A DNA stretch of 39,929 nt from a virus. The translations under genes and the position numbers were made by a program. The stretch lies in IMG/VR virus record IMGVR_UViG_3300045974_000989, positions 1-39,929 of that record. One strand, 5' to 3'. This document shows positions 1 through 39,929 of this stretch, piece by piece; positions within the stretch are counted from its first letter, which is position 1; every line of letters begins with the position of its first letter. Under the pieces are notes generated by a model. That model was given only the letters and a program-made list of their open reading frames with translations, did not search any database and was not told where the DNA came from.

Positions 1-195
1 GGCCTTGCTCCCAGGAATTTATAAAGTATAGCAGATCACTTTGTGTCCCCCCCGACTTGGCGCTGACCAAGCTGAAGCGCGCCGCGATAAATAGCGGCCA
101 TTTTACGCGATAAATGACTTTTCAAAAGATTTCACTGAGCGTAATAGAATAACAAATTTGGCGAGACGTCGGCCACCCCGCCAAACCTAAGCCTC
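1..195. other. Non-coding left terminal region, candidate phage right end
   Basis: There is no plausible gene between the window edge and the stop codon of the methylase gene. In BcepMu-type genomes the late operon runs to one genome terminus, so this stretch should hold or adjoin the transposon end. It contains a 10-bp direct repeat (83-115) and a TG dinucleotide followed by a C-rich run (42-52) that could mark a terminus. The precise junction with host DNA cannot be set without the other end or a host sequence. Confidence 0.4.
83..115 (+). repeat. Direct repeat CGCGATAAAT x2, possible transposase sites
   Basis: CGCGATAAAT occurs at 83-92 and again at 106-115, a 23-bp period (about two helical turns) in non-coding DNA beyond the last late gene. 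Mu-type transposases bind repeated sites at the genome ends, so these are candidate end-binding sites. The matching site at the opposite end is not seen in the window. Confidence 0.4.
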
Positions 196-1026
196 CTACC
201 AGTTGGTGAAAATCAACTCCTTTGACGACTGCGCAGGCCCATGGTTGTTGCCAACAGAATATTTGATATCAAGCGATTTCAAATTGAAACGTGCAAAAAC
301 CTCGCGCATCTTCGGGTGGTCGTTGATGCTGACCATGACCTTGCCCGCGCAACTGCCCATCAATGCCGCCATCTCCTCGTACTGCTCCAGTCCGAATTCA
401 ACTCCATAGCCCTCAGTTTCGAAGTAGGGTGGATCAGCGTAGAAGAAGGTGTGTGGTCGATCATACTTCTTCAAGCAGGCCTGCCACGGCAACTTTTCAA
501 CAAAAACGCCGCCTAATCTCATGCTGGCCGCGCTCAGGCTCTCCTCGATTCGACACAGGTTGAAGGCTGGCGAAGTTGTAGCAGTGCCAAACGTCGGCTT
601 AACCATCTTCCCACCAAACGAGTTCTGCTGCAGATAATAGAATCTTGCTGCCCGCTGGATGTCCGTCAGGGTCTCGGGTGGCGTGATCTTGTGCCACTCG
701 AATATCTGCCGACTCGTGATCGCCAACCGGAATTGGTTTACAAACTCCACAAGGTGATTTTGAACAACTCGATACAGGTTGACCAACTCCCCGTGTATAT
801 CATTGATTACCTCAGTTTTCGCTGGTTCTTCCCGCAAAAAGAGAAGTGCAGCGCCGCCGCACATAAGTTCCACAGAGCACTCATGCGCTGGAAATAGCGA
901 GAAAATCTTACTTGCCAATCTCCGCTTTCCCCCCATCCACGGAATGATGGGCTTACTCTTTACTTCCTTTGTCATTGCTTTTTCCCGGTGTTGACGCTCC
1001 ACGGCGCTCCGGTTCAGAGGATTCAC
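196..1026 (-). CDS. dam: Dam-type N6-adenine DNA methyltransferase (D12 class)
   Basis: Predicted SAM-dependent adenine methyltransferase that would modify phage and host DNA. An N-terminal SAM-binding motif (PWMGGKRR), a VINDIHGEL segment and the catalytic motif IV ADPPYF (D198 from this start) place it in the D12 class that includes Dam. Target specificity cannot be read from sequence. The ATG at 1026 is preceded by GAGGGGTGA; a second ATG at 975 with a weaker site is also possible. Either start lies inside the com gene (overlap 74 or 23 bp), the same architecture as Mu com-mom, where Com controls translation of the modification gene. Here a methylase takes the place of Mom. It would protect phage DNA from restriction, and as the last late gene it is probably made late. 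Confidence 0.9.
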   Translation of the reverse strand: MNPLNRSAVERQHREKAMTKEVKSKPIIPWMGGKRRLASKIFSLFPAHECSVELMCGGAALLFLREEPAKTEVINDIHGELVNLYRVVQNHLVEFVNQFRLAITSRQIFEWHKITPPETLTDIQRAARFYYLQQNSFGGKMVKPTFGTATTSPAFNLCRIEESLSAASMRLGGVFVEKLPWQACLKKYDRPHTFFYADPPYFETEGYGVEFGLEQYEEMAALMGSCAGKVMVSINDHPKMREVFARFNLKSLDIKYSVGNNHGPAQSSKELIFTNW

Positions 1027-1156
1027 CCCTCAATATGTTCAAATGGCCACAGCGTGGACATTGAATTTCAACTTCGCCGACAAAACCACGTCCAACGGCT
1101 AACATTCTACCTTGGCGCTTACCACAAACACTGTTGCTACAACGCATCACTGCCAT
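953..1156 (-). CDS. com: Com-like zinc-finger translational regulator
   Basis: Small protein of 67 residues with a CX4C-X21-CX2C zinc finger (CSNSVC and CPRC) followed by a basic/charged tail, as in Mu Com. Mu Com binds mom mRNA and opens a structure that hides the mom start. The gene overlaps the start of the downstream adenine methylase, so Com probably controls that gene instead. An ATG at 1156 with a GGGA element upstream is the likely start; the frame extends to a TTG at 1171. An inverted repeat lies just upstream. Confidence 0.8.
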   Translation of the reverse strand: MAVMRCSNSVCGKRQGRMLAVGRGFVGEVEIQCPRCGHLNILRGESSEPERRGASTPGKSNDKGSKE

Positions 1157-1184
1157 TTTTACAATTCCCAATTTATGCTAGACT

Positions 1185-1208
1185 GCCACCGCCATCCGGA
1201 TGGTGGCG
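1185..1208 (-). promoter_or_regulatory. Inverted repeat upstream of com
   Basis: A dyad around ATCCGGAT flanked by GCCACC and GGTGGC lies 29-52 bp before the com ATG. It could be a protein-binding site or an mRNA hairpin governing com-dam, since Mu mom also has its own control upstream of com. Between it and com lies an AT-rich TAGCATAAATT that could serve as a -10 element. This is pattern only. Confidence 0.35.
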
Positions 1209-1243
1209 CGGCCCTGGCCAAGCTGGCAGCGCTGACTGCTGGT

Positions 1244-1295
1244 GCGGGGCGTGGTGACTGTTCGCAGCAGTCACCACGTCGCCGCGTCTTTTTTT
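1244..1295 (+). terminator. Strong hairpin with T-run, oriented rightward
   Basis: An 11-bp perfect stem (CGTGGTGACTG at 1250-1260 and its complement at 1268-1278) with a 7-nt loop extends through GC pairs to about 1285 and is followed by seven T (1289-1295). It has the form of an intrinsic terminator for rightward transcription, against the late operon. In the leftward mRNA the stem remains but no U-tract follows it, so it may instead act as a structured leader before com. Confidence 0.6.
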
Positions 1296-2323
1296 ACTTC
1301 ATTGCATCACGATACTTTGCTGCACGAATCCGCATAACATTATTGACATGCTCGCGATTGATGTCGCAAGCATTGCGGAGTCCGTATAGAGGCTGCCTCG
1401 ACTTTAGGCAATGGCGCTCGACATTGCCGAACCATTGTGCAGCATCGCAGCCACTGGTTAAACTGCACGCCCGCCGCTCCTGTTGAACTCCCCGCAAGCC
1501 CCCGTTATAAGCAGCATCCGAGAACGCCAACATGGCCATCGGCTCCATACTTTTGAATGGTTTGGCGTTGTCTTTGCTCATCAGCACGATTGCCCGCAGC
1601 TGCAGGTCGGGCCGCTGGTAGACGTTTTCCCACGACCAATCAGACAGCTCATCATTATGGATACGTCGCATTTCAGCCAGCGAATCAAAGCGGATCGAGC
1701 CATCTTTGCGAAATGCTTTGGTTATTTGGCCGAAACCAGCACCTTCCTCGCGGGCGCTTTTTAGCCTGGCGCTGGGGCTCCAGCATTTTGCTGATCGCAG
1801 ATTGGCACACGACTCCTGCTCGACCAACGCAGCCAAAATCGCTGCGTCCGGATGATTCGGCCACAACCGTTGTTGTTCGGCTTTCAGGATTGGCCCATAC
1901 TTCAGAAAGTTTTGGGGAAGTTCTGCCGCCTTTGCGCGGGGCGAAAACACCAAGATAGCCGCCAGAAAAAAGATGGAAATGCCGATGATTGCCAGCCCAG
2001 CACCCGTTGACTCCTCACCGGCCTTTTTGAACAACGCCCCCAAATCCGCCTGAGGGTAATCAAGCAGCGCCTTGCGCGCCCAATGAGACGCTGCGACCGC
2101 CCAAACGCCCTGCAAAATTGCCAAGCCACCCAATGCCGTTGACAGGCTGACTTTGCCGCTGTGATCGCGGTGATTGGCGCTGCAAAATTGCCAAGCCACC
2201 CAATGCCGTTGACAGGCCGCTATCGGGATCGCAGTACAGGGAGAAAAACATCGCCAGTCCGCTGCCCAGGAGCAAAAATACCGCCCTATGCCGCATCAAA
2301 CCTCTTAAAAAATTATCAATCAT
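1294..2323 (-). pseudogene. Holin-transglycosylase (SLT) fusion, frameshifted by a 70-bp duplication
   Basis: Reading from an ATG at 2323 with an AGAGAGGG ribosome site, the first frame encodes a holin-like N-terminus (hydrophobic segment, then DPDSG). It breaks at a 70-bp partial duplication; the reading frame then continues from 2199 with a second membrane segment (GLAIIGISIFFLAA) and a lytic transglycosylase domain (VEQESC with the probable catalytic Glu, GAGFGQIT, AYNGG). Deleting 70 bp gives a continuous 319-residue protein. Related transposable phages usually carry holin and SLT endolysin as adjacent genes; here they are fused. No other endolysin is visible near the spanins, so this is probably the phage lysin. 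As written, the SLT part has only a GTG inside the repeat as a start, without a ribosome site. Confidence 0.7.
2110..2217. repeat. 38-bp direct repeat, 70-bp period
   Basis: The same 38 bp occur at 2110-2147 and 2180-2217, separated by 32 bp. The period of 70 is not a multiple of three and shifts the frame of the holin-transglycosylase gene. Recombination or slippage between the copies would restore the frame exactly. Confidence 0.95.
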
Positions 2324-2354
2324 GGAACCCTCTCTAACGTCGTTGAAAAAATGG

Positions 2355-3818
2355 TCAAACTTTAAAACACCCGGCTCGTGCCACGCCCAATGTTGCTGTC
2401 CCTGTTGTACCCGCACCGAATGTGACCCCAATGGTCATGTTTGCCAGCGTAATTGCTCCTGCTGGAATCGGCATCTCAGGCATCCTGATCGGGAGACGCC
2501 ACGACGATTGCGGATATGCCCCTTTGCTGGATGAACTCCAGTTACCTGTATATTTTTGCCCCCCTACGAACACGACGAGCTGGGCATAAACATTGATGAC
2601 GTTGCTGAGGCCCGAAACACTTACTTCCCCCTCCACTCGTAACAGGTCTCCAGCGCCAAAATAACCCGCCGGACTGACATAGCTCTGAACACCGCCATTA
2701 CCAAACGCCGCTGTTTGTGTCAAAACCAATTGCTGGGTATTGCCCAAGCTATCTCCAACAGTCGCGTCGGTGCGTGGCACCAACGACCCAACGCCCGTGA
2801 TCCCAGAGCCAAACAATGCCCAATTATTTGCAGCTTCGCCCGTGATCCCGTTCAGCAATTTTCCTGCCGGCCCAGAAAGGAACAACGGATTGCCAAACAC
2901 ATTGCGGCTACTTGGGTTCACCAGTCGGCTATCAATCGGACTGCTGACCAGAGTCAAATTCGGGACGATGATGGAATTCAGAGTCTGTGCTGCCCGCCGC
3001 GCAATACCCTCCGACGCCATTGCCGTTTGATGCAATCCATCAAAAGTCATTGCCGCTTGCCCATACCCGTTTACGTCACCAGCATTGACCATGACCGCGT
3101 CCGCACCTATGTAAACCGTACCTGGCGTCAATTCCACATAACGCTGCAGCAATCGGTTACGCTCCACAATTCGTTGGGCCGCCGTAGGCGACAGGTTTCC
3201 GTACCCGGCACTAACCGGCATGTCAGAGAAAATGATCACAATCGAGTCAACTGCCAACTGTGCATCGCAAAACGCCCGCAAATTTGCCACGCTGGTGGCG
3301 GGTGTAATCGCATCGCCATCATTGATGCCAGCGAGTAGAAAAACATACCGGGCCTGATAGCTGGCCACTTTGTGCGCACGGGCAGCAACTTGGGCCGTTG
3401 TAGCACCACCGAACGCCTGGCAAGAGAGCAGCTTCGGTTGCCAGCCCAAATACGCAGCCAGCCACAGCAGTAGGCCATTGCTCGCCCATGAGTGAGAAAC
3501 GCCGACTTGGGTCAACGGCCCGGAATTGGGATTTGCAGGCACTGAATCAAGTTGAACAACGAACTGGTCTTTGGACAAAATCGACACGACAGGAAAACCG
3601 CCATTCATCGCGTCGTCCGGATTGCCACTCAAACAGGCTTCTTGCCCGAGTGCTGTAAAACCGTGTCCAGGCAACGAAACAGTCGCCAGCTTACCGCTTG
3701 CTGTGATTGGTATGCCAGCAGTGGACTGCGCGTATAACAACTGCATGCGACTGTCGCCTGCGAGAGTTACTGTATCGTCTCGCACTTTGCGAGCTCGCCT
3801 GACTGGCCGATCACCCAT
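2355..3818 (-). CDS. SGNH/GDSL hydrolase, tail-associated esterase
   Basis: Protein of 487 residues. The SGNH blocks are visible: GDS with Ser23, GIND with Asn166, and FDGLH with Asp260 and His263, a complete catalytic set. The C-terminal third (from about residue 300) is beta-rich and may bind carbohydrate or trimerise. Its place among fibre genes suggests a virion enzyme that deacetylates or cleaves surface polysaccharide during adsorption. The start overlaps the stop of the preceding gene (TAATG), so the two are translationally coupled. Substrate is unknown. Confidence 0.8.
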   Translation of the reverse strand: MGDRPVRRARKVRDDTVTLAGDSRMQLLYAQSTAGIPITASGKLATVSLPGHGFTALGQEACLSGNPDDAMNGGFPVVSILSKDQFVVQLDSVPANPNSGPLTQVGVSHSWASNGLLLWLAAYLGWQPKLLSCQAFGGATTAQVAARAHKVASYQARYVFLLAGINDGDAITPATSVANLRAFCDAQLAVDSIVIIFSDMPVSAGYGNLSPTAAQRIVERNRLLQRYVELTPGTVYIGADAVMVNAGDVNGYGQAAMTFDGLHQTAMASEGIARRAAQTLNSIIVPNLTLVSSPIDSRLVNPSSRNVFGNPLFLSGPAGKLLNGITGEAANNWALFGSGITGVGSLVPRTDATVGDSLGNTQQLVLTQTAAFGNGGVQSYVSPAGYFGAGDLLRVEGEVSVSGLSNVINVYAQLVVFVGGQKYTGNWSSSSKGAYPQSSWRLPIRMPEMPIPAGAITLANMTIGVTFGAGTTGTATLGVARAGCFKV

Positions 3819-4189
3819 TACTTCCCCTCCCAGACAACGACCGATGTCGATACAGTTGGCCCACTTGTGATGGCAATGAATCCGTTCGTCGGTACGCGTC
3901 CGCTAAAATCCTCACTCGCCCCTTGCTTACCCGCCACGCCAGCCCCCTCATAAATCCGACCATCCCCAAATGCAAACGGCCCTGCAGGTACTTGGCCGAC
4001 AAACGGAAACACAGCAATATCCGCAGCACCAGTCACCGCAAACGCCAAATACTCTCGGGTTTGATTTGGCATCGCGAGGATAGAAACCTGACTTGTCACC
4101 GGGACGTTTGCGGGCACACTTATCGAAAACCGAACCGGCTCCACCGGCTCTCCCGATTCTCTGCATGTCACTACATAGGGCAAAGTCAT
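3818..4189 (-). CDS. Small tail-fibre-region protein, unknown
   Basis: Protein of 123 residues, not recognised. The start at 4189 is set by a GGAGGG site formed at the end of the previous gene. It looks beta-rich (alternating V/T/S and aliphatic residues, several Gly and Pro) without signal peptide or membrane segment. It is coupled to the SGNH hydrolase gene that follows, so it may be a fibre-tip, connector or chaperone protein for that enzyme. Confidence 0.7.
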   Translation of the reverse strand: MTLPYVVTCRESGEPVEPVRFSISVPANVPVTSQVSILAMPNQTREYLAFAVTGAADIAVFPFVGQVPAGPFAFGDGRIYEGAGVAGKQGASEDFSGRVPTNGFIAITSGPTVSTSVVVWEGK

Positions 4190-4190
4190 C

Positions 4191-4637
4191 TCATCCCTCC
4201 AGAATTTTTGCAAACCGAGCCGCTTTTTGATCAGCCGGAACAATGTCCGGTGCCAGCGCAGTCAAAATGTAATCGATAGCCGCTTGCACCTCTTGCAGGC
4301 TCAAATCGATCACGGATACATCCGGGCTATTCAACATCCCCAGATAAAACGCGAGCATTGGATCGGCATCCTTGCGCGCCAGCGCGCCCAGCCACTCGGC
4401 TGGCGTCCAAAGGAAAAACGTGAACCTCACCTTGCTGACCGTTGGCGGCACCACAAAAACCGCCATCGGTGGCTGATCCGCTGGATTTTGCCAAACGCCA
4501 TCAACCAGACATGCTCCTGCCACACAATCATCTGGCACCACGATGAAATCACCGAGATCGGCAGGGAACATTTCCACTGGATCAACCGAGGTGACATCAA
4601 CCAGCACACCACCCACTACCCGCGCCCATTTCGCCAT
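4191..4637 (-). CDS. Tail-fibre-region protein, possible fibre assembly factor
   Basis: Protein of 148 residues beginning MAKWARVVGGVLVDV, a short beta opening often seen in small phage tail-fibre accessory proteins. The C-terminal half is helical (LQEVQAAIDYILTAL). It lies between the glycine-rich adhesin and a small unknown gene. Position suggests a fibre chaperone or attachment protein, but the family is not firmly recognised. Confidence 0.65.
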   Translation of the reverse strand: MAKWARVVGGVLVDVTSVDPVEMFPADLGDFIVVPDDCVAGACLVDGVWQNPADQPPMAVFVVPPTVSKVRFTFFLWTPAEWLGALARKDADPMLAFYLGMLNSPDVSVIDLSLQEVQAAIDYILTALAPDIVPADQKAARFAKILEG

Positions 4638-4639
4638 AA

Positions 4640-5623
4640 TTAAAACTCCACCAAAACAAAGCCATCCCCACCCGCAGCGCCATTAACACTACCGGCACCA
4701 CCAGCACCGACCACTATCGTTAAAACCATACCGGGTAAAACGGCAATGACATCAGTGTTAAAACCACCGCCGCCGCCAGCACCGCCGCCGCAGGCAGAAA
4801 TTCCTTGTGTGGCAACCGAATAGCCAGCGGCACCACCACCCCCACAAATCCCGCCAGCACCAGGCGTGGCAATCGTGCCCCCAGCGCTTGGGTACGGCCC
4901 AGCACCGCCGCCACAAACTCCGCCAGCGCCGCAGGCACCATCCCTGCCACTGGCCCCACCGCCCCCGCCAAAACCGCCCTTGCCGCCATTGCCATTGGGC
5001 ACCGATCCCCCGCCGCCGCCATCGAAATTGTCAGTTGGAAATCGCATTTGTACATTGCCCGGATTGTCCAATGCGTCCCCTTGTGCCCAAACGCCAAACC
5101 GATTGCGCCCACCGAAAGCTGATCCTCCGCCCCGTTGGGTGGCATCGCCGTTTGCCCCTACGCCGCCGCCGCCAAATGCGCCACCGTTGCCCCCAGTCCC
5201 CAAAAATGAGCCAGCGCCACCACCGCCACCGCCATACAGCCCACCTGAATACCCAACACCACCAGCCGCTGAAAAATCCCCGCCGATGCCAACACCGCCA
5301 ATACCGCCAACACCCTGATTGTTGACGACGGTGCCCGGCATGCCACCCGTTGCCGCCAAAAAACCAAGCGCCGCGTTGCCACAGCTCGACGATCCGCCAG
5401 GTATGCCCGTGATCGCCCCGGCACCGCCAGCACCGCCCGCGCCAGCGCCATACACAGATCGGCGCATCAATGTCACGCCATCGGGCACAACAACCTGATA
5501 TGTCCCGGCCCGCTCAAAAAAACGGACTCGCCCACTACCAAAGACGCCCCGTGAATGAAGCGCAGTGGCTACTTGCGTGCTTCCACCGAACTGGCCCGCT
5601 GAATCGTTGATTACTTGCCTCAT
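4640..5623 (-). CDS. Glycine-rich tail tip adhesin
   Basis: Protein of 327 residues with very high glycine from about residue 55 to near the end, in GGxGG and GAGG runs. The preceding segment (RAGTYQVVVPDGVTLMRRSV) matches the usual lead-in of the glycine-rich domains in phage tail proteins. Such domains form poly-Gly-II bundles in receptor-binding adhesins, so host recognition is a reasonable role. The N-terminal 50 residues probably attach it to the fibre. Confidence 0.75.
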   Translation of the reverse strand: MRQVINDSAGQFGGSTQVATALHSRGVFGSGRVRFFERAGTYQVVVPDGVTLMRRSVYGAGAGGAGGAGAITGIPGGSSSCGNAALGFLAATGGMPGTVVNNQGVGGIGGVGIGGDFSAAGGVGYSGGLYGGGGGGAGSFLGTGGNGGAFGGGGVGANGDATQRGGGSAFGGRNRFGVWAQGDALDNPGNVQMRFPTDNFDGGGGGSVPNGNGGKGGFGGGGGASGRDGACGAGGVCGGGAGPYPSAGGTIATPGAGGICGGGGAAGYSVATQGISACGGGAGGGGGFNTDVIAVLPGMVLTIVVGAGGAGSVNGAAGGDGFVLVEF

Positions 5624-5650
5624 ACAATTTTGCCCATTTAAAAAAGTGGA

Positions 5651-7096
5651 TCAGCCAAGCCCATGCAACCGGGCCACGACATCATCAGCCGTCACCTGCA
5701 CCCAGACGTTTTCGCGAGGTGACACGACGAGCTGGGTTTCCTCGATCAATCCGCCGATTTTTGTAATCCTGTTTTTCCTGGTTGGCGTCGCGCCGCCACC
5801 GATCCATACCGTGGTTTCGTTGATTGGCACCGCAGAAAGCCGCAAATTGCACGAGACCTCCAGCGTGCCATCGTTCCGCCACAACCAAGTCAGTTTGCCC
5901 TTTGGGATGACATCTGACCCCAAATAGCCCGATTGCCGTGCTGGCAAACCAGCAACACTCCAAGCCTGAATATCCGCAGACGTCGGCGCTTGCGCGAATA
6001 CAGCAAACCGTCGTATCTTGCCGTTCAGGCTCGATGCCGACGTGGCTTGATAGTCGGCACCAAGGGACAATTTTGTGACATAGGGAATCGACACCGTAGG
6101 GTCTGCTGCATTAATTTGGCCATTGCAGGCAACCTGTGCTTCCGTGCCCGCCCATCTCAGCGCCACCCGCACAATGCCTGTCCCGACCACTGCTGCGGGA
6201 ATGTAGTAGCCCGTATCATAGGTATATTTGCCGTCCCGATTAATCTCCAGCACGAGGTCGCCGGTTGTCCCTTTGATGTAAAGCTGGACGCTATTTCGGT
6301 ATGTGTCGTCGAATAACGTCGCGATGCAATGCCAATCTGCTGCGTAGCTGCCTGGTTGAAACTCGACATAAATTGCGCCAGCACGACGATTGAACGCATC
6401 GGTAACAGGCATTGTTAGCGTTTCCAACGCCCGCACAGTCGGGTCGGCCCCTGGCACAATGTATGAGGTGGGCCGTTTCGTCGGGGTCAGGTTCCAGGCC
6501 GTGGAAAAAAATCGTTGCACCCCACTTGGGCGCAAAACAATTCCGTATCCGAGGTAGTTGCCAGGTACATCCGCCGTAACAACGACCCGTTGCCAGCAAT
6601 CCCGAAGGGTCATATCAGGCGCGACCAAAATGGTGTTTGTGACAGGCGGAGAGGATTCGATAAACCAACCCAATCCGCCAACGTAATCAGCAGGTATCCA
6701 TATATAGCAACTCGCGCAGATTGATCCCGCAGGTGCCCCGCTCGATACGGTGAAATTTTGCGCCCCGACGTTGCTGTCACCGCTGCCAGAATATTGATGG
6801 GCCATATACTGCGCACCTACCATCGCTGGCACCGCACTGGCCGCTGTGACAATTGTGCAGGAGTTGGGTTGCACACACTGGTACAACACGGTTGTGCTGA
6901 TCTGCGTGATATCGCCACGACAGTAATTGGTCGTGCCCTCCTCAAACATCAGCCCGCCATCGAATCGCGCCACCCCGGCACCCACAGACCCGACCTTGTT
7001 TGATACCTGCATCGTCGCTGAAGATGCTCGGTTAAAAGTGCAGTCAACAGGCACCTGCCGGTTGTCAACAAAGTTAAATTCGATAAACGGAACCAT
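5651..7096 (-). CDS. Tail fibre/spike protein with LamG-like lectin domain
   Basis: Protein of 481 residues from the ATG at 7096, which has an AGGG site and sits 3 bp after the previous stop. Features common in phage fibre and spike proteins are an N-terminal FNRASSAT segment, an FEEGTTNY motif near residue 50, and a concanavalin/LamG-like beta sandwich from about residue 240 to 390 (AGAIYVEFQPG to KIRRFAVF). The final 90 residues resemble another small beta domain. It probably binds host surface glycans as part of the adsorption apparatus. Confidence 0.75.
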   Translation of the reverse strand: MVPFIEFNFVDNRQVPVDCTFNRASSATMQVSNKVGSVGAGVARFDGGLMFEEGTTNYCRGDITQISTTVLYQCVQPNSCTIVTAASAVPAMVGAQYMAHQYSGSGDSNVGAQNFTVSSGAPAGSICASCYIWIPADYVGGLGWFIESSPPVTNTILVAPDMTLRDCWQRVVVTADVPGNYLGYGIVLRPSGVQRFFSTAWNLTPTKRPTSYIVPGADPTVRALETLTMPVTDAFNRRAGAIYVEFQPGSYAADWHCIATLFDDTYRNSVQLYIKGTTGDLVLEINRDGKYTYDTGYYIPAAVVGTGIVRVALRWAGTEAQVACNGQINAADPTVSIPYVTKLSLGADYQATSASSLNGKIRRFAVFAQAPTSADIQAWSVAGLPARQSGYLGSDVIPKGKLTWLWRNDGTLEVSCNLRLSAVPINETTVWIGGGATPTRKNRITKIGGLIEETQLVVSPRENVWVQVTADDVVARLHGLG

Positions 7097-7098
7097 TG

Positions 7099-7767
7099 TT
7101 AACCCTGAAAATAAACGCGGCGCAAGACCCAACGGCGGTCTGTTTGCGCAGCAGTGTTGTTGATGTTGTTTTGCATTGCGGTCAGTGCGTCCTGCAAGCC
7201 CGCGACACCCGCGATCTGGTGACCATGCCCCAATGCCGCGTACTGCGCCACTGCATCCGAGCGCAGCAGATAGACTGGATGCGGATTTTGCTGCTGCCCA
7301 TGCTGCGCAATGCTGGCAATCACGAAGGCTTGCGTTGCATTAATGGCCGACTGATCGATGGTCACGACCACAGTGGCCGCATTGCTGACGGCCAGCATCA
7401 CTTTGACGATAAACTCGTTCGGCGAGCCACTTGTATCATTTGCCTTCAGCGTCACCGGCAACGAGCCTATTGCAACAATGACCCCATCGGCATCGATCAC
7501 AGCCACTTCGCGCACTGTCCAGCCGCCAACGGTTGGCGGTACCGTGATGACAACTTGAATCATCAGAGCGTGATTCGGCACCACCGATACAATCGCGTCC
7601 GCACGATAAACTTCCCGCACCAGCGCGGCGCGGCCAGTTGGGTCAACCGCAGCACCGCCGCCATCGCCCAACGCCAGTTGTTTGATGCTGACCGCTGGCC
7701 CACCGTGCAGCGCCGCACGCAACTTGGCCAATCCTGCCGCTGTCCATTCCGAAAAAAAGTCGCTCAT
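7099..7767 (-). CDS. Tail fibre N-terminal protein (gpH/collar-like)
   Basis: Protein of 222 residues with the typical start of P2/Mu-type tail fibres (FFSEWTAAGLAKL, then IKQLALGDGGG and LVREVYRADAI), the domain that attaches the fibre to the baseplate. It ends soon after this domain, so it is a base only. The distal functions appear to be spread over the next genes. It overlaps the gpI stop by ATGA, the usual I-H order. Confidence 0.85.
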   Translation of the reverse strand: MSDFFSEWTAAGLAKLRAALHGGPAVSIKQLALGDGGGAAVDPTGRAALVREVYRADAIVSVVPNHALMIQVVITVPPTVGGWTVREVAVIDADGVIVAIGSLPVTLKANDTSGSPNEFIVKVMLAVSNAATVVVTIDQSAINATQAFVIASIAQHGQQQNPHPVYLLRSDAVAQYAALGHGHQIAGVAGLQDALTAMQNNINNTAAQTDRRWVLRRVYFQG

Positions 7768-8330
7768 ATCACTTGGCCCCGTGGTGATAGCGCCACCGAT
7801 ATTGTCGATACAGCGGCCACAGCAAAAAACTCAACAGGCCCGCGACTGGCAGTGTTAAGCTGCAATCGAGCCAAATGCGCATGCACCGGCTTGCTCCTGT
7901 CAATCGCGCCAACCGCCCCAGCAAACAAATCGTCGTCCACCGTCCGTGCAAACACATCCGCATCAATCGCAAACGTGCCCGGCACACCTTGTGTGTCAAA
8001 CCACTCAGCAATCGTTGCATCAATCCCCATCAACCGCAGCACCTCGGTGACCGCCCAAGGCGTACCCTGCAAGCGCCGCAATTTGATCCCGCTTTTGATC
8101 AATTCGCGTTGCGCATCTTCATCCAGCGCCAGCCGCCACCCATCGGTATCAACCACCCCGAACTCTTGCGCCAGATACGGCAATTGCCATTCCGGCGCAG
8201 TATCAATCAAACGCGGCACCACCCCGGCCAGATCAAGCGCAGCCAGCCGATCCGTGTAAATGCGCTCAAGCACCCGCATCCGCTCGTCTGATGCCAGTGC
8301 TGGCGGCAAAATAGAAGCTAATTCAACCAT
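7764..8330 (-). CDS. I: Tail protein I (baseplate)
   Basis: P2 gpI-type baseplate protein of 188 residues: an N-terminal LLPP-like segment (SILPPALASDERM), EWQLPYLAQEFGV, and the conserved KLRRLQGTPWAV region. It bridges baseplate wedge and fibre. The start is the ATG at 8330, inside the J gene's last codons. Order W-J-I-H matches P2 and BcepMu tails. Confidence 0.9.
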   Translation of the reverse strand: MVELASILPPALASDERMRVLERIYTDRLAALDLAGVVPRLIDTAPEWQLPYLAQEFGVVDTDGWRLALDEDAQRELIKSGIKLRRLQGTPWAVTEVLRLMGIDATIAEWFDTQGVPGTFAIDADVFARTVDDDLFAGAVGAIDRSKPVHAHLARLQLNTASRGPVEFFAVAAVSTISVALSPRGQVI

Positions 8331-9459
8331 GCCGCACTCCCGTGACTGCAATTTGCACCCCGGTGCAATGCGCCCACTGGTGCGCCTGCACTTCAACCCG
8401 CGCCGCTGGTGATATCAGCTCAATGTCATACACGCCCGCCCCCGAAATCGCGCTGCTGATTTGCATCGGCACAATGTCAACCCCGAGTTGCAGTTCGCGG
8501 GCTGGCAGGGGATCAGCGCCCGCTTGCGGCACGCCCAGGTGCAATAGTTGATTGATCCGCGCCAATGCCTGAGCCTGTACCAGCGCCGGATCGGCTCCGG
8601 CCAACGCCGTGATGTTGGCCACAATTTGATATTCGATCACCGGCGCAGCATGTACGCGCACCGCAATGCCCAGTGGCCGCGCAGTCTGGTCGCTCAGTTT
8701 GGCGCTCACCAAATCCAGCACCACCGCATCCGGCGCACCCGCATCGGTCAGCACATACACATCCACCTCGGCAGGCGCTGGCGAGACCGCTTGCACCGCA
8801 ATCACCGATTGATGAGCGGAGCGCGCCAAATACACATAGGCATCGGCTGGCCCCGCGACTGAAAACCCGGCAGGTGCCAGCAACAAGCGGCCCCGATAGG
8901 CCTCATCCGATTCCGCGTCCGCGCCGCCACTGCTGACTGTGATATTGCTGCACGACGCATCGAGCACATCGAGCAGCTCGGTCAGCGTGCCCGGCACATA
9001 GCCATTGCCCGCCAATCCGCCGTCCACGCAAGTCGCATCCGCCTCGGCAATCACATTGCCGGGCGCAATTGGCACATCGAATTCGGTCTGGAATGTCCGC
9101 TGCCCGTCGCCGGACTGGATCAAGGTGCCCGCGTTGATTTGCCGGGTCGTTGTTGCCGCTTGCTCGAACGTGACCCGAACCCGCGTGCGCGCATATTGCG
9201 CTGCCAGTCGTGGCGCACTGATCAATTCGCCCAGGTAGTCCAGTATCGGCCCGGTCGCAAAGCGCACCAGATTTTGCCGCGCAGCCTGATTGATCATCCC
9301 GCGCAGCAGCGCTTCGCGGTAGGCCATGTTATTGATCAGCAGCCGCTCAACTTGCGCCGGGTACAGGGTTTTTTCTGTCAGCCGCTCCCACTCCGCCACC
9401 ATTGCATCAACAATCGGCTGTGGGTCAACTGGCAGGTATTCCGGCACCAGCGCGCTCAC
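8323..9459 (-). CDS. J: Baseplate assembly protein J
   Basis: Baseplate wedge protein of 378 residues in the P2 gpJ/Mu gp47 family. The start is a GTG at 9459 that overlaps the W stop as GTGA. Family signs include SALVPEYLPVDPQPIVDAM at the N-terminus, a long helical dimer region with NNMAYREALLRG, and the central SGGADAESDEAYRGRLL segment. It works with W to form the contractile tail baseplate. Confidence 0.93.
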   Translation of the reverse strand: MSALVPEYLPVDPQPIVDAMVAEWERLTEKTLYPAQVERLLINNMAYREALLRGMINQAARQNLVRFATGPILDYLGELISAPRLAAQYARTRVRVTFEQAATTTRQINAGTLIQSGDGQRTFQTEFDVPIAPGNVIAEADATCVDGGLAGNGYVPGTLTELLDVLDASCSNITVSSGGADAESDEAYRGRLLLAPAGFSVAGPADAYVYLARSAHQSVIAVQAVSPAPAEVDVYVLTDAGAPDAVVLDLVSAKLSDQTARPLGIAVRVHAAPVIEYQIVANITALAGADPALVQAQALARINQLLHLGVPQAGADPLPARELQLGVDIVPMQISSAISGAGVYDIELISPAARVEVQAHQWAHCTGVQIAVTGVRHG

Positions 9460-9848
9460 GCTGCCCTCCGCAATGCCACGTCCAGCGACTGTTCCAGCCC
9501 GGCAGCAATGGTAAAAAACAAGCGCGCCACCAACCAACTGCCATCAACAATGCGCGGCACAATGCGCACAACCGCAATGCGCGGCTCCCATTTTCTCCAG
9601 GCTGCGGTCAACTCCCGCACCACATGCGGGATCGCCCGATTAACAGGCCAATCGATGTAACGCCACATATCGCAACCAAAATCAGGCCGCAACGGGTCAG
9701 CACCAAAGGGGGTGGTCGCAATCACATGCAGGCTCTGACCAATGTCGGCGAGATCGGTCGCAATGTCGGCGAGATCGGTCGCAACGCCGCCGATCTCGCC
9801 AAGACGGGCCTGCCAGTGGTGGGTATTTGGTATAGTGGGTGGGTTCAT
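9456..9848 (-). CDS. W: Baseplate protein W (gp25-like)
   Basis: Protein of 130 residues with the GPW/gp25 lysozyme-like fold signature: TTPFGADPLRPDFGCDMW followed by ELTAAWRKWEPRI. This family nucleates sheath assembly on the baseplate. The N-terminal 40 residues carry a duplicated heptad ATDLADI encoded by a 21-bp tandem repeat. It is the first gene of the third late transcription unit. Confidence 0.92.
   Translation of the reverse strand: MNPPTIPNTHHWQARLGEIGGVATDLADIATDLADIGQSLHVIATTPFGADPLRPDFGCDMWRYIDWPVNRAIPHVVRELTAAWRKWEPRIAVVRIVPRIVDGSWLVARLFFTIAAGLEQSLDVALRRAA
9741..9782. repeat. 21-bp tandem repeat, two copies
   Basis: Two perfect 21-bp units lie head to tail inside W and encode a repeated heptad ATDLADI, probably lengthening a short amphipathic helix. 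Confidence 0.9.
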
Positions 9849-9868
9849 GGTGGGCTTTCGTTACCACC

Positions 9869-9912
9869 ATCTTAGCGACCTGTGAGTAGGCCGTCATTTG
9901 ACACGCGTCAAA
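9869..9912 (-). promoter_or_regulatory. Late promoter 3 (palindrome plus -10)
   Basis: Leftward promoter before W. The 16-bp palindrome TTTGACGCGTGTCAAA (9912-9897) is followed after 22 bp by TAAGAT (9874-9869). The same palindrome and the same 22-bp spacing occur before the other two late units. The predicted start of transcription is about 9862. The likely activator is the Mor-family protein encoded at 39273. Confidence 0.75.
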
Positions 9913-9914
9913 AA

Positions 9915-10487
9915 CTACGCGCCGCCATCGCCGTCCGCATCGGTAATGCGCCCAGCCGAAACGATGTCCGAATCGAATGTGCTTTTGCCCGCAACGTGGA
10001 GCATATCTTTGATCTGCACTTTGCCGTTGAGCACAATGGCCCCGTTGATCGTCACCGTCTTGCCAGACAAATCCAGACTGCCACCAGCGGAGACTGATGC
10101 ATTGCCAGTGGCAGCGATCACCACATCACCCAGCACTGTTGCTGTGAGTTTGTGGGCCGTGCGATCATACTGCAAAATCGTTCCATCGGCGAATTGCGTC
10201 ATAAACAAATTTGCATCGTTGGTGGGTGGCAAATCGCCGTCGCTGTAGATCGCCCCCAACACAACGCCCGCTACGCCATCATCATCGAGCAGTATAGCCA
10301 CGTGCTCCCCAATGTCCGGCATCCAGAAACATTTGTCCTGATGGGTTTTAGGCACCAGGACAGACAAAAACATCGTGCGAACATTGTTGTACAACGGCAA
10401 TCGCACCCGCACGCGGGGCAGCTTGCCAGCCCCGACCTGCACGTCGCTGACGGTACCGAACTGCAACCCGCTCATGAAATCAGCCAT
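9915..10487 (-). CDS. V: Baseplate assembly protein V (spike)
   Basis: Protein of 190 residues in the P2 gpV/Mu gp45 central spike family. It has an OB-fold N-terminal half (VRVRLPLYNNVRTMFLSVLVP, EHVAILLDDDGVAGVVLGAIYSD) and a C-terminal stretch of repeating short beta strands (from about residue 125) that forms the trimeric spike. It pierces the outer membrane. The start overlaps the end of D. Confidence 0.92.
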   Translation of the reverse strand: MADFMSGLQFGTVSDVQVGAGKLPRVRVRLPLYNNVRTMFLSVLVPKTHQDKCFWMPDIGEHVAILLDDDGVAGVVLGAIYSDGDLPPTNDANLFMTQFADGTILQYDRTAHKLTATVLGDVVIAATGNASVSAGGSLDLSGKTVTINGAIVLNGKVQIKDMLHVAGKSTFDSDIVSAGRITDADGDGGA

Positions 10488-11502
10488 CTTTTCTCACCCT
10501 TTTGATTTCGGCGCTGGTGCTATAGCCGCTTGATCGCTGTATCGTATGACTGGCTCGGTCAATCAAGTACGTCCCGTCCAGTTTGCCAAAACCCGCCAGC
10601 GCCAGCGTCAAGCCCGCGATAATCCTTTGATCCCCCGCCAGGCTGATCGAGGCGGTCAACTTGTCTTCCTTCGCTGCCGCGAGCGCCGCCTTACTGCGCC
10701 GATCCGCCATACCGTTGGTGCCCAATCGGCCCGTCAGGCGCAGCGTGTCACCACTGCTGTGCTCACCCGGTTCGTCGCTGCCATCGTCCGCAATTTCGGT
10801 TTGGGCCAGCGCTTTTTTATCGTGGTCATAGCGCCGCATCGATACCGCCCTCGGCACGTCCTTGATCTGATCACAAAACTCATAGCTCGACAATTGTTCT
10901 GGTGTCAGTACCAGACTGGCCTTTTGCTCGCGTAGCGCTTGCCGATCAGAAAACACGATCCGGCCCGCCACGATCTTGAACACATAGCCGTATTCCCCCG
11001 CCAGCCGGGTCAAAAACGCCACGTCCCGCTCCATGTATTGGGTCACACGGTCGATTTTGATGGGGGCGATCTTGCCCACCACCTTTAAATGGTTTTTCTT
11101 GGCGATCCGCGCCACAATCGCCGCCAGCGTCGTGTTTTCATATGCTTTGGCTTCACGGGTTCGCACCGGCTTTCTCACTCCCGCCGATAGTGCCCGGATC
11201 ATCACCACCGATGGCGGGGCAGAAAAGCGGATTTGATCCACCTCGAAGCTACCACAGTCCAGCAGCGGCAAACCGCGTCGCCCCAGCTTGCCGCGCAGCA
11301 GATCACCCTTGGCCGGATACCATTCACGCTGCCAACGACCGTCCACATTATCGAGTTCCACCTCAAACTCCTCGGCTTCGCCTGCAATATTGTCCCGGTA
11401 CGATAACCGCGTCACAAACCGCGCCAGCGATGCCGTCACGTCTTTGCCACGCATCATCAGCTCATAATCAAAGCCGAGTTCAGTCTCGATCAGGCTAGCC
11501 AT
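10480..11502 (-). CDS. D: Tail protein D (baseplate hub)
   Basis: Protein of 340 residues in the P2 late control D/Mu gp44 hub family: LSYRDNIAGEAEEFEVELDN, ENTTLAAIVARIAKKNHL, the central FLTRLAGEYGYVFKI, and a C-terminal TYLIDRASHTI. It forms the hub between tube and spike. The order D-V agrees with the physical contact of the proteins. It overlaps the X gene by about 13 bp. Confidence 0.92.
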   Translation of the reverse strand: MASLIETELGFDYELMMRGKDVTASLARFVTRLSYRDNIAGEAEEFEVELDNVDGRWQREWYPAKGDLLRGKLGRRGLPLLDCGSFEVDQIRFSAPPSVVMIRALSAGVRKPVRTREAKAYENTTLAAIVARIAKKNHLKVVGKIAPIKIDRVTQYMERDVAFLTRLAGEYGYVFKIVAGRIVFSDRQALREQKASLVLTPEQLSSYEFCDQIKDVPRAVSMRRYDHDKKALAQTEIADDGSDEPGEHSSGDTLRLTGRLGTNGMADRRSKAALAAAKEDKLTASISLAGDQRIIAGLTLALAGFGKLDGTYLIDRASHTIQRSSGYSTSAEIKRVRKDG

Positions 11503-11708
11503 GGCGGCACCTCCAGCGTCACGGCATCGATGCGTTCAATGATTGGTATCATCAGCACCAATCCGACAGGCAGCACGGCGGTCATCGGTATCGATTCGTT
11601 GGCGTTGGCAATCACCTGGAACAACGCCGCATCGCCATAATATTTCGCGGCGATGCTGTCCCAACGCTCACCTTCAACCGTCGTATGCATCAAATACTGT
11701 GTCGTCAT
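11490..11708 (-). CDS. X: Tail protein X (LysM-like)
   Basis: P2 gpX-type protein of 72 residues with a LysM-like core (GERWDSIAAKYYGDAALFQVIANAN) ending in IIERIDAVTLEVPPWLA. In contractile tails such proteins sit near the hub. ATGATGA at the U-X junction couples translation; the second ATG (11708) has the better spacing to GGAGGG. Confidence 0.9.
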   Translation of the reverse strand: MTTQYLMHTTVEGERWDSIAAKYYGDAALFQVIANANESIPMTAVLPVGLVLMIPIIERIDAVTLEVPPWLA

Positions 11709-12616
11709 CATAGCCCTCCCGTGCGCAAGGCACCCTGCAACAACCACGCAGACAGCGGCTTTTGCAACGTCTGCGCGGTATCCAGCGCGCCCAACACCGC
11801 GCTGGCCGCGCCCGTCAATGGTGCCACGCTGTTGCCATCACGCGCTTGTTGCAGGTTGCGCCGGGCATCCTTGATCTGTCCGGCCATCAACACCGCCGCA
11901 GGCAGCATCCGCGCCGCACTGGTGACATTCGGCCCCAGTGCGGTCAAGGTTTGCGCCAGCGCATTGGAGGCGGGCAATGCCTGTCCCATCAACTGCATCA
12001 AGCCGGGCAACTGCCCCAATGCCGCTACCGGGTTGCGCTGTAATGTTTGCGCCAGCAACAAGCCCGCTTTCGCGGTTTGTAGCGCATTTTTTGCGGTCGC
12101 TGCAAAGCCCAGCGCCTGGTTGGCCAGCACCGCTGGCGCTTGGCTCGGTTTGATCACAATCCGCTGCCGCGCCCTGAGAACGGTTTCCAGCGGCACACGG
12201 GTGCGCAGCACAGCGGGTGCGGGTGGCAGTTCGCCGGGTTCGCCCGCATATTCAAGCAGGGTCACTTTGGCGCTGTTGGCGATCAGGCCGTTGTCGTGGG
12301 TCGCCGCACGCGGTGCATCTTCCACCTCGGTAATCACAAAATAGCCCTTGTGTTCGCCATTGGCAAACACCATCGGCAGCGGGCGCTTGGCGCTCTGCGC
12401 TGCCAGCAACGCACGCAGCCCCGCTGCCGGGTCGGAAAAATACGCATGCCAGGCCAATTCAACGCTCACTTGCATCAAACTTTCCGCCACCGGCTCCAGC
12501 CGTGGCTTGCCGCTGATGCGCGCATGCTGTGCCCACTCGACCGCATAGCGGATCGTGTGGGATGTCCAGCTCAATACGTCAAACTCCAGCGTTCCCAGTG
12601 TACAAAACGTCGCCAT
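11708..12616 (-). CDS. U: Tail protein U (extended form)
   Basis: About 302 residues. The N-terminal 130 residues carry the GpU pattern (FCTLGTLEFDVLSW, RYAVEWAQHARISGKPRLE, HKGYFVITEVED). The C-terminal 170 residues are rich in Ala, Leu and Gln and mostly helical, absent from P2 gpU and similar in length to forms in other Mu-like phages. It probably caps or completes the tail. ATGATGG at the tape measure stop gives coupled translation; GGAGGGGC is the ribosome site. Confidence 0.85.
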   Translation of the reverse strand: MATFCTLGTLEFDVLSWTSHTIRYAVEWAQHARISGKPRLEPVAESLMQVSVELAWHAYFSDPAAGLRALLAAQSAKRPLPMVFANGEHKGYFVITEVEDAPRAATHDNGLIANSAKVTLLEYAGEPGELPPAPAVLRTRVPLETVLRARQRIVIKPSQAPAVLANQALGFAATAKNALQTAKAGLLLAQTLQRNPVAALGQLPGLMQLMGQALPASNALAQTLTALGPNVTSAARMLPAAVLMAGQIKDARRNLQQARDGNSVAPLTGAASAVLGALDTAQTLQKPLSAWLLQGALRTGGL

Positions 12617-15600
12617 CATGCCCCTCCCAGACTGCGCCGATTGGCGTCGCGCATCATGCGCTGATAATGTTGCTCGAAGTTGCGGAAGAACGATTCCTTG
12701 TCGTCGGCCAGCAGCGCCCGTATTTGATTCGGGTCGGCGCTGCCGTTGATCTTGATGATCGGCGCATAATGGATCTCGATTTTGGTCGTGTGGCCAGCCC
12801 CCGGCAACGCTGCCATCCCGGCAGTATCTGTGACCCACGCTGGCAATGCCCGCACCGCTTGCGTCGGTGGCTTGGCCAGCATCAGCCCCGCCAGTCTGTC
12901 CGACTGCTTGCGCACCAGGTGCGAGCGCTGCTCGATGCCAATCGCTGCACCCTCGGCCACGTTGTGCCCGACTTCCATCATTTTGCGGCTTGGGCTCTTG
13001 ATGCCCAACACGTTTTTGATCGATGTCAGCGCGCTTGACCCCATATTGCTGACCGTCGTCTTGACTTGATCCCAGCGCTGCGTGATGCCGCCGATAAAGC
13101 CGCCAACCAGATCACTGCCAGCCTGCACAAAGCCGCGCACATAGCGCTTTGTGCTGTCCCACGCCCAGCCCACAGCGCCCACCACCACCGCCCAACCTTT
13201 TTTGATCTTTGGGCCTATCGTGTCCCAGTTTTTCCACAGGTAATACCCGCCATAGGCCAGCGCGGCCACCGCCGCAATCGTCCAGCCGATTGGCCCCATC
13301 GCCATTAACAGCGCCCGCCCAAAGTGCAAGACCATTGGCGCAGCGGCACGCAGCACCGTCCCGATCCGGGCCATGCCTGGTACGCGACCCAGCAGCCCAG
13401 CGGCCCGGCCAGCCACTGATCCAAGCCCACTGCCAATAAACCGCGTCGCGCCCCGCCACGCCAGGCGCGAGCTGCGGCGCAGCCCGGCACCGAGCCGCGC
13501 CAACCGCCCGCGCCGCAGGCGCACATCCGGCCCGTTGCCGTCACCCATGTTGACCACGTACACCTGCTGCACATCGCGTCCGGTTTTCTTGCCCCGCAAG
13601 AAGCCCCACAGCCGCATGCCGCCACCAGCGATGCCCATCACGCCACCAGCCAGAAATTTCATCGCCATAAACCCAACGGATAACACAGCCAGCCCCGCAA
13701 CCACAGCAACCCCGGTTTTCACCAGTTTTTGATTGTTGTCGATCATCGAAGACAGCCCGCCGATGTATTCATTTGCTGTCGCCACAAAACCACGCCCACT
13801 ACCAGTCTTGCCATCGCCATCTTTGTGCATGACAGCCCGGCCCAGCCCCAGCACCAGATCGTGCACGGCAATGCCAAAACTTTTCGCCTGTTCCTTGGCT
13901 GTTTCCTTGCGCTCTGCGGCGTCGCGCATGATACTGCCCCTGGCCTCGGCACTGCCCGAGCCCTTTTTGATATCCTCAAACTGCGCCCGGTTTTGCCGGA
14001 ATGCCAGATAGGCGTTGACTGACTGCATATTCTGGAATACTTTTGACAGCGCAAATTGCTCCACCACCGAGCGCACCGCATCCTCGTTGCCGGTTTCCTT
14101 TGCTTGCTTTAATGCCGCCCTAAAATCCAGCCTGTCCTTGACCCCATGCTTGTTGCGCACTTCAATCACCTTGCCGCTGGCCACCTTGTCGATGTACTTG
14201 TCCGTGACATCAATCGATGCCATAAACGCCGACATCTTGCCACTGGCCACCCGTTGCGTGATTTCCTTTTTATAATCGATACCCACGTCATGAAACGTTT
14301 TGACTGTATGCGCCGCTGTCATATGGCTCATCCAGTCCTTGACGTTGGTTGCCGCCTCTTCGGTTGTGCCCGACGAGCCCCGCGCTACTTGCATTGCCGC
14401 ACCCAATTCGCGCACGGCATCCATCCCGGTCACGCCAAACGATTTCATTCGTGCGCCCAGCTCCGGAAAGTAGCGCGCCATGTGGCGCAATTCAAACTGG
14501 CCTTGCTTGCCGGCATAATTGAGCGCATCAATGGCTTCCTGCATTTGCTTGACGCCCTTGATCCCCATCGAATGATCCAATGAGAATGTCAAATTCGCCA
14601 TGTCCTTCATTTGCGCTCGCGATGCGGTTGCCGAATGACCCAACACTGGCACGTACTTTTGTGCGTCCGCCGCAGTCATGCCGTTGGCAACCAACACACT
14701 TAAGCCACCCGCCAAATCCGCATGTTTTTGATTTGTATCCTTGGCTGCACGCCGAACCATCTGCCCCAACGCGTTTTCATCCTTACGCTTCATGCCACCC
14801 GTTATGGCCACGTCCCGCATCGCATCTTCATGTTCGATCCACGGGTTCGCCATGCGCACTGCCCCATACACGCCAGCGGTGGCACCGATCACCGCACCAT
14901 AGCCACTGGCACGCAAATCCCGGCCCCGCTCTTGCAGATCGCGCCCGGTCACGCCCATTTGCAGCGAGCGCTGGTGGTTGGCCAGCAGTGCATCGGCATT
15001 GGCTGGCCCGTTGGGATTGAGCCGCAACTGCTGCGCACGCTCATTGGCCCGGCGCAGCGCCGCTTCGGTGCGCTCGACTTCCCGGCGCAGCTCACTGCCC
15101 TGCCGGGTAGCATCGGTCAACCGGTTGCGGAACTGGTCGGCAACCCGCTCGGCACGGGTCAGCGATTCCTTGATCTTATCGACCTCGGCCCGCCCGGCCC
15201 CGGCAGTGCGCTCGACCTGCGCCAGCTTTTGCTTGAGCTGCTCAACCTGCGCCACGCTGGCGGCCAGGTTGGCTTTGGCCTTGTCCACATGCTGCTGGAA
15301 TTGCGTGCTCAGCGTATTCGCACGCGCCAGCGCCGCGTCCAGTTTGGTGATTTCGGCGGTGCTGCGTGCCGCTGCCTGTTCGGCCTGGCTTAGCGACTGG
15401 CGCAGGTGCTGCGCCCGCGCTGCGTTGTTGATCTGCTCGGTAATGGCGTTCGCCCGCGCCAGCGCTGCCGTCAACTTGTCGATTTCGGCGGTGGTGGCCG
15501 TGCCACTGGCCTTCGCGGAATAGATTTTTGCCGCCAGGCGCGCTGCCAAATCCTCGCTCGCAGCCAGCCGCTGATCCACATTGACCAGGCTGGTAGCAAA

Positions 15601-16134
15601 CTTGGTGCTCGCCTGCCCGGTGGCCTGCAATTCAGTTTTCAGGCGGGCGATTTCGGCCACCGTTGCCGCGCCGGTGCTGCGCGCTGCCGTCAGCTTGGCC
15701 GACAGCGATGCCGCCAGATTGGCACTATTGCCCAACTTTTGCTCCGCCTGCACCAGCGCCGACTGAAACGCCGCACTGGTCTGCGTTGCCTGCTGCAAAC
15801 TCGCCTGTGCGCGCTGCAATTGCACCGTCATGCCGCGCCCGGCATCCTCGGCCCGGCGCAAGCGCTGGCCAAAGGTCAGTGCCAGTTGGCTGCTGCGCTC
15901 AACATTGCGCCGGATGCCGCCCAAGCCCGCCTCAAATGCCGCCGCACGCGCCTGCGCTGCCGTCAGCTCGGTACGCATCTGGCGCAGGTTGTCCAGTGCC
16001 ACCCGCTGCACGCCTACCTGCGTCATGCTGGTACGCAAGCGCTCCGAAGCTGACCTCGCGTGATTAATAAAATTGACGACATTACCCGCCGCCGAAATCA
16101 CCAGCCCAACACTAAACACCCGGTTTGTCATCAT
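12616..16134 (-). CDS. T: Tape measure protein
   Basis: At 1172 residues this is the longest gene, as expected for the protein that sets tail length. The N-terminal 400 residues are near-continuous coiled coil (Ala, Gln, Glu, Arg rich). A conserved tape-measure core follows from about residue 410 (GYGAVIGATAGVYGAVRMANPW). Two hydrophobic segments lie downstream (VAVVAGLAVLSVGFMAMKFL and GPIGWTIAAVAALAYGGYY) that may form the membrane channel for DNA. Its start follows an intrinsic terminator by about 15 bp, so expression relative to upstream genes may be reduced. Confidence 0.95.
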   Translation of the reverse strand: MMTNRVFSVGLVISAAGNVVNFINHARSASERLRTSMTQVGVQRVALDNLRQMRTELTAAQARAAAFEAGLGGIRRNVERSSQLALTFGQRLRRAEDAGRGMTVQLQRAQASLQQATQTSAAFQSALVQAEQKLGNSANLAASLSAKLTAARSTGAATVAEIARLKTELQATGQASTKFATSLVNVDQRLAASEDLAARLAAKIYSAKASGTATTAEIDKLTAALARANAITEQINNAARAQHLRQSLSQAEQAAARSTAEITKLDAALARANTLSTQFQQHVDKAKANLAASVAQVEQLKQKLAQVERTAGAGRAEVDKIKESLTRAERVADQFRNRLTDATRQGSELRREVERTEAALRRANERAQQLRLNPNGPANADALLANHQRSLQMGVTGRDLQERGRDLRASGYGAVIGATAGVYGAVRMANPWIEHEDAMRDVAITGGMKRKDENALGQMVRRAAKDTNQKHADLAGGLSVLVANGMTAADAQKYVPVLGHSATASRAQMKDMANLTFSLDHSMGIKGVKQMQEAIDALNYAGKQGQFELRHMARYFPELGARMKSFGVTGMDAVRELGAAMQVARGSSGTTEEAATNVKDWMSHMTAAHTVKTFHDVGIDYKKEITQRVASGKMSAFMASIDVTDKYIDKVASGKVIEVRNKHGVKDRLDFRAALKQAKETGNEDAVRSVVEQFALSKVFQNMQSVNAYLAFRQNRAQFEDIKKGSGSAEARGSIMRDAAERKETAKEQAKSFGIAVHDLVLGLGRAVMHKDGDGKTGSGRGFVATANEYIGGLSSMIDNNQKLVKTGVAVVAGLAVLSVGFMAMKFLAGGVMGIAGGGMRLWGFLRGKKTGRDVQQVYVVNMGDGNGPDVRLRRGRLARLGAGLRRSSRLAWRGATRFIGSGLGSVAGRAAGLLGRVPGMARIGTVLRAAAPMVLHFGRALLMAMGPIGWTIAAVAALAYGGYYLWKNWDTIGPKIKKGWAVVVGAVGWAWDSTKRYVRGFVQAGSDLVGGFIGGITQRWDQVKTTVSNMGSSALTSIKNVLGIKSPSRKMMEVGHNVAEGAAIGIEQRSHLVRKQSDRLAGLMLAKPPTQAVRALPAWVTDTAGMAALPGAGHTTKIEIHYAPIIKINGSADPNQIRALLADDKESFFRNFEQHYQRMMRDANRRSLGGA

Positions 16135-16144
16135 CGCCACCAAT

Positions 16145-16178
16145 TAAAAGGGCGGGTACACCGCCGTGCATCCCGCCC
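16145..16178 (-). terminator. Hairpin with T-tract before tape measure gene
   Basis: A 7-bp perfect GC stem (GGGCGGG at 16150-16156 with CCCGCCC at 16172-16178) is followed leftward by TTTTAATT. The form is that of a moderate intrinsic terminator on the late strand, between the tail chaperone and tape measure genes. As there is no new promoter visible, it probably attenuates rather than stops transcription. Confidence 0.6.
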
Positions 16179-16185
16179 AAGTCTA

Positions 16186-16359
16186 TCAATTTGCATTGCG
16201 CTGCTGCGCCGCCACGATCTCTTCCGCCGCCTCGCAGTATTCCCAATATTCGCTAAGGGTGAGCAGGAACAGGCAGGCCAAACTCAAGCCCCGGTGTATC
16301 CGCAGCAGGCCCCGATCCATTTCCCGCATCTGCGATTCCGGTATCAACGATGCGGCGAA
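16186..16359 (-). CDS. Frameshift extension of tail chaperone (gp42/E'-like)
   Basis: From the T6 run leftward, a second frame encodes about 57 residues ending LSEYWEYCEAAEEIVAAQQR plus three more. It has no ribosome site of its own. It is reached by a -2 shift (or +1) at TTT TTT, giving a 233-residue fusion. Mu-like phages are known for an unusual -2 shift at this gene pair. The reading frame and the size of the extension fit that pattern. Confidence 0.65.
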   Translation of the reverse strand, partial: FAASLIPESQMREMDRGLLRIHRGLSLACLFLLTLSEYWEYCEAAEEIVAAQQRNAN

Positions 16360-16885
16360 AAAAGCGGCACAGGGCATACGAGTCTGCCAGCGCCAGGTTC
16401 GCCACGTCTTCCAACTGCAAACTGGCCATCGCGCCAATCAAAACGCCATCGCGCTCGGTCGCCAGCGCCGCCACTTGCGCCGCCCGGCGCTGGTCGCCCC
16501 GCGTCAATTCGCGCAGCAGCAGCGTGTTCACCGTGCCCATTGGCGTCAACAACGGGCGGGTCAGGGTGTATTGATAACCTGGCGCAATCACGGCGTCGAG
16601 CGGCGCAGGGTTGTTCAACCCACACAAGCTGTTCAGCTCGATCAACAAATTTTCAGAGTCGGTCAGCGACAGCATGCCAATGACATCGAGCGGCAAGGCA
16701 GTCATCTGGTGCAGCAAAAAGTCATCCTGATCATCGATATCATTGGGCGCATGCTTTTCTGCCAGCACGCGGTCTTGATGAAACATTTCAAAGATCGGCA
16801 CATCGCGCACCCGCGTTTCCACGGTGCCCGATTTGACGACCAGCTTGCCCAGCAGCGGCACCCGCTTGATTTCAATCCTGCTCAT
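16253..16885 (-). CDS. Tail assembly chaperone (gp41/gpE-like)
   Basis: Protein of 210 residues located between tail tube and tape measure, where long-tailed phages encode the chaperone pair that coats the tape measure. An AAAGGAA site precedes the ATG at 16885. The residues up to about 176 look folded; two segments have similar form (residues 30-80 and 110-170), which suggests an internal duplication. The last 34 residues are Gly/Pro-rich and low in helix, as expected for a frame not normally read. A T6 run at codons 175-176 allows a shift into a second frame encoding the longer form. Confidence 0.8.
   Translation of the reverse strand: MSRIEIKRVPLLGKLVVKSGTVETRVRDVPIFEMFHQDRVLAEKHAPNDIDDQDDFLLHQMTALPLDVIGMLSLTDSENLLIELNSLCGLNNPAPLDAVIAPGYQYTLTRPLLTPMGTVNTLLLRELTRGDQRRAAQVAALATERDGVLIGAMASLQLEDVANLALADSYALCRFFRRIVDTGIADAGNGSGPAADTPGLEFGLPVPAHP
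16358..16363 (-). other. Slippery T6 run for programmed frameshift
   Basis: In the zero frame the mRNA reads CGC UUU UUU CGC. Moving back two bases re-pairs Phe tRNA on UUU/UUC and enters the extension frame. No other homopolymer of this length occurs in the overlap of the two frames. Confidence 0.6.
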
Positions 16886-16913
16886 TGCTTTTTCCTTTAA
16901 AAGATTGACCCAA

Positions 16914-17444
16914 TTACAGGCCCAAGTTGGCCCGGTATTGAATCAGCATGTCTTCCCCACCCACCTTGAAGATGTTGTTCAGCACGTCGATTTCAATCAT
17001 TTCCACGCCATCCAATACCTGTTTGAATTTCAACACTGACGCGGTCGCACTGAATTCCGCACGACCTTGTGCTTTGTAAGTGGTGCCGGTGGGGACTTTC
17101 TTAAAAATCACCTCCATGAACGTGAGCAAGCCTTTTTGCGATACCCGGCCACTACCGCCCTCCCAGCCTTCGAGGTTGGCTCGGAACTGCAACTGTTGAG
17201 TGGTAAATAGATTGCCGACTTGCTTCATCAAGTCTGCCGAATACGACTTGAACTTAAGTTCCGTCTCCATTTTTTCAAACCCGACTGGCAGCTCGAACGA
17301 ACTCATTAATCCCAGGCCTGTGTACTCGGCTACCTTTGCCACCACATCGGGGCTCTTTGCTTCTTCGACCAAGCCAAGCAAGCTGCTGCCATTGATGTAG
17401 CAATTGGCGTTGGTAATCTGCGAGATTTGAATATTCCCAGCCAT
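16914..17444 (-). CDS. FII: Major tail tube protein (FII type)
   Basis: P2 FII-type tube subunit of 176 residues with ITNANCYINGSSLLGLVEEA at the start, SSFELPVGFEKMETELKFKSY and a central EVIFKKVPTGTTYKAQGRAEF. It polymerises into the inner tube. The ATG has an AAGGAG site. The gene follows the sheath by 9 bp, the normal contractile-tail order. Confidence 0.93.
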   Translation of the reverse strand: MAGNIQISQITNANCYINGSSLLGLVEEAKSPDVVAKVAEYTGLGLMSSFELPVGFEKMETELKFKSYSADLMKQVGNLFTTQQLQFRANLEGWEGGSGRVSQKGLLTFMEVIFKKVPTGTTYKAQGRAEFSATASVLKFKQVLDGVEMIEIDVLNNIFKVGGEDMLIQYRANLGL

Positions 17445-17453
17445 GATGGCTCC

Positions 17454-18662
17454 TTATCTGCTCTTGAGGTTGACAGCGTATTCGCCCGTCATCATTGATT
17501 CGAATGTAGCCCGCTCCATCGGCGGTGCAGGCATAAATTTGTAGCTGAACACCAGTTGCCCATTGGCCACTTGTGTCGGCGGGTTTTTGACCGGATCGAA
17601 CCAGCATTTGCCGCCCAAATATTCTCCCTTGCCGGTCTTGCGACCGATAAAGGCATCGACGCTCATCACAACGTCGTCAATCAGCCCGTTATTGCTGGGC
17701 TTGTCAGTATACGCAAAGGCAAAAAACCGGATCGCTTCGTCCAGCGCATCCTTGGCGCGCCCGCAGCAAATAAACGTTTCCAGCCCGGTCTTGGTCGGAA
17801 AATTCGCGGCCCGATTACCCCAAAACAGAATACCGGTACCGAAATTGCTATACACCGTGCAAATGCCCGCCGCATTGAGCAGATTGACTTCGCAGTTCGG
17901 ATCATCAAAACTCGCCGTCAGACTGCGCTCCATCCCCAACACGTTGGCCATTTCGGTGTTACTGGGCGAATAGCCCACACCAGCCTTGTTGTCCTTGGCA
18001 GCAATCGTGCCGGCGGCAAATTGCGACATCGGCTGCAACACCGTCGCATTGGCTGCTGGGTCAAACGCCTTGACATACGGGTAGCACAAAATGGCGCGGG
18101 CGCTGGCGATGTTGAAGTTGATGGTGCCCGCATTGCCCCGGCCTGCAATCGCCTGCCCCACCGATGTGCCCACCGGCGCATCGATCAGCGCATAACCTTT
18201 GATCTTGTCAGCGCGTGCTACCAATTCCGCCGCCACCGCTGCCAAAGGTGAAAAACCGGGGGCCAGCAACAATTTGGGTGCAAAGCCAAACAGCGAATAA
18301 CAATCGTCCACCAGCGCCAAGCCCGACCTGATCCCGCCGCCGCTGGCACCACCAATGATCTTGGTTGCCGCCGTGGGATCAGTCCAACTGCCGTCACGCA
18401 CATTGACCACAATCACCAGTGCCGCGCCCTGCGCCCGGATCGCCCGCAGCGCCTGCGGTATCGTATTGCCTGGTACTTCGGGCGTATTGGCGATCAAAAA
18501 CTGCGCATCGTCAACATCGGACAGACACAAGGTCGGCACGTTCACCGGCCCGGTGACTGCGGTGCCAACCAAAAAAATGACGGCGCTCTTCGCTTCCGTG
18601 ATCGCCCGCGGCCCGCCAATGAGCGTGATCGTTTCAATGCCGTGCAAAAATGGTGCAGCCAT
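17454..18662 (-). CDS. FI: Tail sheath protein (FI type)
   Basis: P2 FI-type sheath subunit of 402 residues: LHGIETITLIGGPRAITEAKS and VIFLVGTAVTGP at the N-terminus, a central AYPYVKAFDP-like segment (LCYPYVKAFDPAANATV), and the C-terminal ANGQLVFSYKFMPAPPMER. It makes the contractile sheath. The resemblance is to P2 rather than Mu gpL, in line with the mosaic tail of BcepMu. Confidence 0.93.
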   Translation of the reverse strand: MAAPFLHGIETITLIGGPRAITEAKSAVIFLVGTAVTGPVNVPTLCLSDVDDAQFLIANTPEVPGNTIPQALRAIRAQGAALVIVVNVRDGSWTDPTAATKIIGGASGGGIRSGLALVDDCYSLFGFAPKLLLAPGFSPLAAVAAELVARADKIKGYALIDAPVGTSVGQAIAGRGNAGTINFNIASARAILCYPYVKAFDPAANATVLQPMSQFAAGTIAAKDNKAGVGYSPSNTEMANVLGMERSLTASFDDPNCEVNLLNAAGICTVYSNFGTGILFWGNRAANFPTKTGLETFICCGRAKDALDEAIRFFAFAYTDKPSNNGLIDDVVMSVDAFIGRKTGKGEYLGGKCWFDPVKNPPTQVANGQLVFSYKFMPAPPMERATFESMMTGEYAVNLKSR

Positions 18663-18664
18663 AA

Positions 18665-18907
18665 TCAGGACTCCTTCACTTTGCTGTCTTGCGGCTTATC
18701 GACTGCCTTGACCTGCGCAACCGGCTCACTGGCAACTTCTGTCAGCATCTTCAGTTCACACAGATCCACCACGTATTGATGCGCCGCTGGCAGCGTATAT
18801 TCCTTGCCATCGACCCACGCCACATCCATGTCGGCTTCGCCCGCCACACGCAGCGTCACCGATGACGGTGGCCCCGTGTATTTGTACTTCTTCTTTACCA
18901 GTGCCAT
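18665..18907 (-). CDS. Small protein between head completion and sheath genes
   Basis: Protein of 80 residues with a basic start (MALVKKKYKYTG), a compact beta middle and a charged tail. Mu gp38 (DUF2635-type) occupies the same place, so it is probably its counterpart. GGGAG precedes the ATG. Function is unknown; a tail terminator or sheath accessory role is possible from position only. Confidence 0.7.
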   Translation of the reverse strand: MALVKKKYKYTGPPSSVTLRVAGEADMDVAWVDGKEYTLPAAHQYVVDLCELKMLTEVASEPVAQVKAVDKPQDSKVKES

Positions 18908-18918
18908 TCCAGACTCCC

Positions 18919-19335
18919 TTAAATTTCAATTTCAATTTCACAGCCAACGTTCAGGGTTGTCATTTCGATCTCGACCTGATACTCCCACCGCCCGCCGTGC
19001 TCGCACTCAAAATAATCACGCACCAACCTGATCGGATCGCAGTTGGCCACACGTCGGCCAGGTAACGCACCAATTAAGGAATTGAGCACCGTCACCACTC
19101 CATCCACCCCGTGCTGCCCGTTACCGATCAAGCGCAGCCCAAATTGCAGCACCCGCTGCTGCACCATCACATCCAGCGTTTCCGGCGTGCCGAACCGGCT
19201 CCCGCCGTACTGCACCAAAATCGCCCCCTTTGGGTGCAGGAGTTTGTAGTCCGCTGGCCGATCCGGAAAATCCTCCACCGCCCAGCGAGGCCACACTTCC
19301 TTGACCAGTGCGACGACATTGGCCACCGTGCTCAT
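18919..19335 (-). CDS. Mu gp37-like head-tail joining protein
   Basis: Protein of 138 residues from the ATG at 19335, which overlaps the preceding stop as ATGA. A helical start (VANVVALVKEVWP) and a mixed fold (VMVQQRVLQFGLRLIG) match the gp37-type protein encoded between gp36 and the tail genes in Mu-like phages. It probably serves in the tail terminator or neck. Confidence 0.75.
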   Translation of the reverse strand: MSTVANVVALVKEVWPRWAVEDFPDRPADYKLLHPKGAILVQYGGSRFGTPETLDVMVQQRVLQFGLRLIGNGQHGVDGVVTVLNSLIGALPGRRVANCDPIRLVRDYFECEHGGRWEYQVEIEMTTLNVGCEIEIEI

Positions 19336-19790
19336 TGATACTGATCCCAAGCATCAGGGCCAAACTGCCGCTTTGGCGACCGGAAACGCGCCTTGCCGCT
19401 GTCCTTGCCACCGTCATCCGCCGTTGTGGTCGGCGCACTGTCCACCACATCCAGCGTCATCAAGCCGTCGCGCACTTGCTCCAAAAACCGGATCGTTTCC
19501 TTGTACGTACGCACCACTGCCGGTGGCAAGTCTTCGGCCCCTTCGGGCCTGCGCATATACAGATTGTGGCGGACGATGCAGCCCGCCCATTCGCCCAGGT
19601 CAGTGCACGATTGCAGCAAGGGCAGCGTGTAGCGGTTGCGCAAATAGCGGTCAATCGTGGTGCTGGCCGTGGCCAACTCCGCGCTGACCACCTCTTCGTT
19701 GACCACTTGCCCGTTGTCATCGTCGGTCATTTGCGCCAGCTTGTTTTCCGGCACAAACCGCAGCAAGCCTGCTCGATCCAGGTACTGCAT
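19332..19790 (-). CDS. Mu gp36-like head completion protein (DUF1320)
   Basis: Protein of 152 residues with the DUF1320 pattern: MQYLDRAGLLRFVPENKLAQM and ASTTIDRYLRNRYTLPL followed by LGEWAGCIVRHNLY. This family is the neck or head completion factor related to lambda gpW/HK97 gp6. It follows the major capsid gene directly. Confidence 0.9.
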   Translation of the reverse strand: MQYLDRAGLLRFVPENKLAQMTDDDNGQVVNEEVVSAELATASTTIDRYLRNRYTLPLLQSCTDLGEWAGCIVRHNLYMRRPEGAEDLPPAVVRTYKETIRFLEQVRDGLMTLDVVDSAPTTTADDGGKDSGKARFRSPKRQFGPDAWDQYQ

Positions 19791-19792
19791 GA

Positions 19793-20803
19793 TTACGGCT
19801 TGACAGACAACTCGGTCAGCGCTTCCGGGTACGTGCAAATCGGCAGCGGATTGGTTTGCACCTCGACCTCGCTGCCCTTGTTGTGCTTGCGCGTCTCAAT
19901 CGATGCGTAATAGTCCAGGCCCGGCGTATTGACAGCCCAGTTATAGTTGGCGGGTGCCAGATTTTCCACCAAAATGCCAGACCCGCCAATCGGAAAGATA
20001 TGGCACTTGTCATCATCCACAAACTTGCGCCCGGCCAGCATGCCATCGACTTCGCGGAACATCACCCCCGATACCGGAAACCCTTTGCGCACATCGCCCA
20101 GCACCAAGGTCGGCGCTGCGGGTGTATTTTTGATGGCAGACGCAATCGACGGGTGCCGCCGCAGCTTGTCAAGAAAGGTCTTGCCGCAAAATGCCGCCCA
20201 ACCAGTAACGAACTGGCCTTCGAGCTTGCTTTCACCAAGACGGATGGCATCAAGGATGATGTCCGCCACTTCGAGGGTTTTGTCACCAAAGTCAACGACC
20301 GTCGCGTTTTTCTGCACGTTGAATTCCGCATAAAAATCCAGGAACGCGGCACCGCTTTTATTGCACAGCTTACCCTTCAGGGCGTTGATGCGGTGATACT
20401 CGCGCATCACGCGCAGGTTGTTTTTGAGGCGTTGCATTTCGTTGTTGAGTGCGGTCGCCACCGGGTCGCCACCCATGCCAAGATGCCCCAACACATTCAC
20501 CGCTTCGCTGGAAATGTTTTGTATGTCGCTGGGCCGCACATGCCCGGCAAGCGGCAAATGCAAGGTTTCAAAGGTGCGAATGTTTTCGCCCTCGTGCGCT
20601 GCGACGATTGCATCCGCATCGCGGTTGGTATCATCAATGAAGATGATCCGGCCATTTTTGACCTTCACCCCGACCTTGGTCGTTTTTATGCGGTTGATTT
20701 CAAAAATGCCCAGATCTTCGGTCACCATGGTGGTCTGCGGCAGCTTGTTGACGGCAATCGTCAAATCGGCACTGGTGTACCCGTCCAAAGTAAAATCGGC
20801 CAT
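19793..20803 (-). CDS. Major capsid protein (lambda gpE type)
   Basis: Protein of 336 residues. The pattern FEINRIKTTKVGVKVKNGRIIF, a central coiled region (NNEMQRLKNNLRVMREYHR) and LGDVRKGFPVSGVMF fit the lambda E family of HK97-fold capsid proteins used by BcepMu-like phages. It follows a lambda D-like decoration gene, the same D-E order as lambda. Confidence 0.9.
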   Translation of the reverse strand: MADFTLDGYTSADLTIAVNKLPQTTMVTEDLGIFEINRIKTTKVGVKVKNGRIIFIDDTNRDADAIVAAHEGENIRTFETLHLPLAGHVRPSDIQNISSEAVNVLGHLGMGGDPVATALNNEMQRLKNNLRVMREYHRINALKGKLCNKSGAAFLDFYAEFNVQKNATVVDFGDKTLEVADIILDAIRLGESKLEGQFVTGWAAFCGKTFLDKLRRHPSIASAIKNTPAAPTLVLGDVRKGFPVSGVMFREVDGMLAGRKFVDDDKCHIFPIGGSGILVENLAPANYNWAVNTPGLDYYASIETRKHNKGSEVEVQTNPLPICTYPEALTELSVKP

Positions 20804-20843
20804 TGTATTTCTCGCTTTTCTCAGTCAGATTTCAGTCAACCGC

Positions 20844-21206
20844 TTACTGCGGGTCTTGCATCACAATAAACAGCGCTTCCAATTGCGCCACCGCAATCGC
20901 CTTTTGTGCGTCCGTGATCCCCGCAGGCCACACCAGCCCCTCCGGCATCAGTTGCGCCAGCTTGACAGCCGCCAAGCCGCTTTTGTTGGCCGCGCTGGCG
21001 TCCACATTGACCAGGCAAATGCCCGCCGCCTTGGCGCTGTCATCATTGGCCGCTGGCACCAGCGGCACATAATTGCCATTCAGCTTCGCCACCACCTGGC
21101 CCATCACAAATACGCCACCGGCAAACGTCACCGTCCTATTGGTAAAACCTTCAAATTCCCGTATCAATACATCCGATAGCTGCTTGGGCCGAAAAAAATT
21201 TGCCAT
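20844..21206 (-). CDS. Head decoration protein (lambda gpD-like)
   Basis: Protein of 120 residues of the lambda gpD family, with TFAGGVFVMGQVVAKLN and the DDSAKAAGICLVNVDASAANK segment typical of these trimers. It stabilises the expanded capsid. An AAGGA site precedes the ATG. It sits between scaffold and major capsid genes. Confidence 0.88.
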   Translation of the reverse strand: MANFFRPKQLSDVLIREFEGFTNRTVTFAGGVFVMGQVVAKLNGNYVPLVPAANDDSAKAAGICLVNVDASAANKSGLAAVKLAQLMPEGLVWPAGITDAQKAIAVAQLEALFIVMQDPQ

Positions 21207-21241
21207 GATTGCTCATCCTTGTTTGATTAAAATTGTTCGGG

Positions 21242-21685
21242 TTACGGCTTGACTGCCCGACGTTCAGCATCCGCGATCAGGGCACTTTTATCTGTCCCTG
21301 CGCCCGCATTGCCAACCTTGGTCTTGGTTGCCTGCTCGCTAAACAGAAAATCCGGCATCGGCTTGATCGCTTCCAAGGCCGCTTTCTGCGCCGCAAAGCG
21401 GGATGGTGCCACCACGCCTTCCGCAAAGTTGCCCACTTGCGCCGCCAGCCAATCACCGTCCTTGGCCGGGTCTTGCGCCGCCATAAAATTCAAATTGGCC
21501 AACGTCAGCGCAACTTGGCTGGGCAGCAATTTGCGCTGCTGTACCAGCCCCTCGCAAAACGCCAGATTGTCCGCTTCGGCGCTGGCCTTGTCCTTGGCCT
21601 TGGCTTCACGCTCCAGTACACCGTTACGCGCTTTCAGCGCTGCGGCTTCCGCTTTGGCCGTAGCCAGTTCTTGTTCGATGCTCAT
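21242..21685 (-). CDS. Z: Scaffold protein Z (internal in-frame start)
   Basis: Within the protease gene an ATG (MSIEQELATAKAEAAALKAR) has its own AAGGA site 10 bp upstream. It begins a highly helical 147-residue protein. Mu makes its scaffold Z from the same kind of nested start in gene I. The scaffold fills the prohead and is removed by the protease. Confidence 0.8.
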   Translation of the reverse strand: MSIEQELATAKAEAAALKARNGVLEREAKAKDKASAEADNLAFCEGLVQQRKLLPSQVALTLANLNFMAAQDPAKDGDWLAAQVGNFAEGVVAPSRFAAQKAALEAIKPMPDFLFSEQATKTKVGNAGAGTDKSALIADAERRAVKP

Positions 21686-22387
21686 GTTTTCGGGTTCCTT
21701 AAACGAGGGGTTTTTGTTTCTGTCTTGATCTGCCGCATCCGCGTCGCGCAGCGCCGCTGCGGCATCTTTAACTGCCGTGATCTTCCAGTCCGGTAATAGG
21801 TTGTCGGCCGCATCCAAGCCCTCTTTTTCGTTGATGTGATCACGCAGCCTGCGGAGCATGTCCGCCACCGCGTCCAATGGGTACGCAACCATCCAGCCCG
21901 ACAACTCGGCAAACTCCATCGCTGCCTCTGCCGTGTCACCTTCGGCAAACTGCTGCAAGCCTTGCATGCCCTTGATCGCTGGCGGATCGTCACCACACAG
22001 GCCCACATGCCGTATGTTCAGCTTGCCTGGCGTCGGGTTGTGCGGGTTTTTCCGGGCGTAAATGCTGCACGACACCCCCAGCCATTGATAGCCATCGATC
22101 TGGCGTGCAACCTCTTCCTCCATCAGGAAATCGCCAAACAGCTTGTCGCCCACCTTGGTCACACTGTCCAGCCCGCCATAAGCAGGCGCAGCACCTTTCG
22201 GGTGGCCAGCGACCAACGGTGCAAAGTGGGTGGTGCGTTGATACGATGTCGCCATTTCCGTCAAATCAGCATCGGTAAAGTCCGCCGTAATACCATTGGC
22301 ATCCGTATGCTTGCCAGTGCGGAAAATTTGCAGCGTGCGCTTGACGGGCATCACTGCGGGCGGTTGGGGGTTGGTTTGTGTAGTCAT
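21242..22387 (-). CDS. I: Prohead protease I
   Basis: Mu gpI-type protein of 381 residues. The N-terminal half is the protease (LQIFRTGKHTDANG, FAPLVAGHPKGAAP, VSCSIYARKNPHN). The C-terminal 147 residues are the scaffold domain, also made alone from an internal start at 21685. Its ATG lies at the predicted start of transcription of late promoter 2, so the mRNA may be leaderless; no good ribosome site is visible. Confidence 0.9.
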   Translation of the reverse strand: MTTQTNPQPPAVMPVKRTLQIFRTGKHTDANGITADFTDADLTEMATSYQRTTHFAPLVAGHPKGAAPAYGGLDSVTKVGDKLFGDFLMEEEVARQIDGYQWLGVSCSIYARKNPHNPTPGKLNIRHVGLCGDDPPAIKGMQGLQQFAEGDTAEAAMEFAELSGWMVAYPLDAVADMLRRLRDHINEKEGLDAADNLLPDWKITAVKDAAAALRDADAADQDRNKNPSFKEPENMSIEQELATAKAEAAALKARNGVLEREAKAKDKASAEADNLAFCEGLVQQRKLLPSQVALTLANLNFMAAQDPAKDGDWLAAQVGNFAEGVVAPSRFAAQKAALEAIKPMPDFLFSEQATKTKVGNAGAGTDKSALIADAERRAVKP

Positions 22388-22393
22388 GCAGCC

Positions 22394-22437
22394 AGTATGC
22401 CGGGCCGCTTTGTTGGCGTCATTTGACGTGCGTCAAA
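22394..22437 (-). promoter_or_regulatory. Late promoter 2 (palindrome plus -10)
   Basis: TTTGACGCACGTCAAA (22437-22422) followed after 22 bp by CATACT (22399-22394), in the gap before gene I. Architecture is the same as at 9869 and 29046. The expected transcription start falls on or next to the ATG of gene I. Confidence 0.75.
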
Positions 22438-22582
22438 ATCGATGTGGGCGTGGCGCAAGGGGAAAATCAGGGCTTCGACGCAAGTGGCCGAGAGCTTACC
22501 ACAATTGCATCGCCGCCAAGGGGGCAAAATCTGTTTATAAACGGGGGCAGGCGGCAAGCGCGACCGAATTGACAGCCCGCCC

Positions 22583-22607
22583 AAAAAAAACGCCCGTAGC
22601 GCGTTTT
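22583..22607 (-). terminator. Intrinsic terminator after gene G
   Basis: Leftward: AAAACGC, 7-nt loop, GCGTTTT, then further T (eight T in all, 22590-22583). It lies 17 bp after the gpG stop and closes the first late unit. The next late promoter begins about 150 bp further on. The gap 22388-22623 holds no other gene. Confidence 0.8.
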
Positions 22608-22623
22608 GCGCCAATCACCGCAA

Positions 22624-23103
22624 TCAGCGGATAACGAACCCCAGCCACACATACGTCACCTGCAACAGCCCGTGTTCGGCCTGCGGGCTGATGCGCCCGT
22701 CCTTGTCCATCGGCAGGTAAGGCCGTGCCGGTATCGTCGTCGCCAGGTAGCGGCCAGCCTTGCCGCCAAATTGTTGGATCGCGGCGTACTGGTGCGAATA
22801 CCCGGCCACGCCCACCGCCGCATAGTTGGGGCCACTGTCCGTGATCACTGCCCGCGCCAGCGCACCGGTCACTTGCAGAATCGGCCCCGGCCAGCGGCCT
22901 TTCTTCTCGCGCTGCGCAATCGTGCGCTTGGACAGCGCTGGCCATTTCGGCTGTCCCTGCGCCCGAAAATTCGCCTCGGTCTGGCTCAGTAGTTCCACCG
23001 CCAGCTTGGGCGTCAGGCTGGCCAGGTTGCCCGCCCGTGCGATCACATCCAGCGTCGCATCGAGCGGCCCGGTGTTCAGGCGCAGTTCAAACGGATCAGT
23101 CAT
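22624..23103 (-). CDS. G: Virion morphogenesis protein G
   Basis: Mu gpG/P2 gpS-type tail completion protein of 159 residues: LSQTEANFRAQGQPKWPALS and RTIAQREKKGRWPGPILQVTG, with the YSHQYAAIQQFGG signature. The start at 23103 overlaps the preceding stop (ATGA). It completes the tail terminus and joins head to tail. Confidence 0.9.
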   Translation of the reverse strand: MTDPFELRLNTGPLDATLDVIARAGNLASLTPKLAVELLSQTEANFRAQGQPKWPALSKRTIAQREKKGRWPGPILQVTGALARAVITDSGPNYAAVGVAGYSHQYAAIQQFGGKAGRYLATTIPARPYLPMDKDGRISPQAEHGLLQVTYVWLGFVIR

Positions 23104-23969
23104 GGCGTTGGCAACATCTGCTTGGCCAGATCGGCCACTGGCCCGCGCCAGCGATTGGTTTCCGGTTGCCACGCTTCGCGGCCAGGGTTAAACGCAAAAC
23201 CCGGTGCGGTCTTCACCGCCACTTTTTTGCCATCGATCACCGTGGTAAACGTCGCCTGCTTGGCCACCCGCGCCGGATCGCCGCCCACCGACACCTCATC
23301 AACCTTGATCGGCTCAGCAAGCGAGGAGCGCAAATCCATCTTCTCGCGCTCAAACATGTCGGTGGAGACGGGCGACACCCGGCAACGACACAGCCAGGCC
23401 CATGGCGGATAGTAATAAGACCAAAATGGATCATCAAAGCGATACACACGCCCATCCAGCGCCGCATGCGTGGCGCGTGTGCGCCGATCACGAATCGCCG
23501 TGTAGCGCCAATAGGGGTGCGTGTCCGTCGCGCCCATCATGGCTTTATAACGCCCGGCCATGAATGCCGATTGCATATTGGTCTGGTAAATCGTCCACAA
23601 ACGGCTGGCGCTGCCAAGCTGTGCCGGTGCCGGTGCCGTGGTGCCGCTGTGCGCGGGAATGATTTCGCCCGTATCCGGGTCAATCGCCTTGCCCCACCAG
23701 CCCTTGCTTTGCAATATGGGTGTCAGCTCGGCCTTGAATTGCGCAAAGGTTTGACCGTCGTTGACCGCATGCAGCAACGCGTCGTAAATCGATTGCAGCA
23801 CGTCCAGCTTGGTCACTTTCGCCACAGTAAACACATGCGCGTGCCGTTCGTCCACCACGTCCTGCCATTGCCACGACAGCACAAACCCTTTGCGCTCAAA
23901 GTAGCCCACCACGTCTTGCGGTGCCATGCCGAGCACAGCGCGCACGTCGGCATTGGTCAGCTTAGGCAT
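23100..23969 (-). CDS. F: Head morphogenesis protein F (Mu gp30-like)
   Basis: Protein of 289 residues in the Mu F-like minor head family: DVLQSIYDALLHAVNDGQTFAQF, then the conserved TIYQTNMQSAFMAGRY and YTAIRDRRTRATHAALDG with downstream PPWAWLCRCRVSPV. It is an injected or portal-associated head protein. The start at 23969 overlaps the portal stop. Confidence 0.92.
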   Translation of the reverse strand: MPKLTNADVRAVLGMAPQDVVGYFERKGFVLSWQWQDVVDERHAHVFTVAKVTKLDVLQSIYDALLHAVNDGQTFAQFKAELTPILQSKGWWGKAIDPDTGEIIPAHSGTTAPAPAQLGSASRLWTIYQTNMQSAFMAGRYKAMMGATDTHPYWRYTAIRDRRTRATHAALDGRVYRFDDPFWSYYYPPWAWLCRCRVSPVSTDMFEREKMDLRSSLAEPIKVDEVSVGGDPARVAKQATFTTVIDGKKVAVKTAPGFAFNPGREAWQPETNRWRGPVADLAKQMLPTP

Positions 23970-25482
23970 CGAGCAATTCCTCGGCAATCATCAACCGCCC
24001 AATCGTATCGAGCGCGAATTCGAGGTTGGTCAGCGTCTTGCGCAGGGTGGCATCATTCATCGTCGGGTACAGCTTGGCCAGTTCCGCCTGCACTGTATCA
24101 AAGTCGGCCTGTTGGCGGATTGCGGCAATCAATGGCTCGATCATTTGTCGTGTGATGGCGGGCAGTATTTTATCGATGTACGCGTCCATGATGCCTTCCA
24201 CGTCCAGCTCGTCGCCACCCTCGTTAAAATCCGCGTGCGGCGCACCAGGCTTGGCTGGCGCTGCCACCATCGCCGCTTCGTCCAGATCGCCATCCTGAAA
24301 CTTGTACGCCCGTTTGAAATAGCCCGGCGTCAACTTGGCCCCAGCGGCAACCAATTGGTTGTCGCGCTTGGCCCGCGTGTCATCAATTTTTTCCCGCTCC
24401 ATCAATCGATACTTCGGCGTGTCCTGCGGCCCGATCCCGTAGTTCAGCTCGCAGTACACGTCGATGGCTTGTTGGATCGTTGCCGCCACGATCCCGGCAT
24501 CGCTGTCGCGGATATCATCGGTCACCCCGGTGCCCGCCGTGGCGCTGGCGTGGGTGACATTGGCGTCGGTGGTCGAGTTCGTGCCGACCAGCGCCACGTT
24601 GATTTCCATGCGGCAGTAGGCCAAAAAATTGTCGTGCAGACTATCGCTGCCGCCGCCTTTGCGCTCCAGCACCGTCACCGAGCCGTCATCCGGGATCACG
24701 CCGACCGCATCTTCGATCATCGCATCAAGCTGATCGGCCAGCTCGTCATACTCCGAATCCTTGGCCGACCGTGGCAGCTTGCCGATCAAAAACGGCATGC
24801 CGAATTTTTCCACGAACTTGGTGTACCAGCGCAAGCCCCCTTCCATAAACGCGACCGACCACAAAATCAAGGACAAATCAGCTTCGCCGTAGGGGTTTTC
24901 GTAGGTCGCGTCCTGCCTTGCCAACAGATATTTTTCGCGTGGGCAGGCTTCGCCATTGAGGGTGCCTTGCACCTTAAGCCGCAATTGATTGCTGCCGTCA
25001 AACTGAAACCACTCTGGCGGCTTGGCATCGATGCGTGTCAGGTTGTATTGGCGGGCCTCGATAGCCCACATCATTTCCAAAGGCTGATAGCCAAACAGCA
25101 CGGCGCGGTGCGTTTGCCGCAATGCCGCCTCCAGATCCAGACTACCCCAAACCCGGTTGACCGATTCCAGCACATCGCCGCGCCCGCCATAGTTGGCCAC
25201 GTCCAGCCCCCGATCCAGCGCCATCACTGCCGCCCGCCGCCTGCGCACCAGGCCCGCCACAATCGGATTCTTGAGCAGCTTTTTGTACACATCGATACTA
25301 CGCCCCATCTTGCGCAGCACAATATCCGGGTTCGGCAGCAAAAAATTGCCAAAGTTGCCGCCCATGCGGCTGCGGGTCGCCAGTGCGCCAGCGTCGCCGC
25401 TGTCGGCCCCGCTCGCATTGGTGCCGGAAAACGGCAAAAAGCCGCCATTTGGCAACAGTAGTCCGTCCGTTTTCTTCTTCAT
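23962..25482 (-). CDS. Portal protein (DUF935, Mu gp29-like)
   Basis: Protein of 506 residues. LRKMGRSIDVYKKLLKNPIV, VRRRRAAVM and the central EFGMP-type motif (VEKFGMPFLIGKLPR) identify the Mu-like DUF935 portal, which forms the dodecameric DNA channel. The start overlaps the terminase stop by ATGA, in the order of BcepMu and Mu. Confidence 0.93.
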   Translation of the reverse strand: MKKKTDGLLLPNGGFLPFSGTNASGADSGDAGALATRSRMGGNFGNFLLPNPDIVLRKMGRSIDVYKKLLKNPIVAGLVRRRRAAVMALDRGLDVANYGGRGDVLESVNRVWGSLDLEAALRQTHRAVLFGYQPLEMMWAIEARQYNLTRIDAKPPEWFQFDGSNQLRLKVQGTLNGEACPREKYLLARQDATYENPYGEADLSLILWSVAFMEGGLRWYTKFVEKFGMPFLIGKLPRSAKDSEYDELADQLDAMIEDAVGVIPDDGSVTVLERKGGGSDSLHDNFLAYCRMEINVALVGTNSTTDANVTHASATAGTGVTDDIRDSDAGIVAATIQQAIDVYCELNYGIGPQDTPKYRLMEREKIDDTRAKRDNQLVAAGAKLTPGYFKRAYKFQDGDLDEAAMVAAPAKPGAPHADFNEGGDELDVEGIMDAYIDKILPAITRQMIEPLIAAIRQQADFDTVQAELAKLYPTMNDATLRKTLTNLEFALDTIGRLMIAEELLDA

Positions 25483-27035
25483 TGTCCGTATCCCGCTGTA
25501 ATGTCATTGCGCCGTGGTGCCCGGTTATGGCATCTCCCAGTTCGCTTGCTGCCTGGGCGGCTCACTTTCACCGGCCCGCTGTTCAGTTCAAAGGTCGAAT
25601 AGATGGCCAGCGCCGCCGCGATGGCGACATCGCCATGCCGTTTTTGCCCCTTATCCGCTTCGCTCCTGGTACGTTCGCGCACCTGGGGCACGCCCCGAAC
25701 CATTTCAATCGTGCGCAAGTCCCCTTGCACATCGGCGTGTCTGGGCAGACCTTGCAGCGACTTGTCTTCAAACGCCGCCTTCAGCTTTGGCATGTGGTTG
25801 ATGTACCACTTTTGCGAAAACTGTATCTGCGCGATCCGCCCGGCACCATAGCGCATCATCGTATCTTCAGCCAGATTGCTGCCGTTGCCGCCCGCGTCCA
25901 TTGCACCGCCCATCAAGTTGGGCAAGCGATCCAGGATGTACCACAGGATTTGGCGCTGCGCGTTAAACGGCAGATTGCTCATCTCCAACACAAACGGCAC
26001 CCGGTTGACCAATCCCTCGTCTTGCAGCAGCGGCAGAAACACACTCAAATCAATGTAGCGCGCAATGTCGTTGCCGAAAAAAGAGCGGGCCGTTTTTGGC
26101 AGCGCCGCCAGCAGCGGCCCGAGTTCGGTCTCGCAAAATTCGGCAATGTCCGCCTCGATCTGCGAGATGGGCAATAGCTCAAAGTCCGGGGCGCGCTTGA
26201 TCCGAATAATCGGCGTTGCATCAGACATGCACGACTGGATCAGCGCCACGCTCAGATACTTGCCACCACCGGCACTCGGCACGCAGTCCAGTTCCTCGGC
26301 TGCGTCGTCGCCGTAAAAGTTGCGGATTTCGGCGATTTTTGCTTTCTCAACTTCCGGCGAATAATGCTCCCCCAGCACCAGACAAATGCGCTCGATCAGC
26401 CCATCGGCACAGGCATCCTCAAACGTAATCCGGTGTACCGAGTAGCCGAGCTTGCCTTCGCGGCAGGCTGTCAGCACATGGTTGAAATGGTTTTCTGTAC
26501 CGTTGTGGGTGCTGATGATGTGGACATGCCCGCCCCACATCGTCACCGCCATTGCTGCCTTCAGCAATTCCGGCAGGTCGGGGTGGAATGCGGCCTCATC
26601 CAACACCAGCCGCCCGCGCTTGCCGCGCAGGTTCGCCGGTGCCGACGATAACGCAGTGATCTTGTAGCCAGAGGCAAACGTGATCGACCACGTTTTAACG
26701 CTCTTCTTCTCGCCGCCTTCTTCCCAGACTTCTTCGCCTTCGTCGATCTGGCTAGCGGCCATACTGTAATAGCGCGCCCATCCGGCGCAATCACGAATAA
26801 ACTCTTTCGCCATGTCGTGGTTGTAGCCAACGTACCAGCAATCCATCCCATTTTCACGGGACGCAAGCAAGGCACAATCCGCCGCCTCGGCAAAAGAAAA
26901 GCCGCAGCGCCGGGTTTTTTCAACCAGTTTGACTTGGCTACCGTCTTCAATCCAACGCTTTTGATACCCCAACAGGACGCCAATCGCCTCTGTGATTCGA
27001 GTCGGCTTTAGCCTCTTATCAGCAAGTTGTGTCAT
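25479..27035 (-). CDS. Terminase large subunit (Mu gp28-like)
   Basis: Packaging motor of 518 residues. The ATPase part has a Walker A-like KTRRCGFSFA, Walker B RLVLDEAAF and the coupling STHNGTENHF. The nuclease part has FFGNDIARYIDLSVF and a distal HGDVAIAAALA. Mu-like terminases cut host DNA next to the integrated phage, so packaging is headful from the genome end. Confidence 0.93.
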   Translation of the reverse strand: MTQLADKRLKPTRITEAIGVLLGYQKRWIEDGSQVKLVEKTRRCGFSFAEAADCALLASRENGMDCWYVGYNHDMAKEFIRDCAGWARYYSMAASQIDEGEEVWEEGGEKKSVKTWSITFASGYKITALSSAPANLRGKRGRLVLDEAAFHPDLPELLKAAMAVTMWGGHVHIISTHNGTENHFNHVLTACREGKLGYSVHRITFEDACADGLIERICLVLGEHYSPEVEKAKIAEIRNFYGDDAAEELDCVPSAGGGKYLSVALIQSCMSDATPIIRIKRAPDFELLPISQIEADIAEFCETELGPLLAALPKTARSFFGNDIARYIDLSVFLPLLQDEGLVNRVPFVLEMSNLPFNAQRQILWYILDRLPNLMGGAMDAGGNGSNLAEDTMMRYGAGRIAQIQFSQKWYINHMPKLKAAFEDKSLQGLPRHADVQGDLRTIEMVRGVPQVRERTRSEADKGQKRHGDVAIAAALAIYSTFELNSGPVKVSRPGSKRTGRCHNRAPRRNDITAGYGQ

Positions 27036-27559
27036 CAGGTCGCAATACCCAAAATTTTCCGCTTGATTTCGTCGGCCATTTCGTCAGAAAGGCCACCAGC
27101 CTTTTTCAGCAGCTTGACTGTTTCATCCGCTGCCACCTTCGCCTTCGCACGAACCTCGCTCCTGTACTTGCCCAGATTGATGCTTGCGCCGGACAGCGAT
27201 GATATGGCGCGCACAAATTTTGGAAAATCAACTTCTTCCGGGTCAACATCTATCTGTTGCAGCAGCTCGAAGGAGCGATGCAGCGCCATCTGGTTGACCG
27301 CATTGGCCATGTCAGCCTGATCATCACCAAGTTGCTCGCTGATGGCTCGGGCCATGTCGCGGGAGGTTTGCAGCCGCTTGAGTCGCTCTTCAAACTCTTG
27401 CCCGAATCGATGCACCGACGAACGGCTGATTGAATACCCTCGCTCTTGCAGCGATGCGGTCAGTGCATCGTATTCACCGAACCGATTGTCAACCAGCGCG
27501 CCTTCAAGCCAGGTGCGCACTTCAGGTGGCAGCGCCTCAATCTTGGAGCGCGGCCCCAT
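27035..27559 (-). CDS. Terminase small subunit-like protein (DUF3486, Mu gp27)
   Basis: Protein of 174 residues with PRSKIEALPPEVRTWLEGAL and an N-terminal helix-turn-helix (ALTASLQERGYSISRSSVHR), then a coiled C-terminal half. This is the Mu gp27 family next to the large terminase and probably recognises DNA at the phage end. Confidence 0.9.
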   Translation of the reverse strand: MGPRSKIEALPPEVRTWLEGALVDNRFGEYDALTASLQERGYSISRSSVHRFGQEFEERLKRLQTSRDMARAISEQLGDDQADMANAVNQMALHRSFELLQQIDVDPEEVDFPKFVRAISSLSGASINLGKYRSEVRAKAKVAADETVKLLKKAGGLSDEMADEIKRKILGIAT

Positions 27560-28182
27560 CACACACCCGCATTACAGCCAGGCCGCAGCGTAATGCCCGC
27601 AAAGCACGCCACAGTCCCTTGCGACACATCGGTGCCTTCGCGTGTCATCTGGCACGCCCAGTCCTGATCCTGCTTATCAACGGGCAACGTGATCAATCCG
27701 CGCAAGCCCAGATAGTGCAATTCCAAGCGCAATTGATTTTGTGACACCGGAAAATCCGGCCCGCCAATGCAGGTCAGCAGCAGCGATTCGTGCATCGTAC
27801 CGCCACCACCAATGCCCATCACATGCAAAATCCGGCCCCGCAGCATCCCGGTCACAATCTGCTTGCGGTTCGGTTCCGCGTCGGCTGCTGGCCGTGCAAT
27901 ACCCGGCTCGCAGGGGATCGTATATTCAACCAGGTCAATGCCGATCCACGTCAGTGCGACCGTCCAATGGTCGGTGCTACGCGTCACCGCCACCAATTTG
28001 CGCTGTTCCAGGTACGCCAGTTCGGCACGCACTTCGGTGAGCGTTGCAATGATCTTTGCCTGCATCACGCCCACAATCAGCTCATCAAGCGCAGGGCTGA
28101 GCCGATCCTGATACAACGCGCCCAAAATGCGCCAGCGGATCAGGTTCCGCCGCGCTTGCTGAATTTGGATTTCAGGGTTCAT
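27559..28182 (-). CDS. Mu gp26-position protein with duplicated winged-helix domain
   Basis: Protein of 207 residues with two similar halves. Residues about 15-95 and 118-205 both begin with a helical pair, contain a RxELxYL-type recognition helix (VRAELAYLEQRKLV and LRLELHYLGLRGLI), and end with a GxD/GT-C-GI-RP segment (IPCEPGIARP and VACFAGITLRP). The pattern suggests tandem winged-helix domains that arose by duplication. It may bind DNA in packaging or regulate the late operon. An AAAGGAAC site precedes the ATG. Confidence 0.7.
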   Translation of the reverse strand: MNPEIQIQQARRNLIRWRILGALYQDRLSPALDELIVGVMQAKIIATLTEVRAELAYLEQRKLVAVTRSTDHWTVALTWIGIDLVEYTIPCEPGIARPAADAEPNRKQIVTGMLRGRILHVMGIGGGGTMHESLLLTCIGGPDFPVSQNQLRLELHYLGLRGLITLPVDKQDQDWACQMTREGTDVSQGTVACFAGITLRPGCNAGV

Positions 28183-28191
28183 AGTGTTCCT

Positions 28192-28479
28192 TTAAGTTGT
28201 CTTGTTACCCAGCGATTTCAGCATCACATCCAGCGATGTTTGTACCCTGTCAAGCGTGCGCTGTGTGCTGGCGGTTTCCCGTATCCATTCATCCCGCCGC
28301 AGCATTTCTGTCGCCTGCTTTTCGACCTTGCCACGCAGTTCGGTCTCCGCTTTTTCGATATGCGTAAACTTGTCCATGATCCGCTTTTCAAACAGATCGA
28401 TAACGAACTTCAGGATTGCGGCATAGGAGCCGACGACGGAGCCGAACAGGCAGATAAATTGCCAAACAGAGAGTTGCAT
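28192..28479 (-). CDS. Membrane-anchored coiled-coil protein (Mu gp25/DUF2730-like)
   Basis: Protein of 95 residues: an N-terminal membrane segment (FICLFGSVVGSYAAILKFVI) followed by a charged coiled coil. Mu-like phages carry a DUF2730-type gene here, between lysis and packaging genes. A holin-like role is possible but one membrane segment and a long coil do not make the case. The ATG follows AGGACTGATC within the end of Rz. Confidence 0.65.
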   Translation of the reverse strand: MQLSVWQFICLFGSVVGSYAAILKFVIDLFEKRIMDKFTHIEKAETELRGKVEKQATEMLRRDEWIRETASTQRTLDRVQTSLDVMLKSLGNKTT

Positions 28480-28481
28480 GA

Positions 28482-29003
28482 TCAGTCCTGCTTTTGATTT
28501 TGGGCGTTGCTGAACATGGCGCGGTCGGCCACCAGCACCGCCTGGCACGCCCGCAATTGAATGGCTACTTCGTCGGCGTCGGCCACGAGGCCGAGAAGAT
28601 CTTCAGCAGCCGATCCTGAAAGCTCGGCTGTGGTGGTGGCTTCATGATCGCCGCTGGCACTTCCGGCAGTTGAGGCAGTGGCGTCTCGAATACACGCACT
28701 GGTGGGGATGTGCAGCCGCAGATTGCCAGCCCGCAGGCCAGCAACAACAGCAGCGTGTTGATTTTTTTCATGGGTCAAGTCCAGCTCAAAAAGGTTGGAA
28801 ATCGCAGTAATGTTGTGCTGCGCCTCGTTTTCGACGGCGCGCACACGCTGATGTGCGGACACGACTGCGGCGCTCACTTGGCGCTCTGCTGCAATCGCAA
28901 CTGCATTTTGATGATGGCCCATGGCCGGGACGACGATGGCCAATGCCAACCCGGCCCCGGCTAATGCCGCGATCAGGTGCGTGGTAATTGGAGTTGTGAG
29001 CAT
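28482..29003 (-). CDS. Rz: Inner-membrane spanin (Rz-like)
   Basis: Protein of 173 residues with an N-terminal signal anchor (LIAALAGAGLALAIVVPAMG), a periplasmic coiled coil and a two-cysteine C-terminal region, the form of i-spanins. The Rz1 gene is embedded in it in another frame, which strongly supports the call. It would fuse inner and outer membranes in the last step of lysis. An AAGGA site lies before the ATG. It is the first gene of late unit 1. Confidence 0.88.
   Translation of the reverse strand: MLTTPITTHLIAALAGAGLALAIVVPAMGHHQNAVAIAAERQVSAAVVSAHQRVRAVENEAQHNITAISNLFELDLTHEKNQHAAVVAGLRAGNLRLHIPTSACIRDATASTAGSASGDHEATTTAELSGSAAEDLLGLVADADEVAIQLRACQAVLVADRAMFSNAQNQKQD
28565..28771 (-). 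CDS. Rz1: Outer-membrane spanin lipoprotein (Rz1-like), nested in Rz
   Basis: Protein of 68 residues with a lipoprotein signal (LLLLLACGLAICGC, lipobox ending at Cys19) and a proline-rich mature part (PLPQLPEVPAAIMKPPPQP), typical of o-spanins. It lies entirely inside the Rz gene in another frame. Confidence 0.88.
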   Translation of the reverse strand: MKKINTLLLLLACGLAICGCTSPPVRVFETPLPQLPEVPAAIMKPPPQPSFQDRLLKIFSASWPTPTK

Positions 29004-29045
29004 CGAGAGTCCTTTTCATGGGCACCATGCTTGGTGCAGGACTCC

Positions 29046-29089
29046 ATAATGCCAAAGGTCACGCGCTGTGTAATTTGACGCGTGTCAAA
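29046..29089 (-). promoter_or_regulatory. Late promoter 1 (palindrome plus -10)
   Basis: TTTGACACGCGTCAAA (29089-29074) followed after 22 bp by CATTAT (29051-29046), in the gap between the HNH gene and Rz. Same architecture as at 22394 and 9869. It begins the late arm and separates it from the repressor-linked genes. Confidence 0.78.
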
Positions 29090-29108
29090 ATCGTTGACCC
29101 TATTACGC

Positions 29109-29126
29109 GTGCGCGCAAGGGCGCAC
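29109..29126. other. Hairpin GTGCGC/GCGCAC after HNH gene
   Basis: A 6-bp GC stem lies 15 bp after the HNH stop and just before late promoter 1. There is no T-tract, so it is a poor intrinsic terminator; it could reduce readthrough from the repressor unit. Confidence 0.3.
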
Positions 29127-29140
29127 TACTCAGAACGCAT

Positions 29141-29632
29141 TTAGTCAACGGATTCTAGCTGATCACTGTATTGCGGCACGTATTTTTTGTACCCATCAAT
29201 CCAATTTCCAGCCATTGCGTGCTGAGCGTCAACAAGCGTGACGCGATGGTCGCAGACCATCTTGTGCAGCACAGATTCCAGTTGGTCTTTTTTTGCCGCC
29301 GACCACATTCCTTTGCGGGGTTGCGGCCACAGGTTGCGCTCATCGTCGGGCGCGCCACCGATTGACAGCGCAATCAGGTGATCTTCTTCATAATGCTTCG
29401 GGTCGGTGTCGTCGTACCCATATTGCACGATCTGGGCTTTTTTGATCTTGTTTGTGCGATAGGCTGGCGGGCGAATGGTTTTTGTCCAGCCCTTCACGCA
29501 CACCGTCACTGCAATGTTTTCTTGCGTGACCGCTGGGTTCAGCGCGCCCGGTGTGATCGCAGGGTTCGGCAAATCGCTGGCGGTTGCCGCACTTGCAGCA
29601 ACTGAAAAATATATGGCTGCTAGAATTTTCAT
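29141..29632 (-). CDS. Secreted HNH-nuclease-like protein
   Basis: Protein of 163 residues with a Sec signal peptide (MKILAAIYFSVAASAATA) and an HNH-type core, YEEDHLIALSIGGAPDDERNLWPQP. The DH pair and following Asn are the expected metal-binding and catalytic residues. It would act in the periplasm. It is encoded with a lipoprotein and a membrane protein in the unit that begins with the repressor, so it is likely made in lysogens. A role in degrading incoming phage DNA is an inference. A role in late phage DNA handling is less likely because of the signal peptide and because the first late promoter lies downstream. Confidence 0.75.
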   Translation of the reverse strand: MKILAAIYFSVAASAATASDLPNPAITPGALNPAVTQENIAVTVCVKGWTKTIRPPAYRTNKIKKAQIVQYGYDDTDPKHYEEDHLIALSIGGAPDDERNLWPQPRKGMWSAAKKDQLESVLHKMVCDHRVTLVDAQHAMAGNWIDGYKKYVPQYSDQLESVD

Positions 29633-30096
29633 CGCCCATCCAAATCCAGAGTCAAATCGTCGCCCGGCGGAACTTCGTGATCTAAGCAGATCGCCTTACA
29701 CGCGTCCTTTGCGACGACCAACTGCTTGCCATCCTTGCTGACTTCAAAAAAGCATCGTTGACCCCGCGCCACGTATTCTGCTGGGACGCCCTTCGCACTG
29801 TCCGGGATTTCTACAGTGATGGCTGGCCTGTACCCCTCTTGCACAGATTGGTTTGCGAACGATTTTGCATACACATCCAACCCTGGGCAGGCTTTGCGCA
29901 CTTTTGGCCATGCCGCTGTCAGCAGGGTTTTCGTCTCTAGCGAGACGGTTTCAGGGATTTTGATTTCAAGTGGGGGCAGGGGCGCGGCAGCAACCGCGCT
30001 GGCGACATCCGGCTGGCTGGGTGTATCGGCACCACAACCAACAACGAGCATGCCGAGCATGACGAGCGCGCAATTTAGGCCAATTCGGGCCATCAT
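29629..30096 (-). CDS. Lipoprotein, unknown function
   Basis: Protein of 155 residues with a lipoprotein signal (ALVMLGMLVVGCG; Cys at about 21), a Pro/Ala linker and a compact domain with four further cysteines that may form disulfides (RKACPGLD, GQRCFFE, KDACKAICLD). It is translationally coupled both to the membrane protein before it (ATGATGG over its stop) and to the HNH protein after it (ATGA). I do not recognise the family. It may be the envelope anchor or partner of the HNH protein. Confidence 0.75.
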   Translation of the reverse strand: MMARIGLNCALVMLGMLVVGCGADTPSQPDVASAVAAAPLPPLEIKIPETVSLETKTLLTAAWPKVRKACPGLDVYAKSFANQSVQEGYRPAITVEIPDSAKGVPAEYVARGQRCFFEVSKDGKQLVVAKDACKAICLDHEVPPGDDLTLDLDGR

Positions 30097-30872
30097 GGTT
30101 CCCTATCGTTAACATTCTTACGCGTGGCTACCAATCGTATTTTTCGGTCAACAGCATCGCCCTTGCCCGCTCGCAACGCAACTAATGCTGTTGTCGCCTC
30201 CTCAATTGTGCGCTCGTATTCTGCAATCAATTTATTCAAATCATCTTCATTTGCAATTGATCGCTTAACAAAATTTTGCAGCTTATTTGAGTACATGGTC
30301 ACAAAAAGGAGACCTGTGCCCCCCGTCAGTATCCTAAACCACGAGCTATTGCTGCCGGCAAAAAGCAGCCCAATCTCGGCGGAAAATATTACGAAAAAAA
30401 TAGCCCAAATGCAATTATCTTTTGGCACCTGCAGATTTGTTTGCTGTGTCGTCCAACCATATGGGCCAAATGCTGGCCAAGGGTAATCGACTACATGCTG
30501 CGGGTACAATCGGATACTCAATAACCGGCAAAAGGTTAGCATCAACAAACCACCCATGAGTGGCGCTTCCAGATACCCAACCAACCATAGGTACAACGGT
30601 GCATTCACAAAATACGTCTCTAGCAAGACGCATTTATACAACAAGGTGTACAAGGATATGTCTATCATGTCCCGCTTGATCGCCAATGCTGGCAACCTCA
30701 ACAGTATCAGAATAGATACAACCTCAAGTGCAACAGCGTAAAAATGCCGCCACTGGTTAAACGGGAACAAATCGCGTACATCTTGCGTACACAGGGTGGA
30801 TATGCTCATCAATGTACACCAGACAGCCATCCTGATTGCTATTTCTTGTGCTGTCTTTACCTTAAAATCCAT
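30093..30872 (-). CDS. Multi-pass membrane protein with cytoplasmic coiled tail
   Basis: Protein of 259 residues with about five or six hydrophobic segments (e.g. FYAVALEVVSILILLRLPAL, APLMGGLLMLTFCRLLSI, IWAIFFVIFSAEIGLLFAG) and a charged C-terminal helix of some 60 residues. Codon and base use is AT-richer than in the structural genes, a sign of separate origin. It lies after the repressor and small ORF, and before the lipoprotein and HNH genes, with stop/start overlap. Superinfection exclusion or lysogenic conversion would fit this place. The start at 30872 is chosen because the 39-residue gene ends at 30928; the frame is open further upstream. Confidence 0.7.
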   Translation of the reverse strand: MDFKVKTAQEIAIRMAVWCTLMSISTLCTQDVRDLFPFNQWRHFYAVALEVVSILILLRLPALAIKRDMIDISLYTLLYKCVLLETYFVNAPLYLWLVGYLEAPLMGGLLMLTFCRLLSIRLYPQHVVDYPWPAFGPYGWTTQQTNLQVPKDNCIWAIFFVIFSAEIGLLFAGSNSSWFRILTGGTGLLFVTMYSNKLQNFVKRSIANEDDLNKLIAEYERTIEEATTALVALRAGKGDAVDRKIRLVATRKNVNDREP

Positions 30873-30900
30873 AACGCATCCATTTTCTACTTGCCTATGA

Positions 30901-30920
30901 CCAGCCGTGCTAACGGCTGG
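30901..30920. other. Perfect hairpin, 8-bp stem
   Basis: CCAGCCGT and ACGGCTGG flank a 4-base loop in the 55 bp between the small ORF and the membrane protein gene. No T-tract follows on either strand, so it probably acts as an mRNA structure or pause rather than a terminator. Confidence 0.5.
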
Positions 30921-30927
30921 TGTGCGG

Positions 30928-31047
30928 TCAGCGCGTCGGTGGTGGCGGGGTTTGACTTCCAGGGTCACCGACATTGGCGGTGCCGCTGTCGGTATTTATT
31001 GGGATAGGTAACACACCCAACGGTGTTGACAAAACAAATTCAATCAT
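30928..31047 (-). CDS. Small protein, 39 residues, proline-rich tail
   Basis: An ATG at 31047 with an AAAGGAT site at good spacing starts a 39-residue frame: MIEFVLSTPLGVLPIPINTD, then a Ser/Gly stretch and a PPPP tail. The good ribosome site and the gap that it fills between repressor (stop 31099) and membrane protein (start 30872) support a real gene. Function unknown; no signal peptide or membrane segment is clear. Confidence 0.6.
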   Translation of the reverse strand: MIEFVLSTPLGVLPIPINTDSGTANVGDPGSQTPPPPTR

Positions 31048-31098
31048 GGCTATCCTTTGTAAATTGATGAGCCATTATTATATCTTCCACCCGTCCTC

Positions 31099-31530
31099 TC
31101 ACGCAACGTTCTTGGTTGCACGAACTAATTCAAGCAATAGCCGTTTTCGATCAGGTGCTGCGTGGCGAAATCCCGCAAGTAGTTCAGTTTCTTCGTCCGT
31201 TAGCTCCACCGCTAACAACTCATACGCGCCGTTGATAACTTCGATTGCCTGCCGCAAGCTTTCCCGCGTTGCACTGGGCTGGGCACTTAGTTTTTGCCTC
31301 CCATAGCGGATATACTCTTCATCAGCCCCTAACTTGCAAAAATCTTTCATTGCTGGGCGACTGATTTCCGTCATTCCTCGTTCGTAACGCCCCCACATTT
31401 CCCTCGTTAGGCCAAGCTTGTCCGCAACACCCGCTTGCGTCAGCCGCAAATTCTCCCGCTCCTCCGCAAGGCGCTCCCCCATTTTTCGCAATCGCTCTGC
31501 GTTAGTTTCGTCGTTAGTGCCATCAGCCAT
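31099..31530 (-). CDS. Phage repressor, XRE family
   Basis: Protein of 143 residues with an N-terminal XRE-type helix-turn-helix (about residues 15-70: LRLTQAGVADKLGLTREMWGRYERGM) and a helical C-terminal part likely to oligomerise (VELTDEETELLAGFRHAAP). It lies opposite the early operon, the position of the BcepMu repressor, and likely binds the phased operator array at 31591-31730 to keep transposition genes off. There is no LexA-like self-cleavage region, so induction is not obviously SOS-dependent. Confidence 0.85.
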   Translation of the reverse strand: MADGTNDETNAERLRKMGERLAEERENLRLTQAGVADKLGLTREMWGRYERGMTEISRPAMKDFCKLGADEEYIRYGRQKLSAQPSATRESLRQAIEVINGAYELLAVELTDEETELLAGFRHAAPDRKRLLLELVRATKNVA

Positions 31531-31533
31531 CAT

Positions 31534-31769
31534 TCACCCACCAGCAATCTTTCACATCTCACCCTTCGCACAGCAAGCCTCTTTGCAATGTTTCGCATTA
31601 TTTCACATGATTCCGCGACATTGCAACAGAAATTAGAATATTTCTCCATATTTCGCTACATTTCTCATTTAGTCTCATGAAAGCGAAAAATTTATCTAAA
31701 TTTCCTTGTATTTCGCTTTTTTTCGCTATATTATGCATACCAACGTAACCATAATTTATCGGAGCAACT
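31534..31769. promoter_or_regulatory. Divergent control region with phased TTTCNC operator array
   Basis: There is no gene here. TTTCNC-like hexamers recur in exact 10-bp register: 31591 TTTCGC, 31601 TTTCAC, 31611 TTCCGC, 31641 TTTCTC, 31651 TTTCGC, 31661 TTTCTC, 31711 TTTCGC, 31721 TTTCGC, with weaker matches between. This would place binding sites on one face of the helix. An early rightward promoter is likely as TTGTAT (31706) with 17 bp to TATTAT (31729). A leftward repressor promoter may be TTGCAA (31626-31621) with 18 bp to AATAAT (31602-31597). Both overlap the array. Confidence 0.7.
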
Positions 31770-31982
31770 ATGGCCACCACAACGATTAAGACACTACAGC
31801 AAGTGAAGGACGAGTTTGACGAGGGGGGCATTTCTGTTCGGGAATGGGCAAAATCGGAAAATCTCCCCTACGACGCCGTAATGGATGTGCTGGGTGGTCG
31901 TCGGGCGGGGCGACGTGGTTTTGCGCATGATGCTGCGGTTGCGCTGAAAATTAAGAATGGTCGCCGTCGCGCATCAAATTGA
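31770..31982 (+). CDS. BcepMu gp16-family DNA-binding protein (Ner-like position)
   Basis: Protein of 70 residues, first early gene, with a helix-turn-helix (ISVREWAKSENLPYDAVMDVLGGRR) and a basic tail. It matches the BcepMu gp16 family pattern (GISxxEWA...VxxVLxGRR...G). By position it is the counterpart of Mu Ner, which shuts down early and repressor promoters. A GGAG site precedes the ATG. Confidence 0.82.
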   Translation: MATTTIKTLQQVKDEFDEGGISVREWAKSENLPYDAVMDVLGGRRAGRRGFAHDAAVALKIKNGRRRASN

Positions 31983-32035
31983 ACTAGATCAGCAAAAATG
32001 AAAACTCATCCCGTCAACCACCACAGGAGCAAAAA

Positions 32036-32644
32036 GTGAAAAAACAGAATAAGCCGACCGCCACACCCACCTACGCCAAATTCCAGGTTGACGGACGCGA
32101 TGTGCAGCCAGCACCAGATAACCGCCCAGGATTCAAAATGATAATCGGCAGCCAAAGCCAATTAACAGCAGCCCTGACAGAAGGCTCACTCGCAATGGCG
32201 CACATCAACTTCGGCAGCAATGTCCTGTATGTTGGCCCATCAGCCATCGGCGCATTGATCAATGCATTGATCAACGTGCGCCGCGACCTGCTGACCAAGC
32301 GATACGGCCCTACTACACCACCCGAAACGCAAGTGGATACGCGCACCTATCCCTATTACGCGGTCGGTCAACGGCAACCGCCAGCCCAAAGTTGGCTGAC
32401 CGCCAATTTGTCGGCAACGCCTGGCGAAATGCCGATGGTGCACATCAAGGATATGCCAGATTCGGTTGAATTTATGGTTGGCATCAGCGCTGAGCGGTGC
32501 GCAAATATTGGTGGTGCCCTAATCGCGATGGCGAATGATGCCGCCACTTTGCAGGCCCAAGCCCCGCTCGAATACCGGGCAAGCTCTTACGAATACAGCA
32601 TCGTACCGACCCCCCCCGCTGCCGAAGATGAGGATGAAGAATGA
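32036..32644 (+). CDS. Early protein of unknown function
   Basis: Protein of 202 residues with a GTG start behind AGGAGC. It has a mixed central region with HINFGSNVLYVGPSAIGALIN and an acidic C-terminus (EDEDEE). No family recognised. It is coupled to the next gene by an ATGA overlap. A direct repeat GCATTGATCAA occurs twice in succession near 32249-32272, giving the LINALIN sequence. Confidence 0.75.
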   Translation: MKKQNKPTATPTYAKFQVDGRDVQPAPDNRPGFKMIIGSQSQLTAALTEGSLAMAHINFGSNVLYVGPSAIGALINALINVRRDLLTKRYGPTTPPETQVDTRTYPYYAVGQRQPPAQSWLTANLSATPGEMPMVHIKDMPDSVEFMVGISAERCANIGGALIAMANDAATLQAQAPLEYRASSYEYSIVPTPPAAEDEDEE

Positions 32645-32940
32645 GCACCGAACAAAAGCTCAACGAGGCACAGCAGCGCGTGCTCCAGCTGCTGTCATTG
32701 CTCGCCAACGACGTGGTTGACGGTCTGGCTCCATCCCAAATGGCAACCGCGCTCGATGTGCCCGCATCCTACATAACCCGCGACCTGGCCAACCTCGCAG
32801 CCCAGCAGTTTGTCGTCAAGATCGACAAAACCGGGCACTGGATACTCGGCTCCGCCGCTGCCGCAATGGCCGTCCGGGCAGCAAAAAGTATTGGTCAGGC
32901 AGATAGCCGCTTGGCCGAGATCAAACACCGTTTTTCGTAA
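32641..32940 (+). CDS. Winged-helix regulator-like protein
   Basis: Protein of 99 residues. LSLLANDVVDGLAPSQMATALDVPASYITRDLANLAAQQFVVKID has the form of an IclR/MarR-like winged helix, with the wing at TGHWILG. It may regulate early genes or act with the transposase. Similar small helix-turn-helix genes occur at this place in BcepMu-type phages. Confidence 0.7.
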   Translation: MSTEQKLNEAQQRVLQLLSLLANDVVDGLAPSQMATALDVPASYITRDLANLAAQQFVVKIDKTGHWILGSAAAAMAVRAAKSIGQADSRLAEIKHRFS

Positions 32941-32955
32941 TCATAAGGAAATATC

Positions 32956-33858
32956 ATGCCAAGGAAACCCGCCCCCACAGCCACCGCTGTTACCGTCAAT
33001 GATGCTGCAATCGCGTCCGCAACCAGCAGTGCAGTCACGGTCGCCGAAAACAATGCAACCGTGTCCGAATTCGTCGGCTACGACAAGCCCTACGACAAAT
33101 TACGCGTCGTGCAAGAGGCGCAGTTCTTCCTTGATCAATCGTCACAAGCTTTTTTTGAAACGGGTCGGCGGCTGCTGATGCTGAAGGAGCGCGAAACATT
33201 CGGCGTATTCGGCGATATCGTGGAAAACACGCTCAACCTTGAAATCCGCACAGCACAGTTGATCATGCAAGCCACAACCAAGTTTTTGCTCAATCCGGCC
33301 ATTGCCGCAAATACGAAAACGTTTTCGCATTTGGGCAAAAGCAAGCTGTTCCAGTTGATGACGCTGGATGACGAAATTTTGCAACAACTGACCAGCGGTG
33401 GCACGGTCGCAAATATGAAGCTGGCCGATGTGGAAACCATGTCAGTGCGCGAACTGAAAGCCATGATCCGCACGCTGAAGGGCGATCTGGAAGAAACATC
33501 AAGCTTGCTGACCGCCAAGGATACCCGCATTACAAAACTCGGTGATCAGGTTGATGCATTGCAAGCCAAAACGGCACAAATCGAACGCGTGAAGCCCGAC
33601 CAGGAAAACACCAACCTCCGCGCAGAAGTGGCTGCAATCATGCATGACGCCGAAATCATGATCATCAACAACGTCGGGGCAGGTTTTGAAAAGCTGTTCA
33701 ATATGGCGAACGTCAACGACGACGAAAAGCTGGCACGCCTCAACCGCAAATACATGTCCGATGGCGTTGCCCACCTGAAGATGTTGTTGAACAATCTGGT
33801 CGCCGAATACGAACTGGACGAACCCGTGACAGGTGACTTGACCTGGGGTCAAGCATAA
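32956..33858 (+). CDS. Early coiled-coil protein (DUF3102-like), unknown function
   Basis: Protein of 300 residues. An N-terminal disordered segment is followed by a helical domain (QAFFETGRRLLMLKERETFGVF) of the type seen in DUF3102-like phage proteins, then a coiled coil (about residues 165-210). It may bind DNA or help early replication. AAGGA lies before the ATG. The family call is tentative. Confidence 0.65.
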   Translation: MPRKPAPTATAVTVNDAAIASATSSAVTVAENNATVSEFVGYDKPYDKLRVVQEAQFFLDQSSQAFFETGRRLLMLKERETFGVFGDIVENTLNLEIRTAQLIMQATTKFLLNPAIAANTKTFSHLGKSKLFQLMTLDDEILQQLTSGGTVANMKLADVETMSVRELKAMIRTLKGDLEETSSLLTAKDTRITKLGDQVDALQAKTAQIERVKPDQENTNLRAEVAAIMHDAEIMIINNVGAGFEKLFNMANVNDDEKLARLNRKYMSDGVAHLKMLLNNLVAEYELDEPVTGDLTWGQA

Positions 33859-33893
33859 CCACAGTTTTCCCAGCAACGAATCAGGCGCCAGTC

Positions 33894-34367
33894 ATGAGCA
33901 AACAACCGAAACCACCAATTGCCGTCAAAGTCGGGTTCGACATCGGGGCAATACATCAAACATATGTAGCTCTCCATCATCGGATGTCCGCCATCGCTGT
34001 TGATGTTGCCAATACAGATGGCGAGGTGCGAGACAAAAATAGGGCCGCATATGACAAAGTAATCGCGGCAATCGCGGCAATCCATGCTGCGCTTGCAAAT
34101 GCGTCCGAAGGTGTCAAGGATGCCTACAACTTCCAGTTGACAATCGAAAAACACGGGCCAAGAAACCATCACCAGCAAGTGACGCTGTCGATTCCATCGG
34201 CGGTCGCAATCGAAGGTGCGCTGACTGGTCGCCTCGCGCAACTGCACACACAGATTGCCCAATCAGACACCACATCCGCCAAAGAGCGTGCCTCCTTGTT
34301 TTTGCTCCAGACCGAATTGGCAGCAGTGATCGAAGCAAAACAAGCCATCAACGCTGCGTACAACTGA
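33894..34367 (+). CDS. Early protein of unknown function
   Basis: Protein of 157 residues just upstream of the transposase, mostly helical at both ends with a beta segment in between (QQVTLSIPSAVAI). No motif recognised. Its conserved-looking composition and tight placement support a real gene. Confidence 0.65.
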   Translation: MSKQPKPPIAVKVGFDIGAIHQTYVALHHRMSAIAVDVANTDGEVRDKNRAAYDKVIAAIAAIHAALANASEGVKDAYNFQLTIEKHGPRNHHQQVTLSIPSAVAIEGALTGRLAQLHTQIAQSDTTSAKERASLFLLQTELAAVIEAKQAINAAYN

Positions 34368-34381
34368 CCACGCCGCCCACC

Positions 34382-36139
34382 ATGACACTCACGCCCGCCA
34401 TGACCGTAGCCCTGACCGAAGTTGCTGCACAAGCAGCCGCCGCTGGCCATGGAAACAAAGAGCCGATCTATCAGGCCGCAGTTGCCAGCCTCGGCATCAG
34501 CCGCGCAACATTATTGCGCATGATCAAGCAGGTGGCAATCACAAAACCGCGCAAGCAGCGCTCCGACGCAAATCAGTGCATATTGACCCGCGACGAGGCT
34601 CTACTAATTTCCATGAAGTTAGTTGAAGCAACGCGCAAAAATAACAAACGAACCATGTGCATTTTCGATGCGGTTGAAACCCTGCGCACAAATGGACTAA
34701 TCAGCGCGCAGCGTGTTAACCCGGAAACCGGAGAGGTTTTCCAACTATCGGAAAATGCCATTGCGCGGGCGTTACGGGCCTACAAACTGCACCCCGATCA
34801 ACTCATGCAACCCAATCCGGTCACCGCACTGGCGAGCCCACACCCCAACTATGTATGGTGTTTGGACGCCTCGGTCTCGATCATGTATTACCTGGAAAAG
34901 GTCGATGGCCTACAGGTCATGGACAGAGCAAAGTTTTATAAGAATAAGCCAGCCAATCTCAAAAAAATCGAACACGATATGGTTTGGCGATACGCAGTCA
35001 CCGATCACACTTCTGGTTGGATTTTTGTAAATTATGTACCTGGTGCTGAGTCCGGCATCCATCTGTGCAATACGTTTATCGCTGCAATTCAAAAACGTGG
35101 CCTTGACGACCCGGTACACGGCGTGCCACGCATCGTCATGCTTGACCCCGGCAGCGCAAACACCGGCGCACTTTTTAAAAATCTTTGTGCAGGGCTTTGC
35201 GTTGATGTACAAATCAACGAAGTCGGCAATCCACGGGCAAAAGGCCAAGTTGAAAACGCAAACAATCTGATCGAATGCAAATACGAGTCAAAGCTCAAGT
35301 TTGTCCAGAAAAAAGTGACAAACATCAACGAAATGAACGAACTGGCAACCCGCTGGATGGTGCATTTCAATGCCACCCGCATCCATACCCGCCACGGCAA
35401 AACCCGCTACAACGCGTGGCTCGAAATCACACCCGATCAACTGCGCATCGCCCCGCCCGTGGCAGTCTGCCGCGAACTGATCACCAGCGCGCCAGAAAGC
35501 CGGGTAGTCACGCCGCACCTCGAAGTCTCTTTCGGAGGTCGCCTGTATGACGTATCCGATGTGCCCCACGCTATCGTCGGCGACAAGCTCATGGTTTGCC
35601 GCAATGCCTATCGCGACGACGCCATCAACGTTGTCACGATCAATGATGATGGCCGCACAGTGTTTTTTGTCGCCCCAATCGTCAACACAGATGCCAACGG
35701 CTTCCGGGTCGGTGCGCCGATCATCTGCCAAGAGTACAAAAGCCACAAGCACACAGACGCGCAAACAGCAAAAAACGAAATCGAGCTGCTCGCGATGGAT
35801 GCAACTACACTCGCCGAAGCTGCACTCAAGCGCAAGGCCAAAGTCCAAGTGTTTGGCGGCAAGATCGACCCGTTCAAATCGCAAAACGACGCCCCAAAAC
35901 AGACATTCCTGCCCCGCGCAGGTGTCGCCAATACCATCGTCGCCCCAGTGGTGGAAATCAAGCCGCTCACCCACACCAAGGCAGCCCTGATCCTGGCAAG
36001 GGCAGGCATCGACATCACGGATCAAGTGCGTCAGCGAATCAAAGACTGGTACCCGGTCGGCGTCCCCGAAACCGAGATCGATTCGCTAGCCCATCGCCTG
36101 ACCCTCCCACAAACCACTAAACTTTTCGCAGTGAGTTAA
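34382..36139 (+). CDS. DDE transposase (BcepMu TnpA/MuA functional homologue)
   Basis: Transposase of 585 residues. The RNase H-like core shows Asp162 (WCLDAS), Asp255 (MLDPGS) and Glu291 (GQVENANN), a DD-35-E arrangement. An N-terminal helix-turn-helix region (ASLGISRATLLRMIKQV) binds ends; the C-terminal 150 residues would contact the MuB-like partner. It drives integration and replicative transposition. No clear ribosome site precedes the ATG at 34382. Followed by the MuB-like ATPase after 2 bp. Confidence 0.95.
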   Translation: MTLTPAMTVALTEVAAQAAAAGHGNKEPIYQAAVASLGISRATLLRMIKQVAITKPRKQRSDANQCILTRDEALLISMKLVEATRKNNKRTMCIFDAVETLRTNGLISAQRVNPETGEVFQLSENAIARALRAYKLHPDQLMQPNPVTALASPHPNYVWCLDASVSIMYYLEKVDGLQVMDRAKFYKNKPANLKKIEHDMVWRYAVTDHTSGWIFVNYVPGAESGIHLCNTFIAAIQKRGLDDPVHGVPRIVMLDPGSANTGALFKNLCAGLCVDVQINEVGNPRAKGQVENANNLIECKYESKLKFVQKKVTNINEMNELATRWMVHFNATRIHTRHGKTRYNAWLEITPDQLRIAPPVAVCRELITSAPESRVVTPHLEVSFGGRLYDVSDVPHAIVGDKLMVCRNAYRDDAINVVTINDDGRTVFFVAPIVNTDANGFRVGAPIICQEYKSHKHTDAQTAKNEIELLAMDATTLAEAALKRKAKVQVFGGKIDPFKSQNDAPKQTFLPRAGVANTIVAPVVEIKPLTHTKAALILARAGIDITDQVRQRIKDWYPVGVPETEIDSLAHRLTLPQTTKLFAVS

Positions 36140-36141
36140 CC

Positions 36142-37431
36142 ATGCGCTCCATATTCTTACCCATTGTACCCACCGTCATACGGGCCGTCATTGCCGATTT
36201 TGGCATATCACAAAGTGCGATGGCCAAGCAATGCGCAGTCAGCCCCGCCACCATCAGCCTGGTCGTGTCCCGCCACCAATACCCGCGCACAAACCCGGTC
36301 GCGCTGCGCGAAAAAATTGCGTCAATTCTGCGCGAAAAATCGGTGCCCGAAGCGACGATTCTGGCTGCGCTGGATAACGACCTTGCAGCCTACCCAAAAG
36401 CGGTCGAATTGTTCGAGACCAACCCGCCCGTCAGCAACGTTGAAGCCAATATCACCCCCGACGAGCTAGCCGACAACGCCAACCGCAAAACAATCCGCTC
36501 AACAAAACAACCCGAACTGGAGTACAACATGATTCCCAAAGTGAGCCTCACCCCCGCAGCAAAAATTTACCATAAACTTTTCCGCTGCCCATTCTCTGGC
36601 GAAATTACCTGCAAAGAAGACTATTACCGCTCACCCGATGTACTCGCAGTGCGCGAAGCCATATGGGATGTAGTAAATAACGGCAAATTCGTCGCTCTGA
36701 TCGGCGAATCCGGTTGCGGCAAGACCACGATGCTGCAAGACCTGCACGAACGTATCGCGACAGAAGGCAAGCAAGTCATCATTGCAGCCCCTCACGTCCT
36801 CGGCATGGAAAACAAGGTCGCAAAAGGCAAGACGACCATGTCCGCCGCGCAAATCACGCATTGCCTGATCAGTTCCATCAATTCGACCGTATCAATCAAA
36901 AGCAACCCCGAAGCGATGTTCAGGCAATTGCATCAACTGCTGCTGGAAGCCCGAAAGCAACACACAAAAGTTGCGCTAATCATCGAAGAGGCCCACGGCC
37001 TGCCTGACACCGTCCTCAAGCAACTCAAGCGTTTTCTGGAGCTGCGCGACGGCCATGCGACCTTGCTTGGCATCGTCTTGATTGCCCAGCCCGAGCTGCA
37101 TCAAACCCTGTCGCCTCGCAACCCCGCAGTGCGCGAAGTGTATCAGCGGGTCGAAGTCATCGACATGCCGCCACTCGACGAATATCTGGCCAAATATCTG
37201 GCATTCAAATTCGCACGTGTGCAGCGGCAAATCGGGGATTTTTTGGACGAAAGCGCGGTCGCTGCCATCCTGACCCGCCTCACGCAAACCCGTTCAACCG
37301 GGCGCACAAGCACCGTTCACAGCCAGTGCTACCCGCTGGCGGTCAACAATATGATGGTGCACCTGCTCAACGCCTCGGCAAGTATCAAGTCCAAAATCGA
37401 CGCCGATCTTGTCAATTCCGTGACGTTCTGA
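36142..37431 (+). CDS. MuB-like AAA+ ATPase, target DNA activator
   Basis: Protein of 429 residues: an N-terminal helix-turn-helix (ISQSAMAKQCAVSPATISLVV), a linker of about 80 residues, then an AAA+ domain with Walker A GESGCGKTT (residues 188-196) and Walker B VALIIEEAHG (277-286). MuB-type proteins coat target DNA and bring the transposase to it. It is longer than Mu MuB because of the N-terminal part, as in BcepMu. Confidence 0.93.
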   Translation: MRSIFLPIVPTVIRAVIADFGISQSAMAKQCAVSPATISLVVSRHQYPRTNPVALREKIASILREKSVPEATILAALDNDLAAYPKAVELFETNPPVSNVEANITPDELADNANRKTIRSTKQPELEYNMIPKVSLTPAAKIYHKLFRCPFSGEITCKEDYYRSPDVLAVREAIWDVVNNGKFVALIGESGCGKTTMLQDLHERIATEGKQVIIAAPHVLGMENKVAKGKTTMSAAQITHCLISSINSTVSIKSNPEAMFRQLHQLLLEARKQHTKVALIIEEAHGLPDTVLKQLKRFLELRDGHATLLGIVLIAQPELHQTLSPRNPAVREVYQRVEVIDMPPLDEYLAKYLAFKFARVQRQIGDFLDESAVAAILTRLTQTRSTGRTSTVHSQCYPLAVNNMMVHLLNASASIKSKIDADLVNSVTF

Positions 37432-37461
37432 CTCCTCAACCCTACCAGCAACGGATACATC

Positions 37462-37824
37462 ATGCACAGCAAACAAACAATACAAGCCGCGCTCGCGAAG
37501 GTAACAGCGCAAATTGCCTCCAGCCAGCCCGTTGACATCGGGCCGCTGGCAACTGAAATCGACGCAATGCTGCAAGCATTCGATAACCTGGATGCCGAAA
37601 TCAAAAATCTCTTAACCATCTCAACCCAATCGCTGCACCAGCGCGATCTGTCCACCGCCATCGCCCAGCAAATGGCATTGGAGATGAGCGAGATTGTTGT
37701 TGCCCATATCAACAAGGATGCAAAGGCCCGCAACACTGCGCTGGATCGGTTTATTGAAAAGCGCGTGGTAAAGCAGACCGGGCACCCCAAATCCGCTACC
37801 CCATCAAATCAAAAATTGCACTAG
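37462..37824 (+). CDS. Early protein of unknown function
   Basis: Protein of 120 residues, nearly all helical (IQAALAKVTAQIASSQPVD and IDAMLQAFDNLDAEIKNLL). Between MuB-like ATPase and Gam. No family recognised. The start is an ATG at 37462 with an ACGGAT element. Confidence 0.6.
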   Translation: MHSKQTIQAALAKVTAQIASSQPVDIGPLATEIDAMLQAFDNLDAEIKNLLTISTQSLHQRDLSTAIAQQMALEMSEIVVAHINKDAKARNTALDRFIEKRVVKQTGHPKSATPSNQKLH

Positions 37825-37836
37825 GAGGTGCCGATC

Positions 37837-38352
37837 ATGGCCAAATCGAAAAAAATCAAGTCCACCGCACCCACCGTCGTGGCACAAAACCGTGATGAAG
37901 TCGCGCAATTGATCACTACCATCGGCCAAGCGCAGCGCAGCGCAGCCGCCCTGGAATTACAAATGAATGAAAAGGTCAGCGCCATTAAAGCGGAGTATGC
38001 ACCGCTGATATCGAGTGCCAAAGACCCCATTAAGCCCGCACAGGAGGCCATTGCAGCGTGGTGCACAAGCAATCGCGCCGACCTGCTGGCCGACGACAAA
38101 ACCAAGACCGTGGATTTCTTCACCGGAAAAGTTTTCTGGCGTCTGCGCGCCCCGGCGCTCAAAGTGACGGGCGAAGAGCAAGTCATCGCCTATCTTCTCA
38201 AAAATCGCAAGGTGAGGTTCCTGCGCCGCTCCATCAGCATCAATCGAGAGGCCCTGCTGGCCGACCAAGAAGCGGCAATTAAAATCCCCGGCGTCTCGAT
38301 CGCGACCGATATCGAAGATTTTTTCATCGAACCAAGTGATGCAACTGCCTAA
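37837..38352 (+). CDS. gam: Gam-like host nuclease inhibitor
   Basis: Mu Gam-type protein of 171 residues with the long helical hairpin (ITTIGQAQRSAAALELQMNEKV), the WRLRAPALKV strand, and the basic LKNRKVRFLRRS. It binds DNA ends as a Ku-like dimer and blocks exonucleases. AGGAGG with 8-bp spacing sets the ATG at 37837. Normal length for the family. Confidence 0.92.
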   Translation: MAKSKKIKSTAPTVVAQNRDEVAQLITTIGQAQRSAAALELQMNEKVSAIKAEYAPLISSAKDPIKPAQEAIAAWCTSNRADLLADDKTKTVDFFTGKVFWRLRAPALKVTGEEQVIAYLLKNRKVRFLRRSISINREALLADQEAAIKIPGVSIATDIEDFFIEPSDATA

Positions 38353-38362
38353 AGGTGCTGCC

Positions 38363-38668
38363 ATGACCAAACACTTTGATAAATTTGTCAATCCTGACGC
38401 ATTGATCGCCGCGTGCAAAGCCAAAAAGTTTGCATATTACGATGATCGCTTCAATCGAGGGGGCGATCACATCGGATTCGAATATATCCATGCTGATATG
38501 CGATGCAGGGTCTATTTCAATACATTCAATGGCCAATTTTTCTGCTTCAAGGCAGGGAGTGACGAACCATTTGCATTCGATCACAGCCTTGATTTGGATG
38601 ACCAGCAATGGTATTCCGAGCTGCTGGATATGCTGTATTTGGATGACGCGCCACAGGTGTCAGCATGA
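38363..38668 (+). CDS. Early protein of unknown function between gam and gemA
   Basis: Protein of 101 residues with many aromatics and a mixed fold (FAYYDDRFNRGGDHIGFEYI, VYFNTFNGQFFCFKAG) and an acidic C-terminus. No family recognised. An AAAGG site precedes the ATG; the stop overlaps the gemA start. Confidence 0.65.
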   Translation: MTKHFDKFVNPDALIAACKAKKFAYYDDRFNRGGDHIGFEYIHADMRCRVYFNTFNGQFFCFKAGSDEPFAFDHSLDLDDQQWYSELLDMLYLDDAPQVSA

Positions 38669-39273
38669 GCAAACGTCAATACGCAGCCCGCCCCCACCAG
38701 CGGGGAAAATCTGCCTCTGAAGTCAAGGCGCAACAACTCAAACTGATCCATGTCGGCAAAGCTCAACTGACTCAAGCTGGCATACTGACCGAAGATGGCT
38801 ACCGTGACTTGCTCCAGTCAATTGGCGGAGTAGCGTCCAGTGCGGATATGACAAACGGCCAGCGCGAGCAGGTCATCGCCCATTTAAAACGCGCCGGTTT
38901 CACACCAACCCGCCCCGGCGCTGGCGCAAAACCCGACCGTAAACAGGATGACAGCCCACAGTCAAAAAAGCTGCGTGCTTGTTGGATCGAAATGCACGAA
39001 ATGGGTTTTGTCCGCAATCCGGCAGAAGCCGCCATGGCTGCGTATATTCGCCGCCAAACTGGCATAGACGCGCTCCAGTGGCTCGACAACGCCCAGTTCG
39101 AGATCGCCATCGAATCCTTAAAAAAATGGCGTCATCGGGCAGAAAACAAGCTCGCAACGGACACTGGCAAAACGATTCCCGAACTGGCCGATCTGGCACG
39201 CGAGTTGTTTGGCGCAGAGCGGCTGACATTCGATGCCTGCACCAAATTAACCAACCATTTTCGAGGTGCATGA
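38665..39273 (+). CDS. gemA: GemA-like regulatory protein (Mu gp16 domain)
   Basis: Protein of 202 residues with the GemA/DUF1018 pattern: LIHVGKAQLTQAGILTEDGYRDLLQSI, VIAHLKRAGF, then LRACWIEMHEMGFVRNP and QTGIDALQWLDNAQ. In Mu GemA affects host supercoiling and gene expression in the middle of infection. Overlaps Mor by ATGATGG. Confidence 0.9.
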   Translation: MSKRQYAARPHQRGKSASEVKAQQLKLIHVGKAQLTQAGILTEDGYRDLLQSIGGVASSADMTNGQREQVIAHLKRAGFTPTRPGAGAKPDRKQDDSPQSKKLRACWIEMHEMGFVRNPAEAAMAAYIRRQTGIDALQWLDNAQFEIAIESLKKWRHRAENKLATDTGKTIPELADLARELFGAERLTFDACTKLTNHFRGA

Positions 39274-39629
39274 TGGCCACATTGCAATCAGACGCTGAAA
39301 AATTGCGCAGCGAATTTTTCAAACATTTGATCGCTTTGATTCAGTCATCGCTGCAAGATTACGGCATTGACGAGGGCGCGGCAGAACAAATTGCCCTCGC
39401 AACAGCAAACAAAATGGCCAACGATTTCGGCGGTCAGGTTTTAACAATTCCCAAGGATCACTTTCTCGGCCTGGCCAAGCGAGACATCGATATTTTTGAG
39501 GCCTGGCGAGCTGGAAAGTCCGTCCCCGACCTTGCTGACGAGACCGACCTTTCCGCTCGCCACATTTATCGCATACTCGATTTGGTTCGTGATAAAAACC
39601 GTGCGATCAATGAGCCACAACTTTTTTAA
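39273..39629 (+). CDS. mor: Mor/C-family transcription activator
   Basis: Protein of 118 residues. The N-terminal part is a dimerisation region (LIALIQSSLQDYGIDEGAAE). The C-terminal part has the Mor-type helix-turn-helix (IFEAWRAGKSVPDLADETDL, then SARHIYRIL). It is the only activator-like gene in the early operon, and no separate C gene is visible, so it probably acts directly at the three late palindromic promoters. Starts at 39273 with GAGG upstream; ATG 39270 is an alternative. Confidence 0.9.
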   Translation: MATLQSDAEKLRSEFFKHLIALIQSSLQDYGIDEGAAEQIALATANKMANDFGGQVLTIPKDHFLGLAKRDIDIFEAWRAGKSVPDLADETDLSARHIYRILDLVRDKNRAINEPQLF

Positions 39630-39638
39630 GGACTTATC

Positions 39639-39929
39639 GTGAAAAAAAATCCAACCAGACTCCCAAGCGAACAAGCCATAGCAACCAAAGAAAATACCCA
39701 TTGTATTCATGGCGGAGTCCGCCACAAATTTGAATTCGAGCAAATCGCCAAGAAGGATGGAAAAGTCACCATCAAACACGAGTATTTGTACGTCAAGGCA
39801 GATGGCACCGCGCTGACTAGCATGGATTTTTTCGGAGATTCACCCAAGCCCCCTGAGGAGCATCTTAAATTCCATTGCTGGTGCTATTCCCCAACTTTGG
39901 GAAAATTTACCGACCTTGGCATTCAATAA
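39639..39929 (+). CDS. Last early gene, unknown function
   Basis: Protein of 96 residues, with an ATG shortly after AAGGAC. Central beta-rich region (HKFEFEQIAKKDGKVTIKHEY) and two Cys (HCWCY) near the C-terminus, plus Cys22; a metal site is possible. The stop codon coincides with the last bases of the window, so whatever follows, including the phage end, is not seen. Confidence 0.65.
   Translation: MKKNPTRLPSEQAIATKENTHCIHGGVRHKFEFEQIAKKDGKVTIKHEYLYVKADGTALTSMDFFGDSPKPPEEHLKFHCWCYSPTLGKFTDLGIQ

Follow-up and report, generated by a model that had tools for sequence, protein, structure and literature searches.

The three copies of a perfect palindrome, TTTGAC-N4-GTCAAA, in the late region of this Mu-like phage are very probably the operators of class II late promoters, which, judging from sequence comparison, would be activated in a single tier by one Mor-family protein, with no C gene. 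The window (the whole 39,929-base stretch analyzed here) is an IMG/VR virus record of a Mu-like phage carrying baseplate genes. Its early genes run rightward, from a repressor-like region through a transposase gene and a gene in the gemA position to mor, and its late genes, with lysis, packaging, head, tail, and baseplate functions, run leftward. The late region was annotated as follows.

29074..29089, minus strand: late operator 3, TTTGACACGCGTCAAA, exact match, upstream of the lysis/packaging block.
29046..29051, minus strand: predicted -10 CATTAT, 22 bp from operator 3; putative start near 29039.
22624..29003, minus strand: late block 3, Rz-like spanin, lipoprotein, terminase small and large subunits, portal, minor head protein, and neck protein (PHROG/Pfam).
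22422..22437, minus strand: late operator 2, TTTGACGCACGTCAAA, exact match, upstream of the head maturation protease gene.
22394..22399, minus strand: predicted -10 CATACT, 22 bp from operator 2; putative +1 at 22387.
9915..22387, minus strand: late block 2, protease, head decoration, major head protein, tail genes, tape measure region, and baseplate assembly protein (PHROG/Pfam; G001 orthologues).
9897..9912, minus strand: late operator 1, TTTGACGCGTGTCAAA, exact match, upstream of the gp25-like baseplate gene.
9869..9874, minus strand: predicted -10 TAAGAT, 22 bp from operator 1; putative start near 9862, with the ATG at 9848.
196..9848, minus strand: late block 1, gp25-like wedge protein, baseplate J, tail protein, and further leftward ORFs (PHROG/Pfam; identified genes lie right of 7764).

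The three exact copies compare with 0.003 expected under a first-order Markov model (Poisson P for at least three copies, ~5e-9). The next best site, at 2943, had two mismatches and was the sole other site in the window with two mismatches or fewer. All three copies were intergenic, in a window of which 4.6% is intergenic DNA, and were located before the lysis/packaging, protease, and gp25-like genes; a hexamer of the form NANNNT began exactly 22 bp past each of them on the minus strand (3/3). The first-pass annotation had described three copies with none elsewhere, each in a gap upstream of a leftward late block and each followed by a -10-like hexamer at a fixed 22 bp, and the search of the window bore out this description in full. 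Downstream of operator 3, the Rz ATG at 29003 followed a leader containing AAGGA.

The likeness of the three copies extended just beyond the palindrome (TTTTGAC....GTCAAATKAC), and the conserved element, which is longer than the palindrome, spanned approximately -50 to -31, entering the -35 region from upstream. The operator is a 16-bp dyad whose center falls at approximately -42.5 if +1 is 7 nt after the -10. The -35 position read ATGACG or ATTACA, with two or three mismatches to TTGACA, and the TGAC/TTAC at this position was conserved in relatives whose operators contain a C before the A-run (C-type operators). The composite element also matched the opposite strand with one or two mismatches; because the palindrome is symmetric, the promoter strand is set by the -10 and the genes alone.

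The candidate activator is encoded at the end of the early operon, in the order listed here.

38665..39273, plus strand: gene in the gemA position (phrog_286), directly before mor and named gemA by position.
39273..39629, plus strand: Mor-family activator gene (PF08765, E = 1.4e-19, 70.5 bits, cutoff 24.9); recognition helix SARHIYRIL from residue 95.

A profile of relatives of the predicted Mor protein matched the Mu Mor structure (1rr7; E = 1e-13) and Mu C. The AlphaFold2 model (pLDDT, 86.5; pTM, 0.51) contained helices at residues 7-29, 34-52, 65-79, 84-91, and 95-113, and the six best PDB matches in a fold search were Mu C and Mor chains, with modest E values (0.003 to 0.06) and probabilities of 0.99 to 1.00. 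The model had the PF08765 layout found in 1rr7, with a predicted two-helix dimerization part and a C-terminal helix-turn-helix. As modeled, the window Mor has the fold of Mu Mor and C.

One PF08765 match was found in the window, a linear and possibly incomplete contig ending approximately 300 bp after mor. A single Mor/C gene was also found in 32 of 34 records related by portal (the two shortest yielded no match), in 29 of 30 records related by Mor (the exception being a 48.8-kb record with two), and in each of five named phages, for a total of 66 of the 67 related phage records with a match. As a positive control, the identical search recovered both Mor and C from Mu. These counts support two proposals of the first-pass annotation, that the Mor-family protein is the only candidate activator and that the late switch takes one step and lacks a C gene. 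A two-tier circuit, in which Mor would act on a middle promoter and a diverged, unrecognized C would bind the three palindromes, exists in Mu, and the proximity of the contig end to mor is compatible with it. It is nonetheless very unlikely here: the second Mor/C paralogue that distinguishes Mu was found neither in the window nor in those 66 records, and in phiSHP3, JBD25, and Fc02, where mor is at the genome end, no middle block follows it.

The one related record with two Mor-family genes (G107, locus L443) carries them 27 kb apart and may hold two prophages or represent a two-activator phage. A 96-amino-acid ORF follows mor in the window (positions 39639 to 39929) and ends at the contig end, unlike in phiSHP3, JBD25, and Fc02, in which mor is the last annotated gene before the genome end. 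gemA was also present throughout the related phages, and its product may be a cofactor.

The longer motif matched 25 stretches in IMG/VR; one of them (L128, in the 30.8-kb record G001) was a true relative and the closest found, with 71% identity in TerL, 54% in portal, and 37% in Mor. G001 carried TTTGACGCGCGTCAAA, an exact copy of the motif, before its protease gene (L147:7686), orthologous to operator 2, and TTTGACGCGCATCAAA, with one mismatch, before Rz (L147:14360), orthologous to operator 3; both copies were 22 bp from CATCAT. The G001 contig covers two of the three orthologous gaps, the third lying beyond the contig end, and the element, with its 22-bp spacing, was conserved at both of those covered. 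No relatives were found by a single-sequence Mor query among viral contigs or by megablast against phages, and a plain short-motif scan yielded scattered single matches among the matches listed. Two TerL relatives were without the motif; the Mor of one (G026) was distant, and the fragment of the other (G027) contained no Mor gene.

Three phage-like fragments of 7 to 11 kb with baseplate genes (L152, L153, and L154 in records G002 to G004, metagenome 3300036779) together contained TTTGACACGTGTCAAA 16 times, once as TTTGACATGTGTCAAA. Many of these copies were 0 to 8 nt before an ATG, with no -10 at 22 bp, and none of the fragments carried a Mor gene. Here the same palindrome stands in another arrangement, probably that of a different system.

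More distant Mu-like phages carried other dyads at the same gaps, before lysis, protease, and tail/baseplate genes. AFS-2018a contained TTTAAAGCGCTTTAAA and variants of it at several gaps, Komp_PAO1_1 contained four TTTAAACCCGATTAAA-type sites, and PhiKM, phiSHP3, and JBD25 each had dyads of their own; at the operator 1 gap, Komp_PAO1_1, PhiKM, and AFS-2018a each had their own dyad. The dyads found in relatives included TTTAAA-N4-TTTAAA, TTTGCC..TTCAAA, TTTTGC..GCAAAA, and TTGGGA..TCCCAA. Portal alignment gathered 160 loci, and Mor alignment gathered 65. A dyad 16-mer with NANNNT at 22 bp was present in 36 of 65 nonredundant protease upstream regions, compared to 0 to 6 at each of the other spacings between 12 and 35 bp and an average of approximately 1 in shuffles. 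In a noncircular test, 102 further operator copies were chosen by operator sequence alone, with the -10 disregarded. NANNNT was found at 22 bp in 76 of these and at other spacings in 0 to 11, and approximately one-quarter of the copies were without it at 22 bp. For the protease sites of JBD25, L419, and L444, 23 bp fit better than 22. The fixed spacing claimed for the window holds across a large family. Dyads of the form GTGAC-N4-GTCAC, off the 22-bp rule, occurred before the protease genes of L218 and L224, which may represent another branch of the system; L218 is linked to a divergent Mor-like protein (helix SRSYLFRLL).

These family-wide patterns bear on two other explanations of the palindromes. 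Palindromes commonly bind repressors, and a gyrase site is annotated in Mu in the corresponding gap before the protease gene, so the copies could in principle be repressor or structural sites (for late-gene silencing, gyrase, or the nucleoid) that lie near promoters by chance. That explanation is extremely unlikely given the placement of a -10 exactly 22 bp from the dyad across dozens of phages, the weak -10s and class II position, which fit activation, and the finding, in an exact search of the window, of no copy at the repressor gene or early promoter. A host regulator of the CRP/FNR family (FNR, ANR, DNR, or NnrR type) could instead bind the palindrome at the class II position and couple late transcription to oxygen or nitric oxide, a reading suggested by the likeness of TTGAC-N4-GTCAA to TTGAT-N4-ATCAA, the FNR-type site, and by the comparable spacing to the -10 in class II FNR promoters. 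Binding by such a regulator is highly unlikely, since the operator was not kept as an FNR-type site in relatives: their dyads occupied the same gaps at the same 22-bp spacing and were of the TTTAAA, TTTGCC, TTTTGC, and TTGGGA types, and these non-FNR-like dyads sorted with the type of Mor.

The association between operator and Mor was examined in the 68 phages that had a linked Mor and whose protease operator could be classified, and operator type agreed with the type of the Mor recognition helix in all 68. Helix position 4 was W or F wherever the operator was of the TTTAAA type (40/40), and C-type operators occurred with other residues, mostly R-G at positions 3 and 4 (26/26); the two Mor proteins with an SVNA helix were both found with TTTTGC..GCAAAA. 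On a Mor tree built without the helix-turn-helix columns, the main operator split was one event, so this agreement is largely shared descent. The portal tree contained two supported changes of operator type, and Mor type changed alongside both times. The structural genes of the window, G001, L170, L207, L183, and L389 were nested among those of TTTAAA phages, yet these phages had C-type Mor and operators. Because operator and Mor type change together on the portal tree, the operators follow Mor and not the genes that they would control. The evidence this gives for Mor as the putative reader of the operators is modest but pointed.

A recognition code at helix position 3 (Gln to A and Arg to G) was considered and is not claimed. 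R3 occurred with a C:G pair in most C-type operators, and the exceptions were A3 and P3 with TTTAAA types and H3, S3, and V3 with C types; these residue exceptions, together with the single change on the Mor tree, are the reason.

The available part of an RNA-seq report on the B3-like phage Fc02 describes transcription of the mor operon first and of three late clusters afterward (PMC9936078), an order that agrees with the late switch proposed for the window. The same part of the report gives no exact start for late clusters two and three and does not describe the dyad/-10 element (PMC9936078). In the Fc02 sequence, the operator 7-mer TTCCAAA had exactly three forward-strand copies, before the holin, protease, and tape measure genes, with NANNNT at 22, 23, and 22 bp, respectively.

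Under the one-tier reading, Mor, whose gene closes the early operon, would bind each 16-bp dyad as a dimer (center, approximately -42.5), beside and partly over a degenerate -35 (ATGAC/ATTAC). Mor would then recruit sigma-70 RNA polymerase to the weak -10 exactly 22 bp downstream, and the lysis/packaging, capsid, and baseplate blocks would be started at the putative start sites. The circuit would be a one-tier early-to-late switch, with Mor doing the job done in Mu by Mor and then C. The geometry, which is like that of Mu Pm within one base, led to the conclusion that Mor probably binds the three operators and activates the late blocks directly.

Six nucleotides separated the -10 from the protease ATG in the window (positions 22385 to 22399), which would place +1 on the A of the ATG; a leaderless protease mRNA is therefore predicted. 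The corresponding gap was 6 or 7 nt in 17 of 23 nonredundant C-type phages and in 8 of 26 of the TTTAAA type, and the capsid protease mRNA is predicted from sequence to be leaderless in many of these phages. A more general statement, made with moderate confidence, is that most Mu-like phages would have a one-tier late switch in which one Mor acts on phage-specific dyads 22 bp from the -10, that Mor and its operators would codiverge as an insulated pair moving as a unit between structural backbones, and that the protease mRNA would be leaderless in many of them.

To our knowledge, late gene control in transposable phages is known in detail for Mu alone. If the general statement is true, the two-step relay of Mu would be the exception, and the rule (a 16-bp dyad, 22 bp, and NANNNT) would make it possible to predict, from sequence, where late promoters lie in B3-, BcepMu-, and FluMu-like phages. 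The phages would also provide a natural set of activator-operator pairs for reading DNA recognition by Mor, aided by the structures 9l0y (Mor) and 9l0x (C), each with RNA polymerase, and the pairs would, if the statement is true, be usable as orthogonal promoter switches that need one protein each. Searches of the open-access literature, a scope outside which the original BcepMu, B3, and D3112 genome papers fall, turned up no account of the one-tier circuit, the operator set, the 22-bp rule across phages, or the predicted leaderless protease mRNA, and an earlier description of these promoters may exist.

In Mu, a Mor dimer binds a 16-bp element with 5-bp inverted repeats, centered at -43.5 and replacing the -35 (PMC4390567), and works with sigma-70 RNA polymerase (PMC4390567 and PMC4287176). 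The window resembles Mu Mor at Pm (1rr7 and 9l0y) in protein family, fold, and gemA-mor order, and its promoters likewise have a recognizable -10 and a 16-bp dyad near -43 that replaces or overlaps the -35, presumably with sigma-70 polymerase as in Mu (PMC4390567 and PMC4287176); the geometries are equal within one base, that of Mu being taken from the literature, as Pm was not placed with confidence in the Mu sequence. The window differs in having the dyad at three late promoters, versus one middle promoter in Mu, and in its operator (TTTGAC-N4-GTCAAA), the residual ATGAC at -35, and the lack of a detected C gene. The earlier claim that the operator is different from those of Mu Mor and C accordingly stands for its sequence but not for its geometry, which equals that of Mor at Mu Pm.

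The C-dependent late promoters of Mu are lys, I, P, and mom (PMC4461284), and gene I is the protease gene in the Mu annotation. The window resembles the Mu C system (9l0x) in having a putative Mor/C-family dimer, a dyad beside the -35, and predicted late promoters before lysis and protease genes (PMC4461284 and PMC4287176). It differs in that the candidate activator is the gemA-linked Mor itself, the window operators are near-identical to each other, and no mom promoter was found. The third site also differs, lying at the gp25-like gene, which is presumably not exactly the position of the Mu P promoter. Fc02 and JBD25 differ from the window in their operator (TTTNGC..TTCCAAA) and in a third site at the tape measure gene rather than at gp25, and share with it an early operon that ends in mor, a late region in three clusters, and the dyad-22(23)-(-10) element. 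The activator family, the fold, and the promoter geometry are already known from Mu.

Follow-up and report, generated by a model that had tools for sequence, protein, structure and literature searches.

What does a row of short words, all pointing in one direction, do in the control region of a phage whose repressor belongs to a family that works differently? Phage repressors of the P22-c2/434-like fold act as dimers on mirror-image sites, and the array described here is not of that kind. The stretch of DNA that we analysed, called the window throughout, is a virus record 39,929 bases long and represents a B3-type (Mu-like) transposable phage. Its early region has the B3/BcepMu-type layout, with a DDE transposase (phrog_310) followed by an AAA ATPase (with a phrog_296 match too) and with GemA downstream, and the divergent repressor and gp16/ner-type genes of the B3/BcepMu type are found at its switch. 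The transposase is 46% identical to that of Pseudomonas phage B3 and 53-56% identical to metagenome relatives; a Foldseek search with its model, which is of low confidence (pLDDT 70.7) and speaks to fold class only, matched TnsB and MuA. Near the start of the window, two TTTATCGC words look like the late terminus of the phage, so that the first ~80 bases are probably host DNA. The features that define this setting are as follows.

Positions 84 to 114, minus strand: probable late phage end, with two TTTATCGC words 23 bp apart, of the transposase-site type.
Positions 31099 to 31533, minus strand: gene for an XRE-type repressor of 144 aa, with a P22 c2/434-like HTH and the recognition helix GLTREMWGRYERG.
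Positions 31770 to 31982, plus strand: gene for an HTH protein of the BcepMu gp16 family (TIGR04111, phrog_925), in the ner position and the first early gene.
Positions 34382 to 36139, plus strand: gene for a B3/Tn552-type DDE transposase, 46-56% identical to relatives.

The array occupies the 236-bp gap between the minus-strand XRE repressor gene and the plus-strand BcepMu-gp16/ner-type gene, where its words fall into three clusters.

Positions 31591 to 31730, plus strand: 10-bp direct-repeat array with the approximate consensus TTTC(G/T/A)C(A/T)A.A, in 14 rows, seven of them exact TTTCNC and eight with the core TC[AGT]C.
Positions 31591 to 31616, plus strand: cluster 1, with TTTCGC at 31591, TTTCAC at 31601 and TTCCGC at 31611, over the predicted minus-strand repressor promoter.
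Positions 31641 to 31676, plus strand: cluster 2, with TTTCTC at 31641, TTTCGC at 31651, TTTCTC at 31661 and AGTCTC at 31671.
Positions 31711 to 31726, plus strand: cluster 3, with TTTCGC at 31711 and 31721, inside the candidate early-promoter spacer.

This array of phased TTTCNC words is real. A sequence-only reading of the locus had claimed a 10-bp register of such words over 140 bp and had listed eight of them; the register is borne out, and seven of the eight words are exact (31591, 31601, 31641, 31651, 31661, 31711 and 31721, all at position 1 modulo 10), the one at 31611 being TTCCGC, with one mismatch. Shuffles of the same 140 bp contain 0.82 TTTCNC words on average, and none of 20,000 placed four or more in one register at any period from 7 to 14, as compared with seven in the array. 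The same periodicity is seen in a motif-free autocorrelation, in which self-matches at lag 10 number 69 versus 38.2 expected from dinucleotide shuffles (z 6.0), lags 20, 30, 40, 50 and 60 are each raised, and the sum over lags 10-60 in tens (z 11.5) was reached by none of 2,000 dinucleotide shuffles. Among the 140-bp stretches of the 39.9-kb window, the array has the strongest 10-periodicity. It is also one-sided: of the TC[AGT]C cores in 31534-31769, 13 are on the plus strand and two on the minus strand, and all eight cores inside 31591-31730 share one register.

B-DNA makes a turn about every 10.5 bp. Since the lags of the array are raised at exact multiples of 10 up to 120, and show no rise at 21, 42 or 63, the array is a 10.0-bp repeat rather than a 10.5-bp helical bias. 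At 10.5 bp per turn, a spacing of 10.0 bp implies a drift of ~17 degrees per unit and >200 degrees across the array, and the units therefore wander round the helix; the proposal that all sites lie on the same face has to be narrowed to adjacent units. Bending of the DNA, which had also been put forward, is over the array as a whole not supported by a wedge model, in which the net bend over the 140 bp is only 19 degrees versus 62 in shuffles, and we rejected global curvature as the role of the array. At both promoters, the predicted curvature of local 50-bp segments is raised (72 and 81 degrees, with uncorrected p values of 0.03 and 0.01). Such local curvature would be the most that the promoters experience if the array were a 10-bp tandem repeat in decay, or T-rich phased DNA, with no dedicated binder, an explanation that we consider unlikely. 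The unevenness of conservation over the ten phases of the unit, only marginal compared with neutral decay (p 0.06), and the lack of any conservation of the array in relatives would both be in keeping with decay. Neighbouring units, however, are only ~53% identical and yet free of indels over 140 bp, the array covers the switch exactly and has no net curvature, and the half-site expected for the class of the repressor agrees with its core (see below).

The array was said to lie between the repressor and early genes and over both of their candidate divergent promoters, and the gene calls and promoter candidates agree with this placement.

Positions 31597 to 31626, minus strand: candidate repressor promoter, with TTGCAA at 31626-31621, an 18-bp spacer and AATAAT at 31602-31597, a match of 9/12 with 0.8 expected by chance.
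Positions 31583 to 31626, no strand: perfect 9-bp inverted repeat, TTGCAATGT / ACATTGCAA, its arms 26 nt apart around cluster 1 (the first three units).
Positions 31706 to 31734, plus strand: candidate early promoter pE, with a -35 TTGTAT at 31706-31711, a 17-bp spacer and a -10 TATTAT at 31729-31734.

In the B3-type phage Fc02, the same gap has overlapping promoters for the repressor (pC2) and the ner operon (pE) within 106 bp (PMC9936078). The candidate pE of the window matches the consensus at 8/12, which is under the threshold of the promoter scan, and was read by eye by analogy with relatives; its spacer is filled by two TTTCGC units. The inverted repeat TTGCAATGT / ACATTGCAA is a separate observation, located at the repressor promoter.

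What relatives have at this place was examined in 172 fetched transposase relatives, 131 of which yielded both the repressor and the gp16-type gene. A script parsed the early promoter in ~56 of the 131, the unparsed loci being informative in neither direction. Nearly all of the ~56 carry a single dyad between the -35 and -10 of the early promoter, for example TTGAC-AAT-GAGAACTATAGTTCTCATAATC, in other words in the slot where cluster 3 sits in the window, and a 10-bp array at the switch was found in none of the 172. On a period-10 score per 140 bp the window reaches 10.8 and the runner-up 5.4, the latter within a transposase gene. The leaders of many relatives (L005, L038, L244 and L077 among them) also contain the word ACATC(A/T)TTGCA, or a close variant, between the early promoter and the start codon of the gp16-type gene; none was seen in the window.

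The recognition-helix class of the repressor predicts the dyad operator across hosts, as seen in the repressor-ner gap of L038, L243, L244, L233, L278, L280 and other loci. Helices of the class (S/T)RE(M/I)WG(R/K)YERG accompany TGAGAAC....GTTCTCA dyads, whose half-sites are spaced by 10 bp, in loci from enterobacteria, Pseudomonas and Actinobacillus, and RETW recognition helices go with TGTGATC....GATCACA dyads. The helix of the window repressor, TREMWGRYERG, falls in the former class, with the whole HTH only 39-48% identical. The dyad of this class is missing from the window: nothing in the intergenic region matches it at more than 8/14, a level exceeded by chance in the rest of the window (up to 10/14), and none of the inverted repeats of the intergenic region fits the -35/-10 dyad slot of the relatives. 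Together with the one-sided cores, this agrees with the suggestion that half-site-like units in one orientation, rather than a dyad operator, are present here.

If the half-site of the class is instead arranged as a direct pair, TTCTCA....TTCTCA at 10-bp spacing, its best match in the whole window on both strands is at 31662, in cluster 2 (11/12), and no equally good direct TTCTCA pair exists elsewhere in the window on either strand. With four offsets tried, alike for every operator class, the TTCTCA class ranks first of 28, and two of 60 random 6-mers did equally well; in a PWM version of the test the class comes third among 30, and 9.7% of random 8-mers score equally well. The fit of the array core to the half-site predicted from the repressor class is thus moderate, at p ~0.03 to 0.1 depending on the test. 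The structure model of the repressor (pLDDT 89.6), which comprises a P22 c2/434-like HTH and a C-terminal helical part, appears compatible alike with dimers on alternate units and with a filament, and does not decide between them; its re-examination covered residues 8-80.

On the sequence evidence, an unusual repressor operator is the best reading of the array, with at least eight same-direction words every 10 bases where the relatives have a single mirror-image site. We think it probable, though well short of certain, that it serves the phage's own XRE repressor as operator, in which head-to-tail half-sites at 10 bp would replace the single dyad. The repressor half-site would have been multiplied head-to-tail, and repressor subunits or dimers would bind adjacent units cooperatively and in one direction, from the repressor promoter towards the early promoter. 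Bound repressor would occupy the early-promoter spacer between -35 and -10, keeping the early (transposition) operon off, and a higher occupancy of the array would limit transcription of the repressor itself. Several considerations count against this interpretation: the match to the half-site is modest, a dyad is what relatives sharing the recognition helix have, with no array-bearing relative found, the phage ends of the family have similar units (see below), and the early promoter is weak by consensus.

The sequence-only reading had named either the repressor or the gp16-like protein as the binder, and of these the repressor, whose helix class ranks first of 28, is the better candidate. In Mu, the early operon is repressed by Ner, and an early HTH protein of the gp16/ner type, or another HTH protein of the phage, might likewise bind the array as feedback on the early operon. 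The start of the gp16-type gene is 40 bp away from the array, on its downstream side, and annotation describes the family of this gene as DNA-binding, but relatives whose promoter region is without an array have the gp16-like gene conserved as well. It is therefore unlikely that gp16 alone would explain an array unique to this phage, and we regard feedback by such a protein as very improbable.

The search for phages closer to this one was made with several of its proteins. A single-protein search with the transposase found no close relatives in viral or genome contigs, and for the repressor, searches of viral contigs, of phages and of 399 genomes from a single bacterial order gave no close relative, apart from one prophage, 42% identical over part of the HTH and without the array. 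Terminase relatives (47-49%) likewise showed no array. Since close relatives of the phage were not found, the array has no conservation record. Scans for TTTCNC/TTTCGC triplets at 10 bp matched many unrelated phages, with no B3-type switch among those examined, and the matches examined resemble packaging-type or simple tandem arrays. Two further observations concern 10-bp rows in other phages. In another phage group, L118 (13087-13200) and also L298, L301, L304, L310, L313 and L320 have a degenerate row of ~10 TTTCGCT units at 10 bp, located in L118 just past a small sigma-like HTH gene. Short 10-bp arrays of GNGAAA, possibly packaging sites, lie near small-terminase-like genes in L123 (~3263-3330) and L165 (~2648-2720).

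The array could also be tied to transposition. B3-type relatives have at their early ends an array 80 bp long and phased at 10 bp, with TTTCAC, GCAAC, TTGCA and TCCC units, followed by TTTATC[TG]C, which in most has a second copy ~23 bp on; such arrays were located in L007 (14229-14338), L084 (10659-10770), L222 (13193-13290), L214 (13365-13470), L240 (14625-14710) and others. The array of the window might then be an internal row of transposase half-sites, as at these ends, for transpososome assembly or for self-repression of the transposase, a possibility that we find doubtful. The comparison is with the ends of relatives, the window's own early end being outside the record and its array internal. 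The core of a cyclic model trained on the ends only is TNTC(C/A)C, and this model can be aligned to the array of the window with r 0.63 (p 0.02 by permutation of columns); by a model trained on the array only, the end arrays are ranked at a median 0.5% of each locus (equalled by two of 60 permuted models), and the outermost end units of B3, TATTTCTCA and AATTTCGCG, resemble units of the array. The reverse scan is on the other hand weak (p 0.11), and the unit cores are unlike, the end arrays being TCCC/GCAA-rich and the window array TTTCGC/TTTCTC. An array at the early promoter is, moreover, absent from all relatives of the B3-type sample, the transposase has no N-terminal enhancer-binding domain, and binding of transposase to the end arrays is itself presumed. 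The end model was trained on 15 ends and gives a score of at least 38 in 31 fetched loci; at the looser cut-off of 34 it matches 48 of 152 loci, in some cases within genes. The units may thus be transposase half-sites, or may be used by both proteins.

A transposition enhancer as in Mu, which had been suggested for this region, is unlikely because published B3/Tn552-type transposases do not have the enhancer-binding domain of Mu (PMC8705779); the match of the window transposase to the phage transposase profile, for its part, starts only at position 132 (of 696). A different tie of the array to transposition is possible, since the phage ends of the family have a similar 10-bp-phased array. The two functions could even be combined, with a repressor of the P22-c2 fold polymerising head-to-tail across both promoters on a row that the transposase would also recognise because its units would be copies of the array at the phage ends, and immunity would then compete with transposition for one filament-forming site; we hold this to be quite unlikely.

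If the array is indeed the operator of the repressor, the helix would have remained nearly unchanged with an operator that is a one-way row of half-sites, which would show how operator geometry evolves, and the switch would have been made cooperative through the number of sites. A single helix class with a dyad in one phage and an array in another provides a pair for direct comparison, and the helix-to-operator table for ~130 related phages is useful by itself for the prediction of immunity groups.

The closest known counterparts are the dyad operators of B3/BcepMu-type phages, such as the pC2/pE region of Fc02, which share with the window the same genes, their orientation, the promoter slot, the repressor family and the 10-bp distance between half-sites. 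These relatives have one inverted pair in ~85-130 bp, whereas the window has a one-direction row over 140 bp in its 236-bp gap. The operator/enhancer (IAS) of Mu is, like the array, a multi-unit control region between the repressor and ner; it differs in that neither the Mu operator region nor the D3112 switch has a 10-bp periodicity (z -1.7 and 0.1), and in that B3-type transposases are without the enhancer-binding domain.

The orientation, register and predicted half-site of the array would fit a direct-repeat operator of the P2 C or CII kind over a promoter. The C repressor of P2 has a direct-repeat operator of two 8-bp repeats 22 bp apart (PMC4752584). It is an HTH phage repressor that acts cooperatively on direct repeats at the early promoter, properties that are proposed for the window, where at least eight repeats at 10 bp take the place of two at 22 bp. 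In lambda, CII recognises a direct repeat through two subunits of a tetramer (PMC9986795); this HTH regulator is an activator with a single pair of sites, in contrast to the row in the window, for which a tetramer of the CII type is without support. BldC multimerises cooperatively, head to tail, on short repeats whose number varies (PMC5859096). Although BldC and the omega repressors have MerR-like and ribbon-helix-helix folds and the repressor of the window is of the XRE type, the head-to-tail binding of BldC offers a model for how the array could work, with the repressor perhaps forming a filament along it.
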